Below, piece after piece: positions 1-64,000 of a stretch of DNA of 64,000 nt (the first letter of the stretch is position 1; every line of letters starts with the position of its first letter). The DNA is from Natronorubrum halophilum (lineage in GTDB: Archaea > Halobacteriota > Halobacteria > Halobacteriales > Natrialbaceae). The stretch lies in NCBI RefSeq assembly GCF_003670115.1, contig NZ_QQTY01000001.1, forward strand, positions 806,001 through 870,000, in the 5' to 3' direction. The position numbers and the translations under genes were made by a program. Below the pieces are notes generated by a model. The model was not told the origin of the DNA. It made no database searches and saw only the letters and a list, made by a program, of their open reading frames with translations.

Positions 1-1877
1 TCGTACCCGTCTTCGATCGCCTCGACGGCGTCCTCGCGGACGCGTTCAATCGCCGACTCGAGGTCGGGGCCGTGCTCGTCGCTCGTGAGTTCGTAGGTGA
101 TGTCGACCGTCGCGGCCGTGATTCCGTTGGCGTCACAGTCGCGGATCGAACCGAGTTCGGCGTCGGTGAGGATCGGCGAGTCGAGGACGAGTTGGCGGGC
201 GTGCTCGGGCGACTCGTCGAGCAGGTTGCGCTGGAAGCCGAGGCGGCTCTCCATCGAGGTGACCAGTTCCTCGCGGATGTAGTCCAGCGGCGGATTGGTG
301 ACCTGTGCGAACAGCTGCTTGAAGTACGAGAACAGCGGTCGGTTGAACTCGGTGAGCACCGACAGCGGCGTGTCGTCGCCCATCGAGCCGACGGGGTCTT
401 TCCCCTTCTGGGTCATCGGCTCGATCATGTTCTCGAGTTCGTCGTGCGTGTAGCCGAAGGCGGCCTGCTGGTCGCGCAGCCCGGAGACCGCCTGCTGCGG
501 CGAACTGTCGCCGGTCGTCCGGATATCGTCGAGATGGACCTGTTCCCGGTCGACCCACTCGCCGTAGCGGTCGTCGGTGAGGCCGTCGAAGACCTCGTCG
601 TCGGGAATAACGCGACCCTCGTTCGGATCGGCGAGGAAGAGCTGTCCGGGCTGGAGTCGGCCTCGTTCCTCGATTTCGTCGGGTTCGGGCTCGAGCGCAC
701 CGGCCTCGCTGGCCACGATCAGGCGGTTGTCCGTCGTCACGTCGTACCGGCAGGGACGCAGCCCGTTCCGGTCGAGGACGGCCCCGACGCGTTCGCCGTC
801 GGTCGCGGCGACGAGCGCGGGCCCGTCCCACGGCTCGACGAGGGAGGCGTGGAAGTCGTACCAGTCTTTTCGGTCCTCGTCCATCGCGTCGTCGCCGCGC
901 CAGGCTTCGGGGACGAGCATCCGCAGCGCGTGCTCTAAGTCCCGTCCGTCCTGCATGAGGAGTTCGAGCGCGTTGTCGACGCTCGCCGTATCCGACTGGT
1001 TCGGGTCGTCGATGATCGGCTTGACCGCCTCGAGATCCTCGAGGACCTCGCTCTCGATGTCGGTTTCGCGGGCGCGCATCCAGTTGATGTTGCCCTGAAT
1101 GGTGTTGAACTCGCCGTTGTGGATGATGTTCCGGTACGGATGGGCGAGGTGCCAGGCACCGAGCGTGTTGGTCGAGAACCGTTCGTGGACCATCGCGAAC
1201 GTCGATTCGATGCGGTCGTCGGTGAGATCCGGATAGTAGGCGGGGACCTGAACGCCCTTGAGCAGGCCCTTGTAGACGAGCGTGTCCGAATCGAGCGAGC
1301 AGACGTAGAACCGCTCCGAGCCGTCGATATCGGCGTCCTCGACCGAATTTTCGAGCGCACGTCGGGCGACGTAGAGGCGTCGGTCGAACGTCTCGCCGTC
1401 GATGTCGGCTTCGGGCGTGACGACGACTTGCCGGACGTCGGGTTCGGAATCGACCGCCGTCGCCCCGAGGCCCTCGTTGTCCGTCGGTACGTCCCGCCAC
1501 TCGAGGGCGTCGAGTCCGTACGTCTCGAGTGATTCCTCGACGATCGAGACGAGTTCCTCGCGTGCCTCGTCGTCCTGCGGGAAAAAGAGCGAGCCGACAG
1601 CGTAGGTATCCGGAAGAGTTGCGTCGAGAACGTCCGCAAAGAATGCGTCGGGCGTCTGGATCATGATGCCCGCGCCGTCGCCGGTGTTCCGTTCCGCGCC
1701 GGTCGTCCCCCGATGTTCGAGATTGCTGAGTAGTTCGAGTCCGTCGGCGACGACGTCGTGACCTCCCTCTCCATCGAGGTCCATAACGACGCCAACACCG
1801 CAGTTCGACCGTTCGTCCGCGGGGTCCGCGAGCCCCCGTGAACGCTCGGTGGATGGTGCTATATGTGGCTGTGACAT
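1..1877 (-). CDS. gltB: Glutamate synthase large subunit, N-terminal part (runs off left edge)
   Basis: Makes glutamate from glutamine and 2-oxoglutarate in ammonia assimilation. The frame is open from an ATG at 1877 to the left edge, about 625 codons of a protein that is usually about 1500 residues, so the C-terminal half lies outside. After a 25-residue leader comes NCGVGVV, whose Cys26 matches the N-terminal nucleophile of class II glutamine amidotransferases; removal of the leader is known for this family. A typical HRGTTGAERNTGDGAG stretch follows near residue 60. At the window edge the translation (ESAIERVREDAVEAIEDGY) fits the central part of GltB. A TATA-like box 22 bases upstream suggests a leaderless transcript. 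The gene is transcribed in the same direction as proS but separated from it by 512 bases. Confidence 0.93.
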   Translation of the reverse strand, partial: MSQPHIAPSTERSRGLADPADERSNCGVGVVMDLDGEGGHDVVADGLELLSNLEHRGTTGAERNTGDGAGIMIQTPDAFFADVLDATLPDTYAVGSLFFPQDDEAREELVSIVEESLETYGLDALEWRDVPTDNEGLGATAVDSEPDVRQVVVTPEADIDGETFDRRLYVARRALENSVEDADIDGSERFYVCSLDSDTLVYKGLLKGVQVPAYYPDLTDDRIESTFAMVHERFSTNTLGAWHLAHPYRNIIHNGEFNTIQGNINWMRARETDIESEVLEDLEAVKPIIDDPNQSDTASVDNALELLMQDGRDLEHALRMLVPEAWRGDDAMDEDRKDWYDFHASLVEPWDGPALVAATDGERVGAVLDRNGLRPCRYDVTTDNRLIVASEAGALEPEPDEIEERGRLQPGQLFLADPNEGRVIPDDEVFDGLTDDRYGEWVDREQVHLDDIRTTGDSSPQQAVSGLRDQQAAFGYTHDELENMIEPMTQKGKDPVGSMGDDTPLSVLTEFNRPLFSYFKQLFAQVTNPPLDYIREELVTSMESRLGFQRNLLDESPEHARQLVLDSPILTDAELGSIRDCDANGITAATVDITYELTSDEHGPDLESAIERVREDAVEAIEDGY

Positions 1878-1910
1878 ACCCTCACTAGCGAAAACAGGTA
1901 TAAGAGGCTA
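1878..1910 (-). promoter_or_regulatory. gltB core promoter
   Basis: On the minus strand CTTATA lies about 22 bases before the gltB ATG, the spacing expected for a leaderless haloarchaeal promoter. The sequence just upstream (1911-1960) is clearly AT-rich compared with its surroundings. Confidence 0.5.
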
Positions 1911-2389
1911 CCCCATAATGACTAAGTGTATTATAGACACATATAATCGAATATAAGGTCTATTGCTATCCGCGGTGCGAACGGGTGTACTGGCCGAGAG
2001 CGGTTCTCGAATCGCCCAGCAAGAGCATCCGCGGTCGAGCGAGAACCGGTGCACTCGAACGGAGTTGGGACGAGGGACAAGCCGCGTGCTGGATCGAACA
2101 GAGATGACTGCCCGGGTGGGGCAGAAGTGTCAGAGGCACGTAGTGCTCACCCACCAGAGTGAACACCACGTTAATTCGTTATCGCGCTATCCATAAGCAA
2201 TATTTGGTTAAAGAGTTAGGTAGGATTGAAACGGTCATCCGCAGCGGTCGGATGGTCATCGCCCGTGAGAGCACCCGAACGGGATCGCCGGTCGATCTCG
2301 GCGCTCCCGAAACTTCCTCGAGTGGTCTGAAATCTGAAACGTGGTGATGCGAACACCGTCGTTAAAAGCGAGCGGATCTCGATCGCCGG
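1911..2389. other. Intergenic region between gltB and proS
   Basis: About 480 bases with no frame that looks coding. The left part (1911-1960) is AT-rich and belongs to the gltB promoter region. The rest holds only short arginine-rich frames. I see no tRNA or other recognisable RNA. Confidence 0.5.
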
Positions 2390-3871
2390 TCAGTACGATT
2401 TCGCGAAGTACGCGATTTCGTCCGCGGGATCGCCACAGACGCCGCACTCGTCCTTCTCGGGTTCGGCGACTTCCCCGGCGGTGGACCCGCCCTCGTCCTC
2501 GAGCGGTTGCATGACGATCTCGGCGGCGATCTTCTCCTTGATGGCTTCCTCGCAGGCCTCGTCGCCACACCACGGCGTCTTCACGTAGCCGCCGTGTTTG
2601 CCGATCGTCCCGAGAATGGTCTCGGGGCTGTGGGCTTCGCGGACGTTCGCTTCCAAGTTTTCCGCGGCCGCGTCGTACAGTTTGTCGAAGATCTCGTCCA
2701 GATGCTCGTCGACGGCGTCGACGATCTCGTCGCGATCCTCGACCGCCTCCTCGTTGTCGGGGCGGTGAACCAGCGTGACCTCCTCGTCTTCGACCTCGTA
2801 GGGGCCGATCTCGAGGCGCAGGGGGATCCCGTTGAGTTCGTGCTCGTTGAACTTGAAGCCGGGGTTGCGCTCGTCGCGGTCGTCGAGTTCGACGCGGAAC
2901 CCGGCCGCCTCGAGTTCCTCGGCGATGCGCTCGGAGTACTCGAGGACGTCCGCCTTCGTCTCCTCCTGCCAGATTGGGACGATAGCGACCTGTGTGGGCG
3001 CGACCGTCGGCGGGAGGACGAGCCCCTGATCGTCGGAGTGAGTCATGATCAGCGCACCGATCGCGCGCCAGGAGAGGCCCCACGAGGTGGTGTAGGCGGT
3101 TCGCTCCTCCTCGTCCTCGTCGGCGAAGGTGATGTCGAACGCCTCGGCGAAGCTCTGGCCGAGGTTGTGGCTCGTCGCGCCCTGAACCGACTTTCCGTCG
3201 GGCATCAGCGCCTCGACCGTGGTCGTGGTGTCGGCACCGGGGAACTTGTCGTGTTCGGGCTTCTTGCCGCGGAGCACTGGAATCGCCAGCACATCCTCGT
3301 AGACGCGTTCGTACTGGCCGAGACGGGTCCAGACCTCCTCCCAGGCACCCTCGTTGTCCGCGTGGGCGGTGTGACCCTCCTGCCACATGAACTCCTTCGT
3401 CCGGAAGAACGGCTTCGTCTCCGTCGCCTCCCACCGGACGACCGAACACCACTGGTTGAGCCGCAGCGGCAGGTCGCGGTGGCTGCGGGTCCAGTCGGCG
3501 AGGAAGGGAGCGATGATCGACTCGCTGGTCGGGCGGACGGCGAGGCGCTCCTCGAGTTCCTCGTGGCCGCCGTGGGTCACCCACGCGACCTCGGGGTCGA
3601 AGCCTTCGACGATGTCCTTCTCGCGCTCGAGGAAGCTCTCGGGGATGAACAGGGGGAAGTAGACGTTGTCGACGCCGGTCTCCTTGAACCAGCCGTCGAG
3701 GGCGTCCTGAATGGCTTCCCACAGCGCGTAGCCGCGCGGTTTCGTGACGATGAAGCCGCCCATCGGGGCGTAGTCCGCGATATTGGCCTTCTGGACGACT
3801 TCGGCGTACCACTCGCCGGGCTTGTGCGATTTCGACTCGGTGATCCCGAGTTCCTGGCTCTCGTCGCTCAT
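2390..3871 (-). CDS. proS: Prolyl-tRNA synthetase, archaeal/eukaryotic type
   Basis: Charges tRNA-Pro in the cytoplasm. The protein has 493 residues, the usual length of the archaeal form without the bacterial editing insertion. Class II signatures are visible: RPTSES at 113-118 and the motif 2 segment FRTKEFMWQEGHTAH at 156-170. A C-terminal pair of Cys clusters (CGDEAC and CGVCG) fits the zinc domain of this subtype, and the chain ends in a Tyr (YFAKSY), as is typical. The ATG at 3871 gives the family's usual N-terminus. It appears to be transcribed alone. Confidence 0.97.
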   Translation of the reverse strand: MSDESQELGITESKSHKPGEWYAEVVQKANIADYAPMGGFIVTKPRGYALWEAIQDALDGWFKETGVDNVYFPLFIPESFLEREKDIVEGFDPEVAWVTHGGHEELEERLAVRPTSESIIAPFLADWTRSHRDLPLRLNQWCSVVRWEATETKPFFRTKEFMWQEGHTAHADNEGAWEEVWTRLGQYERVYEDVLAIPVLRGKKPEHDKFPGADTTTTVEALMPDGKSVQGATSHNLGQSFAEAFDITFADEDEEERTAYTTSWGLSWRAIGALIMTHSDDQGLVLPPTVAPTQVAIVPIWQEETKADVLEYSERIAEELEAAGFRVELDDRDERNPGFKFNEHELNGIPLRLEIGPYEVEDEEVTLVHRPDNEEAVEDRDEIVDAVDEHLDEIFDKLYDAAAENLEANVREAHSPETILGTIGKHGGYVKTPWCGDEACEEAIKEKIAAEIVMQPLEDEGGSTAGEVAEPEKDECGVCGDPADEIAYFAKSY

Positions 3872-4114
3872 TGATTCGACATGCAGTCAGCGCGGCCTTA
3901 AACCATGCGAAGGGCCGCTGTCGATCACGACTGGATCGATCGAACGACGGGTGTGAACCGCGTATTGGGCTCGTCGCTCTCGCACGGCGGCAGGATCGAG
4001 CAGAGCGGATGCAATCGTTCCGACATAATCGAACTCGTAGTGAATGTTGTATGAACGCCTCATATGGCTATAAAATCCGATTGCAGATTTGAGATAAAAG
4101 TATTATGTTTTATT

Positions 4115-4141
4115 ACTTCACATATATACGGCAGAGTTGCA
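4115..4141 (+). promoter_or_regulatory. Alpha-amylase promoter
   Basis: CATATATACG at 4121-4130 lies about 14-20 bases before the ATG at 4142, inside an AT-rich stretch (4065-4130). The position supports this ATG rather than the more upstream in-frame start at 4064. Confidence 0.45.
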
Positions 4142-5881
4142 ATGATTGACAATAGCAACCACGAACAGAGTTACCATCGCAATGGTGTCGAACGACGGAC
4201 ACTGCTGAAAACGAGCGCCGCCCTCGGTGCGCTCGCGGTCGGCGGTGGACTGTTCGGGTCGGCGAGCGCACGGTCGCTCCCTGAGCAACCCGCGGTCGAA
4301 GACGGAACCGTCGCCTACCAGTACTTCCACGCGGAGTGGTCCGAAATCGAGGCCGACGTCCCGCGGCTCGCCGCGGCCGGCGTCGACGCGATCTGGATTC
4401 AACAGCCGGCGCGGAGCAAACTCGAGTGGGACGACCTCTCTTACGACGGCGAGTACGGCTTCTACGACGAGCGGTCCCCGTACGGCTGGCGCGATCCGCA
4501 CCCGCCGGTCGGCTACCAGCCCGTCGATCTGCGGGACCTCGATTCGACGTTCGGCACCGAAGCCGAACTCGAGTCCCTGATCCAGGCCTGCCACGAGCGC
4601 GGTATCTCGGTCATCGTCGATGTCGTCTTGAATCACATGGCGGCGGCCGACGGCCCAGACGGGTACGTGGAGCTACCGCAGTTCGACCGCGACGAACACT
4701 TCCACGACTACGGGACGCTCGGAGAGGATTGCGAACTGGACGGCGAGCGGGCCGAGTACGAGTGTAACCTGCTCGGGTTACCGTCGTTCGACATCGAACA
4801 GTCGTACGTACAGGACGCCCAGCGAAACTACATCCAGCGGATCGCCGACCTGGGTGCCGATGGACTTCGGTACGACGCCGCAGCCCACGTCTGGCCGTGG
4901 TACTTCGAGACCGAGATCAACGCGCTCGCGGACGACCTCGGACTCTGGCGCGTCGGTGAAATCTGGGAGTACGACGTCGATCGACTCCTCGAGTTCGCCG
5001 ACACCGGAATGACCGTCTTCGACTTTCCGCTGTACGACGCCATCGTCGAGGCGTTCGAGGGCGGGAGCATGGAGGCTCTCTCTCAGAACGCCGCACGCGG
5101 CGTCGCCCATCACCGGCCGAATGTTGCGGTTACTTTCGCCCAGAACCACGATACCGTCGGCCCGGGTGTCGAACCGGATCAACCCGAAGGCCGCGAGGTC
5201 GAACTCGCCGAAGCGTTCGTCTTCGCGTATGCGGGAATGCCGATGGTGTATCGCTCCGGGCCGGACGATCGGTCCGAACTCGACGACCAGGCGTTTCGGG
5301 ACCTTGTCGCCGTCTCACAGGAGTTCGCACACGGCGGCGTGGTCGACCGCTACGTCGATCAGGATACCTACGTCTTCGAACGGGAGGGGAACCTGTTGGC
5401 CGGCATCAACAAGGGCGACTTGGCACGGGAGCAAACGGTCCAGACCTCCTGGAGCGACGCAACCCTCGTCGACCGGACTGGCTACGGCGAGGCCGTCAGC
5501 GTCGACGCCAGCGGGCAGGTGACGATCGAAGTCCCGGCCGAAGGCTGGGTGATGTACGCGCCCGACGACGAGGGCGACGACGGCGACGATGACGACGGTG
5601 ACGGCGACAACGGCGAAATCACGTTACGGGTGACGGTCGACGTCGGCTACGGCGAGTCCGTCTACTTCACCGGCGGCAGCGACGAACTCACCAACTGGGG
5701 CGGCGGCATCGAAGGAACCTGGTCGGAGGGCAACGTCTGGGAGGTCACTATCGACGATCCCGGCGAGTTCGAGTGGAAGACCCGTCGGGGTCCGAGCGGC
5801 GGAACCGGCGACGTCTGGGAGCAGGGGGACAATCACGACGAGCACGACCTACAACCCACCCACCAGGGCTGGTCCGAGTAG
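4142..5881 (+). CDS. Secreted alpha-amylase (GH13) with C-terminal starch-binding-like domain
   Basis: Endo-acting hydrolysis of alpha-1,4-glucans outside the cell. The 579-residue protein begins with a Tat signal (ERRTLLKTSAALGALAVGG, residues 17-36). GH13 conserved regions are present: DVVLNH at 160-165, GLRYDAA with nucleophile Asp245, VGEIWEY with acid/base Glu273, and QNHDTVG with Asp337. An acidic Asp/Gly linker near residues 475-490 leads to an 88-residue domain (VTVDVGYGESVYFTGGSDEL) that resembles a CBM20-type starch-binding module. The start was chosen because it gives a compact Tat leader. The gene stands alone; polymer binding plus Tat export suggests starch use in brine. Confidence 0.92.
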   Translation: MIDNSNHEQSYHRNGVERRTLLKTSAALGALAVGGGLFGSASARSLPEQPAVEDGTVAYQYFHAEWSEIEADVPRLAAAGVDAIWIQQPARSKLEWDDLSYDGEYGFYDERSPYGWRDPHPPVGYQPVDLRDLDSTFGTEAELESLIQACHERGISVIVDVVLNHMAAADGPDGYVELPQFDRDEHFHDYGTLGEDCELDGERAEYECNLLGLPSFDIEQSYVQDAQRNYIQRIADLGADGLRYDAAAHVWPWYFETEINALADDLGLWRVGEIWEYDVDRLLEFADTGMTVFDFPLYDAIVEAFEGGSMEALSQNAARGVAHHRPNVAVTFAQNHDTVGPGVEPDQPEGREVELAEAFVFAYAGMPMVYRSGPDDRSELDDQAFRDLVAVSQEFAHGGVVDRYVDQDTYVFEREGNLLAGINKGDLAREQTVQTSWSDATLVDRTGYGEAVSVDASGQVTIEVPAEGWVMYAPDDEGDDGDDDDGDGDNGEITLRVTVDVGYGESVYFTGGSDELTNWGGGIEGTWSEGNVWEVTIDDPGEFEWKTRRGPSGGTGDVWEQGDNHDEHDLQPTHQGWSE

Positions 5882-5995
5882 TCGCCCCGTTTGGAGCCGA
5901 TATCGGTCGTCCTCACCGGATCGCCCACGGACAACGACGAGCCCGTTCTTCCACGTTCTCTGGCCTTTATCCGGCTACGTTACAAATGGAAGTCT

Positions 5996-7018
5996 ATGCG
6001 AGCCATCGAGGTAACAGAATACGGCGACAGCGAGCAACTCGAGGCGATCGACGTGGATATGCCCGAACCCGACGCGGGCGAGGTCCGAATCGAGGTCGAA
6101 GCCGCGGGGATCAACTTCGCGGACATCATGCAACGCCGCGGGGTCTATCCGGGCGGACCCGAGGCCCCGTACACCCCCGGTATGGAGGTCGCGGGAACGA
6201 TCGACGCGATCGGCGGGGGCGCAGAGCATGACTCCGCGGAAAACGCGAGCGGCGAAGAGCCACGAGCGGGCCTCGAGTTAGACGAGGGCGACCGCGTCGT
6301 CGCGATGCTGAATACCGGCGGCTACGCCGAGTACGCGATCGGGAACGCCCAGATGCTCTTCCCCATCCCCGAGGGGATGAGCTTCGAGGAGGCCGCCGGC
6401 TTCCCCGTGCAGTTCCTGACCGCCCACAGCTGTCTGTTCGAGTGGGGCGGCCTTGAGGCGGACGAGGCGGTTCTCATCCAGGCCGCTGCGGGCGGCGTCG
6501 GGACGGCCGCGGTCCAGCTCGCCTCGAACGCCGGCGCGGAGGTGTTCGGCACCGCGAGCACCCGGGACAAACTCGACCTCGCCGCAGATCTCGGCTGTGA
6601 TCATCCCATCAATTACACCCAGACGGACTTTCGGGACGTCGTCGACGAGGAGACCGACGGCGAGGGCGTCGATCTCGTCCTCGAGAGCGTCGGCGACGAC
6701 GTCTTCGAGCGCAGCCTCGACGCGATGAGTCACTTCGGACGCATGGTCACCTACGGCGTCGCCAGCGGAGTTCCAGGAACCGTCGAGAACCGTCGCTTGC
6801 TGTTCGAGAACAAGACCGTGAAAGGGTTCCACCTCGGACAGGCCGCCTCCCACGACCCGAGTCGGATCATGAACGCCGTCCCCGAACTCACGGCGGGGCT
6901 GAGCAGCGGCGATCTCGAGGTCGTCCTCGGGAAGTCGTTCGCGCTCGAGGACGCCGCTGAAGCCCACCAGTACATCGAAGACCGCAAGAGTTCCGGGAAG
7001 GTCGTGCTAAAACCCTGA
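5996..7018 (+). CDS. NADPH:quinone oxidoreductase-like medium-chain dehydrogenase
   Basis: A 340-residue zinc-independent member of the medium-chain dehydrogenase/reductase superfamily. The N-terminal GroES-like fold starts with MRAIEVTEYG; it lacks the cysteines of zinc-binding relatives. A Rossmann segment AAAGGVGTAAVQLA marks the NAD(P)-binding domain. Residues 71-90 form an acidic haloarchaeal insertion (AEHDSAENASGEEPR). The start at 5996 was preferred over the longer frame from 5891 because the family begins at this Met. It would reduce quinones or related enones in the cytoplasm; the physiological substrate cannot be read from sequence. It follows the amylase by 114 bases and need not be linked to it. 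Confidence 0.88.
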   Translation: MRAIEVTEYGDSEQLEAIDVDMPEPDAGEVRIEVEAAGINFADIMQRRGVYPGGPEAPYTPGMEVAGTIDAIGGGAEHDSAENASGEEPRAGLELDEGDRVVAMLNTGGYAEYAIGNAQMLFPIPEGMSFEEAAGFPVQFLTAHSCLFEWGGLEADEAVLIQAAAGGVGTAAVQLASNAGAEVFGTASTRDKLDLAADLGCDHPINYTQTDFRDVVDEETDGEGVDLVLESVGDDVFERSLDAMSHFGRMVTYGVASGVPGTVENRRLLFENKTVKGFHLGQAASHDPSRIMNAVPELTAGLSSGDLEVVLGKSFALEDAAEAHQYIEDRKSSGKVVLKP

Positions 7019-7058
7019 CCGGCGATCGGGGTATCCGAATCGACCTCCGGCCGTCCGC

Positions 7059-7892
7059 TTACGCGTCGTCGCCATCGTCGTCTTCGTCGCCATCGTTCCC
7101 TGCATCGTCTTCTTCGCCGTCATCACCATCATCATCATCTTCGTCGCTATCGTTCCCTGCATCGTCTTCATCGCCGTCATCACCATCATCGTCTTCGTCG
7201 CCGTCGTCACCGTCATCGTCCTCCCCATCGTCTTCTTCGATGTCACCGTCGACATCGGTATCGTCACCTTCCTCGACCGTTTCACCGGAGACGTCGCCGT
7301 CGACCTCGGTGCCGTTCCCGAGATACACCGCTCCGCCGGCGTCGATCGAGCCGTCGACCGCTACGTCCGCGCGGGTCGTTACCGATCCCTCGGCGGTCAC
7401 GTCGCCGTCCACCGTGCTGTCGTCGCCGAGATCGACGGCACCGCCGGCGTCGATCGGCCCCGCGATCTCGGCGTCTTCGGCGGTCGTTACGTCTCCCCCT
7501 GCAGTAACGTCGTCGTCGACCACAACGTCCGATCCGAGTTCGACGTTGCCGGCGTCGATCGGTCCCGCGACCTCGACGTCTTCCTCGAGGAGCGCGTCCT
7601 CGCCGGCGTCGATCGAGCCGTCGACTTCGACGCCGGCGAGAACTTCGATCGTCCCGTCGGCCGAGATGTCCTCGTCCGTGTCCTCCTCGACGGTAACATC
7701 GTCTTCGTCGGCGGGTTCGCTCTCGTCTTCCCCGATCTCGACCGGATCGCCGTCGTCCGCGAAGAGGTCTTCTTCGGCGTCGGTTTCACCCTCGTCGTTG
7801 CCGTCGGACGACCGGCCCTGACAGCCCGCGAGCGCGCTAACGGTTCCGGAAACGGCCGCGATGAGCGTTCGCCGACGAGTCGTATCAGTCAT
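7059..7892 (-). CDS. Bactofilin-like repeat lipoprotein with Asp-rich tail
   Basis: A 277-residue exported protein. The start at 7892 gives a Tat-type leader (RRRTLIAAVSG) ending in a lipobox, SALAGC, so the chain would be lipid-anchored outside the membrane. After an acidic spacer the central part is built from short repeats such as VDGSIDAGG, VDGDVTAEG and GPIDAG, the pattern of bactofilin/polymer-forming beta-helix domains. The last 60 residues are almost only Asp, Glu and Gly. Family knowledge suggests a surface scaffold; the export signal is unusual because classical bactofilins are cytoplasmic. No partner gene is adjacent. Confidence 0.75.
   Translation of the reverse strand: MTDTTRRRTLIAAVSGTVSALAGCQGRSSDGNDEGETDAEEDLFADDGDPVEIGEDESEPADEDDVTVEEDTDEDISADGTIEVLAGVEVDGSIDAGEDALLEEDVEVAGPIDAGNVELGSDVVVDDDVTAGGDVTTAEDAEIAGPIDAGGAVDLGDDSTVDGDVTAEGSVTTRADVAVDGSIDAGGAVYLGNGTEVDGDVSGETVEEGDDTDVDGDIEEDDGEDDDGDDGDEDDDGDDGDEDDAGNDSDEDDDDGDDGEEDDAGNDGDEDDDGDDA
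7066..7235. repeat. Degenerate tandem repeats encoding the acidic tail
   Basis: Units such as TCGTCGCCATCGTC and TCCCTGCATCGTCTTC recur with small changes over about 170 bases (for example near 7096 and 7152). They encode the D/E/G tail of the lipoprotein and could change copy number by slippage in multiples of three. Confidence 0.7.
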
Positions 7893-8015
7893 TCTCTCAG
7901 GCGTGAATACCGCGACGGGGTAGAAGAGTAATCGTTCCCTGTGTGGGTTGTGACTCGCAAAACTCACGCGTTCTCCGGCGATCCGCGACCGAAGCGGCCG
8001 TCGCCGATCGGCCGA

Positions 8016-8534
8016 TTATTCGGTGTCGATTTCGACGGGGACGTCCCATTCGAGGTCGTGATCGACGAACTCGGCTTCGTCCAGCGGCGTCCCGCCCGCG
8101 AACCGAAACTCGCCGACGACCGTCCGGCCCTCGAGGACGCCCGGTAACCAGAGCCGGTCGTCCGTCCACATCTGGTCGTAGGGGACGTCCGTCACGGGGA
8201 CCCACTCCGGCCGGGCCTCCGCGGAGGCGGTCGGTTCACCGGAGAACGAACGCGTCCGGTACACGTGACAGAACGTGTGCGCTTCGCCGTCGAGGAAGAA
8301 CGTGAGTTCGCCCGCCTTCTCTACGACGTCCGGATCGATCTCGAGACCGACCTCCTCGTGAGTCTCGCGAACGGCACACTCGCGGGGCGTCTCGCCGGCC
8401 TCGAGTTTCCCGCCGGGGCCGTTGTACCAGCCCTCGCCGAGACCGCGTCGCTTCTCGATCAGGAGCACCTCGTCCGTGCGGTCGCCGTCACTACGACGGC
8501 TCCGTTGCGGGAAGCACAGCGTCGCCTCGATCAT
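8016..8534 (-). CDS. Nudix hydrolase, 8-oxo-dGTP diphosphatase-like
   Basis: A 172-residue protein with a complete Nudix box, GGKLEAGETPRECAVRETHE followed by EVGL. The lead-in LLIEKRRGLGEGWYNGPG resembles MTH1-type enzymes that clean oxidised nucleotides from the pool, so nucleotide-pool sanitation is the likely role, though substrate cannot be assigned firmly. The start MIEATLCFPQR at 8534 was preferred over a 16-residue longer form because homologues begin there. It is divergent from the EamA pair, with 92 bases between the two starts. Confidence 0.87.
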   Translation of the reverse strand: MIEATLCFPQRSRRSDGDRTDEVLLIEKRRGLGEGWYNGPGGKLEAGETPRECAVRETHEEVGLEIDPDVVEKAGELTFFLDGEAHTFCHVYRTRSFSGEPTASAEARPEWVPVTDVPYDQMWTDDRLWLPGVLEGRTVVGEFRFAGGTPLDEAEFVDHDLEWDVPVEIDTE

Positions 8535-8626
8535 ACGAGTTCGTTTCCTCGACGACACATAAAGCGTCAGTATTGGAGTCACGGCGGTCTCGTGGCGTTT
8601 AAGCTCCTCGATTCGCAGGAAGAGGT

Positions 8627-9049
8627 ATGGAGTATCTCCTGTGGGTCCTGATAGCGCTTCTCGCCTACTCGGGCGTCGCCCCCCTGACGAGCGTCATCAT
8701 GGAGGACGTTCCGGCGACCCCGGGACTGTTCCTCGCGACGCTCGTCTTCCTCGTGATCGCGTCCGGGGTGATGGTCTCGACCGGCACTGCCGATCCATCC
8801 GCCGCCGTGTCGGTCGAGGCCGGCTACGTCTACGTCGCCGGTGCCTTCCTCACGATCGGCATTCTGGCGTACACCGCGGCGCTCGAGAGCGGCCCGGTGA
8901 GCGTCGTCGTTCCGGTTTTCGGGCTGTTCATCGTCGGGAGTTCGGTCCTAAGTATCCTCTTTCTCGGCGAAACGATGACGGCGACTCGAGCGGCCGGGAT
9001 CGTCTGTGCGGTGCTCGCGATCGTCTGCAGCGCGGGTGGAAACCGATGA
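8627..9049 (+). CDS. EamA-type half transporter, first subunit
   Basis: A 140-residue hydrophobic protein with four predicted membrane helices, beginning MEYLLWVLIALLAYSG. It ends in the EamA-typical helix GPVSVVVPVFGLFIVGSSVLS and a GETMTATRAAGIV loop. EamA/DMT proteins normally have ten helices as two repeats; this is one half. Its stop overlaps the next gene's ATG (ATGA), so the two are co-translated and probably form a heterodimer. The substrate (an amino acid, sugar or nucleotide derivative in the superfamily) is unknown. Confidence 0.8.
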   Translation: MEYLLWVLIALLAYSGVAPLTSVIMEDVPATPGLFLATLVFLVIASGVMVSTGTADPSAAVSVEAGYVYVAGAFLTIGILAYTAALESGPVSVVVPVFGLFIVGSSVLSILFLGETMTATRAAGIVCAVLAIVCSAGGNR

Positions 9050-9465
9050 GTCGACGGTATCTGCTCCTCTCGTTGGTCGCGTTCGTCGCGTACAGTCTTG
9101 TTGCTCCCCTGTTGAAGGTCGCGATGGAAACGATCCCGAGCACGACGGCGGTGTTCATCTCGAACGCCGTCATGCTCGCCCTGCTCGGCGGGTTGTTGCT
9201 CTACAACGGGACATCGCCGCGCCCGTACCTCTCGCACCAGAAAACGCCGCACATCGTCGTCTGGGGCGTCCTGCTCGCGGTCGGTCTCCTGGCGTACTAC
9301 CGGGCGCTCGCCCTCGGTCCGGTGAGCGTCGTCGTTCCGATATACGGACTGTTCATCGCGGTTAGCTCGATTATCGGGATCGTCGCACTCGAGGAGTCGC
9401 TGACGACCAGAACGGCGATGGGGATCGGTTTCGCCGTCCTCGCGGTGGTCCTGATGTCACTGTAA
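9046..9465 (+). CDS. EamA-type half transporter, second subunit
   Basis: A 139-residue, four-helix partner of the preceding gene, starting at the ATGA overlap with MSRRYLLLSLVAFVAYS. It repeats the same architecture, including the near-identical helix GPVSVVVPIYGLFIAVSSIIG and EESLTTRTAMGIG. The two proteins look like the two halves of a DMT-family carrier kept as separate chains, like paired small multidrug resistance proteins. The gene converges on the helicase operon. Confidence 0.8.
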   Translation: MSRRYLLLSLVAFVAYSLVAPLLKVAMETIPSTTAVFISNAVMLALLGGLLLYNGTSPRPYLSHQKTPHIVVWGVLLAVGLLAYYRALALGPVSVVVPIYGLFIAVSSIIGIVALEESLTTRTAMGIGFAVLAVVLMSL

Positions 9466-9536
9466 CGTATCAGTATCGAACCGGCAGCCAGTCGTCGCCA
9501 CCGAGCACCGCAGCACTCGACGCCGGTAGCCGCCGA

Positions 9537-12500
9537 TCAGTCGTCGCTCGAGGCGTTGCCACCGTGTTCGCCCTCCTCGGGTCCACAGCCGAGGGACCGG
9601 TGCGGACAGTATTCGCAGTGATCGTCCGGCGTCGTCTCGCGGAACGACGGATCGTCGACCGCCTCGAGCGTCGCGAGCACCGCCGACCATGGCGGCAAAT
9701 CCGTCGGGTCCATGAGGTCGACGCGCGGACCGTCGACGTCCCCGACGTAGACGTAGCCGACAGCCGACACCGACTCGTCGAAGCGCCGTTCACAGGCGCG
9801 GGCGTACAGCGCCAGTTGCGTGGCGTCGCCGGGATCGATCCGCTCGGCCGTCGCCTTGTAATCGAGAACGACGAGGTCGCCGTCGGGCGTTCTCCGAACC
9901 GAATCCACGTAGCCGACGACCTCGCCGCTCACGCCGGTGACCTCCTCGAGCGCGAAGGGCAGTTCCGCGGCGAGGGGGCTCCAGTCGGCGACCGCCTCGT
10001 CGAAGCCGGGGGCGCTCGCCTCGAAAAAGCGATCGATGCACGCGAGGACGGCCTGGCGGTGCTCGAGCAGGTCCCGCGCGGTCAGCTGTCTGAGGGCGGC
10101 CTCGCGCCACTCCTCGCGGGTTCGGTACTCGCGGTAGAACGCCTCCTCGGCGATATCGTGAAAGACGGTCCCGACGAGCCGGGAACCGGATTGGCTCGAG
10201 GTCTCCGAGCGGAACTCGCCGACCGCCGCCGGATCGTCGATCGCCCGGACGACATGGTCGAGGTAGTGCTTTCGCGCACAGGTGTCGTGGGTCTCCATCG
10301 CCGAGTAGCTGTGGCGCATCGCGGCGGGCAACTCGGTCGCGTCCGAGAGCGTCTCGACGGGGAAGCGGACGGTGTCGGTCGTTAGCGCGGACGGCCGACG
10401 GCCACTCGGTACCCGCCGGGTCGTCCCCGTTGATCCGTTCTCGCGCTCGCGTTCCCGTCCACGGGGGCCGTGACTCGCCGCGTCGGCGGCGGGCAACAGC
10501 GTCCCGTTGCGCAGCAGTCGACCGAGTCGGTGAACCGTGCGGATCGCCTCGCGCGTCTCGAGCGGTTCGATCGGGCGGTCGTCGTACCCGGCGTAGTAGG
10601 TGATCGTCCCCGGGCTGAGGCCGGCCGAGAGCGCGATCGCCTCGGTTCGGTCGACGACGGTTTCGGGATAGGTCTCCCGCACCTGCTCGAAACTCGATCG
10701 CAGCGACGACCAGAGGTTCATCCGCTGACCGACCACCGACCACTCGATCTCGCTCGCGAGACACGCTTCGGCGGTCGACGCGGCGAGTTCGCCCTCCTCG
10801 CCGTCGTAGTCGTACTCGGAACCGAAGACGAACAGGTGGTTCTCGGCGCGAGTGAGCGCGACGTGAAGCACGCGCCACTCCTCGCCGACCGTCTCGGTCG
10901 CGAGGTCCGCGAGCAGCGGCGAGTCGATCTCGTCGTCGAGCGCCGCCGCGAGAAGCCGGTACTGGGCGCGTTCGGCGTAGTCGTTCTCGACGCACCACTC
11001 CTCGTCGGAGAGGTACGGAACGAGCACGGTGTCGAACTCGAGGCCTTTGGCCTGATGAACCGTCATCACGTCGATCGAGTCCGACGACTGCGTGCCGCGA
11101 GTGCGGTCGCTGCCGCCGCCCCGGAGCGTCCCCTCGAGCGCGTCGACGAACGCCGGCGTCAGCGTCTGGATCACCGAATCGCCGGTGTAGGCGTCGACGA
11201 AGCGCTCGAGCGACTCGAGTTCCGCTCGCTCCTCGCTCGTGAGGAACCACTCGAGGCGCGTCACCTCGCGGAACCGGCGGAAGAATCCCGACAGCGGGTA
11301 GACGTCTCGAAGCGTCTCCAGTTCCGCGAGGTGGTCGCGCGCCCGTTCGACTCGATCCGGGTCCTCGAGCGGTGCCGCGTCGACGGTCATCACCGCGTCG
11401 TACAGCGATCCGTCTCGTTGCTGGAGCGTCGCGAGGGTGGGCTCGGAAAGGCGGTACCGATAGAGCAGCACGCGCCGGAGGTGGGCGTCGGCATCCGAGT
11501 CGACGAGTACGCGAAGATACGACAGAACGGTCTGCATCCCCGGCGAGATATCGCCGCGTGGCGACCCCGAAATCTCGTAGGGGATCCGGAGCTCTCGCAG
11601 TTCGTCGGCGACCGCCTGCGCGTGGCGATTCGTCCGGACGATAACCGCGATGTCCTCGAGGCCGCGCTGGGGGACGTTCTCGGCTTCGCCGTTCAACAGC
11701 CGCGAGACGGTCGTCGCGACCTGCTCGGCCGTCGACCAGCCGACCTCGTCGCTCTCGACTTTGACGACGCGATCGGGCGGCTGCGCTGGCTCGCCGTCCG
11801 AAGCGTCGCCCTCGGAACCAGCGCCATCATCCATCCCGTACTCCCCCGGCGTCCGGCCGACCTCGCGGAGCGTCTTCGAGGACTGCGAGCCGTACTCGCA
11901 GTGGTTCGTCAGGTCCAGGATTTCCTGGCGCGAGCGGAAGTTGAGTTCGAGTTCGATCGCCTCGTGGTCGTTGTACGCCGCCGCGAGCCTGTCGAGTCCC
12001 TCCCTGTCGGTCCCCCGCCAGCCGTAGATCGCCTGATCCTTGTCGCCGATGGCGAGCAGGTCGGGCCGGTCGGGGCCGTCCGTGAGTTCGGTGATGAGCG
12101 CGAACTGCGTCTCGTCGGTGTCCTGGAACTCGTCGCAGTAGACCTGCGTCCACTGGCCCGTGATCTCGTCGGCGATCGATTCGTCCGACAGCAAGCCGGT
12201 CGCCGTCCGCACCAGTTCGTCGAAATCCAGCGTTCGCTCGGCCTCGAGCGTGTCGTGGTAGTCGGCGTAGACCGCGGTGTAGTGGCGGGCGAGTCGCAGG
12301 AACTCGACGTAGTGTTTCAGGCGACCGAACGGGCTCTGTTCGATCCGCTCCGTCGCCGTGCGCCAGATCTCGTTGCCAAAGAGCGCTCGCGGCAGCTGCT
12401 TCGTGGTCGGCTCCTCGAGCGACAGCGCCTCGATCGTGTTCGTCACGCACTCCTGAAGCACCCGGAGATAGCGGTCGACGTCGCGAACGACGTCGTCCTC

Positions 12501-13250
12501 GCGAAACGCGGCCGGAGCTTCCGCGATCTGTTCCCGACAGTACTCGAGGAGTTTGCCGTAGGCGACCAGCGACTCTCGGCTCGCCTCGAGGTGTTCGTCC
12601 GCGTTGAAGTATCGCAGCGCCTCGTTGTCGAAGGAAAGCTCGTCGCCGGCCGTTCGCTCGAGCCAGAGGACGAACTCGTTGCAGAGCTCGAGAGAGCGTA
12701 CCGCCGGCAGCTGGTTCTGGAGCTGGTCGGGCGCGATATCCTCCTGACTCATCGCCTGAATGAACCGATCGACGGCGCTGGTGACGGCTTCCGGCGAGCC
12801 GTCGCCCCGAACCGACGCGGCCGCGAAGTCGTAGTCGTTCTCGGCGAGCAGCCGACCCACGATTCGGCGTCGTTTTTGTTCGGTAATCACGTCGAACTCG
12901 GGCGAGTAGCCCAGGTAGTAGGCGTACTCCTGAACCAATCGGTAACAGAAGGAGTGGTAGGTGTAGACGTCAATCGCCGCCGCCGCCCCGGGATCGAGGC
13001 GTTCGGCGACCGCCTCACGGATGCTCCCGGCGGCCTCGTTCGCGAACGTCAACACCAACACGTCCTCGGGGTCGACGTCGCCCCGTTCGATCGCGCGCTC
13101 GATCCGCATGAGCATCGTCGTCGTCTTGCCGGTTCCGGCCCCGGCGTTGACGGAGGTACAGGCCACCCGACTGTCGATGACGGCCCGCTGGCTGTCCGTC
13201 GGTTCGAGACGATTTTCCTCGAGAGACCCCTCGCCGCCATCGTCACCCAT
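9537..13250 (-). CDS. UvrD/AddA-like helicase with C-terminal Fe-S nuclease domain
   Basis: A 1237-residue SF1 helicase joined to a RecB/Cas4-type nuclease. Helicase motifs: GAGTGKTT at 37-44 (Walker A), DEFQD at 373-377 (Walker B), GDKDQAIYGWRG at 402-413, TVHQAKGLEFD, and ALTRAENHLFVFG. The nuclease domain has DTCARKHYL, then GTVFHDIAEEAF, GYVDSV, VVLDYKAT (the DxK core) and a late Cys trio HCEYCPHRSLGC. One early and three late Cys are the 4Fe-4S staple of AddB, Dna2 and Cas4. The inferred role is double-strand end processing for recombination. It is the last gene of a three-gene operon and overlaps the upstream gene by 8 bases. Confidence 0.9.
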   Translation of the reverse strand: MGDDGGEGSLEENRLEPTDSQRAVIDSRVACTSVNAGAGTGKTTTMLMRIERAIERGDVDPEDVLVLTFANEAAGSIREAVAERLDPGAAAAIDVYTYHSFCYRLVQEYAYYLGYSPEFDVITEQKRRRIVGRLLAENDYDFAAASVRGDGSPEAVTSAVDRFIQAMSQEDIAPDQLQNQLPAVRSLELCNEFVLWLERTAGDELSFDNEALRYFNADEHLEASRESLVAYGKLLEYCREQIAEAPAAFREDDVVRDVDRYLRVLQECVTNTIEALSLEEPTTKQLPRALFGNEIWRTATERIEQSPFGRLKHYVEFLRLARHYTAVYADYHDTLEAERTLDFDELVRTATGLLSDESIADEITGQWTQVYCDEFQDTDETQFALITELTDGPDRPDLLAIGDKDQAIYGWRGTDREGLDRLAAAYNDHEAIELELNFRSRQEILDLTNHCEYGSQSSKTLREVGRTPGEYGMDDGAGSEGDASDGEPAQPPDRVVKVESDEVGWSTAEQVATTVSRLLNGEAENVPQRGLEDIAVIVRTNRHAQAVADELRELRIPYEISGSPRGDISPGMQTVLSYLRVLVDSDADAHLRRVLLYRYRLSEPTLATLQQRDGSLYDAVMTVDAAPLEDPDRVERARDHLAELETLRDVYPLSGFFRRFREVTRLEWFLTSEERAELESLERFVDAYTGDSVIQTLTPAFVDALEGTLRGGGSDRTRGTQSSDSIDVMTVHQAKGLEFDTVLVPYLSDEEWCVENDYAERAQYRLLAAALDDEIDSPLLADLATETVGEEWRVLHVALTRAENHLFVFGSEYDYDGEEGELAASTAEACLASEIEWSVVGQRMNLWSSLRSSFEQVRETYPETVVDRTEAIALSAGLSPGTITYYAGYDDRPIEPLETREAIRTVHRLGRLLRNGTLLPAADAASHGPRGRERERENGSTGTTRRVPSGRRPSALTTDTVRFPVETLSDATELPAAMRHSYSAMETHDTCARKHYLDHVVRAIDDPAAVGEFRSETSSQSGSRLVGTVFHDIAEEAFYREYRTREEWREAALRQLTARDLLEHRQAVLACIDRFFEASAPGFDEAVADWSPLAAELPFALEEVTGVSGEVVGYVDSVRRTPDGDLVVLDYKATAERIDPGDATQLALYARACERRFDESVSAVGYVYVGDVDGPRVDLMDPTDLPPWSAVLATLEAVDDPSFRETTPDDHCEYCPHRSLGCGPEEGEHGGNASSDD

Positions 13251-14277
13251 CGAAGCGCACCTCCTGAGCGAGGTGATCCTGACAGCAGACCGTATACTCG
13301 CAGGTGGGGCAGACGGTGTTCGAAATGTCGTCCCAGCGGTCGGTCGGATCGAACGCCCGCTCGGAGAGGCGAGAGACGACGGCTGCGAGTCGGTCGTCGA
13401 CGGTCCGATTCCGGTGTTCGTGCGTCATCCCGTAGGTGTGGTGGTCGAGATACGGTTCGGTTAGATCCACGGTCTCGAGGCTCGCCTCGACCGTCTCGCG
13501 AACCCAGTTGACCGACGTGCCCGAGCGGTCGGCGAGCGGAATCTGGACGTACCGGCAGGTTCGCCCCTCGAGTCCGAGTCGGTCACAGCGATTCCGAAGG
13601 CCGTCGATCACCACGGCGGTCTCGAAGAGCGTGCCGACGAACGCCGGTTCGAACGTCTCCGCGTCGGGGTCGAAGTGATCGGTGAACTCCTCGGCGACGG
13701 CTCCCTCCCAGTCCGATCGGTAGCGCAGGAGGCCGAGCGGTGCGAGCGTCGGGACGAACCGAACGCCGACGACCGACGAGCCGTCGGCGTAAACGTAGTC
13801 GACGCTGGCGTCGATCGTGACGGTGGCGTCTTCGCCGGGCACCGAAACCGCACTCGAGAGCGGAAGGCCCGGCCCGACCAACCCCCCGTCGGTGGCGTCC
13901 GCCGCCAGTCGATCGATCCCGGCCGCGTGGTCGACCCCGACGCGCTCGGCGTAGGCCTCGAGCGTCGCCTCGAGCACTCGCCGTTCGTGGCGTCGCTGGG
14001 CCAGCGAGTGGAACCGCTCGTCGTGATCGGCCCAGAGCGCCTCGAGTCGCTCACGTGCGGCGTCCACGAGGCTCGCCTCGTCGGTGTTACCGCGTCGCAA
14101 CGCATCACAGATCGCCGTTCGCAAGAGCGCGACGCGGTCGTCTATCGCTGTCTCGTCGCCGTCGCCCTCGAGGCCGTGGACGCGGGCGAACTCGTACCGG
14201 CGCGGACAGGTGAGGTAGGTCGCCAGGCCCGCCGCGGAGAGGCCGGTGGCGATCGACTCGGCGCGCCCCTCAGTCAT
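13243..14277 (-). CDS. Cas4/AddB-like Fe-S protein with degenerate nuclease site
   Basis: A 344-residue middle gene of the helicase operon, overlapping both neighbours by 8 bases. It starts like a RecB-family nuclease (YLTCPRRYEFARV, Cys24) and ends with the matching cluster CPTCEYTVCC (Cys323, 326, 331/332), which supports a 4Fe-4S fold. In the expected catalytic strand, however, the sequence reads VDYVYADGSSVVGVRF: where active relatives have Asp...Asp-x-Lys it has Gly-x-Arg. This suggests a structural or DNA-binding subunit rather than an active nuclease. A distant, unrecognised active site cannot be excluded. No gene name is established from the sequence. Confidence 0.75.
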   Translation of the reverse strand: MTEGRAESIATGLSAAGLATYLTCPRRYEFARVHGLEGDGDETAIDDRVALLRTAICDALRRGNTDEASLVDAARERLEALWADHDERFHSLAQRRHERRVLEATLEAYAERVGVDHAAGIDRLAADATDGGLVGPGLPLSSAVSVPGEDATVTIDASVDYVYADGSSVVGVRFVPTLAPLGLLRYRSDWEGAVAEEFTDHFDPDAETFEPAFVGTLFETAVVIDGLRNRCDRLGLEGRTCRYVQIPLADRSGTSVNWVRETVEASLETVDLTEPYLDHHTYGMTHEHRNRTVDDRLAAVVSRLSERAFDPTDRWDDISNTVCPTCEYTVCCQDHLAQEVRFDG

Positions 14278-16582
14278 CGCGAATCACCTCTCCGGCCGCG
14301 AACTCGAACTGCGAACGCACCGCTTCGGCGAGTTCGTCGTTCACGTCGCCCGCCTCGAGGACGACGGCGATCTCCTCGAACAGCTCCTCCGTGGCTCCGA
14401 GATCGGCCTCGCCGCCCGTACTCGCCTCCCTGAGGATCCGCTCGAGTTCGCCGTGAGGCTGGGCGAGCAGCGCCTCGAGCGCGTTCGTCTCGCCGTGAAT
14501 CGCCGCCGTCGTCTCGGTTTCGACGTCGACGAGCGCGAGTTCGGGTCTCGAGTCGGCCAGTTGCAGGTAGCGAGACTCGTCGTAGGTCCGACGGAGACCC
14601 CCGGAGCCCCGCTCGTAGGAACAACAGTAGAGGTGGGTTCGCGCGGCGCGAGCACCGAGGGCGAGTTGTCGCCGAGATCGGTCGGCGTGATAGGTCTCGA
14701 AGGGATCGCCGATCTCGGCGGCCTCGGTGGTGGCGAACGTCTCCGTGATATCCGCCGCTGATGGATCGGTGACCGCCGGGTAGGTCGGCATGTCGCGGAG
14801 CCACGCCGTTGGGAACAGCTGGGTGAGGAACTGCTCGCCGGGGTAGGTGTCGTCGGTCAGGTCGAGCAAGAAGACGGCGTCCCGCGACTCGTACTTGAGA
14901 TCCCCGACGGCACAGACCGTGACGCCTCCGGTCGGCGGCTGGGTCTCGACGGCGTGAACGTAGGCGGCGTCGTACTGGATCGTCCGCCGGAGCATCCGGC
15001 GCAGCCCCCGCCAGTCCGGCCCGACGAGGTCCGTCTCCTCAACGAATCGGGCGATCTCGAGCACCCGTCGGATGCCGGCGTACTGCTCTCGGGCGTCGAC
15101 CCAGTCCTCCTGACGGGCGATCCGTCCCTTCAGATCCGTCCGACCGATCCACCGCTCGAGCGACCGGGAGACGCTCGAGTCGGTACACGACTCGAGCAGT
15201 TCAGCCGAGAAGTCGTCGACGCGAGCGTGCAGCCGATCGATCGAGACGTCGCGAGGATCGGTCGCGTCTCGAGTGGGATCGGTCGGGTCGAGAGGGCCGA
15301 TTCCCTCGCCGTCCCGCTCCCGTTCGCACTGTAGCGTCACGAACGCGTAGAGTTCGTTTACCGCGGGGTCCTCGGCGAGCGAGTGGGTGCCGATCGTCGC
15401 CGTCGGAATCCCGGCGTTGCGGAGTTGGGTTCTGACCTCGGGGACCCGCTCGATCCGCGGCACGGCGACGGCGAACCCGTCGTAACTCCAGTCGTGACGG
15501 TCCCGAAGCGCCTGAATTTCGGTCGCGACCGTTTTCACCTGTTCGCGGGCGGTTCGACTCCGGATTCGGCGCGCTCGCCCGTGGACTACCGGCGCGGATC
15601 CGTCGTCATCGCCCCGCGCTCGCTGGTCGTCATCACTGTGCGTTCGCTGTCCCGGTGTTGTGCGCGATCCGGGCGTCTCTCCGGTCGCTAAAAACCGCGT
15701 GATCGATCGGTGCGGTGGCGTCTGCGAGTCGCGTTCACCGCCCACCGCGCGGGGAGACTCGACGACCTCGATCTCGAGGCCGTTTCCGACGAGGGCTTCG
15801 ATTCGGCCCGGTTCGATCCGAGTGCGTTCGACGCTGGCGTGGCGTTCGCCCAGACAGACGAGGTCGGCCTCGGCGGTGAGCGCCGCGAGATACCGCCGAT
15901 CGAGTCGACGGTACTCCTCGAACTCGACGGCGAGGACCGCGTTGATCGAGTCGCCGACTCTGTCCCGTAGCCCGTCCGTATTCGACTCGAGCAGATCGAC
16001 GGTCCGCGGAATCACGTCGGCCCGCTCGACGTAGCCTCGATCCTCGAGTTCGGCGTGGAAGCGGTCGTTCATCGCGTACAGGAAGGCCAGACATTCGTGT
16101 GGCTTCGTGGCCTCGATATCGGCGAGGCGGAGTCGTTGGCGCGTCGCCTCGAGGAGCAATTGCCCGACGTCACGGGCGAAACTCTCGTGATTCGCCGCCC
16201 GCTCGAGGTAGCTCGGAACGTCTCGACTGGCCCCGTCGATCACCAGCGAGATGAGTTCGATCCGCTCTTCGTACTCGAGTCGGTCGAGCGTCGGATCGAA
16301 CTCCTCGAGAACTTTCGAGGCGTGTTCCGGAAGCGATTCGACGCGCGGCGATCGCGGCGACTCGGTCGTCGCTTCGGCGTCGGTGAGGGCCTCGGAAAGG
16401 GACTCGAGGCCCGCGGGATGGCGCTTCAGGACGAGGACGTTCCGTGCACCGTAGTCGTCGGCGAGTGCGGCGTACTCCGCCGCGAGGCACTCGAATAGCT
16501 CGTCGCTGGGAACCGGTTCGGGAAGGAGTTTGCAGGTGCCCTCGAGCGGTGGTGAAGGAGACGCCATCAGTTGGTACGTCAC
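14270..16582 (-). CDS. AddB/RecC-like helicase-fold subunit
   Basis: A 770-residue first gene of the operon. It shows the layout of an SF1-like protein (late motifs such as VGDLKYESRDAVFLLDLTDD and RRQLALGARAARTHLYCCSY) but has no Walker A motif, like RecC or the inactive helicase part of AddB. Residues 300-345 form a low-complexity Arg/Asp-rich linker. A TATA-like TTTAAGTA lies about 23 bases before a GTG at 16582; an ATG five codons later (16567) is the alternative start. With its two overlapping partners it plausibly forms one end-resection complex, which is unusual in archaea, where HerA-NurA is the standard system. Confidence 0.7.
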   Translation of the reverse strand: MTYQLMASPSPPLEGTCKLLPEPVPSDELFECLAAEYAALADDYGARNVLVLKRHPAGLESLSEALTDAEATTESPRSPRVESLPEHASKVLEEFDPTLDRLEYEERIELISLVIDGASRDVPSYLERAANHESFARDVGQLLLEATRQRLRLADIEATKPHECLAFLYAMNDRFHAELEDRGYVERADVIPRTVDLLESNTDGLRDRVGDSINAVLAVEFEEYRRLDRRYLAALTAEADLVCLGERHASVERTRIEPGRIEALVGNGLEIEVVESPRAVGGERDSQTPPHRSITRFLATGETPGSRTTPGQRTHSDDDQRARGDDDGSAPVVHGRARRIRSRTAREQVKTVATEIQALRDRHDWSYDGFAVAVPRIERVPEVRTQLRNAGIPTATIGTHSLAEDPAVNELYAFVTLQCERERDGEGIGPLDPTDPTRDATDPRDVSIDRLHARVDDFSAELLESCTDSSVSRSLERWIGRTDLKGRIARQEDWVDAREQYAGIRRVLEIARFVEETDLVGPDWRGLRRMLRRTIQYDAAYVHAVETQPPTGGVTVCAVGDLKYESRDAVFLLDLTDDTYPGEQFLTQLFPTAWLRDMPTYPAVTDPSAADITETFATTEAAEIGDPFETYHADRSRRQLALGARAARTHLYCCSYERGSGGLRRTYDESRYLQLADSRPELALVDVETETTAAIHGETNALEALLAQPHGELERILREASTGGEADLGATEELFEEIAVVLEAGDVNDELAEAVRSQFEFAAGEVIRDD

Positions 16583-17274
16583 CCAGTATAGCCGGGTCCG
16601 TACTTAAATGTACGCCGATTCGTAAACGTGATTGTGACGCTCTTGCGATCCGACTGGACCGCTGGACTCTAGCGACGCTTCCTCGAGCGAGCATCCGAGT
16701 GAATCTCGGACCGAAAAGTTTGGATGAGAGCTAACCACTCGGAATACAGTGTTGTAACTAATATTGTTAATTTCCCTCGGATCGGATTAGAGATTGTAGC
16801 GTGAGTAGAACGCATCTTATCCGCTTTGAGCGCAGTATACGACGGAATCGTGTTGTTGCCCGATCAAATTCGAAGAAAAGAAGAGACGAATTCTGCTCGA
16901 AAGTCCCATCGTCCTTCGCGTAGCGCAGCTTAGTCATTTGACTTCTTGTACCGTAATATTCACTTATCTAGTACGTCCCCAATAGGAAAAGTAATTTGAT
17001 ACATTCACAACTCGGCTACGGGTATCGAGGAGTACCGAGAGAAATGGGGTTCCATATCCGTCGCAGGCTGACGTACGTTCAGGCGGAAGTGGCGGTCTCC
17101 GTGCGGTGGCAACGACTGAAACGTACAATGACTTCCAGTAGCTACGACAAACGACGCGAGGTCGGTATTCGAGACCGTCCCGCTGGGCGCTGCCTCCGAA
17201 TGCAGCCGTTTTCGACCGGATAGTGATAAAACCGCATGCGAGAAGTCGGTTTCGGAGCGATACCGCCGCTTCGA
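16583..17274. other. Intergenic region upstream of the helicase operon
   Basis: About 690 bases of lower GC content. The first 40 bases hold the operon promoter (TTTAAGTA near 16605). Short frames such as 16996-17223 are Arg-rich and unconvincing. A stretch near 17107 (GGCAACGACTGAAACG) vaguely recalls the terminal repeat of the MITE-like elements at 30702 and 39911, but I cannot delimit an element. Confidence 0.4.
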
Positions 17275-19233
17275 TCAGATGTTCGAGACCGTACTGTGCT
17301 CCACTTCGACCGCCTGTGCGTCCTCGTCAAGCAACGCTACGACGAGGTACGGCGCGTAGGACTCGAAGTACTCGATGAGCGTCGCGATCCGTTCGGAGTC
17401 GATCGCCTCGAGCGAGTCGAGGAGCATGAACGGCACCGTCTCGTAGACGTCGTGGACGAGATACCCCGCCAGCGCGAACACGAGTCCGATTACCTCCCGT
17501 TCGCTCTCGCTCAGGTGGTTGATCGTATCCTCGTAGGCCGCACCGTCATCGGTGCTGCGGACGATCTTGAGGTCGAACGACGATCGCGAGACCTTTCGGC
17601 GACCTTCACGAACTTCCCGACTGCTCCGATCGATCCAGACCCGATCGAGGTTGCCGTACTCCAGCGTCTCGAGGAGGTTCTCCATGTGTTCGTTGAACGC
17701 TTCGACCGCGTCGGCCTCGATCTGGTCGATCCGCGTCCGGAGGTTCGTCAGTTCGTCGGTGGTGTCCTCACGACGGGCTTTGAGATCCTCGCGCTCGCCG
17801 AGTCGGTCCTCGATCGAGGCGATCTGGTCCGTGATCTCGTCGCGCTTGCGCTCTTTGCGCTCGAGTTTGAACTCGAGTTGGTTGACCTCCTTGTGCTGGT
17901 CGAGGACGCCGCTGTAGTCTTCCGTCTCGAGATCGTTGATCTCGACTTCGAGGGCATCGATCTCGTCGGTGAGCGCCTCGCGCTCCTCGGTCAACTCCTC
18001 GATGCGGTCGTTTCGGCGCTCGATCTCGTCGTCGATCGACTCGAGGCGCCGCTGGGTCTGGCGGTGCTCGGTTCGGTTTTCGTTGATGCTCGAGAGCGTC
18101 TCTCGTCGGTCGTTGAGTTCGGAACTGATCTCGGAGCGCTCTTCGAGTCGCTCCTGTCGTGCGGTTCGAAGCTGCTCGATCGTCGTTTCGATCTGGTCTC
18201 GGGCGACCGACGACCCACAGGTCCAGCAAGTGACGGTCTCGGAGTCCTCGAGCAACTGCTCCGTGACGGGTTCGTCGTCGTCCTGTTCTGCGTTTTCGAG
18301 GAACGAATCCGGCTCCTCGAGGAGTTGCTCGTTGAACTGGATGGTGCTCTGAAGTTGCGAGATCGCTTCGGAGAGCGTCGCCTTTTCGTCCTGCAGCGTC
18401 TCGATCTCCGCCTCGAGCCGGCTGATCTCCGTCTCGTCGCCCGTCGAGAGCGATTCGAGCTGTGTGCGAACCTCGTCCTGTTCCTCCTCGAGCGCCTCGA
18501 TACTCTCGCGCTCGGTTTCGATCCGGTCGCGGGTCCGCTCGAGATCCGATCGCGTCCCGCGCAGTTCCTCGAGTTTCGTCTCGAGTTCGGATTCTTCCTC
18601 CCGACGCTCCTCGACGTCGACGTTCGTCTCCTCGAGTTCGGCCTGGGCCTCCTCGAGTTCGTCGGAGAGCGTCTCGATTTCTTCGGACACGCGCGTCCGT
18701 TTCGCCTCGAGATCGGGCAGGCGCTGTTCGAGATCGTCGAGTTCGTCGAGTTGCTCGTCGAGTTGACGCTTTCGCTGTTCATACTGTTCGATCTCGCTTT
18801 TGATCGCGTCGATGTCGACCGGACGCATGATCAGTTCGCGGAGGTCGTCGCCGCGAGCGACGGCCTGTCGCGCTTCGTTGGACTCGAGTAAGAACGCGAA
18901 CAGATCGGCGAGTTCCGGGTCCTCGAGGTAGGGGTCGCCGTCGGTGGCTATCGTTCCGTTTCGGCGCTCGAGGTGCCGGCGGTAGGTGTTGTCGCCAAAT
19001 TCGAGTACCGCACTTCCCTCGTTCGCGTCGGCTTTGAGACTCACTTGATCGCTTCCGAGCGCGGCCATAATCGCCTGCAGCAGTGAGGTCCGATTGGTCG
19101 CATTTCGACCGGAAAGCACTGTCACGCCCTGTTGAAAGGAGACTTCGGCATCATCGATACCACCGATATTGTTTACGGAGAGCGTCGCCTCTCCCGGAAC
19201 GTTCCGTTTTTTCGTGTCTAATCCAGTTTCCAT
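17275..19233 (-). CDS. Archaea-specific SMC/Rad50-like protein with zinc hook
   Basis: A 652-residue coiled-coil ATPase. The N-terminal head has SGRNATNRTS (41-50) where a Walker A would read GxxxxGKT, so Gly-Lys is replaced by Asn-Arg. Two long Glu/Arg-rich coiled coils flank TCWTCGSS, a CxxC zinc hook as in Rad50. The C-terminal head has LSESEREVIG (signature-like) and FMLLDSLEAID, where the Walker B Glu is Ser. This fits the haloarchaeal SMC-related family often found beside rdfA. The start METGLDTKK was chosen because the 13 residues before it look non-coding. It lies downstream of rdfA on the same strand. DNA organisation or partition is the family-level expectation. Confidence 0.85.
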   Translation of the reverse strand: METGLDTKKRNVPGEATLSVNNIGGIDDAEVSFQQGVTVLSGRNATNRTSLLQAIMAALGSDQVSLKADANEGSAVLEFGDNTYRRHLERRNGTIATDGDPYLEDPELADLFAFLLESNEARQAVARGDDLRELIMRPVDIDAIKSEIEQYEQRKRQLDEQLDELDDLEQRLPDLEAKRTRVSEEIETLSDELEEAQAELEETNVDVEERREEESELETKLEELRGTRSDLERTRDRIETERESIEALEEEQDEVRTQLESLSTGDETEISRLEAEIETLQDEKATLSEAISQLQSTIQFNEQLLEEPDSFLENAEQDDDEPVTEQLLEDSETVTCWTCGSSVARDQIETTIEQLRTARQERLEERSEISSELNDRRETLSSINENRTEHRQTQRRLESIDDEIERRNDRIEELTEEREALTDEIDALEVEINDLETEDYSGVLDQHKEVNQLEFKLERKERKRDEITDQIASIEDRLGEREDLKARREDTTDELTNLRTRIDQIEADAVEAFNEHMENLLETLEYGNLDRVWIDRSSREVREGRRKVSRSSFDLKIVRSTDDGAAYEDTINHLSESEREVIGLVFALAGYLVHDVYETVPFMLLDSLEAIDSERIATLIEYFESYAPYLVVALLDEDAQAVEVEHSTVSNI

Positions 19234-19342
19234 GTGATGCCGTTGTCCGCCCACATACATAGGTATTGCCACTTCCCCTGCGTGGTGTGCAGTCTCGGTG
19301 GCGAGACTGCGTTGGATTAGCGCCGCATACTATAAATACCTA

Positions 19343-19987
19343 TCAGTTATCGCCCGCACCCAGCTCCTGACAGTTACAGGAGCGCTCGTCGAGCAGGTCT
19401 CTGACGGTGTATTCCTCGAAGCAGTCCTCGCAAGTCACCGTGACGGTGACTGCAACGTTGAACTCCCCGATGTCGATGATCTCGTTGCGTTCCAGTTGGG
19501 CGACCGTATCCGCCGTGACCGCTTCGGTTCGGTTCTGGAGCGCGCCGAGTTTCTCCGTGCTTCGCTCGAGTCGTTCGTCGTCGCTCGGCGTCTCGAGCGA
19601 GGTGTCGAGACAATCCGTCAGGTGATTGTAGACCGTCTGGTGGGAGACGAAGTCCGATTCGATCTGTTCGATGGGGACGCCGTCGCGTTCGAGTTCGTTG
19701 CGGGTCTGAACCTGCGTCCCGCTGCTGACGTCGTCGGTCAACAGCCGGTAGGTGTTTTCGACTTCCCCCTCCTTCGGCGGCAGTCCCGCATCCTCGAGTG
19801 CCGACTCGAGGATGCGCTGGTTTACGTGCGTCGCGAGTTTGCGTGTGCTATACTGTTCGTCCGCGTCGCCGGTCCAGTATGCGATCAGATCCTCATCGAG
19901 ACCCGTAAACGCATACTTGTCAGCGACCCGTCCGAGCTTGCAGCCACAATGGCTCCCTGGTTCGGCTGAATGAGTACGATCGGTCAC
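19343..19987 (-). CDS. rdfA: RdfA family protein (rod-determining factor)
   Basis: A 214-residue protein with the family's opening CKLGRVADKYAF (residues 16-27), a helix-rich middle compatible with a winged-helix DNA-binding fold, and a Cys cluster at the end (CEDCFEEY and SCNCQ) that could hold zinc. RdfA is known from Haloferax as a cell-shape factor. The start is a GTG at 19987, supported by a TATA-like TTTTTATAG about 26 bases upstream. It precedes the SMC-like gene on the same strand with 109 bases between, so the two probably act together. A tripartite palindrome lies just upstream of its promoter. Confidence 0.8.
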   Translation of the reverse strand: MTDRTHSAEPGSHCGCKLGRVADKYAFTGLDEDLIAYWTGDADEQYSTRKLATHVNQRILESALEDAGLPPKEGEVENTYRLLTDDVSSGTQVQTRNELERDGVPIEQIESDFVSHQTVYNHLTDCLDTSLETPSDDERLERSTEKLGALQNRTEAVTADTVAQLERNEIIDIGEFNVAVTVTVTCEDCFEEYTVRDLLDERSCNCQELGAGDN

Positions 19988-20007
19988 TAATTCACCATAG
20001 TCGCCGC

Positions 20008-20020
20008 TCTATAAAAAGCA
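20008..20020 (-). promoter_or_regulatory. rdfA TATA box
   Basis: CTCTATAAAAAGC on the plus strand reads TTTTTATAGAG on the coding strand, about 22-30 bases before the GTG of rdfA, the distance expected for a leaderless start. Confidence 0.5.
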
Positions 20021-20036
20021 TTTGGATACCGAGAAT

Positions 20037-20060
20037 CTTTACAGAGGTATGCTTGTAATT
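20037..20060. promoter_or_regulatory. Tripartite palindrome, site A
   Basis: CTTTACA, GAG, GTAT, GCT, TGTAATT. It matches the shared pattern TTTACA, three bases, GTAC, three bases, TGTAAA with one centre mismatch and imperfect arm ends. It lies about 20 bases upstream of the rdfA TATA box, a position typical for an activator site or an autoregulatory operator. Confidence 0.5.
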
Positions 20061-20408
20061 GTAAACTCCGTAGAATCGACGGACTGCGGGGGATAGTCCG
20101 GTCGTCCGCCGTTCGTCCTCGTTCCGAGTCGGCGTTTAGAAATCCGAGATTCGATTTCACGTTCTATCACAAAACTATCAGCGTAGCGTACTGTGTGTCA
20201 TCCTGGGATTCGGTGAGGCCGGATAGAGTCGCTACACGAGCGGGATTCTTCGCTCGAGACACCGGTTACAGAGGGCTTTTTGTCCGACGGAACCGAAGGG
20301 ATCGCAGCCGCGAATGTGTATCTGGAGATATGAATCCACCGATTCGTACCGTCCCGAAGGTCCGCTATTCCAACGCAGATCTATAACCGGGCCGAGGCGG
20401 TATACTCC

Positions 20409-20543
20409 GTGAAAACGGAACGGACGGGCCCACGAAACGACGCAAAAGCAGTAGCCGCTGCAGAGACAGCGGCGGACGACCGTGGCCTCGCCGCAAACCT
20501 CGCAGTAACGACCAACGAGGGGGTTCTCATCGCGGTTCGCTGA
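20409..20543 (+). CDS. Candidate small ORF, unknown function
   Basis: A 44-codon frame from GTG with haloarchaea-like composition (KAVAAAETAADDRGLAANLA, then VTTNEGVLIAVR). CTATAAC lies about 27 bases upstream of the GTG, compatible with a leaderless start. It could equally be the surviving end of a decayed gene. I do not recognise a family. Confidence 0.3.
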   Translation: MKTERTGPRNDAKAVAAAETAADDRGLAANLAVTTNEGVLIAVR

Positions 20544-20891
20544 ATGGACGGCACAAAGCTGGTCGCAGCCAGTATCGCTCGAGTACGAGGGAAAAGTCGG
20601 CTGCGAAGTCGGGTGCAGCGGTGGAGCCGTCTCGGCCGACGTTGCGGAGAAGCGCGATCGTTACGGCGTCAAAGGATCCCCGTAACGACGCTTCACAGCC
20701 GTATAACGCTACCCTCGGACATTACCCCCGGACGTTCTTCCACCGGCGGACGAACGAGCCGACAACCCTCCCTTTTTCGTCTCGAGTCGCATTGATCCCC
20801 TCACTGCTCCACGCGAGGGTACGCTATGCACGATCGACGGAACCCGTACTGTCCGGTATGACCGATACAACCGAGACGGGAACGAATAATC

Positions 20892-20915
20892 GTTTACGGC
20901 CGTACAAGCGTAAAC
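20892..20915. promoter_or_regulatory. Tripartite palindrome, site B
   Basis: GTTTACG, GCC, GTAC, AAG, CGTAAAC: a perfect 7-base inverted repeat around a palindromic GTAC centre. It lies between rdfA and the 3' end of the rhamnose operon, with no gene start close by. Confidence 0.55.
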
Positions 20916-21152
20916 ACCTGGAAGCCCTGTTCGGATATCCTGTTCGAGAAATCCGAGCACAGCGTTCTACGACACCTCGCACGCTCGCCCACGTTCGTCC
21001 GGTCTGTCCGGATACACTGCGTGTCACTGTACCACGAGGACAGAGTGAATCGCAAAATAACTGTTTGAAATTTTTTATGATATCGCGATCGGTAGAGCGT
21101 TTGAACCACGGTCCGTCGACGCTGACCATCGACCCGGATCAGTCCGTACGCA

Positions 21153-21458
21153 TCAGATCATTCGGTAGACTTCGTCCATCCACTGATCGGAATCGTCGTC
21201 GACGATGATGCCGTCCATCTGTTCGGCCCAGCGAGCCTGCGCGTCGCTCGTCTCCATGACCTCCTTGATCGCCTCCGGATTCTCGAGTTCTAGAAAGCCG
21301 AAGACGTGGCCGTCCTGCTCGAAGACGCTGTAGGTCTCGAGTCCGGCGTCGGAGTCGAGGTAGGCGTCCTCGAGCCAGTCGGGGACGCTCTCGTGAGCAT
21401 CACGGTATTCGTCGCGCTTTCCGTCGGCTATCTGCAGGTGGAACGCGATTCGAGCCAT
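21153..21458 (-). CDS. L-rhamnose mutarotase family protein
   Basis: A 101-residue protein of the RhaM/DUF718 type (MARIAFHLQIADGKRDEYRD), close to the family's usual 104. It would speed exchange between alpha- and beta-L-rhamnopyranose in the cytoplasm and so feed the rhamnose dehydrogenase step. The start at 21458 follows the family; the 26 residues before it in the open frame look unrelated. It is the last gene of a minus-strand set with the LLM oxidoreductase, L-rhamnonate dehydratase and a symporter, which supports the assignment. Confidence 0.8.
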   Translation of the reverse strand: MARIAFHLQIADGKRDEYRDAHESVPDWLEDAYLDSDAGLETYSVFEQDGHVFGFLELENPEAIKEVMETSDAQARWAEQMDGIIVDDDSDQWMDEVYRMI

Positions 21459-21618
21459 GCGTTCTTCCCCTCGAGCGACGTACCCATAGCTATTACGCAG
21501 TGTCCGTCCGCCACGCGCGAGGAACTCGCCTTGCACGAAGCCGAATCGTCCTGCATGCGGTTGGAGCGTTCGAAGACGGGACCGAACCCAAAAATGCGGC
21601 TACGGCGGGAACGGAACG

Positions 21619-22650
21619 CTACCGGAACTGCGGCATCACTTCGTCGGCGAACAGTTCCATCCCGCCGGTGTCGGGGAAGTCGACGAACCAACACTGGAAC
21701 TTCGTGACGCCGGCGTCGATCCGTCGCTGGATCGCGTCGGCACACTCCTCGGGCGTACCCATAATGAAGTACTCGCTGGCGATCTCCTCGGTCGTGATGT
21801 CGGCCTGATCGACGTACTCCTCCTCGAACTGGATCGGGATCATCAGATCGAGCAGTCGCTCGTACTTCTCGGGATCGCGCGTACAGATGACGTGGCCGTC
21901 CCAGGAATACTCGATCTCGTCGGAGTCGCGGCCGACCGTCTCGCAGTGGTCTTCGATGACGCCGATCTTGTGCTCGAGGGTCTCCGGGGTCCCGTTGAAC
22001 ACGTCCGTGTTCCAGATATCGGCGTGCTTTGCGACGAGTTTCAGCGTCACCTCCTCGCCCTGGCCGCCGACGAGGATCGGCGGGTGTGGATCCTGGACCG
22101 GTCCGGGATCGCAGTAGGCGCCATCGATCTCGTAGCGATCGCCCGCGAAGGAGGCCGCCTCGCCGGATTCGGTGGCCCACATGGCTTTCATCAGGCGGAT
22201 GCTCTCGTCCAGGCGCATCAACCGCTCGAAGCCGTCGCGGTACTCCCAGCCGTAGGCCTCGTACTCGGGTTCGTGCCAGCCGGCACCGAGACCGAGTTCG
22301 AGGCGGCCGTCGGAGACGATGTCGAGCGTCGCGGCCATCTTGGCGACCAGCGCGGGGTTGCGGTAGTCGTTACAGAGGACGAGCGAGCCGAGGTTGATGT
22401 CCTCGGTGAGGCCAGCCAGCGCGGACAGTAGCGTCCAGCACTCGTACTCGGCTCTGTCGCGACCGAGCATGAGGTGGTCCGGTGCCCACGCGGCATCGAA
22501 GCCGAGTGCCTCGGCTTTCAGGACGCCCTCCTTCGTCGTCTCCCAGTCGAGTCGCTCGTAACACGGGGTGTCGCGGTGGACGGGGTCGGTTCCCGACTCC
22601 GGCGCGCCCGCGAACACCGGCACGTTGTACTCGAATGTGACGTCGGTCAT
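21619..22650 (-). CDS. LLM-class flavin/F420-dependent oxidoreductase
   Basis: A 343-residue luciferase-like TIM barrel. Family features include FDAAWAPDHLML, NLGSLVLCNDYRNPALVAKM, RLELGLGAGWHEPEYEAYG and VGGQGEEVTLKLVAKHADIWN. The class uses FMN or coenzyme F420; haloarchaea make F420, and F420-dependent glucose-6-phosphate dehydrogenase belongs to it. The gene starts one base after the stop of the L-rhamnonate dehydratase gene, so it is tightly coupled to rhamnose catabolism. A role as the rhamnose (or 2-keto-3-deoxyrhamnonate) dehydrogenase is my inference; the sequence alone shows only the superfamily. Confidence 0.82.
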   Translation of the reverse strand: MTDVTFEYNVPVFAGAPESGTDPVHRDTPCYERLDWETTKEGVLKAEALGFDAAWAPDHLMLGRDRAEYECWTLLSALAGLTEDINLGSLVLCNDYRNPALVAKMAATLDIVSDGRLELGLGAGWHEPEYEAYGWEYRDGFERLMRLDESIRLMKAMWATESGEAASFAGDRYEIDGAYCDPGPVQDPHPPILVGGQGEEVTLKLVAKHADIWNTDVFNGTPETLEHKIGVIEDHCETVGRDSDEIEYSWDGHVICTRDPEKYERLLDLMIPIQFEEEYVDQADITTEEIASEYFIMGTPEECADAIQRRIDAGVTKFQCWFVDFPDTGGMELFADEVMPQFR

Positions 22651-22651
22651 G

Positions 22652-23857
22652 TTACTCGACGGCGAAGTGTTCCAGCGCATCGTGATTCAGCTGGGTACTG
22701 ACGCCGGGTTCGTCCGGGAGCGGAATCGACCCGCTCTCGGGCGAAGGTGGGTTCTCGAAGATCGCGTCAGCGTAGGTCGACTCCTTCTCTTCTTGCTGTT
22801 CTTGGAACCATTCCGGAGTCGGAAAGTACTCCGCCATGGGCATGTTCGTGTGCGCCGCGATGGCGTGCAGCGTCGGATTCGTGCCGGCGTGCGGGATCAC
22901 GGGCACGTCGTGGACTTGGGCCATGTCGGCGACCTTCATCAGTTCCGTGATGCCCCCAACCCGGCCGACGTCGGGCTGGAGGATGTCGACGGCCTCCGCT
23001 TCGAGGAGGTCCTCGTGACCCCAACGGGTGAACTCGTGCTCGCCCCCGGAGATCGGCATCGGCGCGGCTTCGCGAACCTCGGCGTAGCCGTCGATGTCGT
23101 CGGCGATGACCGGCTCTTCGACCCACGCCATGTCGTACGGCTCGAGGCGATCGAGCATCTTCTTCGCGTAGCGGACCGACCAGCCCATGTAGGCGTCGGC
23201 CGCGATCTCGAGCTCGTCGCCGACGGCGTCGCGGACCGTCTTGACGACCTCCTCGTTCTCCTTCATCCCCGAGCGGCCGGCCTCCGGCCCGTGAAGGAAG
23301 CGCAGTTTCACGGCGTCGAAGCCCTCCTCCGCGTACTGGATGGCCTCGCGTTCGAGCGTCTCCATGTCAACGGGGTGGAGGTTCGACGCGTAGGCGGGGA
23401 TCTCGTCTTTCGTGGGGCCGCCGAGCAGCTCGTAGACCGGTTTATCGGCTTCCTTGCCCGCGATGTCCCACAGTGCTTGATCGACCGCGCTGATCGCCAT
23501 GACGGCGACACCTTTCCGACCGAAGGGGAGCGTCGCGCGGTACATCTGCTCCCAGAGTTTCTCGCGCTGGGTGGGATCTTCGCCCATCACGATCTTCGAG
23601 AGCGTCTCCTCGACGACGGTGGCGATGGCGCCGGTTCCCCAGTTACCGACGCCGACGCCGGTGATCCCGGCGTCCGTCTCGACCTCGACGACAACGTCGC
23701 CCACGGGACCCATCCACTTACGGCGTGCCTGGGGGTTCTCGCCGTCAACGTTCCGGTACTCCTCGTACTTCGACATGATCGTGACGAGGGGGAACTCGAT
23801 AAACTCGCCCCACGACTCGTTGCTGATCTTGGTTGCAGTGACGTCTGTGATTTCCAT
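22652..23857 (-). CDS. L-rhamnonate dehydratase (enolase superfamily)
   Basis: Dehydrates L-rhamnonate to 2-keto-3-deoxy-L-rhamnonate. The 401-residue protein has the mandelate racemase/enolase layout: capping domain, then a barrel with metal ligands in AADAYMG (Asp), WVEEPV (Glu) and ISGGEHEFTRWG (Glu), and the catalytic His in IPHAGTNPTLHA. The GGEHEFTRWG stretch is characteristic of rhamnonate dehydratases. The ATG at 23857 was preferred to a TTG three codons earlier. Its context with a mutarotase, lactonase and FAH hydrolase in the same window fits the oxidative rhamnose pathway known from Haloferax. Confidence 0.9.
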   Translation of the reverse strand: MEITDVTATKISNESWGEFIEFPLVTIMSKYEEYRNVDGENPQARRKWMGPVGDVVVEVETDAGITGVGVGNWGTGAIATVVEETLSKIVMGEDPTQREKLWEQMYRATLPFGRKGVAVMAISAVDQALWDIAGKEADKPVYELLGGPTKDEIPAYASNLHPVDMETLEREAIQYAEEGFDAVKLRFLHGPEAGRSGMKENEEVVKTVRDAVGDELEIAADAYMGWSVRYAKKMLDRLEPYDMAWVEEPVIADDIDGYAEVREAAPMPISGGEHEFTRWGHEDLLEAEAVDILQPDVGRVGGITELMKVADMAQVHDVPVIPHAGTNPTLHAIAAHTNMPMAEYFPTPEWFQEQQEEKESTYADAIFENPPSPESGSIPLPDEPGVSTQLNHDALEHFAVE

Positions 23858-23973
23858 AGTAGTCAATCCCGATAGATTCGTGTCGAGATGTGAGAAACAG
23901 CCATATAAGTGTTTGCGATATCGGCTGGATTATCGGCTGCACCGACCGAGAATCTTCGAGTCGGGGCGACCGA

Positions 23974-24243
23974 TTAGAAGATATCTGCGCGGACGAGCAG
24001 TGCGAGTGCGACGACCACGTATATCGCACCACTGATGAGATTCATGGCCATGGGGTTCCACGGCGCGTCCGACGGCATCTCGGCGACCAGCGGCGTAATG
24101 AGAACGAGCAGACCCATGATCGCGATGATCGTGCCGGCGTACAGATCGATCGGAAGATCGTACCCGTCGGCGTCGGATTGCGCTCGAGTCCGCGAGTCGT
24201 CTATCGGTTCGTCCTGGGTCTGCGTGATGGATCGGTCTGTCAT
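23974..24243 (-). CDS. Small two-helix membrane protein linked to the symporter
   Basis: An 89-residue protein with a charged N-terminus of about 33 residues and two membrane helices (AGTIIAIMGLLVLITPLVAE and GAIYVVVALALLVRADIF). Its ATG lies 4 bases after the symporter stop, so the genes are co-transcribed. The DAPWNPMAMNLISG loop recalls SPW-repeat proteins, but I am not confident of that. It may be an accessory subunit of the transporter. Confidence 0.7.
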   Translation of the reverse strand: MTDRSITQTQDEPIDDSRTRAQSDADGYDLPIDLYAGTIIAIMGLLVLITPLVAEMPSDAPWNPMAMNLISGAIYVVVALALLVRADIF

Positions 24244-24247
24244 GGGT

Positions 24248-25879
24248 TCACACCTGGAAGAGGAGGATCGCGACGATGAGCAAGGCGATTCCGACCGAGA
24301 CGGAGACGGCCGCGATTCGTTTTACGCGCGGACTGAGGGTGGCGGAGTCGTCGTCGAGCGCCGACTGGACGAAGTTCGTCGGCGTCTCGTGGTCTTTCGG
24401 CGCGGTGAGGAGGCTCCCGACCACGACGACTCCCGTCACGAGCAACAGGGAGTAGAGCGATCGGGAGTACAGCGCCTCGTGGCCGAGTTCGAATCCCATG
24501 TACACGCTGACGGCTAAACCGATCGCGATGCCGAGTATCGCGCCCGTGCTCGTCGACCGATCCCAGAGCCCGCCGACGATGGCCACGGCGGCGAACGTCG
24601 GCATGATCGTCGCGAGGACCGATTGCGCGACGAGGTACATGGAATCTTCCAGCGAAAACATGTACGCAACGCCGATGCAGGCGACCATGAACACGACGCC
24701 CGCGATACGGCCGATCCGCACGTAGTGTGCCGGGCTCCGGTCCGGCGCCACGTACCGGCGGTAGATCCGCTCCGTAAAGAGCGTCTGGAAATTGTTGAGC
24801 TGCGAGTCGACGCTCGAGAGGACGCCGGCGATCAGTCCGACCACGACGACGCCGTACAGTCCGGGCGGCATGACGTCGTTGATCAGCATCGGCATCGCGT
24901 GGTCGGCGACGTCGAGGTTCGGGTACAGAACGGCGGCGGCGAGACCCGGAAGGAGGATGAACAGCGGGACGAGGATGGCGTACCAGATGCTCGTGTACAG
25001 GTACCCGATCTGCGCGGACTCCGCGTCCTCGGCCGACAGCGGCCGCTGGAGGATCTGCGATTCGGCGCTCCAGTAGGAGATCGCGGACGCGAGGAACCCG
25101 AAGTACAGCAGGAAGACGGCGATCGGACCGTCGACTGGGAACTCGGCGGCCAGCGGGTGATCCGAGGGCGTCATGGACGCCTGGTGGGCTTCCAGGCCCT
25201 CGATCAGCCCGGAGATCCCGCCCACCATGTACAGCGTGACCGGAAGCAGGAGGACCAGCGGGACGAACATGAGGACGAACTGTATGGTGTCCGACCCGGC
25301 GACGGCGCCGAACCCGCCGAGAATCGTGTAGGCCGTTCCGACGACGATGATCACGCCCATCGACAGCCAGAGGTTCCAGCCCAGTAGTGTGTTCAAGACG
25401 AGCGACCCGGCGTAGATGTACAGGCCCATGTTGACGAACATCCAGACGAACGTCCAGATGAAGTCGTACGCGTCGCCGACCGGTCTCGAGAACCGTCGGG
25501 TGAGCCATTCGCCAAGCGAGAACGCCTGTATCTGTCTGATGAACGGAATTATCGCGATCGTCGCCAGCACGATGGCGATCGCGTTCGTGATGGGGCCCAG
25601 CAGGACGATGATCCCGTACGCGTACGCGAACCCGGCGAGACCCAGGAAGTCGTTCGCGTTCAGATTGGTCGCGACGGTCGAAAACGCCTGAACCGACGGC
25701 GGCAGCGACCGGTCCGCGAGGAACGTACTCGCCGAGTCTGCGGTATTCTGGCGCATGTAGGCGCCGAATACGATCAGACCGAGCATGAAGACGCAGATGG
25801 CCATCCATTCGGTAAGTACGAGCGTCTGTCCGCCGATGCCCTGGAGTGGACGAAGCCGTATCGTGTTAATTATACTCAT
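24248..25879 (-). CDS. Sodium:solute symporter (SSS family), probable sugar or uronate importer
   Basis: A 543-residue carrier with about 13 membrane helices. SSS features include NLNANDFLGLAGFAYAYGI, GGFGAVAGSDTIQFVLM (the GGxxAVxxTDxxQ region) and GLIAGVLSSVDSQLNNFQTL near helix 8, which includes sodium-site residues. The start MSIINTIRL at 25879 lies about 30 bases after a TATA-like TTTTTATTATGG. It is the first gene of the unit leading to the rhamnonate dehydratase, LLM oxidoreductase and mutarotase, so L-rhamnose or a related acid is the likely substrate (inference from context). Confidence 0.88.
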   Translation of the reverse strand: MSIINTIRLRPLQGIGGQTLVLTEWMAICVFMLGLIVFGAYMRQNTADSASTFLADRSLPPSVQAFSTVATNLNANDFLGLAGFAYAYGIIVLLGPITNAIAIVLATIAIIPFIRQIQAFSLGEWLTRRFSRPVGDAYDFIWTFVWMFVNMGLYIYAGSLVLNTLLGWNLWLSMGVIIVVGTAYTILGGFGAVAGSDTIQFVLMFVPLVLLLPVTLYMVGGISGLIEGLEAHQASMTPSDHPLAAEFPVDGPIAVFLLYFGFLASAISYWSAESQILQRPLSAEDAESAQIGYLYTSIWYAILVPLFILLPGLAAAVLYPNLDVADHAMPMLINDVMPPGLYGVVVVGLIAGVLSSVDSQLNNFQTLFTERIYRRYVAPDRSPAHYVRIGRIAGVVFMVACIGVAYMFSLEDSMYLVAQSVLATIMPTFAAVAIVGGLWDRSTSTGAILGIAIGLAVSVYMGFELGHEALYSRSLYSLLLVTGVVVVGSLLTAPKDHETPTNFVQSALDDDSATLSPRVKRIAAVSVSVGIALLIVAILLFQV

Positions 25880-26004
25880 TCCGCGTTTCCACAGCCAACA
25901 CACTCCATAATAAAAACTCGTATTGTCGTTCAGGTATTGATCGTTCGTTCAGAAGAGGAGCCGCCACCGTGAAGCGGGATCGACGCACGAACGCCGGAAC
26001 GTTC

Positions 26005-29000
26005 CTACGCCACCGAGAACTCGTACGCGCCGGAGCCGAATTCGACGACGACGGTATCACCGTCTTTGCGGACGGATCGAACCCCCGCCGTGTCGGTCGA
26101 CAGCGGCGTCCCGGACTCCGTCACGTCACTCGTGGCGGCGTCCGGTAAGTGGACGGTCGCGTCCGTGTTCCAGGGAACGGTCACGGACAGCTCGTACGTC
26201 GCGGCGTCTTCGTCGCGCCGACACTCCACCGCGAGATCGCCGTTTCGCGTCTCGAGAGCAGCCGAGACCCACTCGAGATCGTCGACGAGCGCCGGCGCGA
26301 TGGTCACGTGGTCGGTCACGGAACGGTCGCCGATTCGGATCCCCGCGAGTACCTCGTAGAAGAACTCCGAGACGTGAGTGAACGGCGAGTGGTTGAACGA
26401 GTTCATACCGTCTCCGATGCGGTCGTCGCTGTCCCAGCGCTCCCACATCGTCGTCGCCCCGTTGCGGGCCATGTACACCCACCCGGGTCGTTCGGGTTGG
26501 CTGACGACGTCGTAGGCGACGTCGGCGTGGCCGTGCGCGGCGAGCGAGTGGAGGAGCGGTCTGGTCCCGAGGAATCCCGTTTTGAGTGTGCGGCCGTCGG
26601 CGTCGACTTTCTCGACGAGATTGTCGACCACCGACTCGACTTCGGCGTCGGGGACCAAGTCGAGAAAGAGCGGGACCGCGTACGACGACTGGGTTCCGGG
26701 CCCGTACACGCCTTGGTCAGGGTCGAAGAACCGGTCGTTGAACGCCTCCGCGATCCGGTCGGCGCGGTCGCGATACGCCTCCGCGTCCGCGTCGTTCTCC
26801 AGGGCGTCGGCGATCTTCGCGAACGTATCCGTGACCTGATAGAGGAACGCCGTGTTGTACAGGTCGTGGGGGAGACCGCGCCGATCGTCCACGTTCTCGA
26901 AGGCGAGCCAGTCGCCGTACTTGCCATAGTCACCGGTGAGGATCCCGTTCTCGGTGACGGAGTACCAGTAGTCGACGTAGTCGCGCATCCCCTCGTACTG
27001 TTCCCGAAGGATGCGTTCGTTCCCCTCGTGTCGGTAGAGGTACCAGGGGATCATCACCCGCGTGATCGACCACGTCGGATCAGCGGGGTCCTCGCTCACC
27101 TTGTTCGGGATGACGTCGGGAACGTACCCCATCTCCGAGGCGGCGTCGTCGTGATCGCGGGCCCACTTTTCGTCGAACCGTGCCGCGTCGAAGTTGAACA
27201 GGAGCGACCGGGTCGAGATGTGGGCGTCGCCCGTCCACCCGAACCGTTCGTCGCGCTGCGGGCAATCCTCGGGAACGGAGTGCGTGTTCCCGCGAAGTCC
27301 CCAGACGGCGTTGTGTTGGACCTGATCGAGATCCTGGTTGGAGCACGAAAACGTCCCCCGTCGGTCCATCGCCGTGTGGACGGCCTTCGCCGTCACGAGA
27401 TCCGGATCGAACTCGCCTGGATACCCCGTGACCTGCGCGTATCGAAAGCCGTGATAGGTGAACCGTGGTTCGTACCGCTCGACGTCGTCCCCGGCGGCGA
27501 TATAGACGTCCGTCGCGTCCGCGGTTCGGAGATCGGTCGTGGAGAGGTCCCCATCTTCGGTGAGCCGTTCGGCGTGTCCGAGGACGATCTCGTCGCCGTC
27601 GTCCGGGTCTCGGATCTCGAGGTCGAGCCAGCCGGTCAGGTTTTGTCCGAAGTCGAGGATCGGGCCGTCCGGATGCTCGTGAACCGTCTCCACGTCGAAC
27701 GTCTCTACGACGCGCATCGGCTCGACGCGCTGCGGTCGAAGCACCCCACCCGGATCGTCGACGACGGCCGCGGGATTCCAGTCTCCGTCGTCGAACCCCG
27801 GCGACCGCCACCCGTCCTCGGACAGTCGGGCGTCGAACAGTTCGCCGTCGTAGATGTCGTTCTCACGGATCGGGCCCTCCGTTGCCGTCCAGTCACCGTC
27901 GGTCGCGACCGTTCGCGTCGATCCGTCCTCGAACGTCACGGTGAGCACGAGCCGGGCGCGCGGAGACCCGTCGGGGACCCAGTAAGCGCCCCGCTTCGAG
28001 AACCATCCGCGGCCCAGCCACACGCCGATCGCGTTCATCCCGACCGAAATCCGATCGGTCAGATCGTGACTCGAGTAGCAGACGCGCTGCTCGTAGTCCG
28101 TCCAGGCGGGGTTCAGTCGGTGATCGCCGACCCGTTCGCCGTTGGTGTGGAGTTCGCCGTACCCGACGGCGGCGAGGTGGGCGCGGGCCGACTCGATCGG
28201 TTCCTCGACGGAGAATTCCGTCCGCAACAGCGGCGACGCCGCCGCCATCTCGGATTTGGTGTGCCCGTTCACGAGGTGATCGCGGCCCCACGTATCGGTC
28301 TCCGCGGACGATGAGGCCTCGACCGGTCGTCCGCGGGCCAGGTCCTCGTCGCCGTTTCGCACCTCGAGCGCCGCCAGTGCGAAACACTGCCAGGCGTCGA
28401 CGTGTTCGGTCCGACGAGCCGCACTCTGTGCGTGAGACGACTCCTCGGCGAGCGGTTCGAACGCGAACGGCTCCATCGCGGTGACCCGCACGTATCGACC
28501 GTCGGCCTCGAGACCGTCGTGAGCGTGAACGACCGCCGTCTCCTCCGGGACGCCGTCCGGTACGTCGTCGACCGCCTCGTCGGACGCGTTGACCTTGAGG
28601 ACGGTCGTCGCGGTTTCGAAGTCCGGATCGTCCGCGACCTCGACTCGATAGGCGTCCGGAAAACCGAAGCCCTCGAGCGGGTCGTCGAACCAGGACGACG
28701 TGACTGCCGCGTCGTCGGGGGTTCGGACCACCGTGACCGGTGACGCCGGATGGAGGTCGACCGCCGTGATCTGCTCGCTGGAACCGAGGTCGACCTGAAC
28801 CCACTCTTCGACGCGTTCGTCCGCGCGCCGCCACCGACTTCGCCAGCCGTCGGTGTCCCCCGCGCCCGGTTGGTGGGTGATCCACTCGCCGCGCCACCGT
28901 TCGGGACGGAGGGCCGTGAAGAACGAAGCCGATTCCGCCCATTCCGTTGCCCCCTCATCGGTCCACACTTTTACCGACCAGTGATACCGCTTGTCGGAAC

Positions 29001-29271
29001 CGAGGTCGGGTCCGTCGTACGGGACGTTCGTCGACGTCGACAACTCGACGCGGCCGGAGTCCCAGAGGGACCCTCGACCGGCGTCGACGGCGCTTTCGTC
29101 GCGACCGATCACGATTCGGTACGCCGTCTGCCGAGAACCTCGGTGGTCGGTCTGCAGACGCCACGAGAACCGGGGCGCTTCCGACGGATCGACGTTTGAC
29201 GGGGTCGTCTCGTACTCGACTTGGAGGTCAGTCGGTCGATGGACTTCCTCAGTCTCAGATACCGAAGACAT
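26005..29271 (-). CDS. Alpha-L-rhamnosidase (GH78), large cytoplasmic form
   Basis: Removes terminal L-rhamnose from oligosaccharides. The 1088-residue protein has N-terminal beta domains (LQVEYETTPSNVDPSEAPRF is the typical GH78 opening), an embedded carbohydrate-binding-like region around 130-330, and an alpha/alpha barrel. The catalytic-region motif DCPQRDERFGWTGDAH is at 669-684 (Glu675), and the late FNHSPFTHVSEFFYEVLAGI is near 957-976. No signal peptide is present, so it should act on imported oligosaccharides. The start MSSVSETEEV was chosen because the upstream 109 codons are Arg-rich and contain the promoter palindrome. It is divergent from the GH43 gene. Confidence 0.93.
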   Translation of the reverse strand: MSSVSETEEVHRPTDLQVEYETTPSNVDPSEAPRFSWRLQTDHRGSRQTAYRIVIGRDESAVDAGRGSLWDSGRVELSTSTNVPYDGPDLGSDKRYHWSVKVWTDEGATEWAESASFFTALRPERWRGEWITHQPGAGDTDGWRSRWRRADERVEEWVQVDLGSSEQITAVDLHPASPVTVVRTPDDAAVTSSWFDDPLEGFGFPDAYRVEVADDPDFETATTVLKVNASDEAVDDVPDGVPEETAVVHAHDGLEADGRYVRVTAMEPFAFEPLAEESSHAQSAARRTEHVDAWQCFALAALEVRNGDEDLARGRPVEASSSAETDTWGRDHLVNGHTKSEMAAASPLLRTEFSVEEPIESARAHLAAVGYGELHTNGERVGDHRLNPAWTDYEQRVCYSSHDLTDRISVGMNAIGVWLGRGWFSKRGAYWVPDGSPRARLVLTVTFEDGSTRTVATDGDWTATEGPIRENDIYDGELFDARLSEDGWRSPGFDDGDWNPAAVVDDPGGVLRPQRVEPMRVVETFDVETVHEHPDGPILDFGQNLTGWLDLEIRDPDDGDEIVLGHAERLTEDGDLSTTDLRTADATDVYIAAGDDVERYEPRFTYHGFRYAQVTGYPGEFDPDLVTAKAVHTAMDRRGTFSCSNQDLDQVQHNAVWGLRGNTHSVPEDCPQRDERFGWTGDAHISTRSLLFNFDAARFDEKWARDHDDAASEMGYVPDVIPNKVSEDPADPTWSITRVMIPWYLYRHEGNERILREQYEGMRDYVDYWYSVTENGILTGDYGKYGDWLAFENVDDRRGLPHDLYNTAFLYQVTDTFAKIADALENDADAEAYRDRADRIAEAFNDRFFDPDQGVYGPGTQSSYAVPLFLDLVPDAEVESVVDNLVEKVDADGRTLKTGFLGTRPLLHSLAAHGHADVAYDVVSQPERPGWVYMARNGATTMWERWDSDDRIGDGMNSFNHSPFTHVSEFFYEVLAGIRIGDRSVTDHVTIAPALVDDLEWVSAALETRNGDLAVECRRDEDAATYELSVTVPWNTDATVHLPDAATSDVTESGTPLSTDTAGVRSVRKDGDTVVVEFGSGAYEFSVA

Positions 29272-29273
29272 GC

Positions 29274-29286
29274 GGTGAATTTCACC
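29274..29286. promoter_or_regulatory. Palindrome at the start of the GH78 gene
   Basis: GGTGAATTTCACC has arms GGTGA and TCACC around three bases, immediately before the ATG of the rhamnosidase gene. The half-sites match those of the operator-like palindrome in front of both zinc dehydrogenase copies, though the spacing there is one base. Confidence 0.4.
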
Positions 29287-29644
29287 AGAACCCGTGGTAA
29301 ACCTTTTGCCGATCGCAGCGAAGATAGCCGCCAGCGTGCATCGATCGGCGTTACCAGTCCGAGCGGCGACGCGCGCGTATCCGGGGATTCGATCCCGTCG
29401 ACCGGACGATGTCGATCCGATTTCGACGCGAGCGACGCAGACGAGTCGCTCGACGCGTTCCTGGACGCCTCGAGTGGACCCGCGGTCTTCGGAACGGAAG
29501 CGCGACGCCGCACGACGGGTGAGTTCGGCCGCGGTCGCCGTTCGCTCGCGCACCGGTTTGAAGCCGACAGCACAATTGGTTCGCCGTATATAATACATAC
29601 TAAGATAATTATTTTAACACTAGTCCAGTATATTATAACACATC
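29287..29644. other. Divergent promoter region between GH78 and GH43 genes
   Basis: About 360 bases without a gene. The right end (29580-29644) is strongly AT-rich with TTTTAAC about 27 bases before the GH43 ATG, a likely core promoter. The left part carries the GH78 upstream region. Confidence 0.45.
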
Positions 29645-30712
29645 ATGTTTGATGATAGCACGAACACCCCTCGTCGGAACGTACTGAGAGGAATCGGAGC
29701 GAGTGCGATCACCGCCACGGGTGCGGTCGGTCTCAGCGGATTGGCGCTCGCGGACGAGCACACGTATCAAAATCCGGTCGGCCCGATCGGGTTCGGTGAT
29801 ACGAGCGTCGTTCGAACCTGCAACGGCACCTATTACGCGTACGGAACGGAAACGCCGGAAGACGTGGTCCCGATCGCTCGGTCGAACGACCTGGTCGACT
29901 GGACGTACATCGGCTCGGCGTTCGAGATGCAACCGGACTGGCGCGACGATCCGGACGCGGGCGTGTGGGCTCCGTCGGTCAACTACTTCAACGGCGAGTA
30001 CTACCTCTACTACTCGTACTCGACCTGGGGAAGCCAGAACAACCCGGGAATCGGTCTCGCAACCGCGAACCATCCTGCGGGACCGTTCACCGACCAGGGA
30101 CCGGTGTTCCGTGCGGAGGACCTGGGGATGACGAACGCCATCGACGGCGAACTGGTGGTCGTCGACGACACGCCCTACATGGTGTGGGGAAGCTGGTACG
30201 GTATTTACGGCGTCGAACTGACCCCTGACGGGAGGGACTACGTCCCCGGAACGGTGTTTCACATGGCCGGCGACATGATAGAGGGAGCGATGATCGTCAG
30301 GGAGAACGGGTACTACTACCTGTTCTACTCGACGGGCAACTGCTGTGACGGCCGAAACAGCACCTACGAAGTCGAGGTCGGTCGCTCGGAGTCGTTCTTC
30401 GGCCCCTACGTCAACCAGAACGGCGACGACCTGCGCGACCTGAACGACCACCACGCCGGTGTCGCGGTCCTGACGGGAACCGACGAGTTCATCGGACCCG
30501 GCCACAACACTGCGATTCAGGACGACGACGGTGACTGGTGGATGGTGTACCACGTCGAGGCTACCGACGAGATCGATACCCGCGTGCTCATGATCGATCC
30601 CATTCGGTGGGACGACGCCGGGTGGCCGATCGTCGGCGATGATGGAACGCCGAGCAGGGAACAGCCGGTTCCGCCGGCCGGTGCCGACGTCTGTAACTAT
30701 CGTAGCCGCTGA
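29645..30712 (+). CDS. Tat-exported GH43 glycosidase (arabinanase/arabinosidase type)
   Basis: A 355-residue five-bladed propeller hydrolase. A Tat leader (TPRRNVLRGIGASAITATG, 8-26) precedes the mature chain. The GH43 catalytic triad can be placed: base Asp52 in FGDTSVV, middle Asp167 in TNAIDGEL, acid Glu213 in DMIEGAMI. This family removes or cuts arabinose (sometimes xylose or galactose) side chains; with rhamnogalacturonan enzymes nearby, pectic arabinan is a plausible target. The last three codons lie inside a MITE-like element, so the natural C-terminus may have been a few residues longer or different. Confidence 0.88.
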   Translation: MFDDSTNTPRRNVLRGIGASAITATGAVGLSGLALADEHTYQNPVGPIGFGDTSVVRTCNGTYYAYGTETPEDVVPIARSNDLVDWTYIGSAFEMQPDWRDDPDAGVWAPSVNYFNGEYYLYYSYSTWGSQNNPGIGLATANHPAGPFTDQGPVFRAEDLGMTNAIDGELVVVDDTPYMVWGSWYGIYGVELTPDGRDYVPGTVFHMAGDMIEGAMIVRENGYYYLFYSTGNCCDGRNSTYEVEVGRSESFFGPYVNQNGDDLRDLNDHHAGVAVLTGTDEFIGPGHNTAIQDDDGDWWMVYHVEATDEIDTRVLMIDPIRWDDAGWPIVGDDGTPSREQPVPPAGADVCNYRSR

Positions 30713-30781
30713 ACGTCACTGCACACCCAATCGCATGACAGCTGTGCAATCGGTGTGTGAATCGTTTCAGTTGTTACTATA
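30698..30781. mobile_element. MITE-like element, short copy (76 bp plus flanking repeats)
   Basis: The element 30702-30777 begins GTAGCCGCTGAACG and ends CGTTTCAGTTGTTAC; the ends are imperfect inverted repeats (GTA-C---CTGAA against GTAACAACTGAA). The flanks TATC (30698-30701) and TATA (30778-30781) look like a slightly decayed 4-base target duplication. A longer copy with the same ends is at 39911-40158. It supplies the GH43 stop codon. It has no coding capacity. Confidence 0.6.
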
Positions 30782-30908
30782 GACGGCCCCCGACGGACGT
30801 TCCGAAGCGGGATCCGCGGACGGCATTCAGCCACCCGTCGGGGACGAACGCCCCCTCGGCGGACAGCGGTGGATCGGATCGCTCGAGTACTCGAGTACCA
30901 ACGACTGA

Positions 30909-31061
30909 CTACGACGTGTCGACAGCGGTTGCCTCGTCTTCGGCGTGTCGGGGCCGCACGTCACCATCGAGAACAACGCCGCCGAGATCGTCCGCACTGA
31001 TCCAGCCGAAAACGTCATCGTTCGGACCCCCCTACTCGCACCTAAAGGTATATGTAGGTGA
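30909..31061 (+). pseudogene. Coding-like fragment upstream of dehydrogenase copy 1
   Basis: A start-less open frame reading DSGCLVFGVSG and PHVTIENNAAEIVRTDPAEN has the acidic, GC3-rich look of a real haloarchaeal gene but no start or promoter. It runs into the dehydrogenase promoter repeat. It is probably the remains of a gene interrupted by the arrival of the repeat. I do not recognise the family. The rest of the 30782-31041 gap shows nothing. Confidence 0.3.
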
Positions 31062-31070
31062 GTCACCCAC
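31054..31070. promoter_or_regulatory. Operator-like palindrome before dehydrogenase copy 1
   Basis: GTAGGTGA, G, TCACCCAC: 8-base arms with one mismatch, directly after the TATA-like AAAGGTATATG (31045-31054) and about 36 bases before the ATG. A position overlapping the initiation region suggests repression. The same sequence stands before copy 2 (59115-59131). Confidence 0.5.
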
Positions 31071-31105
31071 TTATTGATAGCTCGACCAGAGCGAAGTAAC
31101 CCTAT

Positions 31106-32140
31106 ATGAAGGCCATAGTCCATACCGGTCCCAGATCTATCGAGATTCGCGAGCGCGAAAAGGCGGTTCCCGACAGCGACGAAGTACTCGTTCGCGTCCA
31201 CTCGGCGGGGCTGTGCGGCAGCGACGCGCACGCGTACACGTACGAAGACGGCTACGAGTGGATTCCCATCCCGCGGATCATGGGCCACGAGTACTCCGGC
31301 GAGGTCGTCGAGGTCGGCGACAGCGTCACCGACTTCGCCGTCGGCGACCACGTCGTCGAGGAGCCGATCCACGACTGCGGTGCGTGTTTTCAGTGTAAGA
31401 ACGGCCAGCCGAACGTCTGCCAGAACTTCGAGATCACGGGGATGCACACAGACGGTGCATACACCGAATATACGACGGTCAAACCACGTGACCTCCACTA
31501 TATCCCCGAGGACGTCCCGCTCGGTCACGCGAGCATCACCGAACCCCTCAGCATCGCGACGCGGGCCGTGTTCGACCAGTCGAACGTGACGCCGGGTGAC
31601 ACCGTCCTCGTCGAAGGACCCGGCCCGATCGGCGTCCTCGTCGCCGCCGTCGCGAACTCGATGGGCGCCGACGTCCTCGTCTCCGGACTCGGCAAAGACA
31701 CCGAGTACCGGCTCCCGCTGGTCGAAACACTCGGCATCGACACGGTGGACATCGAGAACGACGACCTCGAGGCGGTCGTCGACGCCCGAACGGACGGCAT
31801 CGGGTTCGACGCCGTGTTCGACACGACCGGTCACAAAAGCGGTATCGAGATGGCCATCGAACACGTCCGCAAGGGCGGAGGGGTCGTCGTCGTCGGCCTT
31901 CCCGGCGCACCCAGCGAAGTGTTCATGACGCCGGTGGTTCGCAGCGAGATCGACCTCAACACCTCCTACGGCTCGACCTGGCAGAACTTCGAACAGGCCA
32001 TCCGGCTCCTCTCCGTCGGTGCCATCGACGCCGACGCGATCATCGATCGTACCTTCAGCGTCGACGAACCGACCGACGCCTTCGAGGCCTTCCTCGAGTC
32101 CGAAACCTGCAAACCCGTCTTCTCGTTCGCCGACTCCTAA
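31106..32140 (+). CDS. Zinc-dependent medium-chain sugar/polyol dehydrogenase, copy 1
   Basis: A 344-residue enzyme of the sorbitol/threonine dehydrogenase type. Catalytic zinc ligands: Cys37 (LCGSD), His61 and Glu62 (GHEYSG). Structural zinc: Cys91, 94, 97 and 105 (HDCGACFQCKNGQPNVC). The Rossmann fold contains GPGPIGVLVA. It oxidises a secondary alcohol of a sugar or sugar acid with NAD(P). Given the cluster, L-rhamnose dehydrogenase or 2-keto-3-deoxy-L-rhamnonate dehydrogenase are candidates (inference). The protein differs from copy 2 only in five residues within the first 24 (for example KAI/KTI, ERE/QRE, VPDSD/SPDDD). Confidence 0.9.
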   Translation: MKAIVHTGPRSIEIREREKAVPDSDEVLVRVHSAGLCGSDAHAYTYEDGYEWIPIPRIMGHEYSGEVVEVGDSVTDFAVGDHVVEEPIHDCGACFQCKNGQPNVCQNFEITGMHTDGAYTEYTTVKPRDLHYIPEDVPLGHASITEPLSIATRAVFDQSNVTPGDTVLVEGPGPIGVLVAAVANSMGADVLVSGLGKDTEYRLPLVETLGIDTVDIENDDLEAVVDARTDGIGFDAVFDTTGHKSGIEMAIEHVRKGGGVVVVGLPGAPSEVFMTPVVRSEIDLNTSYGSTWQNFEQAIRLLSVGAIDADAIIDRTFSVDEPTDAFEAFLESETCKPVFSFADS

Positions 32141-32275
32141 CGCGTCGGCACGGTCAGGATCCGTCGCTTCCCGTCTGTTTCTCCTTCTCGAGGTCGACCA
32201 CCAGTTCGCTTTCAGGTGCTGTAATCGGAGCCGGGGCGCTCTCGCGACTCACAGCGCGTTCGACCGTTTCCCGTC

Positions 32276-32393
32276 ACTAGACCTGGTATCGCCGACCTGC
32301 TCGCCGCCGACGGCTTCGAGCTGATACCGGATGTCCCTCGAGCGCGACTACCTCCGGGAGTACGACCTCGAGAACGCCGCTATCCTCGTGTGA
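32276..32393 (+). pseudogene. Frameshifted gene remnant
   Basis: Two adjoining frames read GIADLLAADGFELIP and, after a one-base shift at 32330, MSLERDYLREYDLENAAILV. Both have haloarchaeal composition and together look like one broken gene end. The pattern loosely recalls a ThuA/amidotransferase-like fold, which is common near sugar genes, but this is a guess. The flanks 32156-32275 and 32394-32640 show no gene. Confidence 0.35.
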
Positions 32394-32668
32394 TAGCGAC
32401 GGACCGTCTGCGAGTCGGTGCCCGGGAGGCGACCAGCCGTCCCACATGTCGGAACGCGTTGACGGGCAATCGGAACGCCGCAGCGGTGATGTCGATCGGC
32501 GTTCGTCCCGGCTTTCGCCACGGAGAACCAGCGACCGTTCAGCCACCACCCGACCGATCGAACGCAGGCGAGTTCTCGACCCGGTTCGGGTTCGATCCGG
32601 CTGGTCTGTTCGTATGCACGGGGTGACTCGGCATAGGCCGACTCGGCTCGAGAGTTACAGCGGGTTGA

Positions 32669-32684
32669 AAATACAGGTGTATTT
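32669..32684. promoter_or_regulatory. AT-rich palindrome before the beta-helix gene
   Basis: AAATACA, GG, TGTATTT is a perfect 7-base inverted repeat in the AT-rich island (32666-32715) about 55 bases before the ATG at 32738. It could be an operator for this gene. Between it and the ATG, AATATAG (32707-32713) is the likely TATA element. Confidence 0.4.
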
Positions 32685-32737
32685 AATTCTAGAAATAAAA
32701 TTTAAGAATATAGGAGCGAATTACTATCGATGCTACT

Positions 32738-33982
32738 ATGTCACAAGATAGCACGAGATATCCCCACAGGGAAGCGTCCGAACCAAGCGAATCGAGCACC
32801 CCGACGCCGCGCGTCACTCGCCGTCGCGCGTTGTCAGTCGCGGCCGCGGGGCTGGCGGCGGGTGCGATCGGTACGGCGCAGGCGAGCAGCCACGACGCCG
32901 AGGTCTGGCAGACCGACGGCACCTGGTACGCCGCCAACGACGGGACGGTGTACGAGGGTTCGGACTACATCGACGCGATTCAGGCGGCCGTCGATAGCCT
33001 TACCGCGGGCCGGACCTCCAAGGAGAAAGTCCTGATCAAAAACTCCGGGTCGGTCGGTCCCCACTCCTGGGACGGCGACGTCAAGGCCGTCGATCTGCCC
33101 AGCTACACGGTGATCGATCACAGCGGCACGATCTTCGTCGAAGACAGCGGCGACGATCTGATCGTGCCGTTTCGCGCACGGAGCGTCGAATCGATCGAGA
33201 TCCAGAATGTCACCATCGAGGGCAACCCCCGCTACGGCATCTGGATCCAGAGCTGTTCGGACGTTCAGTTGGGCGACATCAACATGTCCTTGTGGGACAC
33301 TGAAGACGTCGGGATCGGGATCCGAATCGACGACAGCGACGGCGGCCGGAGCCAGAACGTCTCGCTCGATTACGCCTACGTCGAAGGCTCTCAGCACCAC
33401 GCGGTCGAGACCTACGGCGTCGACGACGTCAGCATCGGCACCGTCGAGACCGTCGACACGGGCGGCTGCGGGTTGCTCTTGAACGACACGGCCTACGCGA
33501 CGGTCGATCGCGTGGACGCCACTCGAGCGGATCAGGGCGGCGGCTACGCCGGCTTCCGGTGTGCGAACGATGCCGGGCCGGAGATCGTCGTCAACCGGGT
33601 CGACGCCGTCGACTGCGGCCGCGGGATCTTCACCGTCTCCGGAAGCGAGGGCATCGAGATCTACAACGTGTTCCTCGACGGCAACGGCGGGAACCTCGTT
33701 CAGGACACTCGGTATCTACTCATCGACGGCGGGACCGTCACGAACACCGGCAGCAGCGGTATCCGAATCGACTCGCGGGACAGCGGCGACCATCCCCACA
33801 CGACCAACGTCACGGTCCGAAACCTCGATATCACGGACAACGCCGAGTACGGCGTCTACGAGACCGGTCCCGATACGGGAGACAACGCGATCGTCCACAA
33901 TCACCTCTGTAACAACGCCGGTGGAGCGATCGAAACGTACGCGAACAGCACGGACGTCAGCGGGAACTCCTACTGCGGCTAG
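32738..33982 (+). CDS. Tat-exported right-handed parallel beta-helix protein (pectate-lyase-like fold)
   Basis: A 414-residue protein with a Tat leader (VTRRRALSVAAAGLAAG, about 26-42). The body is a series of about 22-residue coils rich in Ile/Val, Asn and Asp (IQNVTIEGNPRYGIWIQSCS and similar), as in Pfam beta-helix, polygalacturonase and pectate lyase families. I cannot place a catalytic Asp trio with confidence, so the activity stays open: polygalacturonan or rhamnogalacturonan cleavage, or an epimerase-like role. Its place in the pectin locus supports an extracellular role on uronic acid polymers. Confidence 0.8.
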   Translation: MSQDSTRYPHREASEPSESSTPTPRVTRRRALSVAAAGLAAGAIGTAQASSHDAEVWQTDGTWYAANDGTVYEGSDYIDAIQAAVDSLTAGRTSKEKVLIKNSGSVGPHSWDGDVKAVDLPSYTVIDHSGTIFVEDSGDDLIVPFRARSVESIEIQNVTIEGNPRYGIWIQSCSDVQLGDINMSLWDTEDVGIGIRIDDSDGGRSQNVSLDYAYVEGSQHHAVETYGVDDVSIGTVETVDTGGCGLLLNDTAYATVDRVDATRADQGGGYAGFRCANDAGPEIVVNRVDAVDCGRGIFTVSGSEGIEIYNVFLDGNGGNLVQDTRYLLIDGGTVTNTGSSGIRIDSRDSGDHPHTTNVTVRNLDITDNAEYGVYETGPDTGDNAIVHNHLCNNAGGAIETYANSTDVSGNSYCG

Positions 33983-34036
33983 GACGACCCGGTGGCAGTG
34001 GTCCGCTAAGTCCGGTACCGACGGTCCGGCGGCGGC

Positions 34037-34711
34037 TCACTCGAACCGAAGTCGACCGAAGTACTCCGGCGAGTGGTAGTCGGGCGCGGGTTTCTCGATG
34101 GGGTTCCAGGTCGCCTTCTGAGAGTCGGTAGCGACGCCGCTCCGGTAGAAGTTACCCCGCCACTCCGTTCCCGCGGTCGGCGCGATCTCGCGACCGGTCA
34201 GTTCCGAGAGGACGTCGAAGGGAATCGCGGCGGCGAGCCACCAGCCGTCGGCGTCGGACTCGCCGTCCGTCGTCGGACCGGGGACCGAGGTGCGGATCGA
34301 GATTCGATCGGCGAGTTCGGGCGAGATGAGGTCGCGATCGATCCCTCGCTCCTGCCAGCCGGCCTCCTGCCAGGCCACCTTGAACTGGCCACAGCAGTTC
34401 GGCTCGAAGTTGAAGTACCTCGAGTCCTCGTCAGGGGTCGGATCGGCGAAGAACTCGACGGAACTGTCCTCGAATGTCGGGCCGTTGAGCGCCGTCACCG
34501 ACGCGGTGATCTCGCGGTCCTCGACGGAGAACTGCAGATATATCGCCTCGTCGTCGTAGCAAACGCGGCCGGTCGTGAGCGGTTTCGGACCGCCCTCGTG
34601 CCACGAGAATTCGTCGATGCGGAATACCGTCGCTTCCTCCCACGGTGTTCCGTCGACGGCGTCGCCGAGGGGGACGGTGCTTCGTGCACGGGCGATCGTG
34701 TACTGCTTCAT
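34037..34711 (-). CDS. CBM9-like sugar-binding domain protein
   Basis: A 224-residue single-domain protein. EATVFRIDEFSWHEG, then AIYLQFSVEDREI, SSVEFFADP and WWLAAAIPFDVLSEL are typical of the CBM9-like (DOMON-related) family often annotated as carbohydrate-binding family 9-like protein. There is no signal peptide, so it is probably intracellular. It is transcribed with, and just downstream of, the second GH78 gene (100 bases between), suggesting a helper role in binding oligosaccharides. Confidence 0.78.
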   Translation of the reverse strand: MKQYTIARARSTVPLGDAVDGTPWEEATVFRIDEFSWHEGGPKPLTTGRVCYDDEAIYLQFSVEDREITASVTALNGPTFEDSSVEFFADPTPDEDSRYFNFEPNCCGQFKVAWQEAGWQERGIDRDLISPELADRISIRTSVPGPTTDGESDADGWWLAAAIPFDVLSELTGREIAPTAGTEWRGNFYRSGVATDSQKATWNPIEKPAPDYHSPEYFGRLRFE

Positions 34712-34811
34712 GCGAGACGGTCGATCCTCGAGCGACTATAACACACCGGTCCCCTGCCAGGGCTGCGGCCGAGGCGACGAGCGCCGAATCGAACGTCACG
34801 CCGCGGCGATG

Positions 34812-37568
34812 TCACTCGAGAGCGAACCGGTAGGACCCCGATTCGACGTCGATCTCGAGGCGATCGCCGCCCCGAACGGCCGAGACGCCGTCGGGCAGCG
34901 TCGCCGATCTCCCGCCGTTCCCGTCGTCCCCGTTGAACCGGACCCGTTCGCCGTCGACGGACGCGACGGCGTCTCGATCGTCCATCGGAAGCACGACCGT
35001 CGCCGACGCGTTCCACGGGATCGTCGCCTCGAGACTGAACGTACCGCCGTCGCCGAATTCGCCACTCGCTCCGCGGGTCCACGAGACCTCGACGGCGCCC
35101 CGCTCGGTCGGAATGCGACCGGACGCCGACTCGAGTCCCGCGTCCGGCGGGCGGATCTCGACGCGTTCGCCCCCGACACCGCCGGGGCGAACGCCCAGAA
35201 GCACCCGTAGAATGCTCACCAGCACCGTCGCGCCCATGGCGTGAGACTCGCTGCGATTGCGCCGGCGGTCGTCCGGCAGCGACGGATCGCGACAGTGCCA
35301 GCTTTCCCAGGTGAACGTTCCACCCTGCTCGAGGATGTTCGCCCAGCCGTCGTCCGCGGGGTTCGTTACCAGTTCGACGATCGCTTCGGGACGGTCCGCG
35401 GCCTCGAGCGCCTCGAGTAACCACGAGACCGTCATCGGTCCCATCTCCATTCCTCGGTCGGCCACGCGGTCAGCGACGGCGTCGACGCGCGCTTCGGGGA
35501 CGAGATCGAACGCTAGCGGAAGGGCGTTGGCGTGTTGGGACGCCGACTCGCTCGCGTCGCTCGCGTCGCAGCCGTCGACGTAGCGGTCGCCCTGGCGCAG
35601 GTGCTCGTCGATCGCGTCCTCGAGCGCTTGCTGGCTGTCGCGGTAGTGCGCTCGCTCGTGGCCCGGCCGCTCGAGTGCCGACGCGATGTCGGCCGCCCGC
35701 TCGAGCGCGCTCGCACAGAGGACGTTGACCGTCGTCCTGGCGGGCCACGCCCGATCGTAGCCGTATCGCATCTCGGGCGGCCAGTCGACGATCCCCTCCT
35801 CGTAGGGACCGCCGTCGCCGCCCGGGAGGCTCGTGGCGAGTCCGGTATCGGCGTCGACGTAGCGCTCGACGTAGGCTGCGATCGACCGAACGACCGGGTA
35901 AGCGAGATCGAGCGTTCGCCGATCGCCGGACGCGCGGTAGTACCGCCAGACCCAGCCGGGAAACGAGGCGGTAAAGTCGGGAATGTCGCGCTTGCCGTCC
36001 CCGTTCGGGTAGACGGCGTTCAGACGACCGTCACCCGCCCAGTACCGGTAGTGGGAGCGAACGAACTCCTCGATCGCCTTCCGGCTGAGCGTCCGTTCCT
36101 CGAAGGCCAGGGCCGTCGTCCGCGAGATGGCGGCCGCGTCCAGCAGGAACTGGCCTTTCTCGCGGGTGGGCGTGTCGACGAACTGTTCCTGACAGCCGTA
36201 CAGCGCGGAGTGGCGCGCGAGTTCGAAGACCGCATCGACGGTTTCGTTCGAGCACTCGAACGTCGCGGCCGTCTCGTCGGGAACGTCGTTCCGCGTCGCC
36301 AGCAGCCGCACCTGCTCGGGCTCGAGTCGCTCGCCCGGGTCGTCTATCTGTAGATACCGGACGCCGAGGTAGTTGAACGGTCGGAACCGTCCCTCACCAT
36401 CGTGCTGGACGTACTCGTAGCTCATGTCGGTCCACTGGGTTCCCTCGACGGTTGAAACCGTCCTATCGCCCTCGAGCAGATAGCCCGCCGTGAGTTCGAC
36501 TCGATGGCTGTCAGTCCCCTCATCGAAGCGTACCTCGGGAAGACCGGCGTACACGCGCCCGAAATCGACGACGTACGATCCGGACTCGAGTCGTTCCATC
36601 GACTCCGGTTCGATCGGTGAGCGCACGACCTCGGTGTTCTGTGCGACGAGGCACTTCCAGGGTCCCGTCGGGTGGGTACCGACGACGTCTGCGAGTTCCC
36701 ACGCCGCCGTCTCGAACCCCGGTTCGTCCCAGCCGATCGGCGCTCGGCGGCCGTCGATGCGCTCGACCGGCTCGGCGATCTCGTCGTTTCGCAGCGGTGC
36801 GTCCTCCCGCCACTCGGCCTCGCGGACGCGCCACGAGCCGTCGGTGACGATGGTCCGCTCGGAACCGTCGGCGAACGCCACGACGAGCTGGCAGACGAAT
36901 CCGGGTTCGGCGGCCGGTCGCCCCTGCCCGTCGCCGTTCCAGTGAGTCAGGGCACCGATCGCGTTCGCGCCCGTTTCGAGATCGTCCGTGAGATCGACCG
37001 TCTTGTAGTACTGGTAGTCCGGATAGGAAAACGACTGGCCGCGGTCGACCGCGCGCCCGTTGACGGAGAGTTCGTACTGGTGACTGGCGGAGACGTACGC
37101 TCGCGCCCGATCGACCGCCCCCTCGAGAGTGATCTCGCGGCGAAGGTAGGTGAACCGGCCGCGCTCGAACGTGCCGTCCTCGGAGCGGCGGATCCAGGAC
37201 GCCTCCCAGTCGGCGGGATCGAGGAGTCCCATCTCCCACCGGGCCGAATCGCTCCACTCGCTCGGTTCGTCGGATTCGTCCCACACGCGAACCGCCCAGA
37301 AGTATTCGGTTTCCGGCTCGAGAGGGCGACCACCGTACGGCACTGCCGGACGGTTTGACGGTCGCTTTCCGGTATCCCAGAGGTCCCCGTCGCCGGCGGA
37401 AAGACGGTCCGGCGTGGACGCGACGAGCACTCTGAACGCGATTTGTTTCGCACCGCGACGCTCGGAGTCGGCGTCGACGCGCCAACTGAGCCGGGGTTCG
37501 GTCTCGTCGATTCCGAGCGGGTTGGACGCGTACTCGGTTCGCAAGTCCACGGGTTGGTGGGGAGACAT
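34812..37568 (-). CDS. Alpha-L-rhamnosidase family protein (GH78), second type
   Basis: A 918-residue enzyme with the GH78 opening VDLRTEYASNPLGIDETEP, beta-sandwich domains up to about residue 430 and an alpha/alpha barrel. Barrel motifs are TPTREKGQFLLDA (465-478), IPDFTASFPGWVWRYY, IVDWPPEMR (from 592) and ESHAMGATVLVSILRVLLGV. They differ from the other GH78 in this window, pointing to a different GH78 subgroup and possibly a different linkage or aglycone. It has no signal peptide. It forms a unit with the CBM9-like gene. Confidence 0.9.
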   Translation of the reverse strand: MSPHQPVDLRTEYASNPLGIDETEPRLSWRVDADSERRGAKQIAFRVLVASTPDRLSAGDGDLWDTGKRPSNRPAVPYGGRPLEPETEYFWAVRVWDESDEPSEWSDSARWEMGLLDPADWEASWIRRSEDGTFERGRFTYLRREITLEGAVDRARAYVSASHQYELSVNGRAVDRGQSFSYPDYQYYKTVDLTDDLETGANAIGALTHWNGDGQGRPAAEPGFVCQLVVAFADGSERTIVTDGSWRVREAEWREDAPLRNDEIAEPVERIDGRRAPIGWDEPGFETAAWELADVVGTHPTGPWKCLVAQNTEVVRSPIEPESMERLESGSYVVDFGRVYAGLPEVRFDEGTDSHRVELTAGYLLEGDRTVSTVEGTQWTDMSYEYVQHDGEGRFRPFNYLGVRYLQIDDPGERLEPEQVRLLATRNDVPDETAATFECSNETVDAVFELARHSALYGCQEQFVDTPTREKGQFLLDAAAISRTTALAFEERTLSRKAIEEFVRSHYRYWAGDGRLNAVYPNGDGKRDIPDFTASFPGWVWRYYRASGDRRTLDLAYPVVRSIAAYVERYVDADTGLATSLPGGDGGPYEEGIVDWPPEMRYGYDRAWPARTTVNVLCASALERAADIASALERPGHERAHYRDSQQALEDAIDEHLRQGDRYVDGCDASDASESASQHANALPLAFDLVPEARVDAVADRVADRGMEMGPMTVSWLLEALEAADRPEAIVELVTNPADDGWANILEQGGTFTWESWHCRDPSLPDDRRRNRSESHAMGATVLVSILRVLLGVRPGGVGGERVEIRPPDAGLESASGRIPTERGAVEVSWTRGASGEFGDGGTFSLEATIPWNASATVVLPMDDRDAVASVDGERVRFNGDDGNGGRSATLPDGVSAVRGGDRLEIDVESGSYRFALE

Positions 37569-37848
37569 CGTAGCCGGTGTGCCACACTCAACCGCACCGT
37601 AAAAGCGTGCCGGCGCGGTCGATCCTCGCTGGTCGCTGGAGCGCGGGACCCCCGTTCCGACCCTCGGAGAGCAAGGAGATTTCGGCGAGCAGTTCGTTCT
37701 ATCGTCGTGTGATCACGGCCGCCCGGTCGAGTTCGTGGTCAACGGATCGCCCCTTCGAAATCGGATTGAGAGAGTATCACGCTTGGTTTTATCACCCGAA
37801 CGCTTATAATTATAGAACAGGTTTGAGGAACGTGCGGTGTGTAAGACA

Positions 37849-39921
37849 ATGACTAATTCGAACAAGAGCGAACGGCGATTTCGACGGTCCCGACGCGAAC
37901 TCCTCGGTGGAATCGCGGCCGGGACGACGGTGCTTGGAACGAGCGGTATCAGCGCAGCAACCGCAGACAGCCGAACCAATCGGCGCGCTGGCGGGAGAGG
38001 ACGGGGGAAGGGCAGGCGCGGATCTCCCCGTCAGATGGAGGCACTTGACCGGGGACTCGTGGCCGTTCCGGCGAAAGACGGCGTACTCGTTCGGTGGCGA
38101 CTGTTCGGGACGGACCCTGGCAACCTCGGGTTCCACGTATACCGCGACGGTGAACGGGTGAACAACAAACCGATCACCGACAGCACGAATTTTCTCGATC
38201 CCGATGGGACGACGGATTCGACCTACGCGATACGCCCGGTCGGCGTCGGTCGTGTGAAAAGCGGACGGAACCGCAGAAAGCGCGGCCACCGCAAACCCGG
38301 CATGTCGAAGTCCGTCGAGGTGTGGGACGAGCAGTACAAGGAGATTCCGCTGAACAAACCCTCCCCCGTCGAGGGCGAAGACGGGGAGACGGTCACGTAC
38401 CACGCGAACGACGCGAGCGTGGGCGACCTCACCGGCGACGGATCGCTCGATATCGTCCAGAAGTGGACGCCGTCGAACGCGAAGGACAACTCCCAGTCGG
38501 GCCACACGAGCGACGTCCTGCTCGACGGGTACACGATGGAGGGCGAGCACCTCTGGCGGATCAACCTCGGACAAAACGTCCGAGCGGGTGCACACTACAC
38601 GCCGTTCGTCGTCTACGACTTCGACGGCGACGGGACGGCCGAACTGGCCGTCCGGACGGCCGACGGGACAACGGATGGAACCGGCGCGGTCATCGGCGAC
38701 CCGGATGCCGACTACGCGAACGAGGATGGATACGTCCTCAAGGGGCCGGAGTACCTCACCGTCTTCGACGGTGAGACGGGCGAGGAACTCGCGACGACGG
38801 ATTTCGAGCCCGCGCGGGGGGACATCTGCGACTGGGGCGACTGCTACGGGAACCGCGGCGACCGATTCCTCGCCGGCGTCGCCTACCTCGACGGCGAACG
38901 ACCGAGCATCCTCACGACGCGGGGCTACTACGAGAAGTCGATGCTGGCCGCCTGGGACTTCCGGGACGGCGACCTCGAGACCCGATGGATTTTCGACAGC
39001 GACGACGGTAACGAGGAGTACGAGGGCCAGGGCAACCACCAGCTCGCAACCGCCGACGTCGACGGCGACGGGAAGGACGAGATCGTCTACGGCGCCGCGG
39101 TCATCGACCACGACGGCACCGGGCTCTACTCGACCGGCTGGAACCACGGCGACGCCCTGCACGTGAGCGACTTCGACCCCAGTCGGGACGGGCTCGAGGT
39201 CTTCATGCCCCACGAGTGGGGACCGTACGGAATGACGTTCCGCGACGCCGAGACGGGCGAGTTACTGTGGGGCGAGGAAGGCGATGGAGACATCGGCAGG
39301 GGAATGATCGCCGACATCGACCCGAACTACGAGGGAGCGGAAGCGTGGGCGGGGATACCGCTATCCGACGACGGGCTCGGCACGTGGACCGCCGACGGCG
39401 AGCGGCTCAGCGAGGACACCGTCGACTCGATCAACTCCGCGGTCTGGTGGACGGGCGACCTGCAGCGGGAGCTACTGGACCACGACTTCCTCGGCTGGGA
39501 GGAGGGGTACGGCGTGGGTTGGATCAAGAAGTGGAACCCCGAAACCGAGGAGCTAGACCTCGTGAAGTCCTTCGACGGCACACGCTCTAACAACTCGTCG
39601 AAGGGCAATCCGTGTCTCTCCGGAGACATCCTCGGCGACTGGCGCGAGGAGGTGATCTGGCGAACTGAAGACAGTGAGGCGCTGCGCCTGTACGCGACGC
39701 CCCACGAGACCGACCACCGGCTGTACACGCTGTTGCACGACCCGCAGTACCGGACCGCGATCGCGTGGCAGAACGTTGGCTACAACCAGCCGCCGTGGCC
39801 GAGTTATTTCCTCGGACACGGGATGGACGACCCGCCGAAACCCGATATCGAACTCGTCACCGACGACAACCGACACGGGAAGCGCGGACGGCCCGGCTCC
39901 CACAACGATAGTAGCCACTGA
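37849..39921 (+). CDS. Tat-exported rhamnogalacturonan lyase (PL11)
   Basis: Cleaves the galacturonate-rhamnose backbone of rhamnogalacturonan I by beta-elimination. The 690-residue protein has a Tat leader (RRSRRELLGGIAAGTTVLG), then the PL11 opening RQMEALDRGLVAVPAKDGVL and an eight-bladed propeller with calcium loops such as DFDGDGTAEL and DVDGDGKDEIVYG. Length and order match PL11 enzymes of the YesW/YesX type. The ATG at 37849 was preferred to a GTG four codons upstream. The AT-rich TTATAATTATAG (37803-37816) is its promoter region. The last codons are supplied by a MITE-like element. Confidence 0.93.
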   Translation: MTNSNKSERRFRRSRRELLGGIAAGTTVLGTSGISAATADSRTNRRAGGRGRGKGRRGSPRQMEALDRGLVAVPAKDGVLVRWRLFGTDPGNLGFHVYRDGERVNNKPITDSTNFLDPDGTTDSTYAIRPVGVGRVKSGRNRRKRGHRKPGMSKSVEVWDEQYKEIPLNKPSPVEGEDGETVTYHANDASVGDLTGDGSLDIVQKWTPSNAKDNSQSGHTSDVLLDGYTMEGEHLWRINLGQNVRAGAHYTPFVVYDFDGDGTAELAVRTADGTTDGTGAVIGDPDADYANEDGYVLKGPEYLTVFDGETGEELATTDFEPARGDICDWGDCYGNRGDRFLAGVAYLDGERPSILTTRGYYEKSMLAAWDFRDGDLETRWIFDSDDGNEEYEGQGNHQLATADVDGDGKDEIVYGAAVIDHDGTGLYSTGWNHGDALHVSDFDPSRDGLEVFMPHEWGPYGMTFRDAETGELLWGEEGDGDIGRGMIADIDPNYEGAEAWAGIPLSDDGLGTWTADGERLSEDTVDSINSAVWWTGDLQRELLDHDFLGWEEGYGVGWIKKWNPETEELDLVKSFDGTRSNNSSKGNPCLSGDILGDWREEVIWRTEDSEALRLYATPHETDHRLYTLLHDPQYRTAIAWQNVGYNQPPWPSYFLGHGMDDPPKPDIELVTDDNRHGKRGRPGSHNDSSH

Positions 39922-40162
39922 ACGTCACTGCACACCTGATCGCACGAGGGCAGCGCGGTTCGGAGCGAGCGCGGTTCGGAGCGAACGGAGTGAGCGAGAA
40001 CCGCGGGAATGCGAATAGCGCGGGATCTTTGATCCTGCGGACCATGCGAACGGGCGCGCAGCGCCCGTGAGCAGACGGCGAGCCTTGCGAGCCGTGAGCG
40101 AACGGAGTGAGCGAGAACCGGGGTTGTGCGAGCAGGTGTGAACCGTTTCAGTTGTTACGATA
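39907..40162. mobile_element. MITE-like element, long copy (248 bp plus target duplication)
   Basis: The element 39911-40158 starts GTAGCCACTGAACG and ends CGTTTCAGTTGTTAC, with 10 of 12 terminal bases inverted-repeat matched. The exact 4-base flank GATA occurs on both sides (39907-39910, 40159-40162). Compared with the 76-bp copy at 30702 it has an extra centre containing two copies of GAGCGAACGGAGTGAGCGAG (near 39977 and 40096) and a perfect hairpin ACGGGCGC, GCA, GCGCCCGT. It lies between convergent PL11 and PL22 genes and may also act as terminator. Confidence 0.65.
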
Positions 40163-40164
40163 GA

Positions 40165-41343
40165 CTACAGCCCGTCGAACGTCGGCAGTTCCTCGAGGTC
40201 GTCGGGAACGTCGACCAGGTAGACGTCGCTGTCGGTCCCCTCGCGGGCGCGGGAGCTATCGAAGACGACGCGGTCCCCGTTCGGACTCAGCCGCGAGTGG
40301 GGATGGACGTCGTCGTCGCCGCTCCAGCCGTGAGCTACGAGTTTGCGCGGCGTTCGGTACCCGCCGTCTTCATCGTCCCACGACCAGAGCAGGTCGAACG
40401 GCGCGCCGCGGTACGTGCCGTCGCCGACGACCAGATTTCGGGTATTGCTGTGGAAGTGCGTGTAGAGATCCGGTGCCGGCCACTCGCGCCGGTCCGTGCC
40501 ATCGTACCGAACGTGTCCGAAGAACGCGTCCGGATCGTCGCGGCCGCCCCGCCAGCCGTGGTAGCCGATCGTCTCGCCGTCCGCCAGCCAGTACTCGTGG
40601 CCGACGGCCTCGTCCGCGTCGGTCGGCCGGACGACCCACGTCTCGTCGGTCTCGAGGTCCAGCGCCCGGATGCGATCGACGTCCTCCCAGAGACCCTCCT
40701 CGGCGTACGTCACGAGTTCGGGCCGAGTCGGCGACGCGTTGACGTGGTTGAGCCACCGGTCGTTCTCGACGTGGACCATCGGCTCGCCGCCCGAGAGCGG
40801 AATCGAGATCACCTTCGAGTGCGGGCCGGCGTCCATTCGGTCGGCGATCCACCGCTCGCGATCGTCGGGATCCCGTTCGAGGTCGAGCGCTTCCGACAGC
40901 GCCGTGACGGCGCGCTGCCCGTCGGCCGTTCCCGCGGCGATGCTTCCCGTATAGCCGTCGGGGAGTTCGTACAGCAACGTCACCGCGAGCGTCTCGAGGT
41001 CGAGCGCGACGAGCCGCTCGTCACACCAGAACAGCGCCGTCGGTTCGGTCGCGATGCGGGTGACGCCGCTGATATCGTCCGGAAGGTCGGTCAGTTGCGT
41101 CAGTTCTCCCGACTCGAGGGCGACCGAGTATAGCTGTCGCGTTCCGCCGCGGTCCGAGCGAAAGAGCAACCGCCGTCCGTCGTCGTCCCAGCCTGGCTCG
41201 GTGAAGTACAGGTGTCGGCTGTCGGCCTCAGGGTCGCTCGTCAACCGCGTGACTGACGCGCCGGTCTCCGGATCGTCGTACTGCTCGCGCTCCGCGGGGA
41301 GCGTTCGGCCGGCGTTCGGCCCCTGTCGTAACTCGTCTTCCAT
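40165..41343 (-). CDS. Oligogalacturonate lyase (PL22)
   Basis: Splits unsaturated digalacturonate and short oligogalacturonates into monomers in the cytoplasm. The length of 392 residues matches characterised enzymes (about 388). The seven-bladed propeller begins DDPETGASVTRLTSDPEADS and HLYFTEPGWDDDGRRLLF. Metal-site His residues are visible in THFHSN (His296/298) and VHPHSRLSP (His347/349). In characterised enzymes I recall a Gln three residues before the HPH; here it is Asp344, so metal binding may differ. There is no signal peptide. The final products would feed the uronate branch. Confidence 0.88.
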   Translation of the reverse strand: MEDELRQGPNAGRTLPAEREQYDDPETGASVTRLTSDPEADSRHLYFTEPGWDDDGRRLLFRSDRGGTRQLYSVALESGELTQLTDLPDDISGVTRIATEPTALFWCDERLVALDLETLAVTLLYELPDGYTGSIAAGTADGQRAVTALSEALDLERDPDDRERWIADRMDAGPHSKVISIPLSGGEPMVHVENDRWLNHVNASPTRPELVTYAEEGLWEDVDRIRALDLETDETWVVRPTDADEAVGHEYWLADGETIGYHGWRGGRDDPDAFFGHVRYDGTDRREWPAPDLYTHFHSNTRNLVVGDGTYRGAPFDLLWSWDDEDGGYRTPRKLVAHGWSGDDDVHPHSRLSPNGDRVVFDSSRAREGTDSDVYLVDVPDDLEELPTFDGL

Positions 41344-41433
41344 CTGTACCGGGAGACGTACCCGTGGCGCAAAAAGGTATCCGACGCCCCGGACGACGCG
41401 GACGCCGCGTTCGTTCGCCTCTTCCGATACCGA

Positions 41434-41670
41434 CTACTCCGTCCCGTCTCTCTCCACTCCCGCGATTTCACCGACTCGACACTCGAGGATGCGGTCGGCG
41501 GCGGCCGTCTCGATCGCGATGCGGTCGCGGTCGCCGGTTTCGACGAGTACCGGTGCCGTCGTCGGGTCGATCGTGTCTCGCCGGTCGACGGCCACCGGAA
41601 CGCCGCCCGCGCGACGCTCCGAAAGCCGTTGGAAAGCGGCTGAACGCGCTAGAGTCGAGAGAGACGCCAA
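41434..41670 (-). pseudogene. Coding-like fragment without a good start
   Basis: A frame ending at 41434 reads AGGVPVAVDRRDTIDPTTAP and VLVETGDRDRIAIETAAADR with strong G1/GC3 codon bias, clearly coding in style. Only a TTG at 41670 or an internal GTG could start it. It lies 90 bases upstream of the PL22 start on the same strand, so it may be the tail of a lost first gene of that unit or a very small gene. No family recognised. The rest of the 41344-41724 gap holds the stress-protein promoter. Confidence 0.4.
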
Positions 41671-41724
41671 CCAAAGTACAACGCGGACAGTACACTTATC
41701 TGGGTGATGAATCAATACGGTGGC

Positions 41725-42189
41725 ATGGACCACGCACTTGTTATCGTCGACGACACCGACGCACACCGAGGGCTGCTCGCGGAAGCCGGACAGTTAGCCC
41801 ACGATACCGGCGCAAAGCTGACCGTCGTCTCGTGGATAACGCCGGATCAGACCGAGGAGACGGCGGCGAATCTGGAGGTGATCGAGCAGGTCGAGGGAAC
41901 GTCGTACAGCGATCCCGGTCCGGCCGCCACCGCGAAGCAGTTCGCACGGCAGTTCGCGGAGGACGTGTTCGAGTCGGTCGACGATTCGATCGAATTCACC
42001 GCCGATGGCATCGTCACCGAGGACGACGAGCGCGCCGACGAAATTATCGCCGCTGCGGAGCGACTCGAGTGCGATCACATCTTTCTCGTCGGACGGCGGC
42101 GGTCGCCGACCGGGAAGGCGCTGTTCGGCGACGTCGCCCAGCGCATCCTGCTCAACTTCGACGGCACCGTGACGCTTAAAATGAAGTGA
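41725..42189 (+). CDS. Universal stress protein (UspA family)
   Basis: A 154-residue cytoplasmic protein with the Usp fold: MDHALVIVDDTDAHRGLL at the start, CDHIFLVGRRRSPTGKALFGDVAQRIL near the end. The latter holds the ATP-binding-like GR-R-(9)-G pattern. The start at 41725 is supported by a TATA-like ACTTAT about 30 bases upstream; the ATGs at 41704 and 41707 are too close to it. It looks unrelated to sugar use. Confidence 0.85.
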   Translation: MDHALVIVDDTDAHRGLLAEAGQLAHDTGAKLTVVSWITPDQTEETAANLEVIEQVEGTSYSDPGPAATAKQFARQFAEDVFESVDDSIEFTADGIVTEDDERADEIIAAAERLECDHIFLVGRRRSPTGKALFGDVAQRILLNFDGTVTLKMK

Positions 42190-42220
42190 TAGAGCGGGCT
42201 CGAGTCGAATACGGCGGCCG

Positions 42221-42973
42221 TCAGCGCCAGTTCAGGACCGCGGCCATCGCCTCGTCGGGATCGCCGACCGGCGAGAACTCGCACCCGACGTAGCCGTCGT
42301 AGTCCGTCTCCTCGATCGCTTCGAAGACGTTCTCGTAGTGGAGTTCGCCGGTCCCGGGTTCGTGTCGTCCGGGAACGTCAGCTACGTGGATGTGTCCGAT
42401 ACGGTCGATGTTCTCCGTGATGTTCTGGATAACGTTGCCCTCGGTGACCTGCTGATGATAGACGTCGTACAGCAACCGGACGCTCGACGAGTCGACCTCG
42501 TCGATGATCTCGTAGCCCTCCCCGGACGTCTCGAGGTAGTACTCGGGGTGATCGACCGCCGTGTTCAACGGTTCCAGCACGAGCGTCACGCCCGCCGATT
42601 CGGCGTCGGGAGCGACCCGCGAGAGGACGTCGACGATGGCGTCGTGTTGGGTCGTCCGGTCCAGTCCGTCCTGGTCCGGCCCGGTCGTCACGATGAGCGA
42701 CGGGATCTCGAGGTCGGCCGCCATTGCAATCGATTCGCGGATGGTTTCGACGGCGTCGTCGGCCGCGTCGGGATCGGTGAGCGTTCCGCCCGCGACGCAA
42801 CCGACGATCGGAACGTCGGCTTCCGCGGCGGCGTCCTCGAGTCGGTCGAGGTCCTTCTCGCGCCAGCCCCAGAACTCGACGGCGTCGGCACCCGCCTCGG
42901 CGGCCCGCGATAACCGCTCGTGAAACGGCTCGTCGTCGTAGACCATCTCCACGCAGACGGACACTCGAGGCAT
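42221..42973 (-). CDS. Sugar isomerase/epimerase family TIM barrel (hydroxypyruvate isomerase-like)
   Basis: A 250-residue xylose-isomerase-like barrel. Metal ligands are visible: LVLEPLN (Glu), RLLYDVYHQQ (Asp, His), HIHVADVPGRHE and VGCEFSP (Glu), the pattern of Hyi/tagatose epimerase relatives. It overlaps nothing but starts directly after the Gfo/Idh/MocA stop codon (42973/42974), so the two are translationally coupled. Together they may interconvert a keto sugar or uronate intermediate; the exact substrate is not clear from sequence. Confidence 0.85.
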   Translation of the reverse strand: MPRVSVCVEMVYDDEPFHERLSRAAEAGADAVEFWGWREKDLDRLEDAAAEADVPIVGCVAGGTLTDPDAADDAVETIRESIAMAADLEIPSLIVTTGPDQDGLDRTTQHDAIVDVLSRVAPDAESAGVTLVLEPLNTAVDHPEYYLETSGEGYEIIDEVDSSSVRLLYDVYHQQVTEGNVIQNITENIDRIGHIHVADVPGRHEPGTGELHYENVFEAIEETDYDGYVGCEFSPVGDPDEAMAAVLNWR

Positions 42974-44083
42974 TTACTCGTCCTCCGTCATCGGTACGGG
43001 GGAGAGCGCTCCGGATTCGACCATCTCCTCGAGCGGATTACCGTCGATGGTCAGGGGGAGGTCGACGCGGCCGCGACGGCGGGCGGACTCCCACGTGGCG
43101 AAGATCAGTTCGGTCGCGTTCAACGCGTTCTCCGCGCCGAGTTCCGGTTTCTCGCCCGCCTCGAGACAGCGGACGTTTTCGGCGACCGCGCGGTCGATGA
43201 ACTCCCAGCCGTGCAGGCCGTCGTCGGTCTCGATCGACTCCCACTCCTCGTCGCTGGCGCGACGAATTCGCAACGTCGGCAACTCCTCGTCGCCCTCTCC
43301 GGACGGGCCGAGTTCGATCGTGCCGCGGGTGCCGATCAACCGGTGGTGACACCCGACGGCGCTCGTCGGGCCGCCGTCGTCGTCGCTGTCGCTCGTTCCG
43401 AGCCCGTTGACGCCGTTTTCGTACTCCCAGAGGACGACGGCCTGGTTCTCGTTGTGCGAGCCGAAGAGGATGTTCTCCTCTCCGTACTCGATCTGACCGA
43501 GCGCCCAGTCGCCGGAGACCTCGTCGTTGAAGTAGTTACAGAGGTCGAAGGAGTGCGAGCCGTAATCGAAGATGCCGACCGGTGCAGCGAACTCGATCCG
43601 CTCGAGATCGCCGATCTCGCCGCCGTCGAGCAGTTCCTTTGCCGTTCTGACCGCGTCGCTGAACCGCCGCTGGTGGTTGAACGTCAACTGGACGTCGTGG
43701 CGGCTCGCCTCCTGTGCCATCGTGCGCGCCCCGCCGTAACTGTCGGCCATCGGCTTCTCGCAGTGGATCGCCTCGACGACGCCCGATTGGATACAGTCGA
43801 TCGCGATCGTGTCGTGGATCGCCGGCGGGACGCACAGCGAGACGATCTCGGGTTCGACCGTCTCGAGCATCTCGTCGTACGCTTCGAAGACGTTCCCGTC
43901 GTCGATTCCGAACTCGTCGGCGAACGCCTCGGCGTTCTCGCGGACGATATCCGCGCACGCGACGAGGGTACACTCCTCGAGTTTTTCGTAGGCCGTGGCG
44001 TGGTGGTAGGCCATCGCGTAGCCGTCCCTCCCGGGGTTGTCGGGTTCCGTGCCGGTACCGATCACAGCGACTCGATATGACAT
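42974..44083 (-). CDS. Gfo/Idh/MocA family oxidoreductase
   Basis: A 369-residue NAD(P)-dependent dehydrogenase. The Rossmann start is MSYRVAVIGTGTEPDNPGRD, with the family motif CEKPMADS (Glu-Lys-Pro) and a QLTFNHQRRFSDAV stretch. The C-terminal alpha/beta domain includes GIFDYGSHSFDLCNYF with the family's catalytic-region His. The start at 44083 gives the typical nucleotide-binding N-terminus. It is the first gene of a two-gene unit with the sugar isomerase and is divergent from the GH115 gene, suggesting oxidation of a glucuronate- or galacturonate-derived product (inference). Confidence 0.88.
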   Translation of the reverse strand: MSYRVAVIGTGTEPDNPGRDGYAMAYHHATAYEKLEECTLVACADIVRENAEAFADEFGIDDGNVFEAYDEMLETVEPEIVSLCVPPAIHDTIAIDCIQSGVVEAIHCEKPMADSYGGARTMAQEASRHDVQLTFNHQRRFSDAVRTAKELLDGGEIGDLERIEFAAPVGIFDYGSHSFDLCNYFNDEVSGDWALGQIEYGEENILFGSHNENQAVVLWEYENGVNGLGTSDSDDDGGPTSAVGCHHRLIGTRGTIELGPSGEGDEELPTLRIRRASDEEWESIETDDGLHGWEFIDRAVAENVRCLEAGEKPELGAENALNATELIFATWESARRRGRVDLPLTIDGNPLEEMVESGALSPVPMTEDE

Positions 44084-44256
44084 ACCATTCGTTTCCGTCG
44101 GCGATGATATAACGATTGTCACTGTCGATCCGAGCTGACGCTCGGAGCGACGGGCGTCGGCACCGCGCCGATACGCGACGCGTTCCGGGGGTCGTCGAAC
44201 GAATCGTGAACGGTGGTCGTGATCTTTTTGTCCGCCCGAATCGAGTAGCCGAACGA

Positions 44257-47109
44257 ATGGGTACGATAACCGGCGTTCCGTCGGACGGCGACGTCCCGAT
44301 CGTATACGAGGGTGCGGTCGCTGATCTGTACGTCGACGAGGACGACCACGAGGTTGCGAAGATCGCAACGGCTGACCTCGGCGATGATATCGAACGCGTC
44401 ACGGGACGCCACCCCGCGATCACCGGTTCGCTCGAGGAGCTCTCCGGGTCCGTCGTGATCGTCGGCACGGTCGGCCGCTCCGAGGGCGTCGAACGCTGCC
44501 TGCGGGCGAGCGACGTCGACGTCGCGGCGCTGGCGTCAGAGCGGGAGAGTTTCGTCCTCGAGACGGTCGACGAGCCGCTACCCGGCGTCGACTCGTGTCT
44601 GGTGATCGCCGGGAGCGATCGCCGCGGGACGGCCTACGGCGCGTACGAACTGTCGGAGCGGATGGGCGTCTCCCCGTGGTACTGGTGGGCGGACGTTCCG
44701 GCCGAGAAACGCGACGCGGTCGTCGTCGAATCGGGAACGTACAGGTTCGGGCCGCCCTCGGTAACGTATCGCGGGATCTTTCTCAACGACGAGGACTTCG
44801 GCTTGCGGCCGTGGGCGTCGGAGACGTTCGCCCCGGAAGTGGCGGACGACCGGCCCGGAATCGGTCCGACGACGTACGCTCGGATCTTCGAGTTGCTGTT
44901 GCGCCTCAAGGCGAACACCGTCTGGCCGGCGATGCACCCCGATACGAAGGCCTTCTACCGGTATTCCGAGAACCCGGCCGTCGCCGAGGAGTACGCGATC
45001 GTCGTCGGGACCTCACACTGCGAGCCGCTGCACAGGAACAACGTCGACGAGTGGGACGACTCCCGGGGCGAGTGGAACTACGCGACGAATCGCGAGGAGA
45101 TGTTGGCGTACTGGCGCGAGCGCGTCGAGGACGTGGCGGACTCCGAGAACGTCTTCACCCTGGGGATGCGCGGGATTCACGACTCCGGAATGCCCGGCGG
45201 TAAGACTCGAGCGGAGACAATCGAGTTGCTCCAGCGGGTGATCGACGATCAGCGTCGGCTGCTTGACGACGCCCACGAGCGGCCCGTCGAGGAGATACCG
45301 CAGGTGTTCTGTCCCTACAAGGAAGTCCTCGACGTGTATCGCGGCGGGCTCGACGTCCCCGAGAACGTCTGCCTGCTGTGGCCCGACGACAACCACGGCT
45401 ACGTTCGCGAACTGCCGACCGACGCCGAGCGCCGGCGCGAGGGCGGGTCGGGAATGTACTACCACCTGTCCTACTGGGGTCGGCCCCACGATTACCTCTG
45501 GCTGTCGAGCGTCCCGCCGAGTCTCGTCCGGACCGAACTGGTGAAAGCGTACGACGCCGGCGCTCGCGACTACTGGGTCGTGAACGTCGGCGACATCAAG
45601 CCGACCGAAACGGAACTCGAGTTCGCCCTCGACCTCGCCTGGGACGTCGAGGCGACCCGATCCGTCTCGAGCGCCGAGTGGCTGCGCGAGTGGGCCACCC
45701 GCGAGTTCGGCGGGACTCACGCCGACGATATCGCCGAGATTCTCGCCGAGTACTACCGGCTGTCGCTGGCTCGAAAGCCCGAACACATGGGGTGGTCGAC
45801 GGTGTATCCGGACACGCTTCCGGACGAACCGGCGTTCAGTTTCGTCCACGAGGGCGACGAGGCGCGCCGACGGATCGACGCCTTCGAACGCCTCGAGGAA
45901 CGGGCGGAGTCGGTCTACGAAGCCCTTCCGACGGCGCATCGACCGAGTTACTATCAGCTGGTGTTGTACCAGGTGCGCTGTGCCGCGGCGATGTCGAAAA
46001 CGCACCTCCACGCGGCTCGAAGCCGACTGTACGCCGGGCAAGGCCGCACGACCGCGAACCGCTACGCCGAACTGGCCGAACGCGCCCATCGGCGGATCGA
46101 AGCCGAGACGCGGTACTACAACGAGGACCTGCGCGACGGCAAGTGGGATGGAATGCTGTCGCACCGCCCTCGAGATTTACCGGTGTTCGACGTTCCCGCC
46201 ACGGGGAGTCTCACGCCGCGGGGCGGGGCCGCACTCGGCGTCGTTGCGGAGGGCCACCGGACGCCGGCCCGCGGGGACGAGAGTCCGCCGCCGTCGCTGC
46301 CGACGTTCGATCCGGGCGTCGACGCCGAACGATTCATCGACGTGTTCACCCGCGGCGACGACCCCCTCGAGTGGTCCGCGACGGCCAGTGAGGAGTGGAT
46401 CGACATCGACGCGACCGAGGGGACCGTCGCGGGCGAACGACGATTGTGGGTCGGGATCGACTGGAGCACCGTTCCCGATCGGCGCGCGACCGGCGACGTG
46501 ACGATCGAAGGGGCGGGCGTCGAAAAGACCGTTCGCGTCGAAGCGGCGTCCCGACAGAGCGGCCCTCGTGGCGATTTTGTCGAGGTCGATGGAGCCGTCG
46601 CCATCGAGGCGGAGCACTACAGCGGTTCCACCGACGGCGATCCTGGCGTCTGGACGGGGTGTGACGTACCGGGACGCGTTTCGGGGACGACCGTCGCCGC
46701 GGAGCCCGCGACGTTTCCGAGCCACGCTCCGGGCAGCGACGCCGCCCCGGTGCTGGAGTACGACATCGAACTGTCTACGGTCGGATCGGTCGAAATCGAG
46801 GTACACTGTCTCCCTACGCAGGCGCTCAACGAGCATTGGGACCTGCGCTACGCCGTCTCGGTCGACGACGGCGAGCGAGCGGTCGTCTCGATCGATCCCG
46901 ACGGCGGCGAGCACGATCCCCAGTGGCAGCGGAACGTCCTCCGCGGAGCCGCGATCACGACGACGATGCACACAATCGAGGCGTCGGGGACGCATACCCT
47001 GCAACTCCGAGCGTTGGACCCGGGTCTCGTCGTGGACCGGATCGTCGTCTACGCCGACCGCGGCCGTCGGACGTACCTCGGTCCGCGAGAAACGCCCCTC
47101 GAGAAGTAG
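44257..47109 (+). CDS. GH115 family alpha-glucuronidase
   Basis: Removes (4-O-methyl-)glucuronic acid side chains, classically from glucuronoxylan. The 950-residue protein has the GH115 blocks YRGIFLNDEDFGLRPWASE, LLRLKANTVWPAMHP, RGIHDSGMPG, and PHDYLWLSSVPPSLVRTELV followed by ARDYWVVNVGDIKPTE. A C-terminal beta domain carries VAIEAEHYSG, as in other GH115 proteins. No signal peptide is present, so it acts on imported oligosaccharides. The start MGTITGVPS was chosen; the 47 upstream codons look non-coding. Its place beside uronate-processing genes fits release of glucuronate from pectic or gum side chains. Confidence 0.92.
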   Translation: MGTITGVPSDGDVPIVYEGAVADLYVDEDDHEVAKIATADLGDDIERVTGRHPAITGSLEELSGSVVIVGTVGRSEGVERCLRASDVDVAALASERESFVLETVDEPLPGVDSCLVIAGSDRRGTAYGAYELSERMGVSPWYWWADVPAEKRDAVVVESGTYRFGPPSVTYRGIFLNDEDFGLRPWASETFAPEVADDRPGIGPTTYARIFELLLRLKANTVWPAMHPDTKAFYRYSENPAVAEEYAIVVGTSHCEPLHRNNVDEWDDSRGEWNYATNREEMLAYWRERVEDVADSENVFTLGMRGIHDSGMPGGKTRAETIELLQRVIDDQRRLLDDAHERPVEEIPQVFCPYKEVLDVYRGGLDVPENVCLLWPDDNHGYVRELPTDAERRREGGSGMYYHLSYWGRPHDYLWLSSVPPSLVRTELVKAYDAGARDYWVVNVGDIKPTETELEFALDLAWDVEATRSVSSAEWLREWATREFGGTHADDIAEILAEYYRLSLARKPEHMGWSTVYPDTLPDEPAFSFVHEGDEARRRIDAFERLEERAESVYEALPTAHRPSYYQLVLYQVRCAAAMSKTHLHAARSRLYAGQGRTTANRYAELAERAHRRIEAETRYYNEDLRDGKWDGMLSHRPRDLPVFDVPATGSLTPRGGAALGVVAEGHRTPARGDESPPPSLPTFDPGVDAERFIDVFTRGDDPLEWSATASEEWIDIDATEGTVAGERRLWVGIDWSTVPDRRATGDVTIEGAGVEKTVRVEAASRQSGPRGDFVEVDGAVAIEAEHYSGSTDGDPGVWTGCDVPGRVSGTTVAAEPATFPSHAPGSDAAPVLEYDIELSTVGSVEIEVHCLPTQALNEHWDLRYAVSVDDGERAVVSIDPDGGEHDPQWQRNVLRGAAITTTMHTIEASGTHTLQLRALDPGLVVDRIVVYADRGRRTYLGPRETPLEK

Positions 47110-47398
47110 CCACCGTCCGTCTGATGCCATCGGGCCGTGTGACCCGCTCCGAATCGGTACGATCCCCTCACGAATGCGGTGATCGGTGATCGGTGCCGGA
47201 CCTCGTCGACGCCGAACGGATCGCCGAACTCGCCGAGTGCTTTCCACCTCCTCGGCAGAAACGTGGCCGCGTGGTGGGTGAGACGGTTGCCGGACGCTGT
47301 GGGAGTGGACGAACCGAATCGCTTCGCTCACTCGGTCATCGTCCACTGGGACGGATCGATTCTCTGATGGTGAACTCCGTACGATTGTAGAGAACGAA

Positions 47399-47578
47399 GT
47401 GACGGACCGGCACGGACGTCTATTACAACAGTACACGTGTAATGTGTGTGGCATCGTCACGAACTCGCACGTGTGGTATACACACGCGGACGCAGCAGAG
47501 CAGCAGTACACGGTCTCGGCGATCGATCTCGAATTCGATAACGGAGCCAATTCATTCCGACAGCAACAGTGCGTTTAA
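47399..47578 (+). CDS. Candidate small zinc-finger-like ORF or gene remnant
   Basis: A 59-codon frame from GTG reads YTCNVCGIVTNSHVWYTHAD and AAEQQYTVSAIDLEFDN, with one CxxC pair. The in-frame sequence upstream to 47282 (DGELRTIVENEV) also looks coding, so this may be the tail of a decayed gene. It contains palindrome site C, which weakens the case for a functional gene. No family recognised. Confidence 0.3.
   Translation: MTDRHGRLLQQYTCNVCGIVTNSHVWYTHADAAEQQYTVSAIDLEFDNGANSFRQQQCV
47422..47443. promoter_or_regulatory. Tripartite palindrome, site C
   Basis: ATTACA, ACA, GTAC, ACG, TGTAAT: perfect 6-base arms around GTAC, same geometry as sites A, B and D. It lies in the convergent gap between the GH115 gene and a small membrane protein gene, so it is not an obvious promoter element. 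Confidence 0.55.
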
Positions 47579-47832
47579 CGAGAACATCGTTCCTGTATAT
47601 AGAACGGCTGTGCACGAAACGAGTCTCAGTAGTAGCCACGAGACGACGGTGGCTGTACTTCGGGAGCGGACGACACCGCCCTCGAGATCCGAGGATGGAC
47701 TCTCGGACGGTATTCGGAAAATCGGGCGCGAATCGACGGCCGTCGTTATCGGCACCGGCCGCGGTCGATCGTCGGACAGGCGGTCGCACGTATCGCATTC
47801 ACTGAAGCACGGGAGACAAACGACGACCGGAG

Positions 47833-48060
47833 TTACGAACCGTAGTGATACCAGAGACGATACGCGACGTATCCGACGACCGTGACGGCAAGGAGCGAGA
47901 GGCCCCACAGACCCAGTACGCCTGCCATCGTCCCGTCGGCGACGAACATCCCGACGAGAATCAGCGCGACCGCGATCCCGATCGATGTTTGAACACCCCG
48001 ACCACCCGGGAGACTCGCGAATCGACGCCGTACGGAGTTCACTTTGCTAGACGTGTTCAT
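47833..48060 (-). CDS. Small two-helix membrane protein, unknown function
   Basis: A 75-residue protein with a basic N-terminus (SSKVNSVRRRFASLPGG) and two hydrophobic segments (IGIAVALILVGMFVADGTMA and LGLWGLSLLAVTVVGYVAYR). The start MNTSSKV is supported by ACATATATG about 27 bases upstream. It is the only gene between the GH115 and transporter genes. I do not recognise a family. Confidence 0.6.
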   Translation of the reverse strand: MNTSSKVNSVRRRFASLPGGRGVQTSIGIAVALILVGMFVADGTMAGVLGLWGLSLLAVTVVGYVAYRLWYHYGS

Positions 48061-48129
48061 ATTCGTACCGTCGTCCATATCGTACATATATGTTTTGTCG
48101 AACCGTCCGCTCGAGGAGGAGATAACTGG

Positions 48130-49200
48130 CTACTCATCCGGAATCACCGGGCTGTTCCAGTACTCGTGGGTGTCGTCCGCTCGGAAGCACCGAGCGTAGC
48201 TCTCCTCGTCGCCGGTCGCGTGGATGCGTTCCGGATGGTGGCGTCGACACACCTCGCGGGCTTCCGGACAGCGCGGGTGGAAGTGGCATCCGGAGGGGAG
48301 GTCCGTCGGATCGGGAACGTCTATTTTCCGCAGGGGGAACTCCTCGTCCGCTTCGTCATCGTAGAGGTTTGCCGTCGCCCACTGCAGCGCTTTCGTGTAG
48401 GGGTGTTGTGGGTTCTCGACGATTTCCTCGACGGTTCCGATCTCCACGATCTCGCCGAGGTACATCACGGCGATTCGGCCGCCGGACTTTTCGGCGATGT
48501 AGCGCGCGTTCGAGAGGTCGTGCGAGATGAACAGGTACGAGGTCTGGAATATGTCCTGCAGTTCGAGCATGAGATCCATCATCTCGACGCGCAGGGACAC
48601 GTCGAGCGCGCTGATCGCTTCGTCGGCCAGGATCAGGTCGGGGTTCAACAACAGCGCGCGAACGAGGACCGCGCGCTGGGTTTCCCCGCCGCTCAACTGG
48701 TGTGGGTACCGATTCAGGTAATCGCCGGGCGGCGACATGCCGACCCGTTCGAACAGCGTGTGGATGCGCTCTTCTCGCTCCTCGCGGCCGAGGTCGGGGT
48801 ACCACTTTTTCAACGGAAGCATCAACGACGTGAGGATCCGCTGATTCGGGTTGAGCGCGCTCCCCGGATCCTGGTGGATGATCTGGAGCGAGTGGCGAAT
48901 CTCCTCGAAGGGGATCGAAACGTCGCCGGTCTTGTTTCGCGCCTCCCAGATGTCCTGTCCGCGGTACCTGACCGCGCCGCTGGTCGGCTTCTGGGCACCG
49001 ATCGCCGTCTTTCCGAGCGTCGACTTCCCACAGCCGCTCTCGCCGATGAGCGTGAGCGTCTCCTGTTCGTCGAACTCGAGCGAGACGTCGTTGACCGCTC
49101 GAACCGTCTCGGACTCGCCGAAGAGGTCGAGCACTCCTCCACCGTCGGTGAATTCGACGGAGACGCCGTCCATCGAAAGCATCGGTTCGGCTGACCCCAT
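48130..49200 (-). CDS. Oligopeptide/oligosaccharide ABC transporter ATP-binding protein (DppF/OppF type)
   Basis: A 356-residue ATPase. Walker A is GESGCGKST, the Q-loop region is HQDPGSALNPNQRI, the signature is LSGGETQRAVLVRALLLNPD, and Walker B is LILADEAISALD. The C-terminal oligopeptide-transporter domain has the Cys motif CHFHPRCPEAREVCRR, which can bind an Fe-S cluster in this family. The start overlaps the upstream stop by one base (TGATG). It is the last gene of a five-gene unit. The locus suggests oligosaccharides rather than peptides as cargo. Confidence 0.92.
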   Translation of the reverse strand: MGSAEPMLSMDGVSVEFTDGGGVLDLFGESETVRAVNDVSLEFDEQETLTLIGESGCGKSTLGKTAIGAQKPTSGAVRYRGQDIWEARNKTGDVSIPFEEIRHSLQIIHQDPGSALNPNQRILTSLMLPLKKWYPDLGREEREERIHTLFERVGMSPPGDYLNRYPHQLSGGETQRAVLVRALLLNPDLILADEAISALDVSLRVEMMDLMLELQDIFQTSYLFISHDLSNARYIAEKSGGRIAVMYLGEIVEIGTVEEIVENPQHPYTKALQWATANLYDDEADEEFPLRKIDVPDPTDLPSGCHFHPRCPEAREVCRRHHPERIHATGDEESYARCFRADDTHEYWNSPVIPDE

Positions 49201-50264
49201 CAGGTGCTCCCTCCGTCAGTCGCGGCGTTTTTGTCGGTCGTCGGACGGCTGTCGGGCGCGGCGCTAATCGGCACCGCGTCCGCGGCCTCGTCGTAGTAGA
49301 AACACGCCGACTCGTGGGAGTCAGCGACCGCCATCATCGGGGGCACTTTGGACCGACAGCGGCCGTCGGCTATCGGACACCGAGGATGGTACGAACATCC
49401 CGGAATCTGATCGACCGGATCCGGCTTGCTCCCTTCGATGATGTTCATCTCGTCGACCGGAACGTTCAGATCCGGCGTCGTATCGAGGAGCGCGCGCGTG
49501 TAGGGGTGCGAGGCGTCGTACAGCAGATCGTCCGTTGTTCCGATCTCGATGATGTTGAACGCGTACATCACGGCGATGCGGTCGGCGAGCTTTGTCAACA
49601 GCGGAAGGTCGTGCGTGATGAACACGAGCGTCAGATCGTACTCCGCTTGCAGTTCGCGCAAGAGCGTGACGATCGAACGCTGCATCAGCAAGTCCAGCGC
49701 GGCCGTCGGCTCGTCGAGGACGAGCACGTCCGGCTCGAGAACCAGGCTCAGTGCGATGAGCGCGCGCTGTTTCATGCCGCCGGAGAGTTCGTGCGCGTAC
49801 GAGTCGAGGATTCGGTCCGAATCGAGGTACACGCTCTCTAAGAGTTCGCGCGCTCGGTCCATGCCGGCGGGGATGTCGCGGTTGTGATCCTGAAGGGTTT
49901 CCCGGAAGTGCGTTCGAATCTTCGTGACGGGATTGAACGAACTCATCGCCCCCTGGAACACCATCGCGACTTCTTCCCAGCGGAATCGATTCAGCTCCGA
50001 CTCGGAGAGATCCAAGACGTCGACGGGGTCTCCGTCTTCCGGGTGGAACGTGACCTCGCCGGTCGAGACGCCGGGTTCAACGACGGCGTTGAGAAACGAC
50101 GAGGCGAGCATGGACTTGCCGCTCCCGCTTTCGCCGATGATCCCGAGCGTCTCGTTGCGAACGACGTCGAGATCGGCATCGCGCACGACACGCGACTGTC
50201 CGCGGTTCATCTGGAACGTGACGTTGAGGTCTCTGACCTCGAAGATCGTGTCTGAATTACTCAT
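49200..50264 (-). CDS. Oligopeptide/oligosaccharide ABC transporter ATP-binding protein (DppD/OppD type)
   Basis: A 354-residue ATPase with GESGSGKSM (Walker A), LSGGMKQRALIALSLVLEPD (signature) and VLVLDEPTAALD (Walker B), plus the C-terminal CSYHPRCPIADGRCRS motif. The start MSNSDTIFEV was chosen over a form nine residues longer. It pairs with the following DppF-type protein to drive transport. Confidence 0.92.
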   Translation of the reverse strand: MSNSDTIFEVRDLNVTFQMNRGQSRVVRDADLDVVRNETLGIIGESGSGKSMLASSFLNAVVEPGVSTGEVTFHPEDGDPVDVLDLSESELNRFRWEEVAMVFQGAMSSFNPVTKIRTHFRETLQDHNRDIPAGMDRARELLESVYLDSDRILDSYAHELSGGMKQRALIALSLVLEPDVLVLDEPTAALDLLMQRSIVTLLRELQAEYDLTLVFITHDLPLLTKLADRIAVMYAFNIIEIGTTDDLLYDASHPYTRALLDTTPDLNVPVDEMNIIEGSKPDPVDQIPGCSYHPRCPIADGRCRSKVPPMMAVADSHESACFYYDEAADAVPISAAPDSRPTTDKNAATDGGST

Positions 50265-50333
50265 TCGTTGTCCTCTCGTAGCGAACTGCAATCGGTGTCA
50301 TAGTCCTGTCGTCGTTACTATTCATCGGTCGGC

Positions 50334-51335
50334 TCACGAGTCGGGCCCTCCGTCGTCGTCGATCGTCGACGCGTGACGCGCCCTGAGTCGAACGTTGAAC
50401 ACGCTGTCCATCCCCTGGGAGAACAACACGAGTCCGAACGACATCAGGAAGATCGTCAGTAACGGAAACGCGAGGAAGTGATACATGTCCGGCCGGCTCA
50501 ACGCGTTCCCCTCGTAGGCGATGTTCATCATGACGCCCCAGTTGAACGTCGTGAACGGGAGGATACCCAGGAAGTACAGTCCAACGGACTCGAAGATGAT
50601 GCGTCGAGACGCCAGCGCCGAGTTCACCGTTACGTAGGGCATGAGCTGGGCGAGCACGTCCCGCCGAAGGATCGTCCCCGTGGAGATACCCATGATCTGT
50701 GACGCCTCCACGTACGACTCCTCCCGGATGCTGAGTACCTGCGACCGCACGGTTCTCGCCAACCCCGGCCAGTTGTCGAGTCCGAGCAAGACGCCGATAA
50801 CGTACGGGTCACCGGGCTGGAAGATGGCGATGAGGACGATGACCAGCGGGAGTCCGGGGATGGTGATGATGACGTCCGTTATCGCCATCAACGTCGTGTC
50901 GATCTTCGAGCCGCGGAGGAACCCCGAAACGACGCCGACCAGCGCCGCGAGTCCGACGCTCACGACCGCTCCGGCGAACACCATCCGGAACATATCCGGC
51001 GTCGCGTGAATGAGTTGGGCTCCGATCGGCTGTCCGAAGGTGTCCGTCCCGAGAATGTAGTCGACGTTCTGGAACGGCGGCTCGAGAACGGGAGCGTCGC
51101 CGCTCGTCGGTCTGTCGACGAGCCAGACGCCGAGGGTCCCCATCAGGAAGAAAGCGGAGATGATCGCCGTCCCGACGACGGCTCGCCAGTCGGTCATCGC
51201 CACTCGGAAGGGGGCGGCGACGTACAGGTCGAACTGGCGTTTGAGCCGTTGCGACCGCGGCGTCGGCTCCCGGTCGATATCCGCATCGAAGAGCGTTTCG
51301 AGCCCCTCCGGATCGTCGGGCTGTTCGTTACTCAT
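50334..51335 (-). CDS. ABC transporter permease (DppC/OppC type)
   Basis: A 333-residue inner-membrane subunit with six helices. A cytoplasmic N-terminal stretch of about 45 residues precedes the first helix (VVGTAIISAFFLMGTLGVWL). The periplasmic-side sequence LGTDTFGQPIGAQLIHAT and the EAA-like loop EASQIMGISTGTILRRDVL are typical. It overlaps the DppB-type gene by 8 bases. Confidence 0.92.
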   Translation of the reverse strand: MSNEQPDDPEGLETLFDADIDREPTPRSQRLKRQFDLYVAAPFRVAMTDWRAVVGTAIISAFFLMGTLGVWLVDRPTSGDAPVLEPPFQNVDYILGTDTFGQPIGAQLIHATPDMFRMVFAGAVVSVGLAALVGVVSGFLRGSKIDTTLMAITDVIITIPGLPLVIVLIAIFQPGDPYVIGVLLGLDNWPGLARTVRSQVLSIREESYVEASQIMGISTGTILRRDVLAQLMPYVTVNSALASRRIIFESVGLYFLGILPFTTFNWGVMMNIAYEGNALSRPDMYHFLAFPLLTIFLMSFGLVLFSQGMDSVFNVRLRARHASTIDDDGGPDS

Positions 51336-52347
51336 CGTTACCTCCGGAGGAGATCCGGGGATCGATGAAGCCGTACGTCAGATCCGCGATCAGGATCGAA
51401 ACGACCGTTACAAGGGTGAAGACGATGAGCGACCCCATGAGAACGGGGTAGTTCCGTACCTGGATGGCATCGTACACCAACAGTCCGACGCCCGGGTACG
51501 AGAAGATTTCCTCGACGATGACGGAGCTGCTGAGCACGCCGGCGATGCCGATCATGAACTGGGTGTACATCGGCAAGATGGCGTTTCGACCCACGTACTG
51601 GGTCGCAATGCGGGAGTTTCGGAGTCCGCGTAGCTCCGCCACCCGGAGGTAGTCTTCCCCGAGGACGCGGACGGAGTTGCCCCGCATCGTCAGCGCGGTG
51701 CCGAGTCCGAGGATGCTCATCGAGAGCACCGGTAGTGCGGCGTGGTGTGCGATACTTTGCATGAACGCCAGGTTAAATCCCTCTTCAACACCGAGTCCCA
51801 CCCGACCGCCTGTCGGGAAGAACTTGTTCCGAATGCTGAAAAAGAAGATGAGCAAAATCCCTGCGACGTAGTACGGCGTGGAGTTGAGCGCGATAACGGC
51901 GACCGACGACACCGAGTCGAATCGGGATTTCTCCTTGAAGGCCATCACCGCGCCGAGCACGATGCTCACCGTGTATCCGATAACCATCGCGTAGACGCTG
52001 ATGAGCATCGACCACGGGATCCGTTCGGCGAGCAGCGAGGTCACGGTGGCGTCCTCGTAGAGCGACTCGCCGAGGTCGAACTCGAGGAAGACGCTGGTCA
52101 TGTACTGGTAGTACTGGACGTATATCGGCGCGTCGCTCTCGATGTTCGTATACTGTGCGACCAACCGTTCGACTCGCGCCGGATCGATCGTGTTCCCGGT
52201 TCCCATCTGTTGCTGTAAGATGACATTTTTGAGCGCCTCGGCCGGTCCGCCCGGCATCAGCTGATACAGGACGAACGTGAGTGTCACCGTTGCAAAAAAC
52301 GTCAGCACTGCCTGTCCGACGCGTTTCACGAAATAATTACTTCTCAT
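51328..52347 (-). CDS. ABC transporter permease (DppB/OppB type)
   Basis: A 339-residue membrane protein beginning YFVKRVGQAVLTFFATVTLT, with the family's LMPGGPAEAL after helix 1. The usual first periplasmic loop is present, as is the EAA loop RVAELRGLRNSRIATQYVGR. Together with the DppC-type subunit it forms the channel. It lies 62 bases downstream of the binding-protein gene. Confidence 0.92.
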   Translation of the reverse strand: MRSNYFVKRVGQAVLTFFATVTLTFVLYQLMPGGPAEALKNVILQQQMGTGNTIDPARVERLVAQYTNIESDAPIYVQYYQYMTSVFLEFDLGESLYEDATVTSLLAERIPWSMLISVYAMVIGYTVSIVLGAVMAFKEKSRFDSVSSVAVIALNSTPYYVAGILLIFFFSIRNKFFPTGGRVGLGVEEGFNLAFMQSIAHHAALPVLSMSILGLGTALTMRGNSVRVLGEDYLRVAELRGLRNSRIATQYVGRNAILPMYTQFMIGIAGVLSSSVIVEEIFSYPGVGLLVYDAIQVRNYPVLMGSLIVFTLVTVVSILIADLTYGFIDPRISSGGNDE

Positions 52348-52409
52348 GTACCTTCTTTTCGATCGGTATTCGAACTCTCACTGGTATAGTGTCTGTGGTT
52401 GAGACGGTG

Positions 52410-54185
52410 TTAGTTGCGCGAAATCAACCCGCTCGTCAGCGCCCACGGTCCAGGGTTGGGCCGATCCAGACGAGTCTCGTCCGGATCGGGGAAGCTGAAG
52501 TTCTCGACGTCGCCGCCGAAGCCGCGATTTTCCTGCATGTGGACGATCGACGGCAGTTCGAAGTTGAACCACTGGACGAGTTGCTGGGTCAGTTCGATCG
52601 TCTCCTCCTCGGACGATGCGCCGTTCAGGTCGGTCATGAGCTGGGCCGGGTTGATCTCGACGCCGTTGCTCCCGACCTCTCGTGCGCCGACTTCCTCGGG
52701 AATTTCGGTCGAGAACGGCACGCCGGTCGGCCCGGTATCGTTGCTGCTGCCCTGGTCGCCTGCGAGGATGCCGTAGAAGTTGTTCGAGAAGTACGCCGAC
52801 GGGTGCCAGAACGGAAGCGCGACGTGCCAGATCCAGGCGATGTCGAACTCCCACTCCTGGAGCTTCGAGTAGTAATCCTGGCCGATCGCCTCCATCTCCG
52901 TGTCCATACCGAACCCGTTCAGTTGGTCGCTGAACACCTTCGTCGGCTGAGACTGTGCGACGGCGGACTGCGTGATGATGTCGAAGGAGATGCTGTCGCC
53001 GTCGGGGCCGACCCACGTCTCGTCCTCCAGGGAATAGCCGGCGTCTTCCATGTGTCCGCGCGCCGTTTCTTCGTCGGCTTCGACGGGGTACTGAATGAGC
53101 TGATCGGTAAAGCCCTCACCGAGGTACATCTCCTCGATGGTCTCTCGGATGCCCGTCTGGACCTGCGTCGGCGTCGCAAGCATCCCCGTCTGCGTCGCCG
53201 CGTCGACGATCGAGGGAATGTCGATCGCGGAGATGATCGCCCGGCGAACCGAGCGGTTCGCGAGGTGCTTGTTGTTCCAGTTCAGCATGTACTTCTGGCA
53301 GTTGTAGTGGCTCAGCTCGTAGATGTTCTGGAGGTTATCGGGGTACTCCGAACGCTGGCTTTCGGCGATGTACTGCGTCATGTCGAGGTCATTGCTCTTC
53401 TCGAGTTGCTCGACTTGCGTCCCGGATTCGACGTTCGGCAGAACCCGGATCTCCTCGATGTCCGTCCGGTCCGCCCACGGGTGATCGTCCTGCTTCACCG
53501 CGAGCGTCTCGGAGGAGTTGAAGTCCTCGATCTTGAAGAGCGTGCTCCCGAGACCCTGGTCGACGAACTCCTCCGTCGAGATGGTCATCTGGAGGAGGTC
53601 GTTAGTGACGTCCTCGCGGGCGCTCTCGCCGGAGGCGTCCTGGTAGCGCTCGAGATACTCGCCAAAGACGGATTTGGGCGCTTCCATCCCGTAGCCCGCG
53701 TTCAATTTCGCAACGGTCGGCGAGATCTCGTCCTTGTAGATTCGACGGACGGTGTACTCGTCGACCAGTTCGTGCCCTTCGATTGGCGACCCCTCAGGAT
53801 CCTGGTACCGATCGATCTCCGCCGCGACGAAGTAGTCTTCGGCGGTGATGTCGTCCCCGTTCCAGTAGCTCCAGTCGGTCGGGAACTCGACCGTGACCTC
53901 GTTCCCGTCGACGCTGAGTTCCTCGAAGAAATCCGATGAGACCGACCCGTCACCGTGTGCCGAGATCGTCCGCTGCAGCCAGTAGATGCTGTACGTTTGC
54001 GCGTAGTTCGCCGGGTTCCAGGGGTTGAAATGTACCTGCGTCGCCGGACGACCGCCTTCGAACGCCGTAACGAACCTCGAGCTATCCGTGCTACTCCCCA
54101 TACAGCCGGCCAGTGCTGCCGCGAGCGTACCGCCGCTGGCACCGACAAACGTACGTCTACTCAGATGACAGTGGTCTCTGTTCAT
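52410..54185 (-). CDS. Solute-binding lipoprotein, family 5
   Basis: A 591-residue exported receptor. The leader has a Tat motif (LSRRTFVGASGGTLAAA) and lipobox ALAGC, so the mature protein is lipid-anchored at the outer face. The body shows the family 5 pattern (WSYWNGDDITAEDYF, NRSVRRAIISAIDIPSI). Family 5 receptors bind peptides but also cello- and other oligosaccharides. It is the first gene of the transporter unit, and its position among glycosidase genes suggests pectic oligosaccharides (inference). The start MNRDHCHLSRR at 54185 was chosen for the shortest intact Tat leader. Confidence 0.9.
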   Translation of the reverse strand: MNRDHCHLSRRTFVGASGGTLAAALAGCMGSSTDSSRFVTAFEGGRPATQVHFNPWNPANYAQTYSIYWLQRTISAHGDGSVSSDFFEELSVDGNEVTVEFPTDWSYWNGDDITAEDYFVAAEIDRYQDPEGSPIEGHELVDEYTVRRIYKDEISPTVAKLNAGYGMEAPKSVFGEYLERYQDASGESAREDVTNDLLQMTISTEEFVDQGLGSTLFKIEDFNSSETLAVKQDDHPWADRTDIEEIRVLPNVESGTQVEQLEKSNDLDMTQYIAESQRSEYPDNLQNIYELSHYNCQKYMLNWNNKHLANRSVRRAIISAIDIPSIVDAATQTGMLATPTQVQTGIRETIEEMYLGEGFTDQLIQYPVEADEETARGHMEDAGYSLEDETWVGPDGDSISFDIITQSAVAQSQPTKVFSDQLNGFGMDTEMEAIGQDYYSKLQEWEFDIAWIWHVALPFWHPSAYFSNNFYGILAGDQGSSNDTGPTGVPFSTEIPEEVGAREVGSNGVEINPAQLMTDLNGASSEEETIELTQQLVQWFNFELPSIVHMQENRGFGGDVENFSFPDPDETRLDRPNPGPWALTSGLISRN

Positions 54186-54447
54186 GATACCCACGGGCTA
54201 TGTGTCACAATCCACCCTTATGTAATTTTGGGTGATACTCCCCTGAAGATCATGTTATACCGCGATAGCTGCGTCCCGAATCGTCTCCGCGCTCAGGAGA
54301 TGATGCGAGCGACGTTCGGTGAAACTCCGAACGGGTGGTGTCAAACGACTCACTCGTATCGATCCGCGTCACGTGTAGCGATTTCTTCGAGTCCACTCCT
54401 TCGGACGGGTATCGATCTCGGACCGGATACGAACGAAAGACGATCGG

Positions 54448-54672
54448 TCACGTGCTCCGTCGCGAGCAGAGAACCATCATTCCGAGCGAGAACGACCCGA
54501 CCACGACGAACGTGACGATCTGCACCACCGTGATCACGTACGTGCTCGTTCCCCGCTCGATGGCGGTCAGCGCAGCACCCAGGACGAGTAACGAGAGCAC
54601 AGAAACCATAAACAGTAGTCGAAATCGGTGTCGGGATCGACAGAGGACATCGACGAACGTTTCTCCTGACAT
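54448..54672 (-). CDS. Small membrane protein, unknown function
   Basis: A 74-residue protein with a basic start (CRSRHRFRL) and two helices (LLFMVSVLSLLVLGAALTAI and YVITVVQIVTFVVVGSFSLG). It lies between the divergent transporter and GH42 genes. Low-complexity hydrophobic frames can arise by chance, so confidence is moderate. The flanking gaps (54186-54447, 54673-54892) hold only promoters. Confidence 0.55.
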   Translation of the reverse strand: MSGETFVDVLCRSRHRFRLLFMVSVLSLLVLGAALTAIERGTSTYVITVVQIVTFVVVGSFSLGMMVLCSRRST

Positions 54673-54892
54673 CTCGTTCGTGGTTCTCGCTCATCCATCA
54701 CAAGTGTTACTGTGTGAAACCGCGGGAGAGCCGCGTGCGTTCGTCGCGAGTCGGGGTCGTCACGAGACTGCCCCGTCGAACAGCGACAGCCGAGTCGAAG
54801 GTATTCCGAACCACTCCAAATCGATAGCGCGACGTGTTTTTTCCCGAACACCGCATGACAACGTTTACAAGGGTCGCTATGAAGTCCTACCT

Positions 54893-56902
54893 ATGTCAAT
54901 AGGAGTCTGTTACTTCCCGGAACACTGGCCGCGCGAGCGGTGGAAGACGGATATCCGGCAGATGGCCGACGCGGGCATCGAATACGTTCGAATGGCCGAG
55001 TTTTCGTGGCGCGTGCTCGAGCCCGAACGCGGCGAGTTCGACTTCGAGTGGCTCGACGAAATCGTCGACCTGATCGGCGAGTACGGAATGCAGGCCGTCC
55101 TCTGTACGCCGACGGCGTCACCGCCGCGATGGCTGGTGGCGGACCGCCCCGAAATCCTCCAGACGGACCGCGACGGAACGGTCAGATCGGTCGGGAGTCG
55201 CCGTCACTACTGTTTCAACTCGACGGCGTATCGCGAGGAGACCGAACGCGTCGTCAGTGCGATGGCGGAGCGCTATGCCGACGAGCCGACGGTCGTCGGC
55301 TGGCAGACCGACAACGAATACGGCTGTCACGGAACGACCCGCTGTTACTGCGACGACTGTACCACCGCGTTCCGGGACTGGGCTCGAGAAAGATACGGGA
55401 CCGTCGACGCGCTCAACGACGCGTGGGGAACGACCTTCTGGAGCCAGCAGTACGACGATTTCGAACAGCTCGACGTCCCCCGCCCGACGCCCGCACAGGA
55501 TCACCCCTCGCTGGTGCTCGACTTCGCCCGCTTCTCGAGCGATAGCGTCGTCGAGTACAATCGGCTGCAGGCGGATCTCCTGCGCGAAGCGAACGACGAG
55601 TGGTTCGTCACGCACAATTTCATGAACCTGTTCGAGTCGCTGGACGCCTACGACTTCGGTGACGACCTCGATCTGATCTCGTGGGACTCGTATCCGACCG
55701 GTCACGCCCAACAGGCCGCCGGCGAGACGACGCGCGACGAACTCCGTGCGGGCAATCCCGATCTGCTCGCGTTCAACCACGACCTCTATCGGAGCGTACT
55801 GGACCGCCCCTTCTGGGTGATGGAACAACAGCCGGGAGACGTCAACTGGCCGCCTCACTCCGCACAGCCCGCAGCGGGAGCGATGCGCCTGTGGGCGCAC
55901 CACGCGACCGCTCACGGTGCCGATGCGGTCGTCTACTTCCGCTGGCGACGGTGCCTCGAGGGACAGGAGCAGTACCACGCCGGCCTTCGAAAGCAAGACG
56001 GGACGCCGGACCGTGGCTATCACGACGCGACGCAGACCGCTGGGGAACTGTTCGACGTCGACGACGTCGACGCGCCCGTCGCCGTGGTTCACGACTACGA
56101 GAACGCGTGGGCGCTCGGCGAACAGTCCCACGCCCCCGATTTCGACTACTGGCAGCTGTTACAGTCGTTCTACGCGGCGCTTCGAGCTCACGGCGTGCAG
56201 GTCGACATCGTCCCCCCGGAACGCGATCTCGAATCCTACGACGCGGTCGTCGCCCCCGCCCTTCACCTCCTAACCGAATCGGTGGCGGACCGGTTGACCA
56301 AGTATGTCGAATCCGGCGGCGAGCTGCTGCTCGGCCCGCGGACGGGCGTCAAGGACGAGTCCAACAAGCTCCGGTCCGACCCCCATCCCGGTCCACTCTC
56401 CGCCCTCGTCGGCGCGACCGTCGACCAACACGAGACGCTTCCGGCGCAGTTCGAGCGGACCGTCGTTCGCACCGACGACGCGCACACCGACTACGCGTTC
56501 CGGACGTGGGCCGAGTGGCTCACCGCCGATGCGGCCGAGTCGCTGCTCGAGTACGCGGGCGACGATATCGAAGCCGGACGAACGGCGGCCGTTCGAAACG
56601 CGGTCGGCGAGGGTCGCGTCGTCTACTGCGGCGTCTGGCCCGAGACCGACCTCGCAAACGACCTCGTCCGTTCGCTCCTCGATCGCGCCGGCGTCCGCCG
56701 CGCGGATCCGCTCCCCGAGGGCGTGCGCGTCGCCCAACGGGGCGGCTACACGTGGGTGATGAACTTCAGGAGCGATCCGATCGCGGTGACGGTCGAATCG
56801 GACGCGTCGTGGCGACTCGGCGGCTCGAAGGTCGATCCGTTCGATCTCGCGATCGCCGACGCCGACGTGGTCGACGGCCTTTCCGCGCGGGTCCTCGAGT
56901 AG
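54893..56902 (+). CDS. Beta-galactosidase family GH42
   Basis: Hydrolyses terminal beta-D-galactosides; in pectin-using organisms it acts on galactan side-chain fragments. The 669-residue protein opens MSIGVCYFPEHWPRERW. Acid/base Glu142 lies in QTDNEYGCHG, nucleophile Glu311 in WVMEQQPGD, and a zinc cluster (Cys145, 151, 153, 156) follows, as in thermophilic and halophilic GH42. A trimerisation/glutamine-amidotransferase-like middle domain and a small C-terminal beta domain follow. There is no signal peptide. The upstream in-frame extension to 54335 is rejected because its first 186 codons are Arg/Thr-rich non-coding sequence. Confidence 0.94.
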   Translation: MSIGVCYFPEHWPRERWKTDIRQMADAGIEYVRMAEFSWRVLEPERGEFDFEWLDEIVDLIGEYGMQAVLCTPTASPPRWLVADRPEILQTDRDGTVRSVGSRRHYCFNSTAYREETERVVSAMAERYADEPTVVGWQTDNEYGCHGTTRCYCDDCTTAFRDWARERYGTVDALNDAWGTTFWSQQYDDFEQLDVPRPTPAQDHPSLVLDFARFSSDSVVEYNRLQADLLREANDEWFVTHNFMNLFESLDAYDFGDDLDLISWDSYPTGHAQQAAGETTRDELRAGNPDLLAFNHDLYRSVLDRPFWVMEQQPGDVNWPPHSAQPAAGAMRLWAHHATAHGADAVVYFRWRRCLEGQEQYHAGLRKQDGTPDRGYHDATQTAGELFDVDDVDAPVAVVHDYENAWALGEQSHAPDFDYWQLLQSFYAALRAHGVQVDIVPPERDLESYDAVVAPALHLLTESVADRLTKYVESGGELLLGPRTGVKDESNKLRSDPHPGPLSALVGATVDQHETLPAQFERTVVRTDDAHTDYAFRTWAEWLTADAAESLLEYAGDDIEAGRTAAVRNAVGEGRVVYCGVWPETDLANDLVRSLLDRAGVRRADPLPEGVRVAQRGGYTWVMNFRSDPIAVTVESDASWRLGGSKVDPFDLAIADADVVDGLSARVLE

Positions 56903-57133
56903 CGTGAGGAAGCGATTCGGGTCGGTGGACGCGGAGTACGAAGACATCCTCGTGGAAATAGTCTCGAGCGCCGAATAACCGTCCCGAGTCGGCTTTTCTA
57001 CATGAGCGCGACCGAAGCGGACGGTTTCGTCCGTTGGTATCGCACTGAACGCGCGACCACTGCCCGATCGCTGGATCGGCGGTCGACTGTCTGATACCCA
57101 TACTAATTTAGTCGTTCCGGGCGAAGACGGGGT

Positions 57134-58209
57134 ATGAGTCGGAGTAACCGTGCGGCCGTTCGCGTCGGCGTTCGAACCCGTTCTCTCTCGAGAGGTAGAT
57201 TACGATATGTCCGACAGCTCGGCGCGACGGACATCTTCGTCGATCACGCCGACACGGACGAGGAGCCCGACGAATTCAACGACCGCGACGGCTCCGAGAC
57301 GATCTCGGTCGGCCCCGGTCAGATTCCGTCAGTCTCGGAACTCACGGCCGCTCGAGACCGCATCGAAGACGCGGGACTATCCTTTACGGGCATCCAATCG
57401 CTCCCGTATTCGATGTACGGCGATATCATGTTCGGCCGCGACGGTGCGGACGAAGCGCTCGAGCAGATCACGACCCTGATCCGAAACCTCGGGGAAGCCG
57501 GCGTCCCGGTGTTAGGATACCAGTGGAACCCGCGGGGCGTCGTCCCGATGCGGACGTCGCCCGTCGAGACGCGAGGCGGTGCCGAGGCGACCGCGTTCGA
57601 TTACGACGAACTCGACAACCCGGACGACTCTCGCCCGATCTCAACCGAACGTACACCGAAGCCGAGTTCTGGGACAACTATCAGTACTTCCTCGAGACCG
57701 TGATTCCGGTCGCGGAAGCGGCCGGCGTCGACCTCGCGTTGCACCCGGTCGACCCGCCGGTCCTCGAGTCCCTCGGGGGCATTCCGCGGCTGTTCCGTAA
57801 CGTCGAAAACTTCGAGAAGTCCATGGATCTCGTCCCGAGCGACAACCACGGACTGAAGCTCTGTCTCGGCTGTTTCTCGCAGATGGGCGAGGACGTCACC
57901 GACGTTATCCGCCGCTTCGGCGAGCGCGATCAGATCGTGTTCGTTCACTTCCGCGACGTCGTCGGAACGGTCCCGGAGTTCCACGAGACGTTCGTCGATA
58001 CCGGCAACTTCGATACCGGTGACGCGGTGAGAACGCTCCACGACATCGGATTCGACGGGGCGGTGATTCCCGACCACGTACCGAAGATGGAGGGCGACGA
58101 CGACTGGCGACACCGAGCGCGTGGATTCACCGTCGGATATCTTCGCGGCGTGATCGATACCGTTCGGTCGGAATCGACGCGGCCGACGCAGGTGACGGAG
58201 GTCGAGTAG
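57134..58209 (+). pseudogene. uxuA: Mannonate dehydratase (UxuA-like), frameshifted
   Basis: Would convert D-mannonate to 2-keto-3-deoxy-D-gluconate in uronate catabolism. Two frames join near 57630. The first (57134 to about 57631) ends its family sequence at YDELDNPDDS; the second resumes with PDLNRTYTEAEFWDNYQYFL and ends EVE. Family motifs are present: LALHPVDPP, GLKLCLGCFSQMGEDV, FVHFRDVVG and VIPDHVPKM. Removing one copy of the TC repeated at 57629-57632 restores a single frame of about 357 codons. It is either a genuine recent mutation or a sequencing error. The gene follows GH42 by 231 bases. Confidence 0.8.
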
Positions 58210-59102
58210 GCCGGTCACCCGGCACGTCCGTCCGCAAGCGCCTATCGTTTCCTCCCGGAACCGCACCTCGTCGAACGACCCTCGAGTTCCGACCGTACCG
58301 ACTCGTTCGGTGCGATCGGAGAGCGCTACGGTGTCGTCCCCGAGCGAGAACAATCGACCGACTCGCCCTCGTCACCACGTAGCCGGGTTGTCGATGCCGT
58401 TCGACGACGATGACGGGATCGATTCCGAGGGATCATCCGAAAATGACGCTCCCGAGAGCTTCGACACTGTCCTGTTTTCGTCGAAGGGACCATCGGTGCT
58501 GATATATCAGCTACCGATCCCATCGATATTTGAAGACGGTCCTCGATTCACCCTATACCGTCCGGTGGTGCCGAATGTACGGTGTCGGATACTGGCGTTT
58601 TCAACGGAGTGGTTTACAGAAGTACTGGTGTAAACCATTCTCCCGGTCGTCCCGCGTTGAGAGCCGGTACGCGCGTTACCTTGCGTTTTGAGTCGGAAAA
58701 CGCCGTCTCAAGACGTCGTCCGCTCTCGCCGGATGAACGACGGTGGCCAGAAATGTCTTATCCCAAACTCATCGGATACGGACCACCCGTAGATCGATTC
58801 GATTTCGCGCCCGGTGACTGTGTCCGGCACTGTCGAACCGCCGGTCGAAACGATGACTCCAAACCGACCGCGAGAGACGCAGTACACGAGAGCGAACGGA
58901 TATCACAAACGGTCGATCAATCGTCGGCATTTGAGAAGAAGGCAGTCGAGGCACGCGGCCGTCCTCGCCGAGTCGCGACGGGGCGATGACGGCCTCGAGA
59001 CCGGCTCCGGCACGATCACCGAGACCGACGGACACCGCGAGTAACACTCAAGCGCGTCCGTAGCGGCCGCTCGTCGTGATTCCGGCCGATCGCTTCCCGC
59101 AT
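58210..59102. other. Intergenic region between uxuA and dehydrogenase copy 2
   Basis: About 890 bases. Apart from palindrome D I see no complete gene. Frames at 58753-58989 (MSYPKLIGYGPPVDRFDFAP) and at the end of 58814-59044 (GDDGLETGSGTITETDGHRE) look partly coding and may be remnants on either side of frameshifts. Confidence 0.45.
58610..58637. promoter_or_regulatory. Tripartite palindrome, site D (longest copy)
   Basis: TGGTTTACA, GAA, GTAC, TGG, TGTAAACCA: perfect 9-base arms around GTAC, 28 bases in all. It is the most complete of the four copies. It lies 400 bases after the uxuA stop and 530 bases before dehydrogenase copy 2, away from any clear start codon. Confidence 0.6.
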
Positions 59103-59114
59103 CTAAAGGTATAT

Positions 59115-59131
59115 GTAGGTGAGTCACCCAC
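59115..59131. promoter_or_regulatory. Operator-like palindrome before dehydrogenase copy 2
   Basis: The same GTAGGTGA, G, TCACCCAC as before copy 1, just after AAAGGTATATG. Its conservation, while nearby bases have changed, supports function. Confidence 0.5.
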
Positions 59132-59168
59132 CTATTGATAGCTCGACCAGAGTGAGAGGTAACCCTAT

Positions 59169-60203
59169 ATGAAGACGATAGTCCATACCGGCCCCAGATC
59201 CATCGAGATTCGCCAGCGTGAAAAAGCATCCCCGGACGACGACGAGGTACTCGTTCGCGTCCACTCGGCGGGGCTGTGCGGCAGCGACGCGCACGCGTAC
59301 ACGTACGAAGACGGCTACGAGTGGATTCCCATCCCGCGGATCATGGGCCACGAGTACTCCGGCGAGGTCGTCGAGGTCGGCGACAGCGTCACCGACTTCG
59401 CCGTCGGCGACCACGTCGTCGAGGAGCCGATCCACGACTGCGGTGCGTGTTTTCAGTGTAAGAACGGCCAGCCGAACGTCTGCCAGAACTTCGAGATCAC
59501 GGGGATGCACACAGACGGTGCATACACCGAATATACGACGGTCAAACCACGTGACCTCCACTATATCCCCGAGGACGTCCCGCTCGGTCACGCGAGCATC
59601 ACCGAACCCCTCAGCATCGCGACGCGGGCCGTGTTCGACCAGTCGAACGTGACGCCGGGTGACACCGTCCTCGTCGAAGGACCCGGCCCGATCGGCGTCC
59701 TCGTCGCCGCCGTCGCGAACTCGATGGGCGCCGACGTCCTCGTCTCCGGACTCGGCAAAGACACCGAGTACCGGCTCCCGCTGGTCGAAACACTCGGCAT
59801 CGACACGGTGGACATCGAGAACGACGACCTCGAGGCGGTCGTCGACGCCCGAACGGACGGCATCGGGTTCGACGCCGTGTTCGACACGACCGGTCACAAA
59901 AGCGGTATCGAGATGGCCATCGAACACGTCCGCAAGGGCGGAGGGGTCGTCGTCGTCGGCCTTCCCGGCGCACCCAGCGAAGTGTTCATGACGCCGGTGG
60001 TTCGCAGCGAGATCGACCTCAACACCTCCTACGGCTCGACCTGGCAGAACTTCGAACAGGCCATCCGGCTCCTCTCCGTCGGTGCCATCGACGCCGACGC
60101 GATCATCGATCGTACCTTCAGCGTCGACGAACCGACCGACGCCTTCGAGGCCTTCCTCGAGTCCGAAACCTGCAAACCCGTCTTCTCGTTCGCCGACTCC
60201 TAA
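59169..60203 (+). CDS. Zinc-dependent medium-chain sugar/polyol dehydrogenase, copy 2
   Basis: A 344-residue twin of the gene at 31106, with the same zinc ligands (Cys37, His61, Glu62; Cys91/94/97/105). Only the first 24 residues differ (MKTIVHTGPRSIEIRQREKA). It stands 112 bases before the lactonase gene on the same strand, so a shared transcript is likely. That makes it the better candidate for the sugar dehydrogenase whose lactone product the next enzyme opens, or for the later keto-deoxy acid dehydrogenase step. Confidence 0.9.
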   Translation: MKTIVHTGPRSIEIRQREKASPDDDEVLVRVHSAGLCGSDAHAYTYEDGYEWIPIPRIMGHEYSGEVVEVGDSVTDFAVGDHVVEEPIHDCGACFQCKNGQPNVCQNFEITGMHTDGAYTEYTTVKPRDLHYIPEDVPLGHASITEPLSIATRAVFDQSNVTPGDTVLVEGPGPIGVLVAAVANSMGADVLVSGLGKDTEYRLPLVETLGIDTVDIENDDLEAVVDARTDGIGFDAVFDTTGHKSGIEMAIEHVRKGGGVVVVGLPGAPSEVFMTPVVRSEIDLNTSYGSTWQNFEQAIRLLSVGAIDADAIIDRTFSVDEPTDAFEAFLESETCKPVFSFADS

Positions 60204-60315
60204 CGCGTCGGCACGGTCGGATCTCGTAGCAACCTTCCCGTTTCCTCGGCTCTCGGCGTGAGCCACGGGTCAACACAACGCTTAGTAGCGCTCGATCCGT
60301 CGCCGTTCGTACACG

Positions 60316-61182
60316 ATGGTGCTGGATACACACACGCACGCCTGGACGCACCCGACTCGAGACCACCCCTGGGTGAACGGACCGCTCATCGACGTCGTCG
60401 ACGAGTTCAGCGTCGATACCGTCTACACCGCCGAGAAACTCCTCGCGGATATGGACGCCGTCGGCGTCGACGAGGCGGTCGTCGTCGGCTACCCGATCTG
60501 CGAGTGGACCGACAACGCGTACACGATCCAGTGTGTCGAAGAGTACGACGCGCTCTCGGGAATCGTCATGCTCGACCAGTTCGCCGACGGCGCGGCCGAT
60601 CGGCTGCGCTCGGGGATGGCTACCGACGGGATCCTCGGCTTCCGTCTCGGAGCGATCTGTTCGTACGACCGGATGTGGGAGACGTTCGATCCCGAGGCGA
60701 ACTGGCTGTGCGACGCCGTCGACGAGACCGAATTCTGGGAGGCGGCCCGCGAAACCGACGCGCTGGTTCAGCTCCTCGCCCACGTCGACCAGCTCGAGCA
60801 GGTGGTCGAACTCGTCGAGACCTACCCGGAGCTCACGTACGCGCTCGACCACTTCTGTCACGCCGATCCGTCGGTCTCGCCGGAAGCGGGAGCGTTCGCC
60901 GACCTCGAGCGCCTCGCCGAGTACGACGTCGCCGTCAAAATCTCCGAGGTCGTCCACCGCTCCGAGGAGGGCTTTCCCTACGCCGATATGCACGACCACG
61001 TCCGCTGGCTGCTCGAGACCTTCGGTCGCGAGCGGGTTATCTGGGGCTCCGATTTCCCGAACGTCAGCGACGACGCGAGCTACGAGGAGAGCCTGCAGTG
61101 GCTCGAGCACGTGGACTGTCTCTCGAAGACGGACCGCGAGTGGGTGACGGGCCGGTCCTTCAAGAACCTGACCGGCCGCTGA
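60316..61182 (+). CDS. Amidohydrolase family lactonase, probable L-rhamnono-lactonase
   Basis: A 288-residue metal-dependent TIM barrel. Metal-site motifs are DTHTHAW at the start, DHFCHAD in the middle and WGSDFPN near the end, as in the fuconolactone/rhamnonolactone hydrolase branch of the amidohydrolase superfamily. It would open L-rhamnono-1,4-lactone to L-rhamnonate, the substrate of the dehydratase at 22652. It follows dehydrogenase copy 2 and converges on the FAH hydrolase gene 15 bases away. Confidence 0.85.
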   Translation: MVLDTHTHAWTHPTRDHPWVNGPLIDVVDEFSVDTVYTAEKLLADMDAVGVDEAVVVGYPICEWTDNAYTIQCVEEYDALSGIVMLDQFADGAADRLRSGMATDGILGFRLGAICSYDRMWETFDPEANWLCDAVDETEFWEAARETDALVQLLAHVDQLEQVVELVETYPELTYALDHFCHADPSVSPEAGAFADLERLAEYDVAVKISEVVHRSEEGFPYADMHDHVRWLLETFGRERVIWGSDFPNVSDDASYEESLQWLEHVDCLSKTDREWVTGRSFKNLTGR

Positions 61183-61197
61183 CTCGGAACGGTTCCG

Positions 61198-62034
61198 TTA
61201 CTCGCCGACGACGTGGTTTTCGAGCGTTCCGATTCCCGCGACTTCGGCTTCGACCGTGTTACCGGGCGAGAGCAACTCCGGCGGATCGCGGAAGATACCG
61301 ACGCCGCCAGGCGTCCCCGTCGAGATGACGGTGCCGGGCTGCAGCGTCATTCTGTGGCTAAGGTACTCGATCGTCTCGCCGACGTCGAAGATGAACTCCG
61401 CGGTCGAGGACTCCTGTTTGACCTCGCCGTTGAGTCGGAGTTCCACGTCGGCGTCGTTGGCGTCGATGTCTTCGGGCGCGGTCAGCGCCGGCCCCATCGG
61501 GGCAAACGTGTCGTAGCTCTTGCCGCGGAAGAACTGGCCGTCCTCGAACTGGGCGTCGCGCGCGCTGACGTCGTTGACGACCGTGTAGCCCGCGACGTAC
61601 TCCTCGGCCTCGTCGGCCGACACCTCGCAGGCCGTCCGACCGATGACGATGCCGAGTTCGACCTCGTAATCGACCTGCTCGACGTCCTCGGGATGGACGA
61701 TGGGTGCGTCGGGGTCGGTGACGCTCGAGGGCGATTTTGCGAACAGCATCGGCTTGTCGGGGATCTCTTCGTCCTGCTCTTCGGCGTGATCGTAGTAGTT
61801 GAGCCCGACGCAGATGATCTGTTCGACGGACGGGATCGGTGTCAGATAGTCATCCGGCTCGTCGATCGCCGGCAGTTCCCCGGTCTCGGCGGCGCGACGG
61901 ACGCGGCGACGGTAGCCGGGCGTTGCGAGGTCCTCGATCGTCGGTGCGCCAAAGCGGTCCAGTGCGTAGGTCTGGTCGTCGACGGCAACGCCCCAACGGA
62001 CGCCACCACCGGTCTCGAATCGTACGAATTGCAT
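61198..62034 (-). CDS. FAH-family hydrolase, probable 2,4-diketo-3-deoxy-L-rhamnonate hydrolase
   Basis: A 278-residue fumarylacetoacetate-hydrolase-fold enzyme. Family features: IICVGLNYYDHAEEQ, metal ligands in DYEVELGIVIG (Glu-x-Glu) and VNDVSARDAQ (Asp), then GKSYDTFAPMGP and TPGGVGIFRDPP. In the diketo rhamnose pathway this family splits 2,4-diketo-3-deoxy-L-rhamnonate into pyruvate and L-lactate. The start MQFVRFETG at 62034 matches the family; a Met nine codons upstream is the alternative. It follows the lactate-oxidising gene on the same strand with a 109-base gap, which fits the product. Confidence 0.86.
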   Translation of the reverse strand: MQFVRFETGGGVRWGVAVDDQTYALDRFGAPTIEDLATPGYRRRVRRAAETGELPAIDEPDDYLTPIPSVEQIICVGLNYYDHAEEQDEEIPDKPMLFAKSPSSVTDPDAPIVHPEDVEQVDYEVELGIVIGRTACEVSADEAEEYVAGYTVVNDVSARDAQFEDGQFFRGKSYDTFAPMGPALTAPEDIDANDADVELRLNGEVKQESSTAEFIFDVGETIEYLSHRMTLQPGTVISTGTPGGVGIFRDPPELLSPGNTVEAEVAGIGTLENHVVGE

Positions 62035-62143
62035 CACCTCGAAATTCCCGCCCTGTCTCATGAATCTTTCTCTCGTCCCCTGTTAACTGGAGCGGCCCGG
62101 GGACAATCGTTTCGCCCGAGCGACTCGAGACGCGGTCGGTTCG

Positions 62144-64000
62144 TTAGTCCGATCCGTTCGGAGCCACGAGCGAGATAGGATGCTGTGGCTGGCGGGACAG
62201 GAGCGCGTCCAGTTGCTCGAGACACGAGGTTCCGCTCGCGACGACCGTTCGATCGGCGGTATCGGACGTCTCGAACTGTTCTCCGAGCCGGTCGCCGACG
62301 TCCATACTCAGCTCGTAGTACTCGATCTTGTACCCGAAGCTTCCCGCCATCCCGCAACACTCGACGTCGGACGTGACGACGTCGTACCCGAGCTGATCGA
62401 GGACGGCCGTCGTGTACGCTTCGAGTTCGAGCGTCCGCTGCTGACAGTGGGAGTGGTACGCGATATCGGATCCGACGCCGCGGGCGGCGTCTCCACCGCG
62501 AAGCGGCGTCGGATCGGTACCGTTCTCGAGCAGCCCGTAGACGTACTCGAACACCTCGTAGCTGCGATCGGCGAGCGACTCGTAGCGCGACCCCCCGAGG
62601 AGCCGCTCGTACTCGCCGCGGAACATCGCGAGGTCGCTGGGCTCGATGACGACGACGTCGTAGCCCGCCTCGAGATAGGGCTCGAGGTCGGCGGACACCT
62701 CGTGAGCGTGGCCTTCCGCGGTGGCGATCATCCCCTGTGAGAGGGGGGCCCGGCCCGAGGAGGCGACCTCGGGGACCTCGACCGCGACGCCCAGCGCCTC
62801 GAGCGTGCGGACGGTCGCCTTTCCTCGGTCGGTTCGAACGTGATTCGTGTAGAGGTCGGGGTAGACGACGGCGTGGTACTCGGCGTCGACGGGACGGGGA
62901 ACGTCCCGGTTTCGGAACCACTCGACGAACGTCTCGCGCTCGAACGTCGGCAACTCGCGCCGGCGGTCGATCCCGAGAACGCGTTCCATGAGGAGCCGCG
63001 AAGGCGGCGTGTTCGCCATCCAGTTCGAGACCGGCGCGGTCGCGGAGCCGAGTTTCGCGAGCGTCGCGAAGTTCCCGAAGAAGCGCTTCTGGAGGTCGAG
63101 TCCCGCGGGTTCTTCGTCCGGTGTGAGCCCCTCGACGAGGAAGTCGAGTTGTCCCTCGTCAGCCCCGCGATTGCGCCGATTCCGGACGACCGTGTTGATC
63201 CACGGGATGTCGATCTTGACGGGACACTGGTTGACGCAGCGCGAGCAGCCGGTACAGAGGTCGTTGAACTCGTCGGCCGACTCCTGGCCGTGGACGCCGG
63301 CCTCCCACCCGGTCGCGATGCCGCCCGAGTACGTCTCGCCGCCGAAGACGTGGCCGCCGACGGACTGGAAGTTCGCACAGGAGTTGGCACAGGCCGAACA
63401 CCGGATGCAGTACAGCGTCTCTCGAAGCTGATCGTCGTCTCGCATGGCCATGCGGCCGTTGTCGAGCAGGACGAGGTGGAACTCCCGATCGTTCGGGTCG
63501 TCGGCGATCGGCTCGTCGTCGTCGAAGTCGACCGGCGGCGTCGAGACCGGCGGCGAAAAGAGGGAGACGTAGGAGGTGATGTCCTGACCGGTGCCCGAGC
63601 GCGCGATCAGTTCGACGAACGGCTGGAGGTCCTCGAAGGTCGGGATAATCTTCTCGACGCCCGCGACCGCGACGTGCGTGTCGGGCACGGCGACCGTCTT
63701 GCGGGCGTTACCCTCGCTCGTCACCAGCGCGATGGTTCCCGTGTCCGCCGTCACGAAGTTCGCGCCGGTCACGCCCATGTCCGCCTCCTCGATCCGCTCC
63801 CCGAGGTACTCTCGAGCGAATTCGGTCAGCTCCTGGGCCGTCTCGAGGGGTTCTTCCGGCTCGAACCGTTCGTTGAACAGGGTGGCGATCTCCTCGCGCG
63901 ACTGGTGGATCGCCGGCGCGACGAGGTGGCTCGGTGCCTCGTCGGCCACCTGCAGGACGAATTCGCCGAGGTCGGTCTCCCAGACGGCACAGCCCTCGGC
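62144..64000 (-). CDS. L-lactate oxidation protein, LutB-LutA-like fusion (5' end outside window)
   Basis: The frame is open to the right edge (AVWETDLGEFVLQVADEAPS), so the N-terminus is missing; at least 618 residues remain. Order: LUD domain (VTGANFVTADTGTIALVTSE), two ferredoxin-type clusters (CIRCSACANSC and CTGCSRCVNQCPVKIDIPW), then a CCG-type domain ending in HSHCQQR, VECCGMAGSFGYK and SGTSCLEQL. LutB and LutA are separate in Bacillus; here they are fused. The first CCG motif is replaced by SSGRAPLSQGM. It would oxidise L-lactate to pyruvate, handing electrons to the respiratory chain. Confidence 0.9.
   Translation of the reverse strand, partial: AEGCAVWETDLGEFVLQVADEAPSHLVAPAIHQSREEIATLFNERFEPEEPLETAQELTEFAREYLGERIEEADMGVTGANFVTADTGTIALVTSEGNARKTVAVPDTHVAVAGVEKIIPTFEDLQPFVELIARSGTGQDITSYVSLFSPPVSTPPVDFDDDEPIADDPNDREFHLVLLDNGRMAMRDDDQLRETLYCIRCSACANSCANFQSVGGHVFGGETYSGGIATGWEAGVHGQESADEFNDLCTGCSRCVNQCPVKIDIPWINTVVRNRRNRGADEGQLDFLVEGLTPDEEPAGLDLQKRFFGNFATLAKLGSATAPVSNWMANTPPSRLLMERVLGIDRRRELPTFERETFVEWFRNRDVPRPVDAEYHAVVYPDLYTNHVRTDRGKATVRTLEALGVAVEVPEVASSGRAPLSQGMIATAEGHAHEVSADLEPYLEAGYDVVVIEPSDLAMFRGEYERLLGGSRYESLADRSYEVFEYVYGLLENGTDPTPLRGGDAARGVGSDIAYHSHCQQRTLELEAYTTAVLDQLGYDVVTSDVECCGMAGSFGYKIEYYELSMDVGDRLGEQFETSDTADRTVVASGTSCLEQLDALLSRQPQHPISLVAPNGSD

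Follow-up and report, generated by a model that had tools for sequence, protein, structure and literature searches.

We propose that four palindromes in a stretch of archaeal DNA are binding sites of RdfA, a protein encoded in the same stretch. We give this reading, as the best explanation of the observations below, a probability of about 0.84, and the palindromes are hereafter called RdfA boxes. The stretch (the window) comprises 64,000 nucleotides, bases 806001-870000 of contig C1, from a Natronorubrum genome of 4.67 Mb. The features discussed are as follows (positions are those of the window).

20039..20058, no strand: putative RdfA box 1 (TTAC type), TTACAGAGGTATGCTTGTAA; in the rdfA promoter, with the start codon 51 bp away
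20894..20913, no strand: putative RdfA box 2, TTACGGCCGTACAAGCGTAA; downstream of the L-rhamnose mutarotase gene, and at the same place in H. turkmenica pHTUR01
47423..47442, no strand: putative RdfA box 3, TTACAACAGTACACGTGTAA; flanked by a convergent GH115 gene and an ABC transporter operon
58614..58633, no strand: putative RdfA box 4, TTACAGAAGTACTGGTGTAA; UxuA-like gene(s) on one side and a zinc dehydrogenase gene on the other
19343..19987, minus strand: rdfA, PF21811 (2.8e-71), H116/Y120 type; proposed gene of the box-binding protein
19610..19642, minus strand: codons of the predicted RdfA recognition helix, residues 116-126 (HQTVYNHLTDC), from the alignment and an AlphaFold model
20008..20026, minus strand: BRE/TATA-like element of rdfA, CCAAATGCTTTTTATAG; between the start codon and box 1, read from the sequence
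17275..19272, minus strand: gene of an archaea-specific SMC-related protein (ASRP), NF045487 (685 bits); operon partner of rdfA
21153..21458, minus strand: L-rhamnose mutarotase gene; adjoins box 2 here and in H. turkmenica

An earlier note on this DNA had described these palindromes as intergenic, with freely varying triplets, far too numerous for chance and, in three cases, away from promoters. Each of these points held. All four sites are present and are exact fits to TTACR-N3-RTAY-N3-YGTAA. The exact pattern TTAC[AG]N3[AG]TA[CT]N3[CT]GTAA was found four times in the window, as compared with a mean of 0.0 in 300 first-order Markov copies. The N3 triplets vary among the boxes and the skeleton alone is kept. 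None of the four boxes lies in a recognised gene, and site 1 is at the rdfA promoter while the other three are not obviously in promoter positions. Genes were called by a purpose-written simple finder based on codon statistics, which small genes may escape; its calls agreed well with the NCBI annotation on locus L057. The island in the window is of the rhamnose/rhamnogalacturonan type and encodes a rhamnose mutarotase, a rhamnonate dehydratase-like enzyme and an alpha-L-rhamnosidase. It is partly syntenic with pHTUR01 of Haloterrigena turkmenica, in which box 2 has its counterpart at the same place. At 57134-58209, a match to D-mannonate dehydratase (UxuA) is divided between two reading frames that overlap, so the gene may be frameshifted or broken.

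The box family is larger than these four sites, with about 50 members in the genome. The pattern TTACN4RTAYN4GTAA matches 48 sites in the own genome and the same pattern reversed matches none. In the own-genome loci, TTAC and GTAA are 12 bases apart 52 times, and each other distance from 6 to 19 was found only 0-5 times. Thus, the genome-wide count that the earlier note had named as a check came out far above both the reversed pattern and the other spacings. The centres are GTAC (20), GTAT/ATAC (24) and ATAT (4). The box profile is sharp (WTTACRNNNRTAYNNNYGTAAW): conservation ends within one base past the arms (WTTACR...YGTAAW), and matches of intermediate score are few. Well-supported genes hold 0 of the 48 boxes, and the family is practically all intergenic. 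The boxes cluster on contig C3 and in a few islands, and the neighbouring genes are mostly catabolic and regulatory. Relatives of the same family have 0-43 boxes per genome, and other families have few.

Conservation at orthologous positions, the other check named in the earlier note, was observed as well. Downstream of the L-rhamnose mutarotase gene, for example, a box lies at a distance of 259-276 bp in both this genome and Haloterrigena turkmenica. Two further examples are upstream of genes: in most of 12 genomes a box precedes the cassette IclR gene by about 550 bp, and at rdfA the corresponding distance is about 70 bp. Chance matches or a dispersed repeat of a mobile element would fit the variable flanks and N bases and the dispersed distribution. 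However, 48 sites against none, a single enriched spacing, and a skeleton kept at orthologous positions with free variation outside it make this explanation hardly credible. In genome G038 (contigs C8, C23 and C27), TTACAGTAATATTACTGTAA is identical at several places and looks like a dispersed repeat, unlike the freely varying boxes. We also considered a specificity code in the N3 triplets, and this was ruled out because the triplets vary freely even between near-identical orthologues. An RNA hairpin was rejected by inspection only: in the few asymmetric boxes inspected, the sense strand had no consistent G-U preference.

The rdfA gene stands out among the places where boxes occur. In genomes with one or two boxes (G017, G056, G060 and G001), a box adjoins rdfA. 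When all 256 arms were tried in 80 named RdfA loci, TTAC was found beside 40 and the runner-up arm beside 2. In these loci, arms at a distance of 12 were seen 82 times and those at other distances 0-1 times, except for 8 at a distance of 4. Within 3 kb and with a relaxed centre, 56 of the 80 loci have a TTAC box, 1 has a TAAC box and 23 have neither. It should be mentioned that these loci were collected from public genomes of many genera by a peptide pattern requiring His116; therefore, the scan returns His116 proteins only and tests only the pairing of His116 with TTAC. In part of the loci, the position of the box is also fixed. Of 38 rdfA loci with a box no more than 400 bp upstream, 18 have it ending 49-53 bp ahead of the first codon, with a BRE/TATA-like element next; in the window, box 1 ends 51 bp from the start codon with the BRE/TATA in between. 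Because this promoter architecture is fixed, we consider that RdfA probably autoregulates via its promoter box, in other words, from a site just upstream of the rdfA BRE/TATA.

In Haloferax volcanii, RdfA (rod-determining factor A) is reportedly needed for rod shape and motility. The RdfA of the window matches PF21811 with 239.8 bits over profile positions 1-195 of 195, the whole length. A trait of this family is an adjacent SMC-like gene, which the literature reports in 78% of cases, and the ASRP gene occupies this place in the window. Some box-bearing RdfA genes have no ASRP alongside. Confidence in the AlphaFold model of RdfA is modest (mean pLDDT 76). The model consists mainly of helices, with a four-Cys element at the C-terminus; searches of the PDB by sequence and by fold gave no match. 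In this model, residues 116 and 120 are within one predicted helix (116-126), and the helix reads like a recognition helix (SHQTVYNHL).

A second arm type is also found beside RdfA genes. RdfA paralogues without a TTAC box often adjoin the variant TAACR-N3-RTAY-N3-YGTTA, which has the identical architecture. In 61 genomes, 39 TAAC boxes were found, and about 18 of them are within 200 bp of an RdfA gene. Among the 44 RdfA genes in which residue and arm were scored, residue 116 is His in all 27 neighbours of TTAC boxes and Tyr in all 17 neighbours of TAAC boxes, without exception. Column 116 is the sole perfect separator of the arm classes among 214 alignment columns. The second best is column 120 in the same helix, which is Tyr or His with TTAC boxes as compared with Arg with TAAC boxes. 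On the RdfA tree, the arm type changes twice, as compared with a shuffled mean of 6.3, and 0 of 500 shuffles were as low; the arm type is thus coherent on the tree. Because the arm type switched only about twice, the split of 27 and 17 does not represent 44 independent events, and the strict pair test has no power. The 44 genes include a prospective set of 20, which were fetched before their sequences were read, and 20 of 20 were as predicted. Ten of these had been chosen solely by an adjacent TAAC box, and all ten encode Tyr116/Arg120. For the other ten, the adjacent arms were not known beforehand; all ten encode His116, and each locus contains a TTAC box. In one case the centre of this box is irregular, and in another the box lies on the far side of the ASRP gene.

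Both arm types occur in single genomes beside different RdfA genes. In genome G055, for example, Tyr116 is encoded by two RdfA genes and His116 by one, alongside ten TAAC boxes and one TTAC box. G050 and G052 have an RdfA with His116 and Tyr/His120 and a local TTAC box with an odd centre. The boxes might instead be bound by another protein common to these genomes, with rdfA merely the most conserved target. The promoter position at rdfA fits a mere target. However, this would leave unexplained why the arm letter goes with residues 116 and 120 of the RdfA paralogue encoded next to it and why one genome can have both arm types beside different RdfA genes, and we regard this alternative as improbable. 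Some relatives of RdfA with Trp or Pro at position 116 (in L333, L339, L340, L341 and L206) have neither a TTAC nor a TAAC box nearby, and these proteins may read other arms.

According to the RdfA reading, a symmetric oligomer would contact both outer arms via the helix containing residues 116 and 120, as the co-variation suggests. His116 with Tyr/His120 would select TTAC/GTAA, and Tyr116 with Arg120 would select TAAC/GTTA. The central RTAY, common to both arm types, would be a third contact. RdfA would act in trans on accessory islands, where dozens of intergenic boxes are found, above all beside IclR genes. That dispersed boxes are so strongly enriched beside IclR genes is not accounted for by RdfA alone, which counts against this reading.

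IclR genes are the commonest neighbours of the boxes. In the own genome, a box lies no more than 300 bp from 15 of 29 IclR genes, as compared with a random mean of 1.2, and in an independent sample 44 of 81 have a box within 700 bp. The numbers of IclR genes and boxes per genome correlate within the family (rho 0.86). In the same loci, box density is 0.62-0.70 per kb next to IclR genes and 0.18 in other intergenic regions. We therefore at first favoured the idea that the boxes are operators of haloarchaeal IclR-family regulators (relatives of XacR, RhcR, GacR and MscR). However, boxes of a single skeleton, with N bases that vary freely, accompany every IclR clade, so that nothing in them could distinguish one paralogue from another. 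Moreover, each of two IclR clades has a 17-bp palindrome of its own, TTYCG-N7-CGRAA or GTTCTCTATYYCAGAAC, which is repeated close to the promoters in the same regions and differs in geometry from the shared box. The position of the boxes near IclR or target promoters was not observed either: placement in intergenic regions is uniform and there is no TATA peak. Although the counts correlate overall, box presence does not follow IclR presence in G041, G047 and G045, which have 8, 4 and 3 IclR genes, respectively, and no true TTAC box; these genomes are without an RdfA carrying His116 and Tyr/His120. Furthermore, the arm type tracks residue 116 of RdfA. The clade palindromes, the indifference to promoters and the RdfA-linked arm type led us to drop the idea, which we now consider very improbable. 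Because boxes lie beside every IclR clade, and the clade palindromes are separate and of other geometry, IclR proteins are associated with the boxes but probably do not bind them.

Several observations concern the IclR genes themselves. TTYCG-N7-CGRAA occurs in several repeats at L046:6590-6705 and upstream of orthologous IclR genes of one clade (L131, L133, L135, L138, L139, L146, L148 and L087). This palindrome resembles the bacterial IclR consensus and is probably the operator of its own IclR regulator. Upstream of IclR genes in L123, L127, L129 and L132, GTTCTCTATYYCAGAAC is present in 2-3 copies, one of them at the promoter, and it is probably the operator of another clade. In the own genome, a TAAC-type box is located at C3:337257 with an IclR gene on either side (domains at 336179-336655 and 338006-338476). 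This pair of genes has no TTAC box within 1.5 kb, as if it were served by the second RdfA type of the genome. Across genera, rdfA and iclR are often close neighbours although the IclR clades differ (L217-L225, L077, L078, L080, L082 and L087), so RdfA and IclR proteins may work together.

If RdfA binds the boxes, the function of the boxes away from rdfA can be read in two ways. In the first, RdfA would control the transcription of a catabolic regulon in the ordinary way, and ASRP would be a cell-shape partner without a role at the boxes. The fixed promoter-proximal box at rdfA, the catabolic and regulatory neighbours and the box-bearing RdfA genes without an adjacent ASRP are consistent with this reading, to which we give close to an even chance. 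However, the dispersed boxes appear random in relation to promoters: their number per length is equal in convergent, divergent and tandem intergenic regions, they lie as far from gene starts as uniform placement would predict, and TATA-like hexamers around them show no peak. In the second, RdfA would use the dispersed boxes as anchors to bring in ASRP, by which the islands would be organised or silenced. The sequence data make this possible, somewhat short of an even chance, and by analogy with SegB and ParB the recruitment of an SMC-type protein is plausible. Without anchoring, RdfA would be a conventional regulator acting from distant sites too. For the dispersed boxes taken by themselves, ASRP recruitment and a conventional regulon appear to us about evenly balanced. 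The full proposal, in which RdfA and ASRP form a site-specific chromosome organiser, is put forward more tentatively still. The boxes would load or anchor ASRP, by which islands would be compacted, insulated or silenced and the cell-shape state tied to chromosome organisation, and the two-residue code (H116 with Y/H120 for TTAC; Y116 with R120 for TAAC) would keep paralogous pairs apart.

The earlier note had suggested the site of a dimeric or tetrameric DNA-binding protein with a chromosome-wide role, comparable in style to parS sites, or an operator of an undescribed regulon. The first idea survives in the form of one trans-acting protein, most probably RdfA, with sites across the accessory genome. 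Between parS-like site and operator, both are kept: the rdfA box is a fixed promoter element and the other boxes have no promoter preference. The task of RdfA now becomes testable as DNA binding, with dozens of predicted targets listed. Furthermore, a candidate loader and loading site are offered for an archaea-specific SMC-related protein of coalescin's family.

Among known DNA-binding proteins, several were compared with RdfA. CdrS (PMC8406309) does not fit as the binder, since its sites are promoters on the main chromosome only. CsmR (PMC13286277), to whose associated regulon rdfA belongs in H. volcanii, does not fit either because its motif is TATCA-N4-TGATA. The halolysin promoter elements (PMC6085418) are other sequences. 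SegB of the SegAB system of Sulfolobales (PMC12284271) is, like RdfA as proposed here, a small archaeal site-specific protein with sites upstream of its own gene; it has 40-50 palindromic sites over the genome and is thought to organise the chromosome. In contrast to RdfA, SegB belongs to the ribbon-helix-helix proteins and is partnered by a ParA-type protein, and its motif, TCTAGA-S-TCTAGA, lies mostly inside genes. RdfA has a different sequence, a helical model without a ribbon-helix-helix match, an SMC-related partner, no ParA partner seen here, and intergenic boxes. Bacterial ParB-parS with SMC resembles our proposal in combining a site-specific protein, an SMC-family ATPase and dispersed palindromes. 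However, no ParB or CTPase homology was detected in RdfA, the boxes are not near any identifiable origin, and ASRP loading is a proposal only. Thus, RdfA is neither ParB nor SegB by the features tested. The partner of RdfA belongs to the same ASRP family as coalescin ClsN (PMC9389158), which helps to separate a chromosome compartment of low transcription; the same paper reports no such compartments in Halobacterium salinarum. For the ASRP family, the literature found names no loader or site, unlike the proposal made here. The operators of IclR-family regulators (PMC8222616; haloarchaeal XacR, RhcR, GacR and MscR, PMC11519228) are, like the boxes, palindromes by IclR genes in sugar-catabolic clusters, and some bacterial IclR sites consist of three boxes. 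In contrast, the RdfA boxes are promoter-independent, are 20-22 bp with a central RTAY, have one skeleton in all clades, and have arms that follow RdfA. RdfA/Sph3 of Haloferax volcanii (HVO_2174; PMC10869688), described only as a rod-determining factor, is of the same protein family and has the same rdfA-SMC gene pair; that paper reports no DNA site or DNA-binding role. Here, RdfA is predicted to be a sequence-specific DNA-binding protein, with its site named to the base and two residues that would choose the arm.
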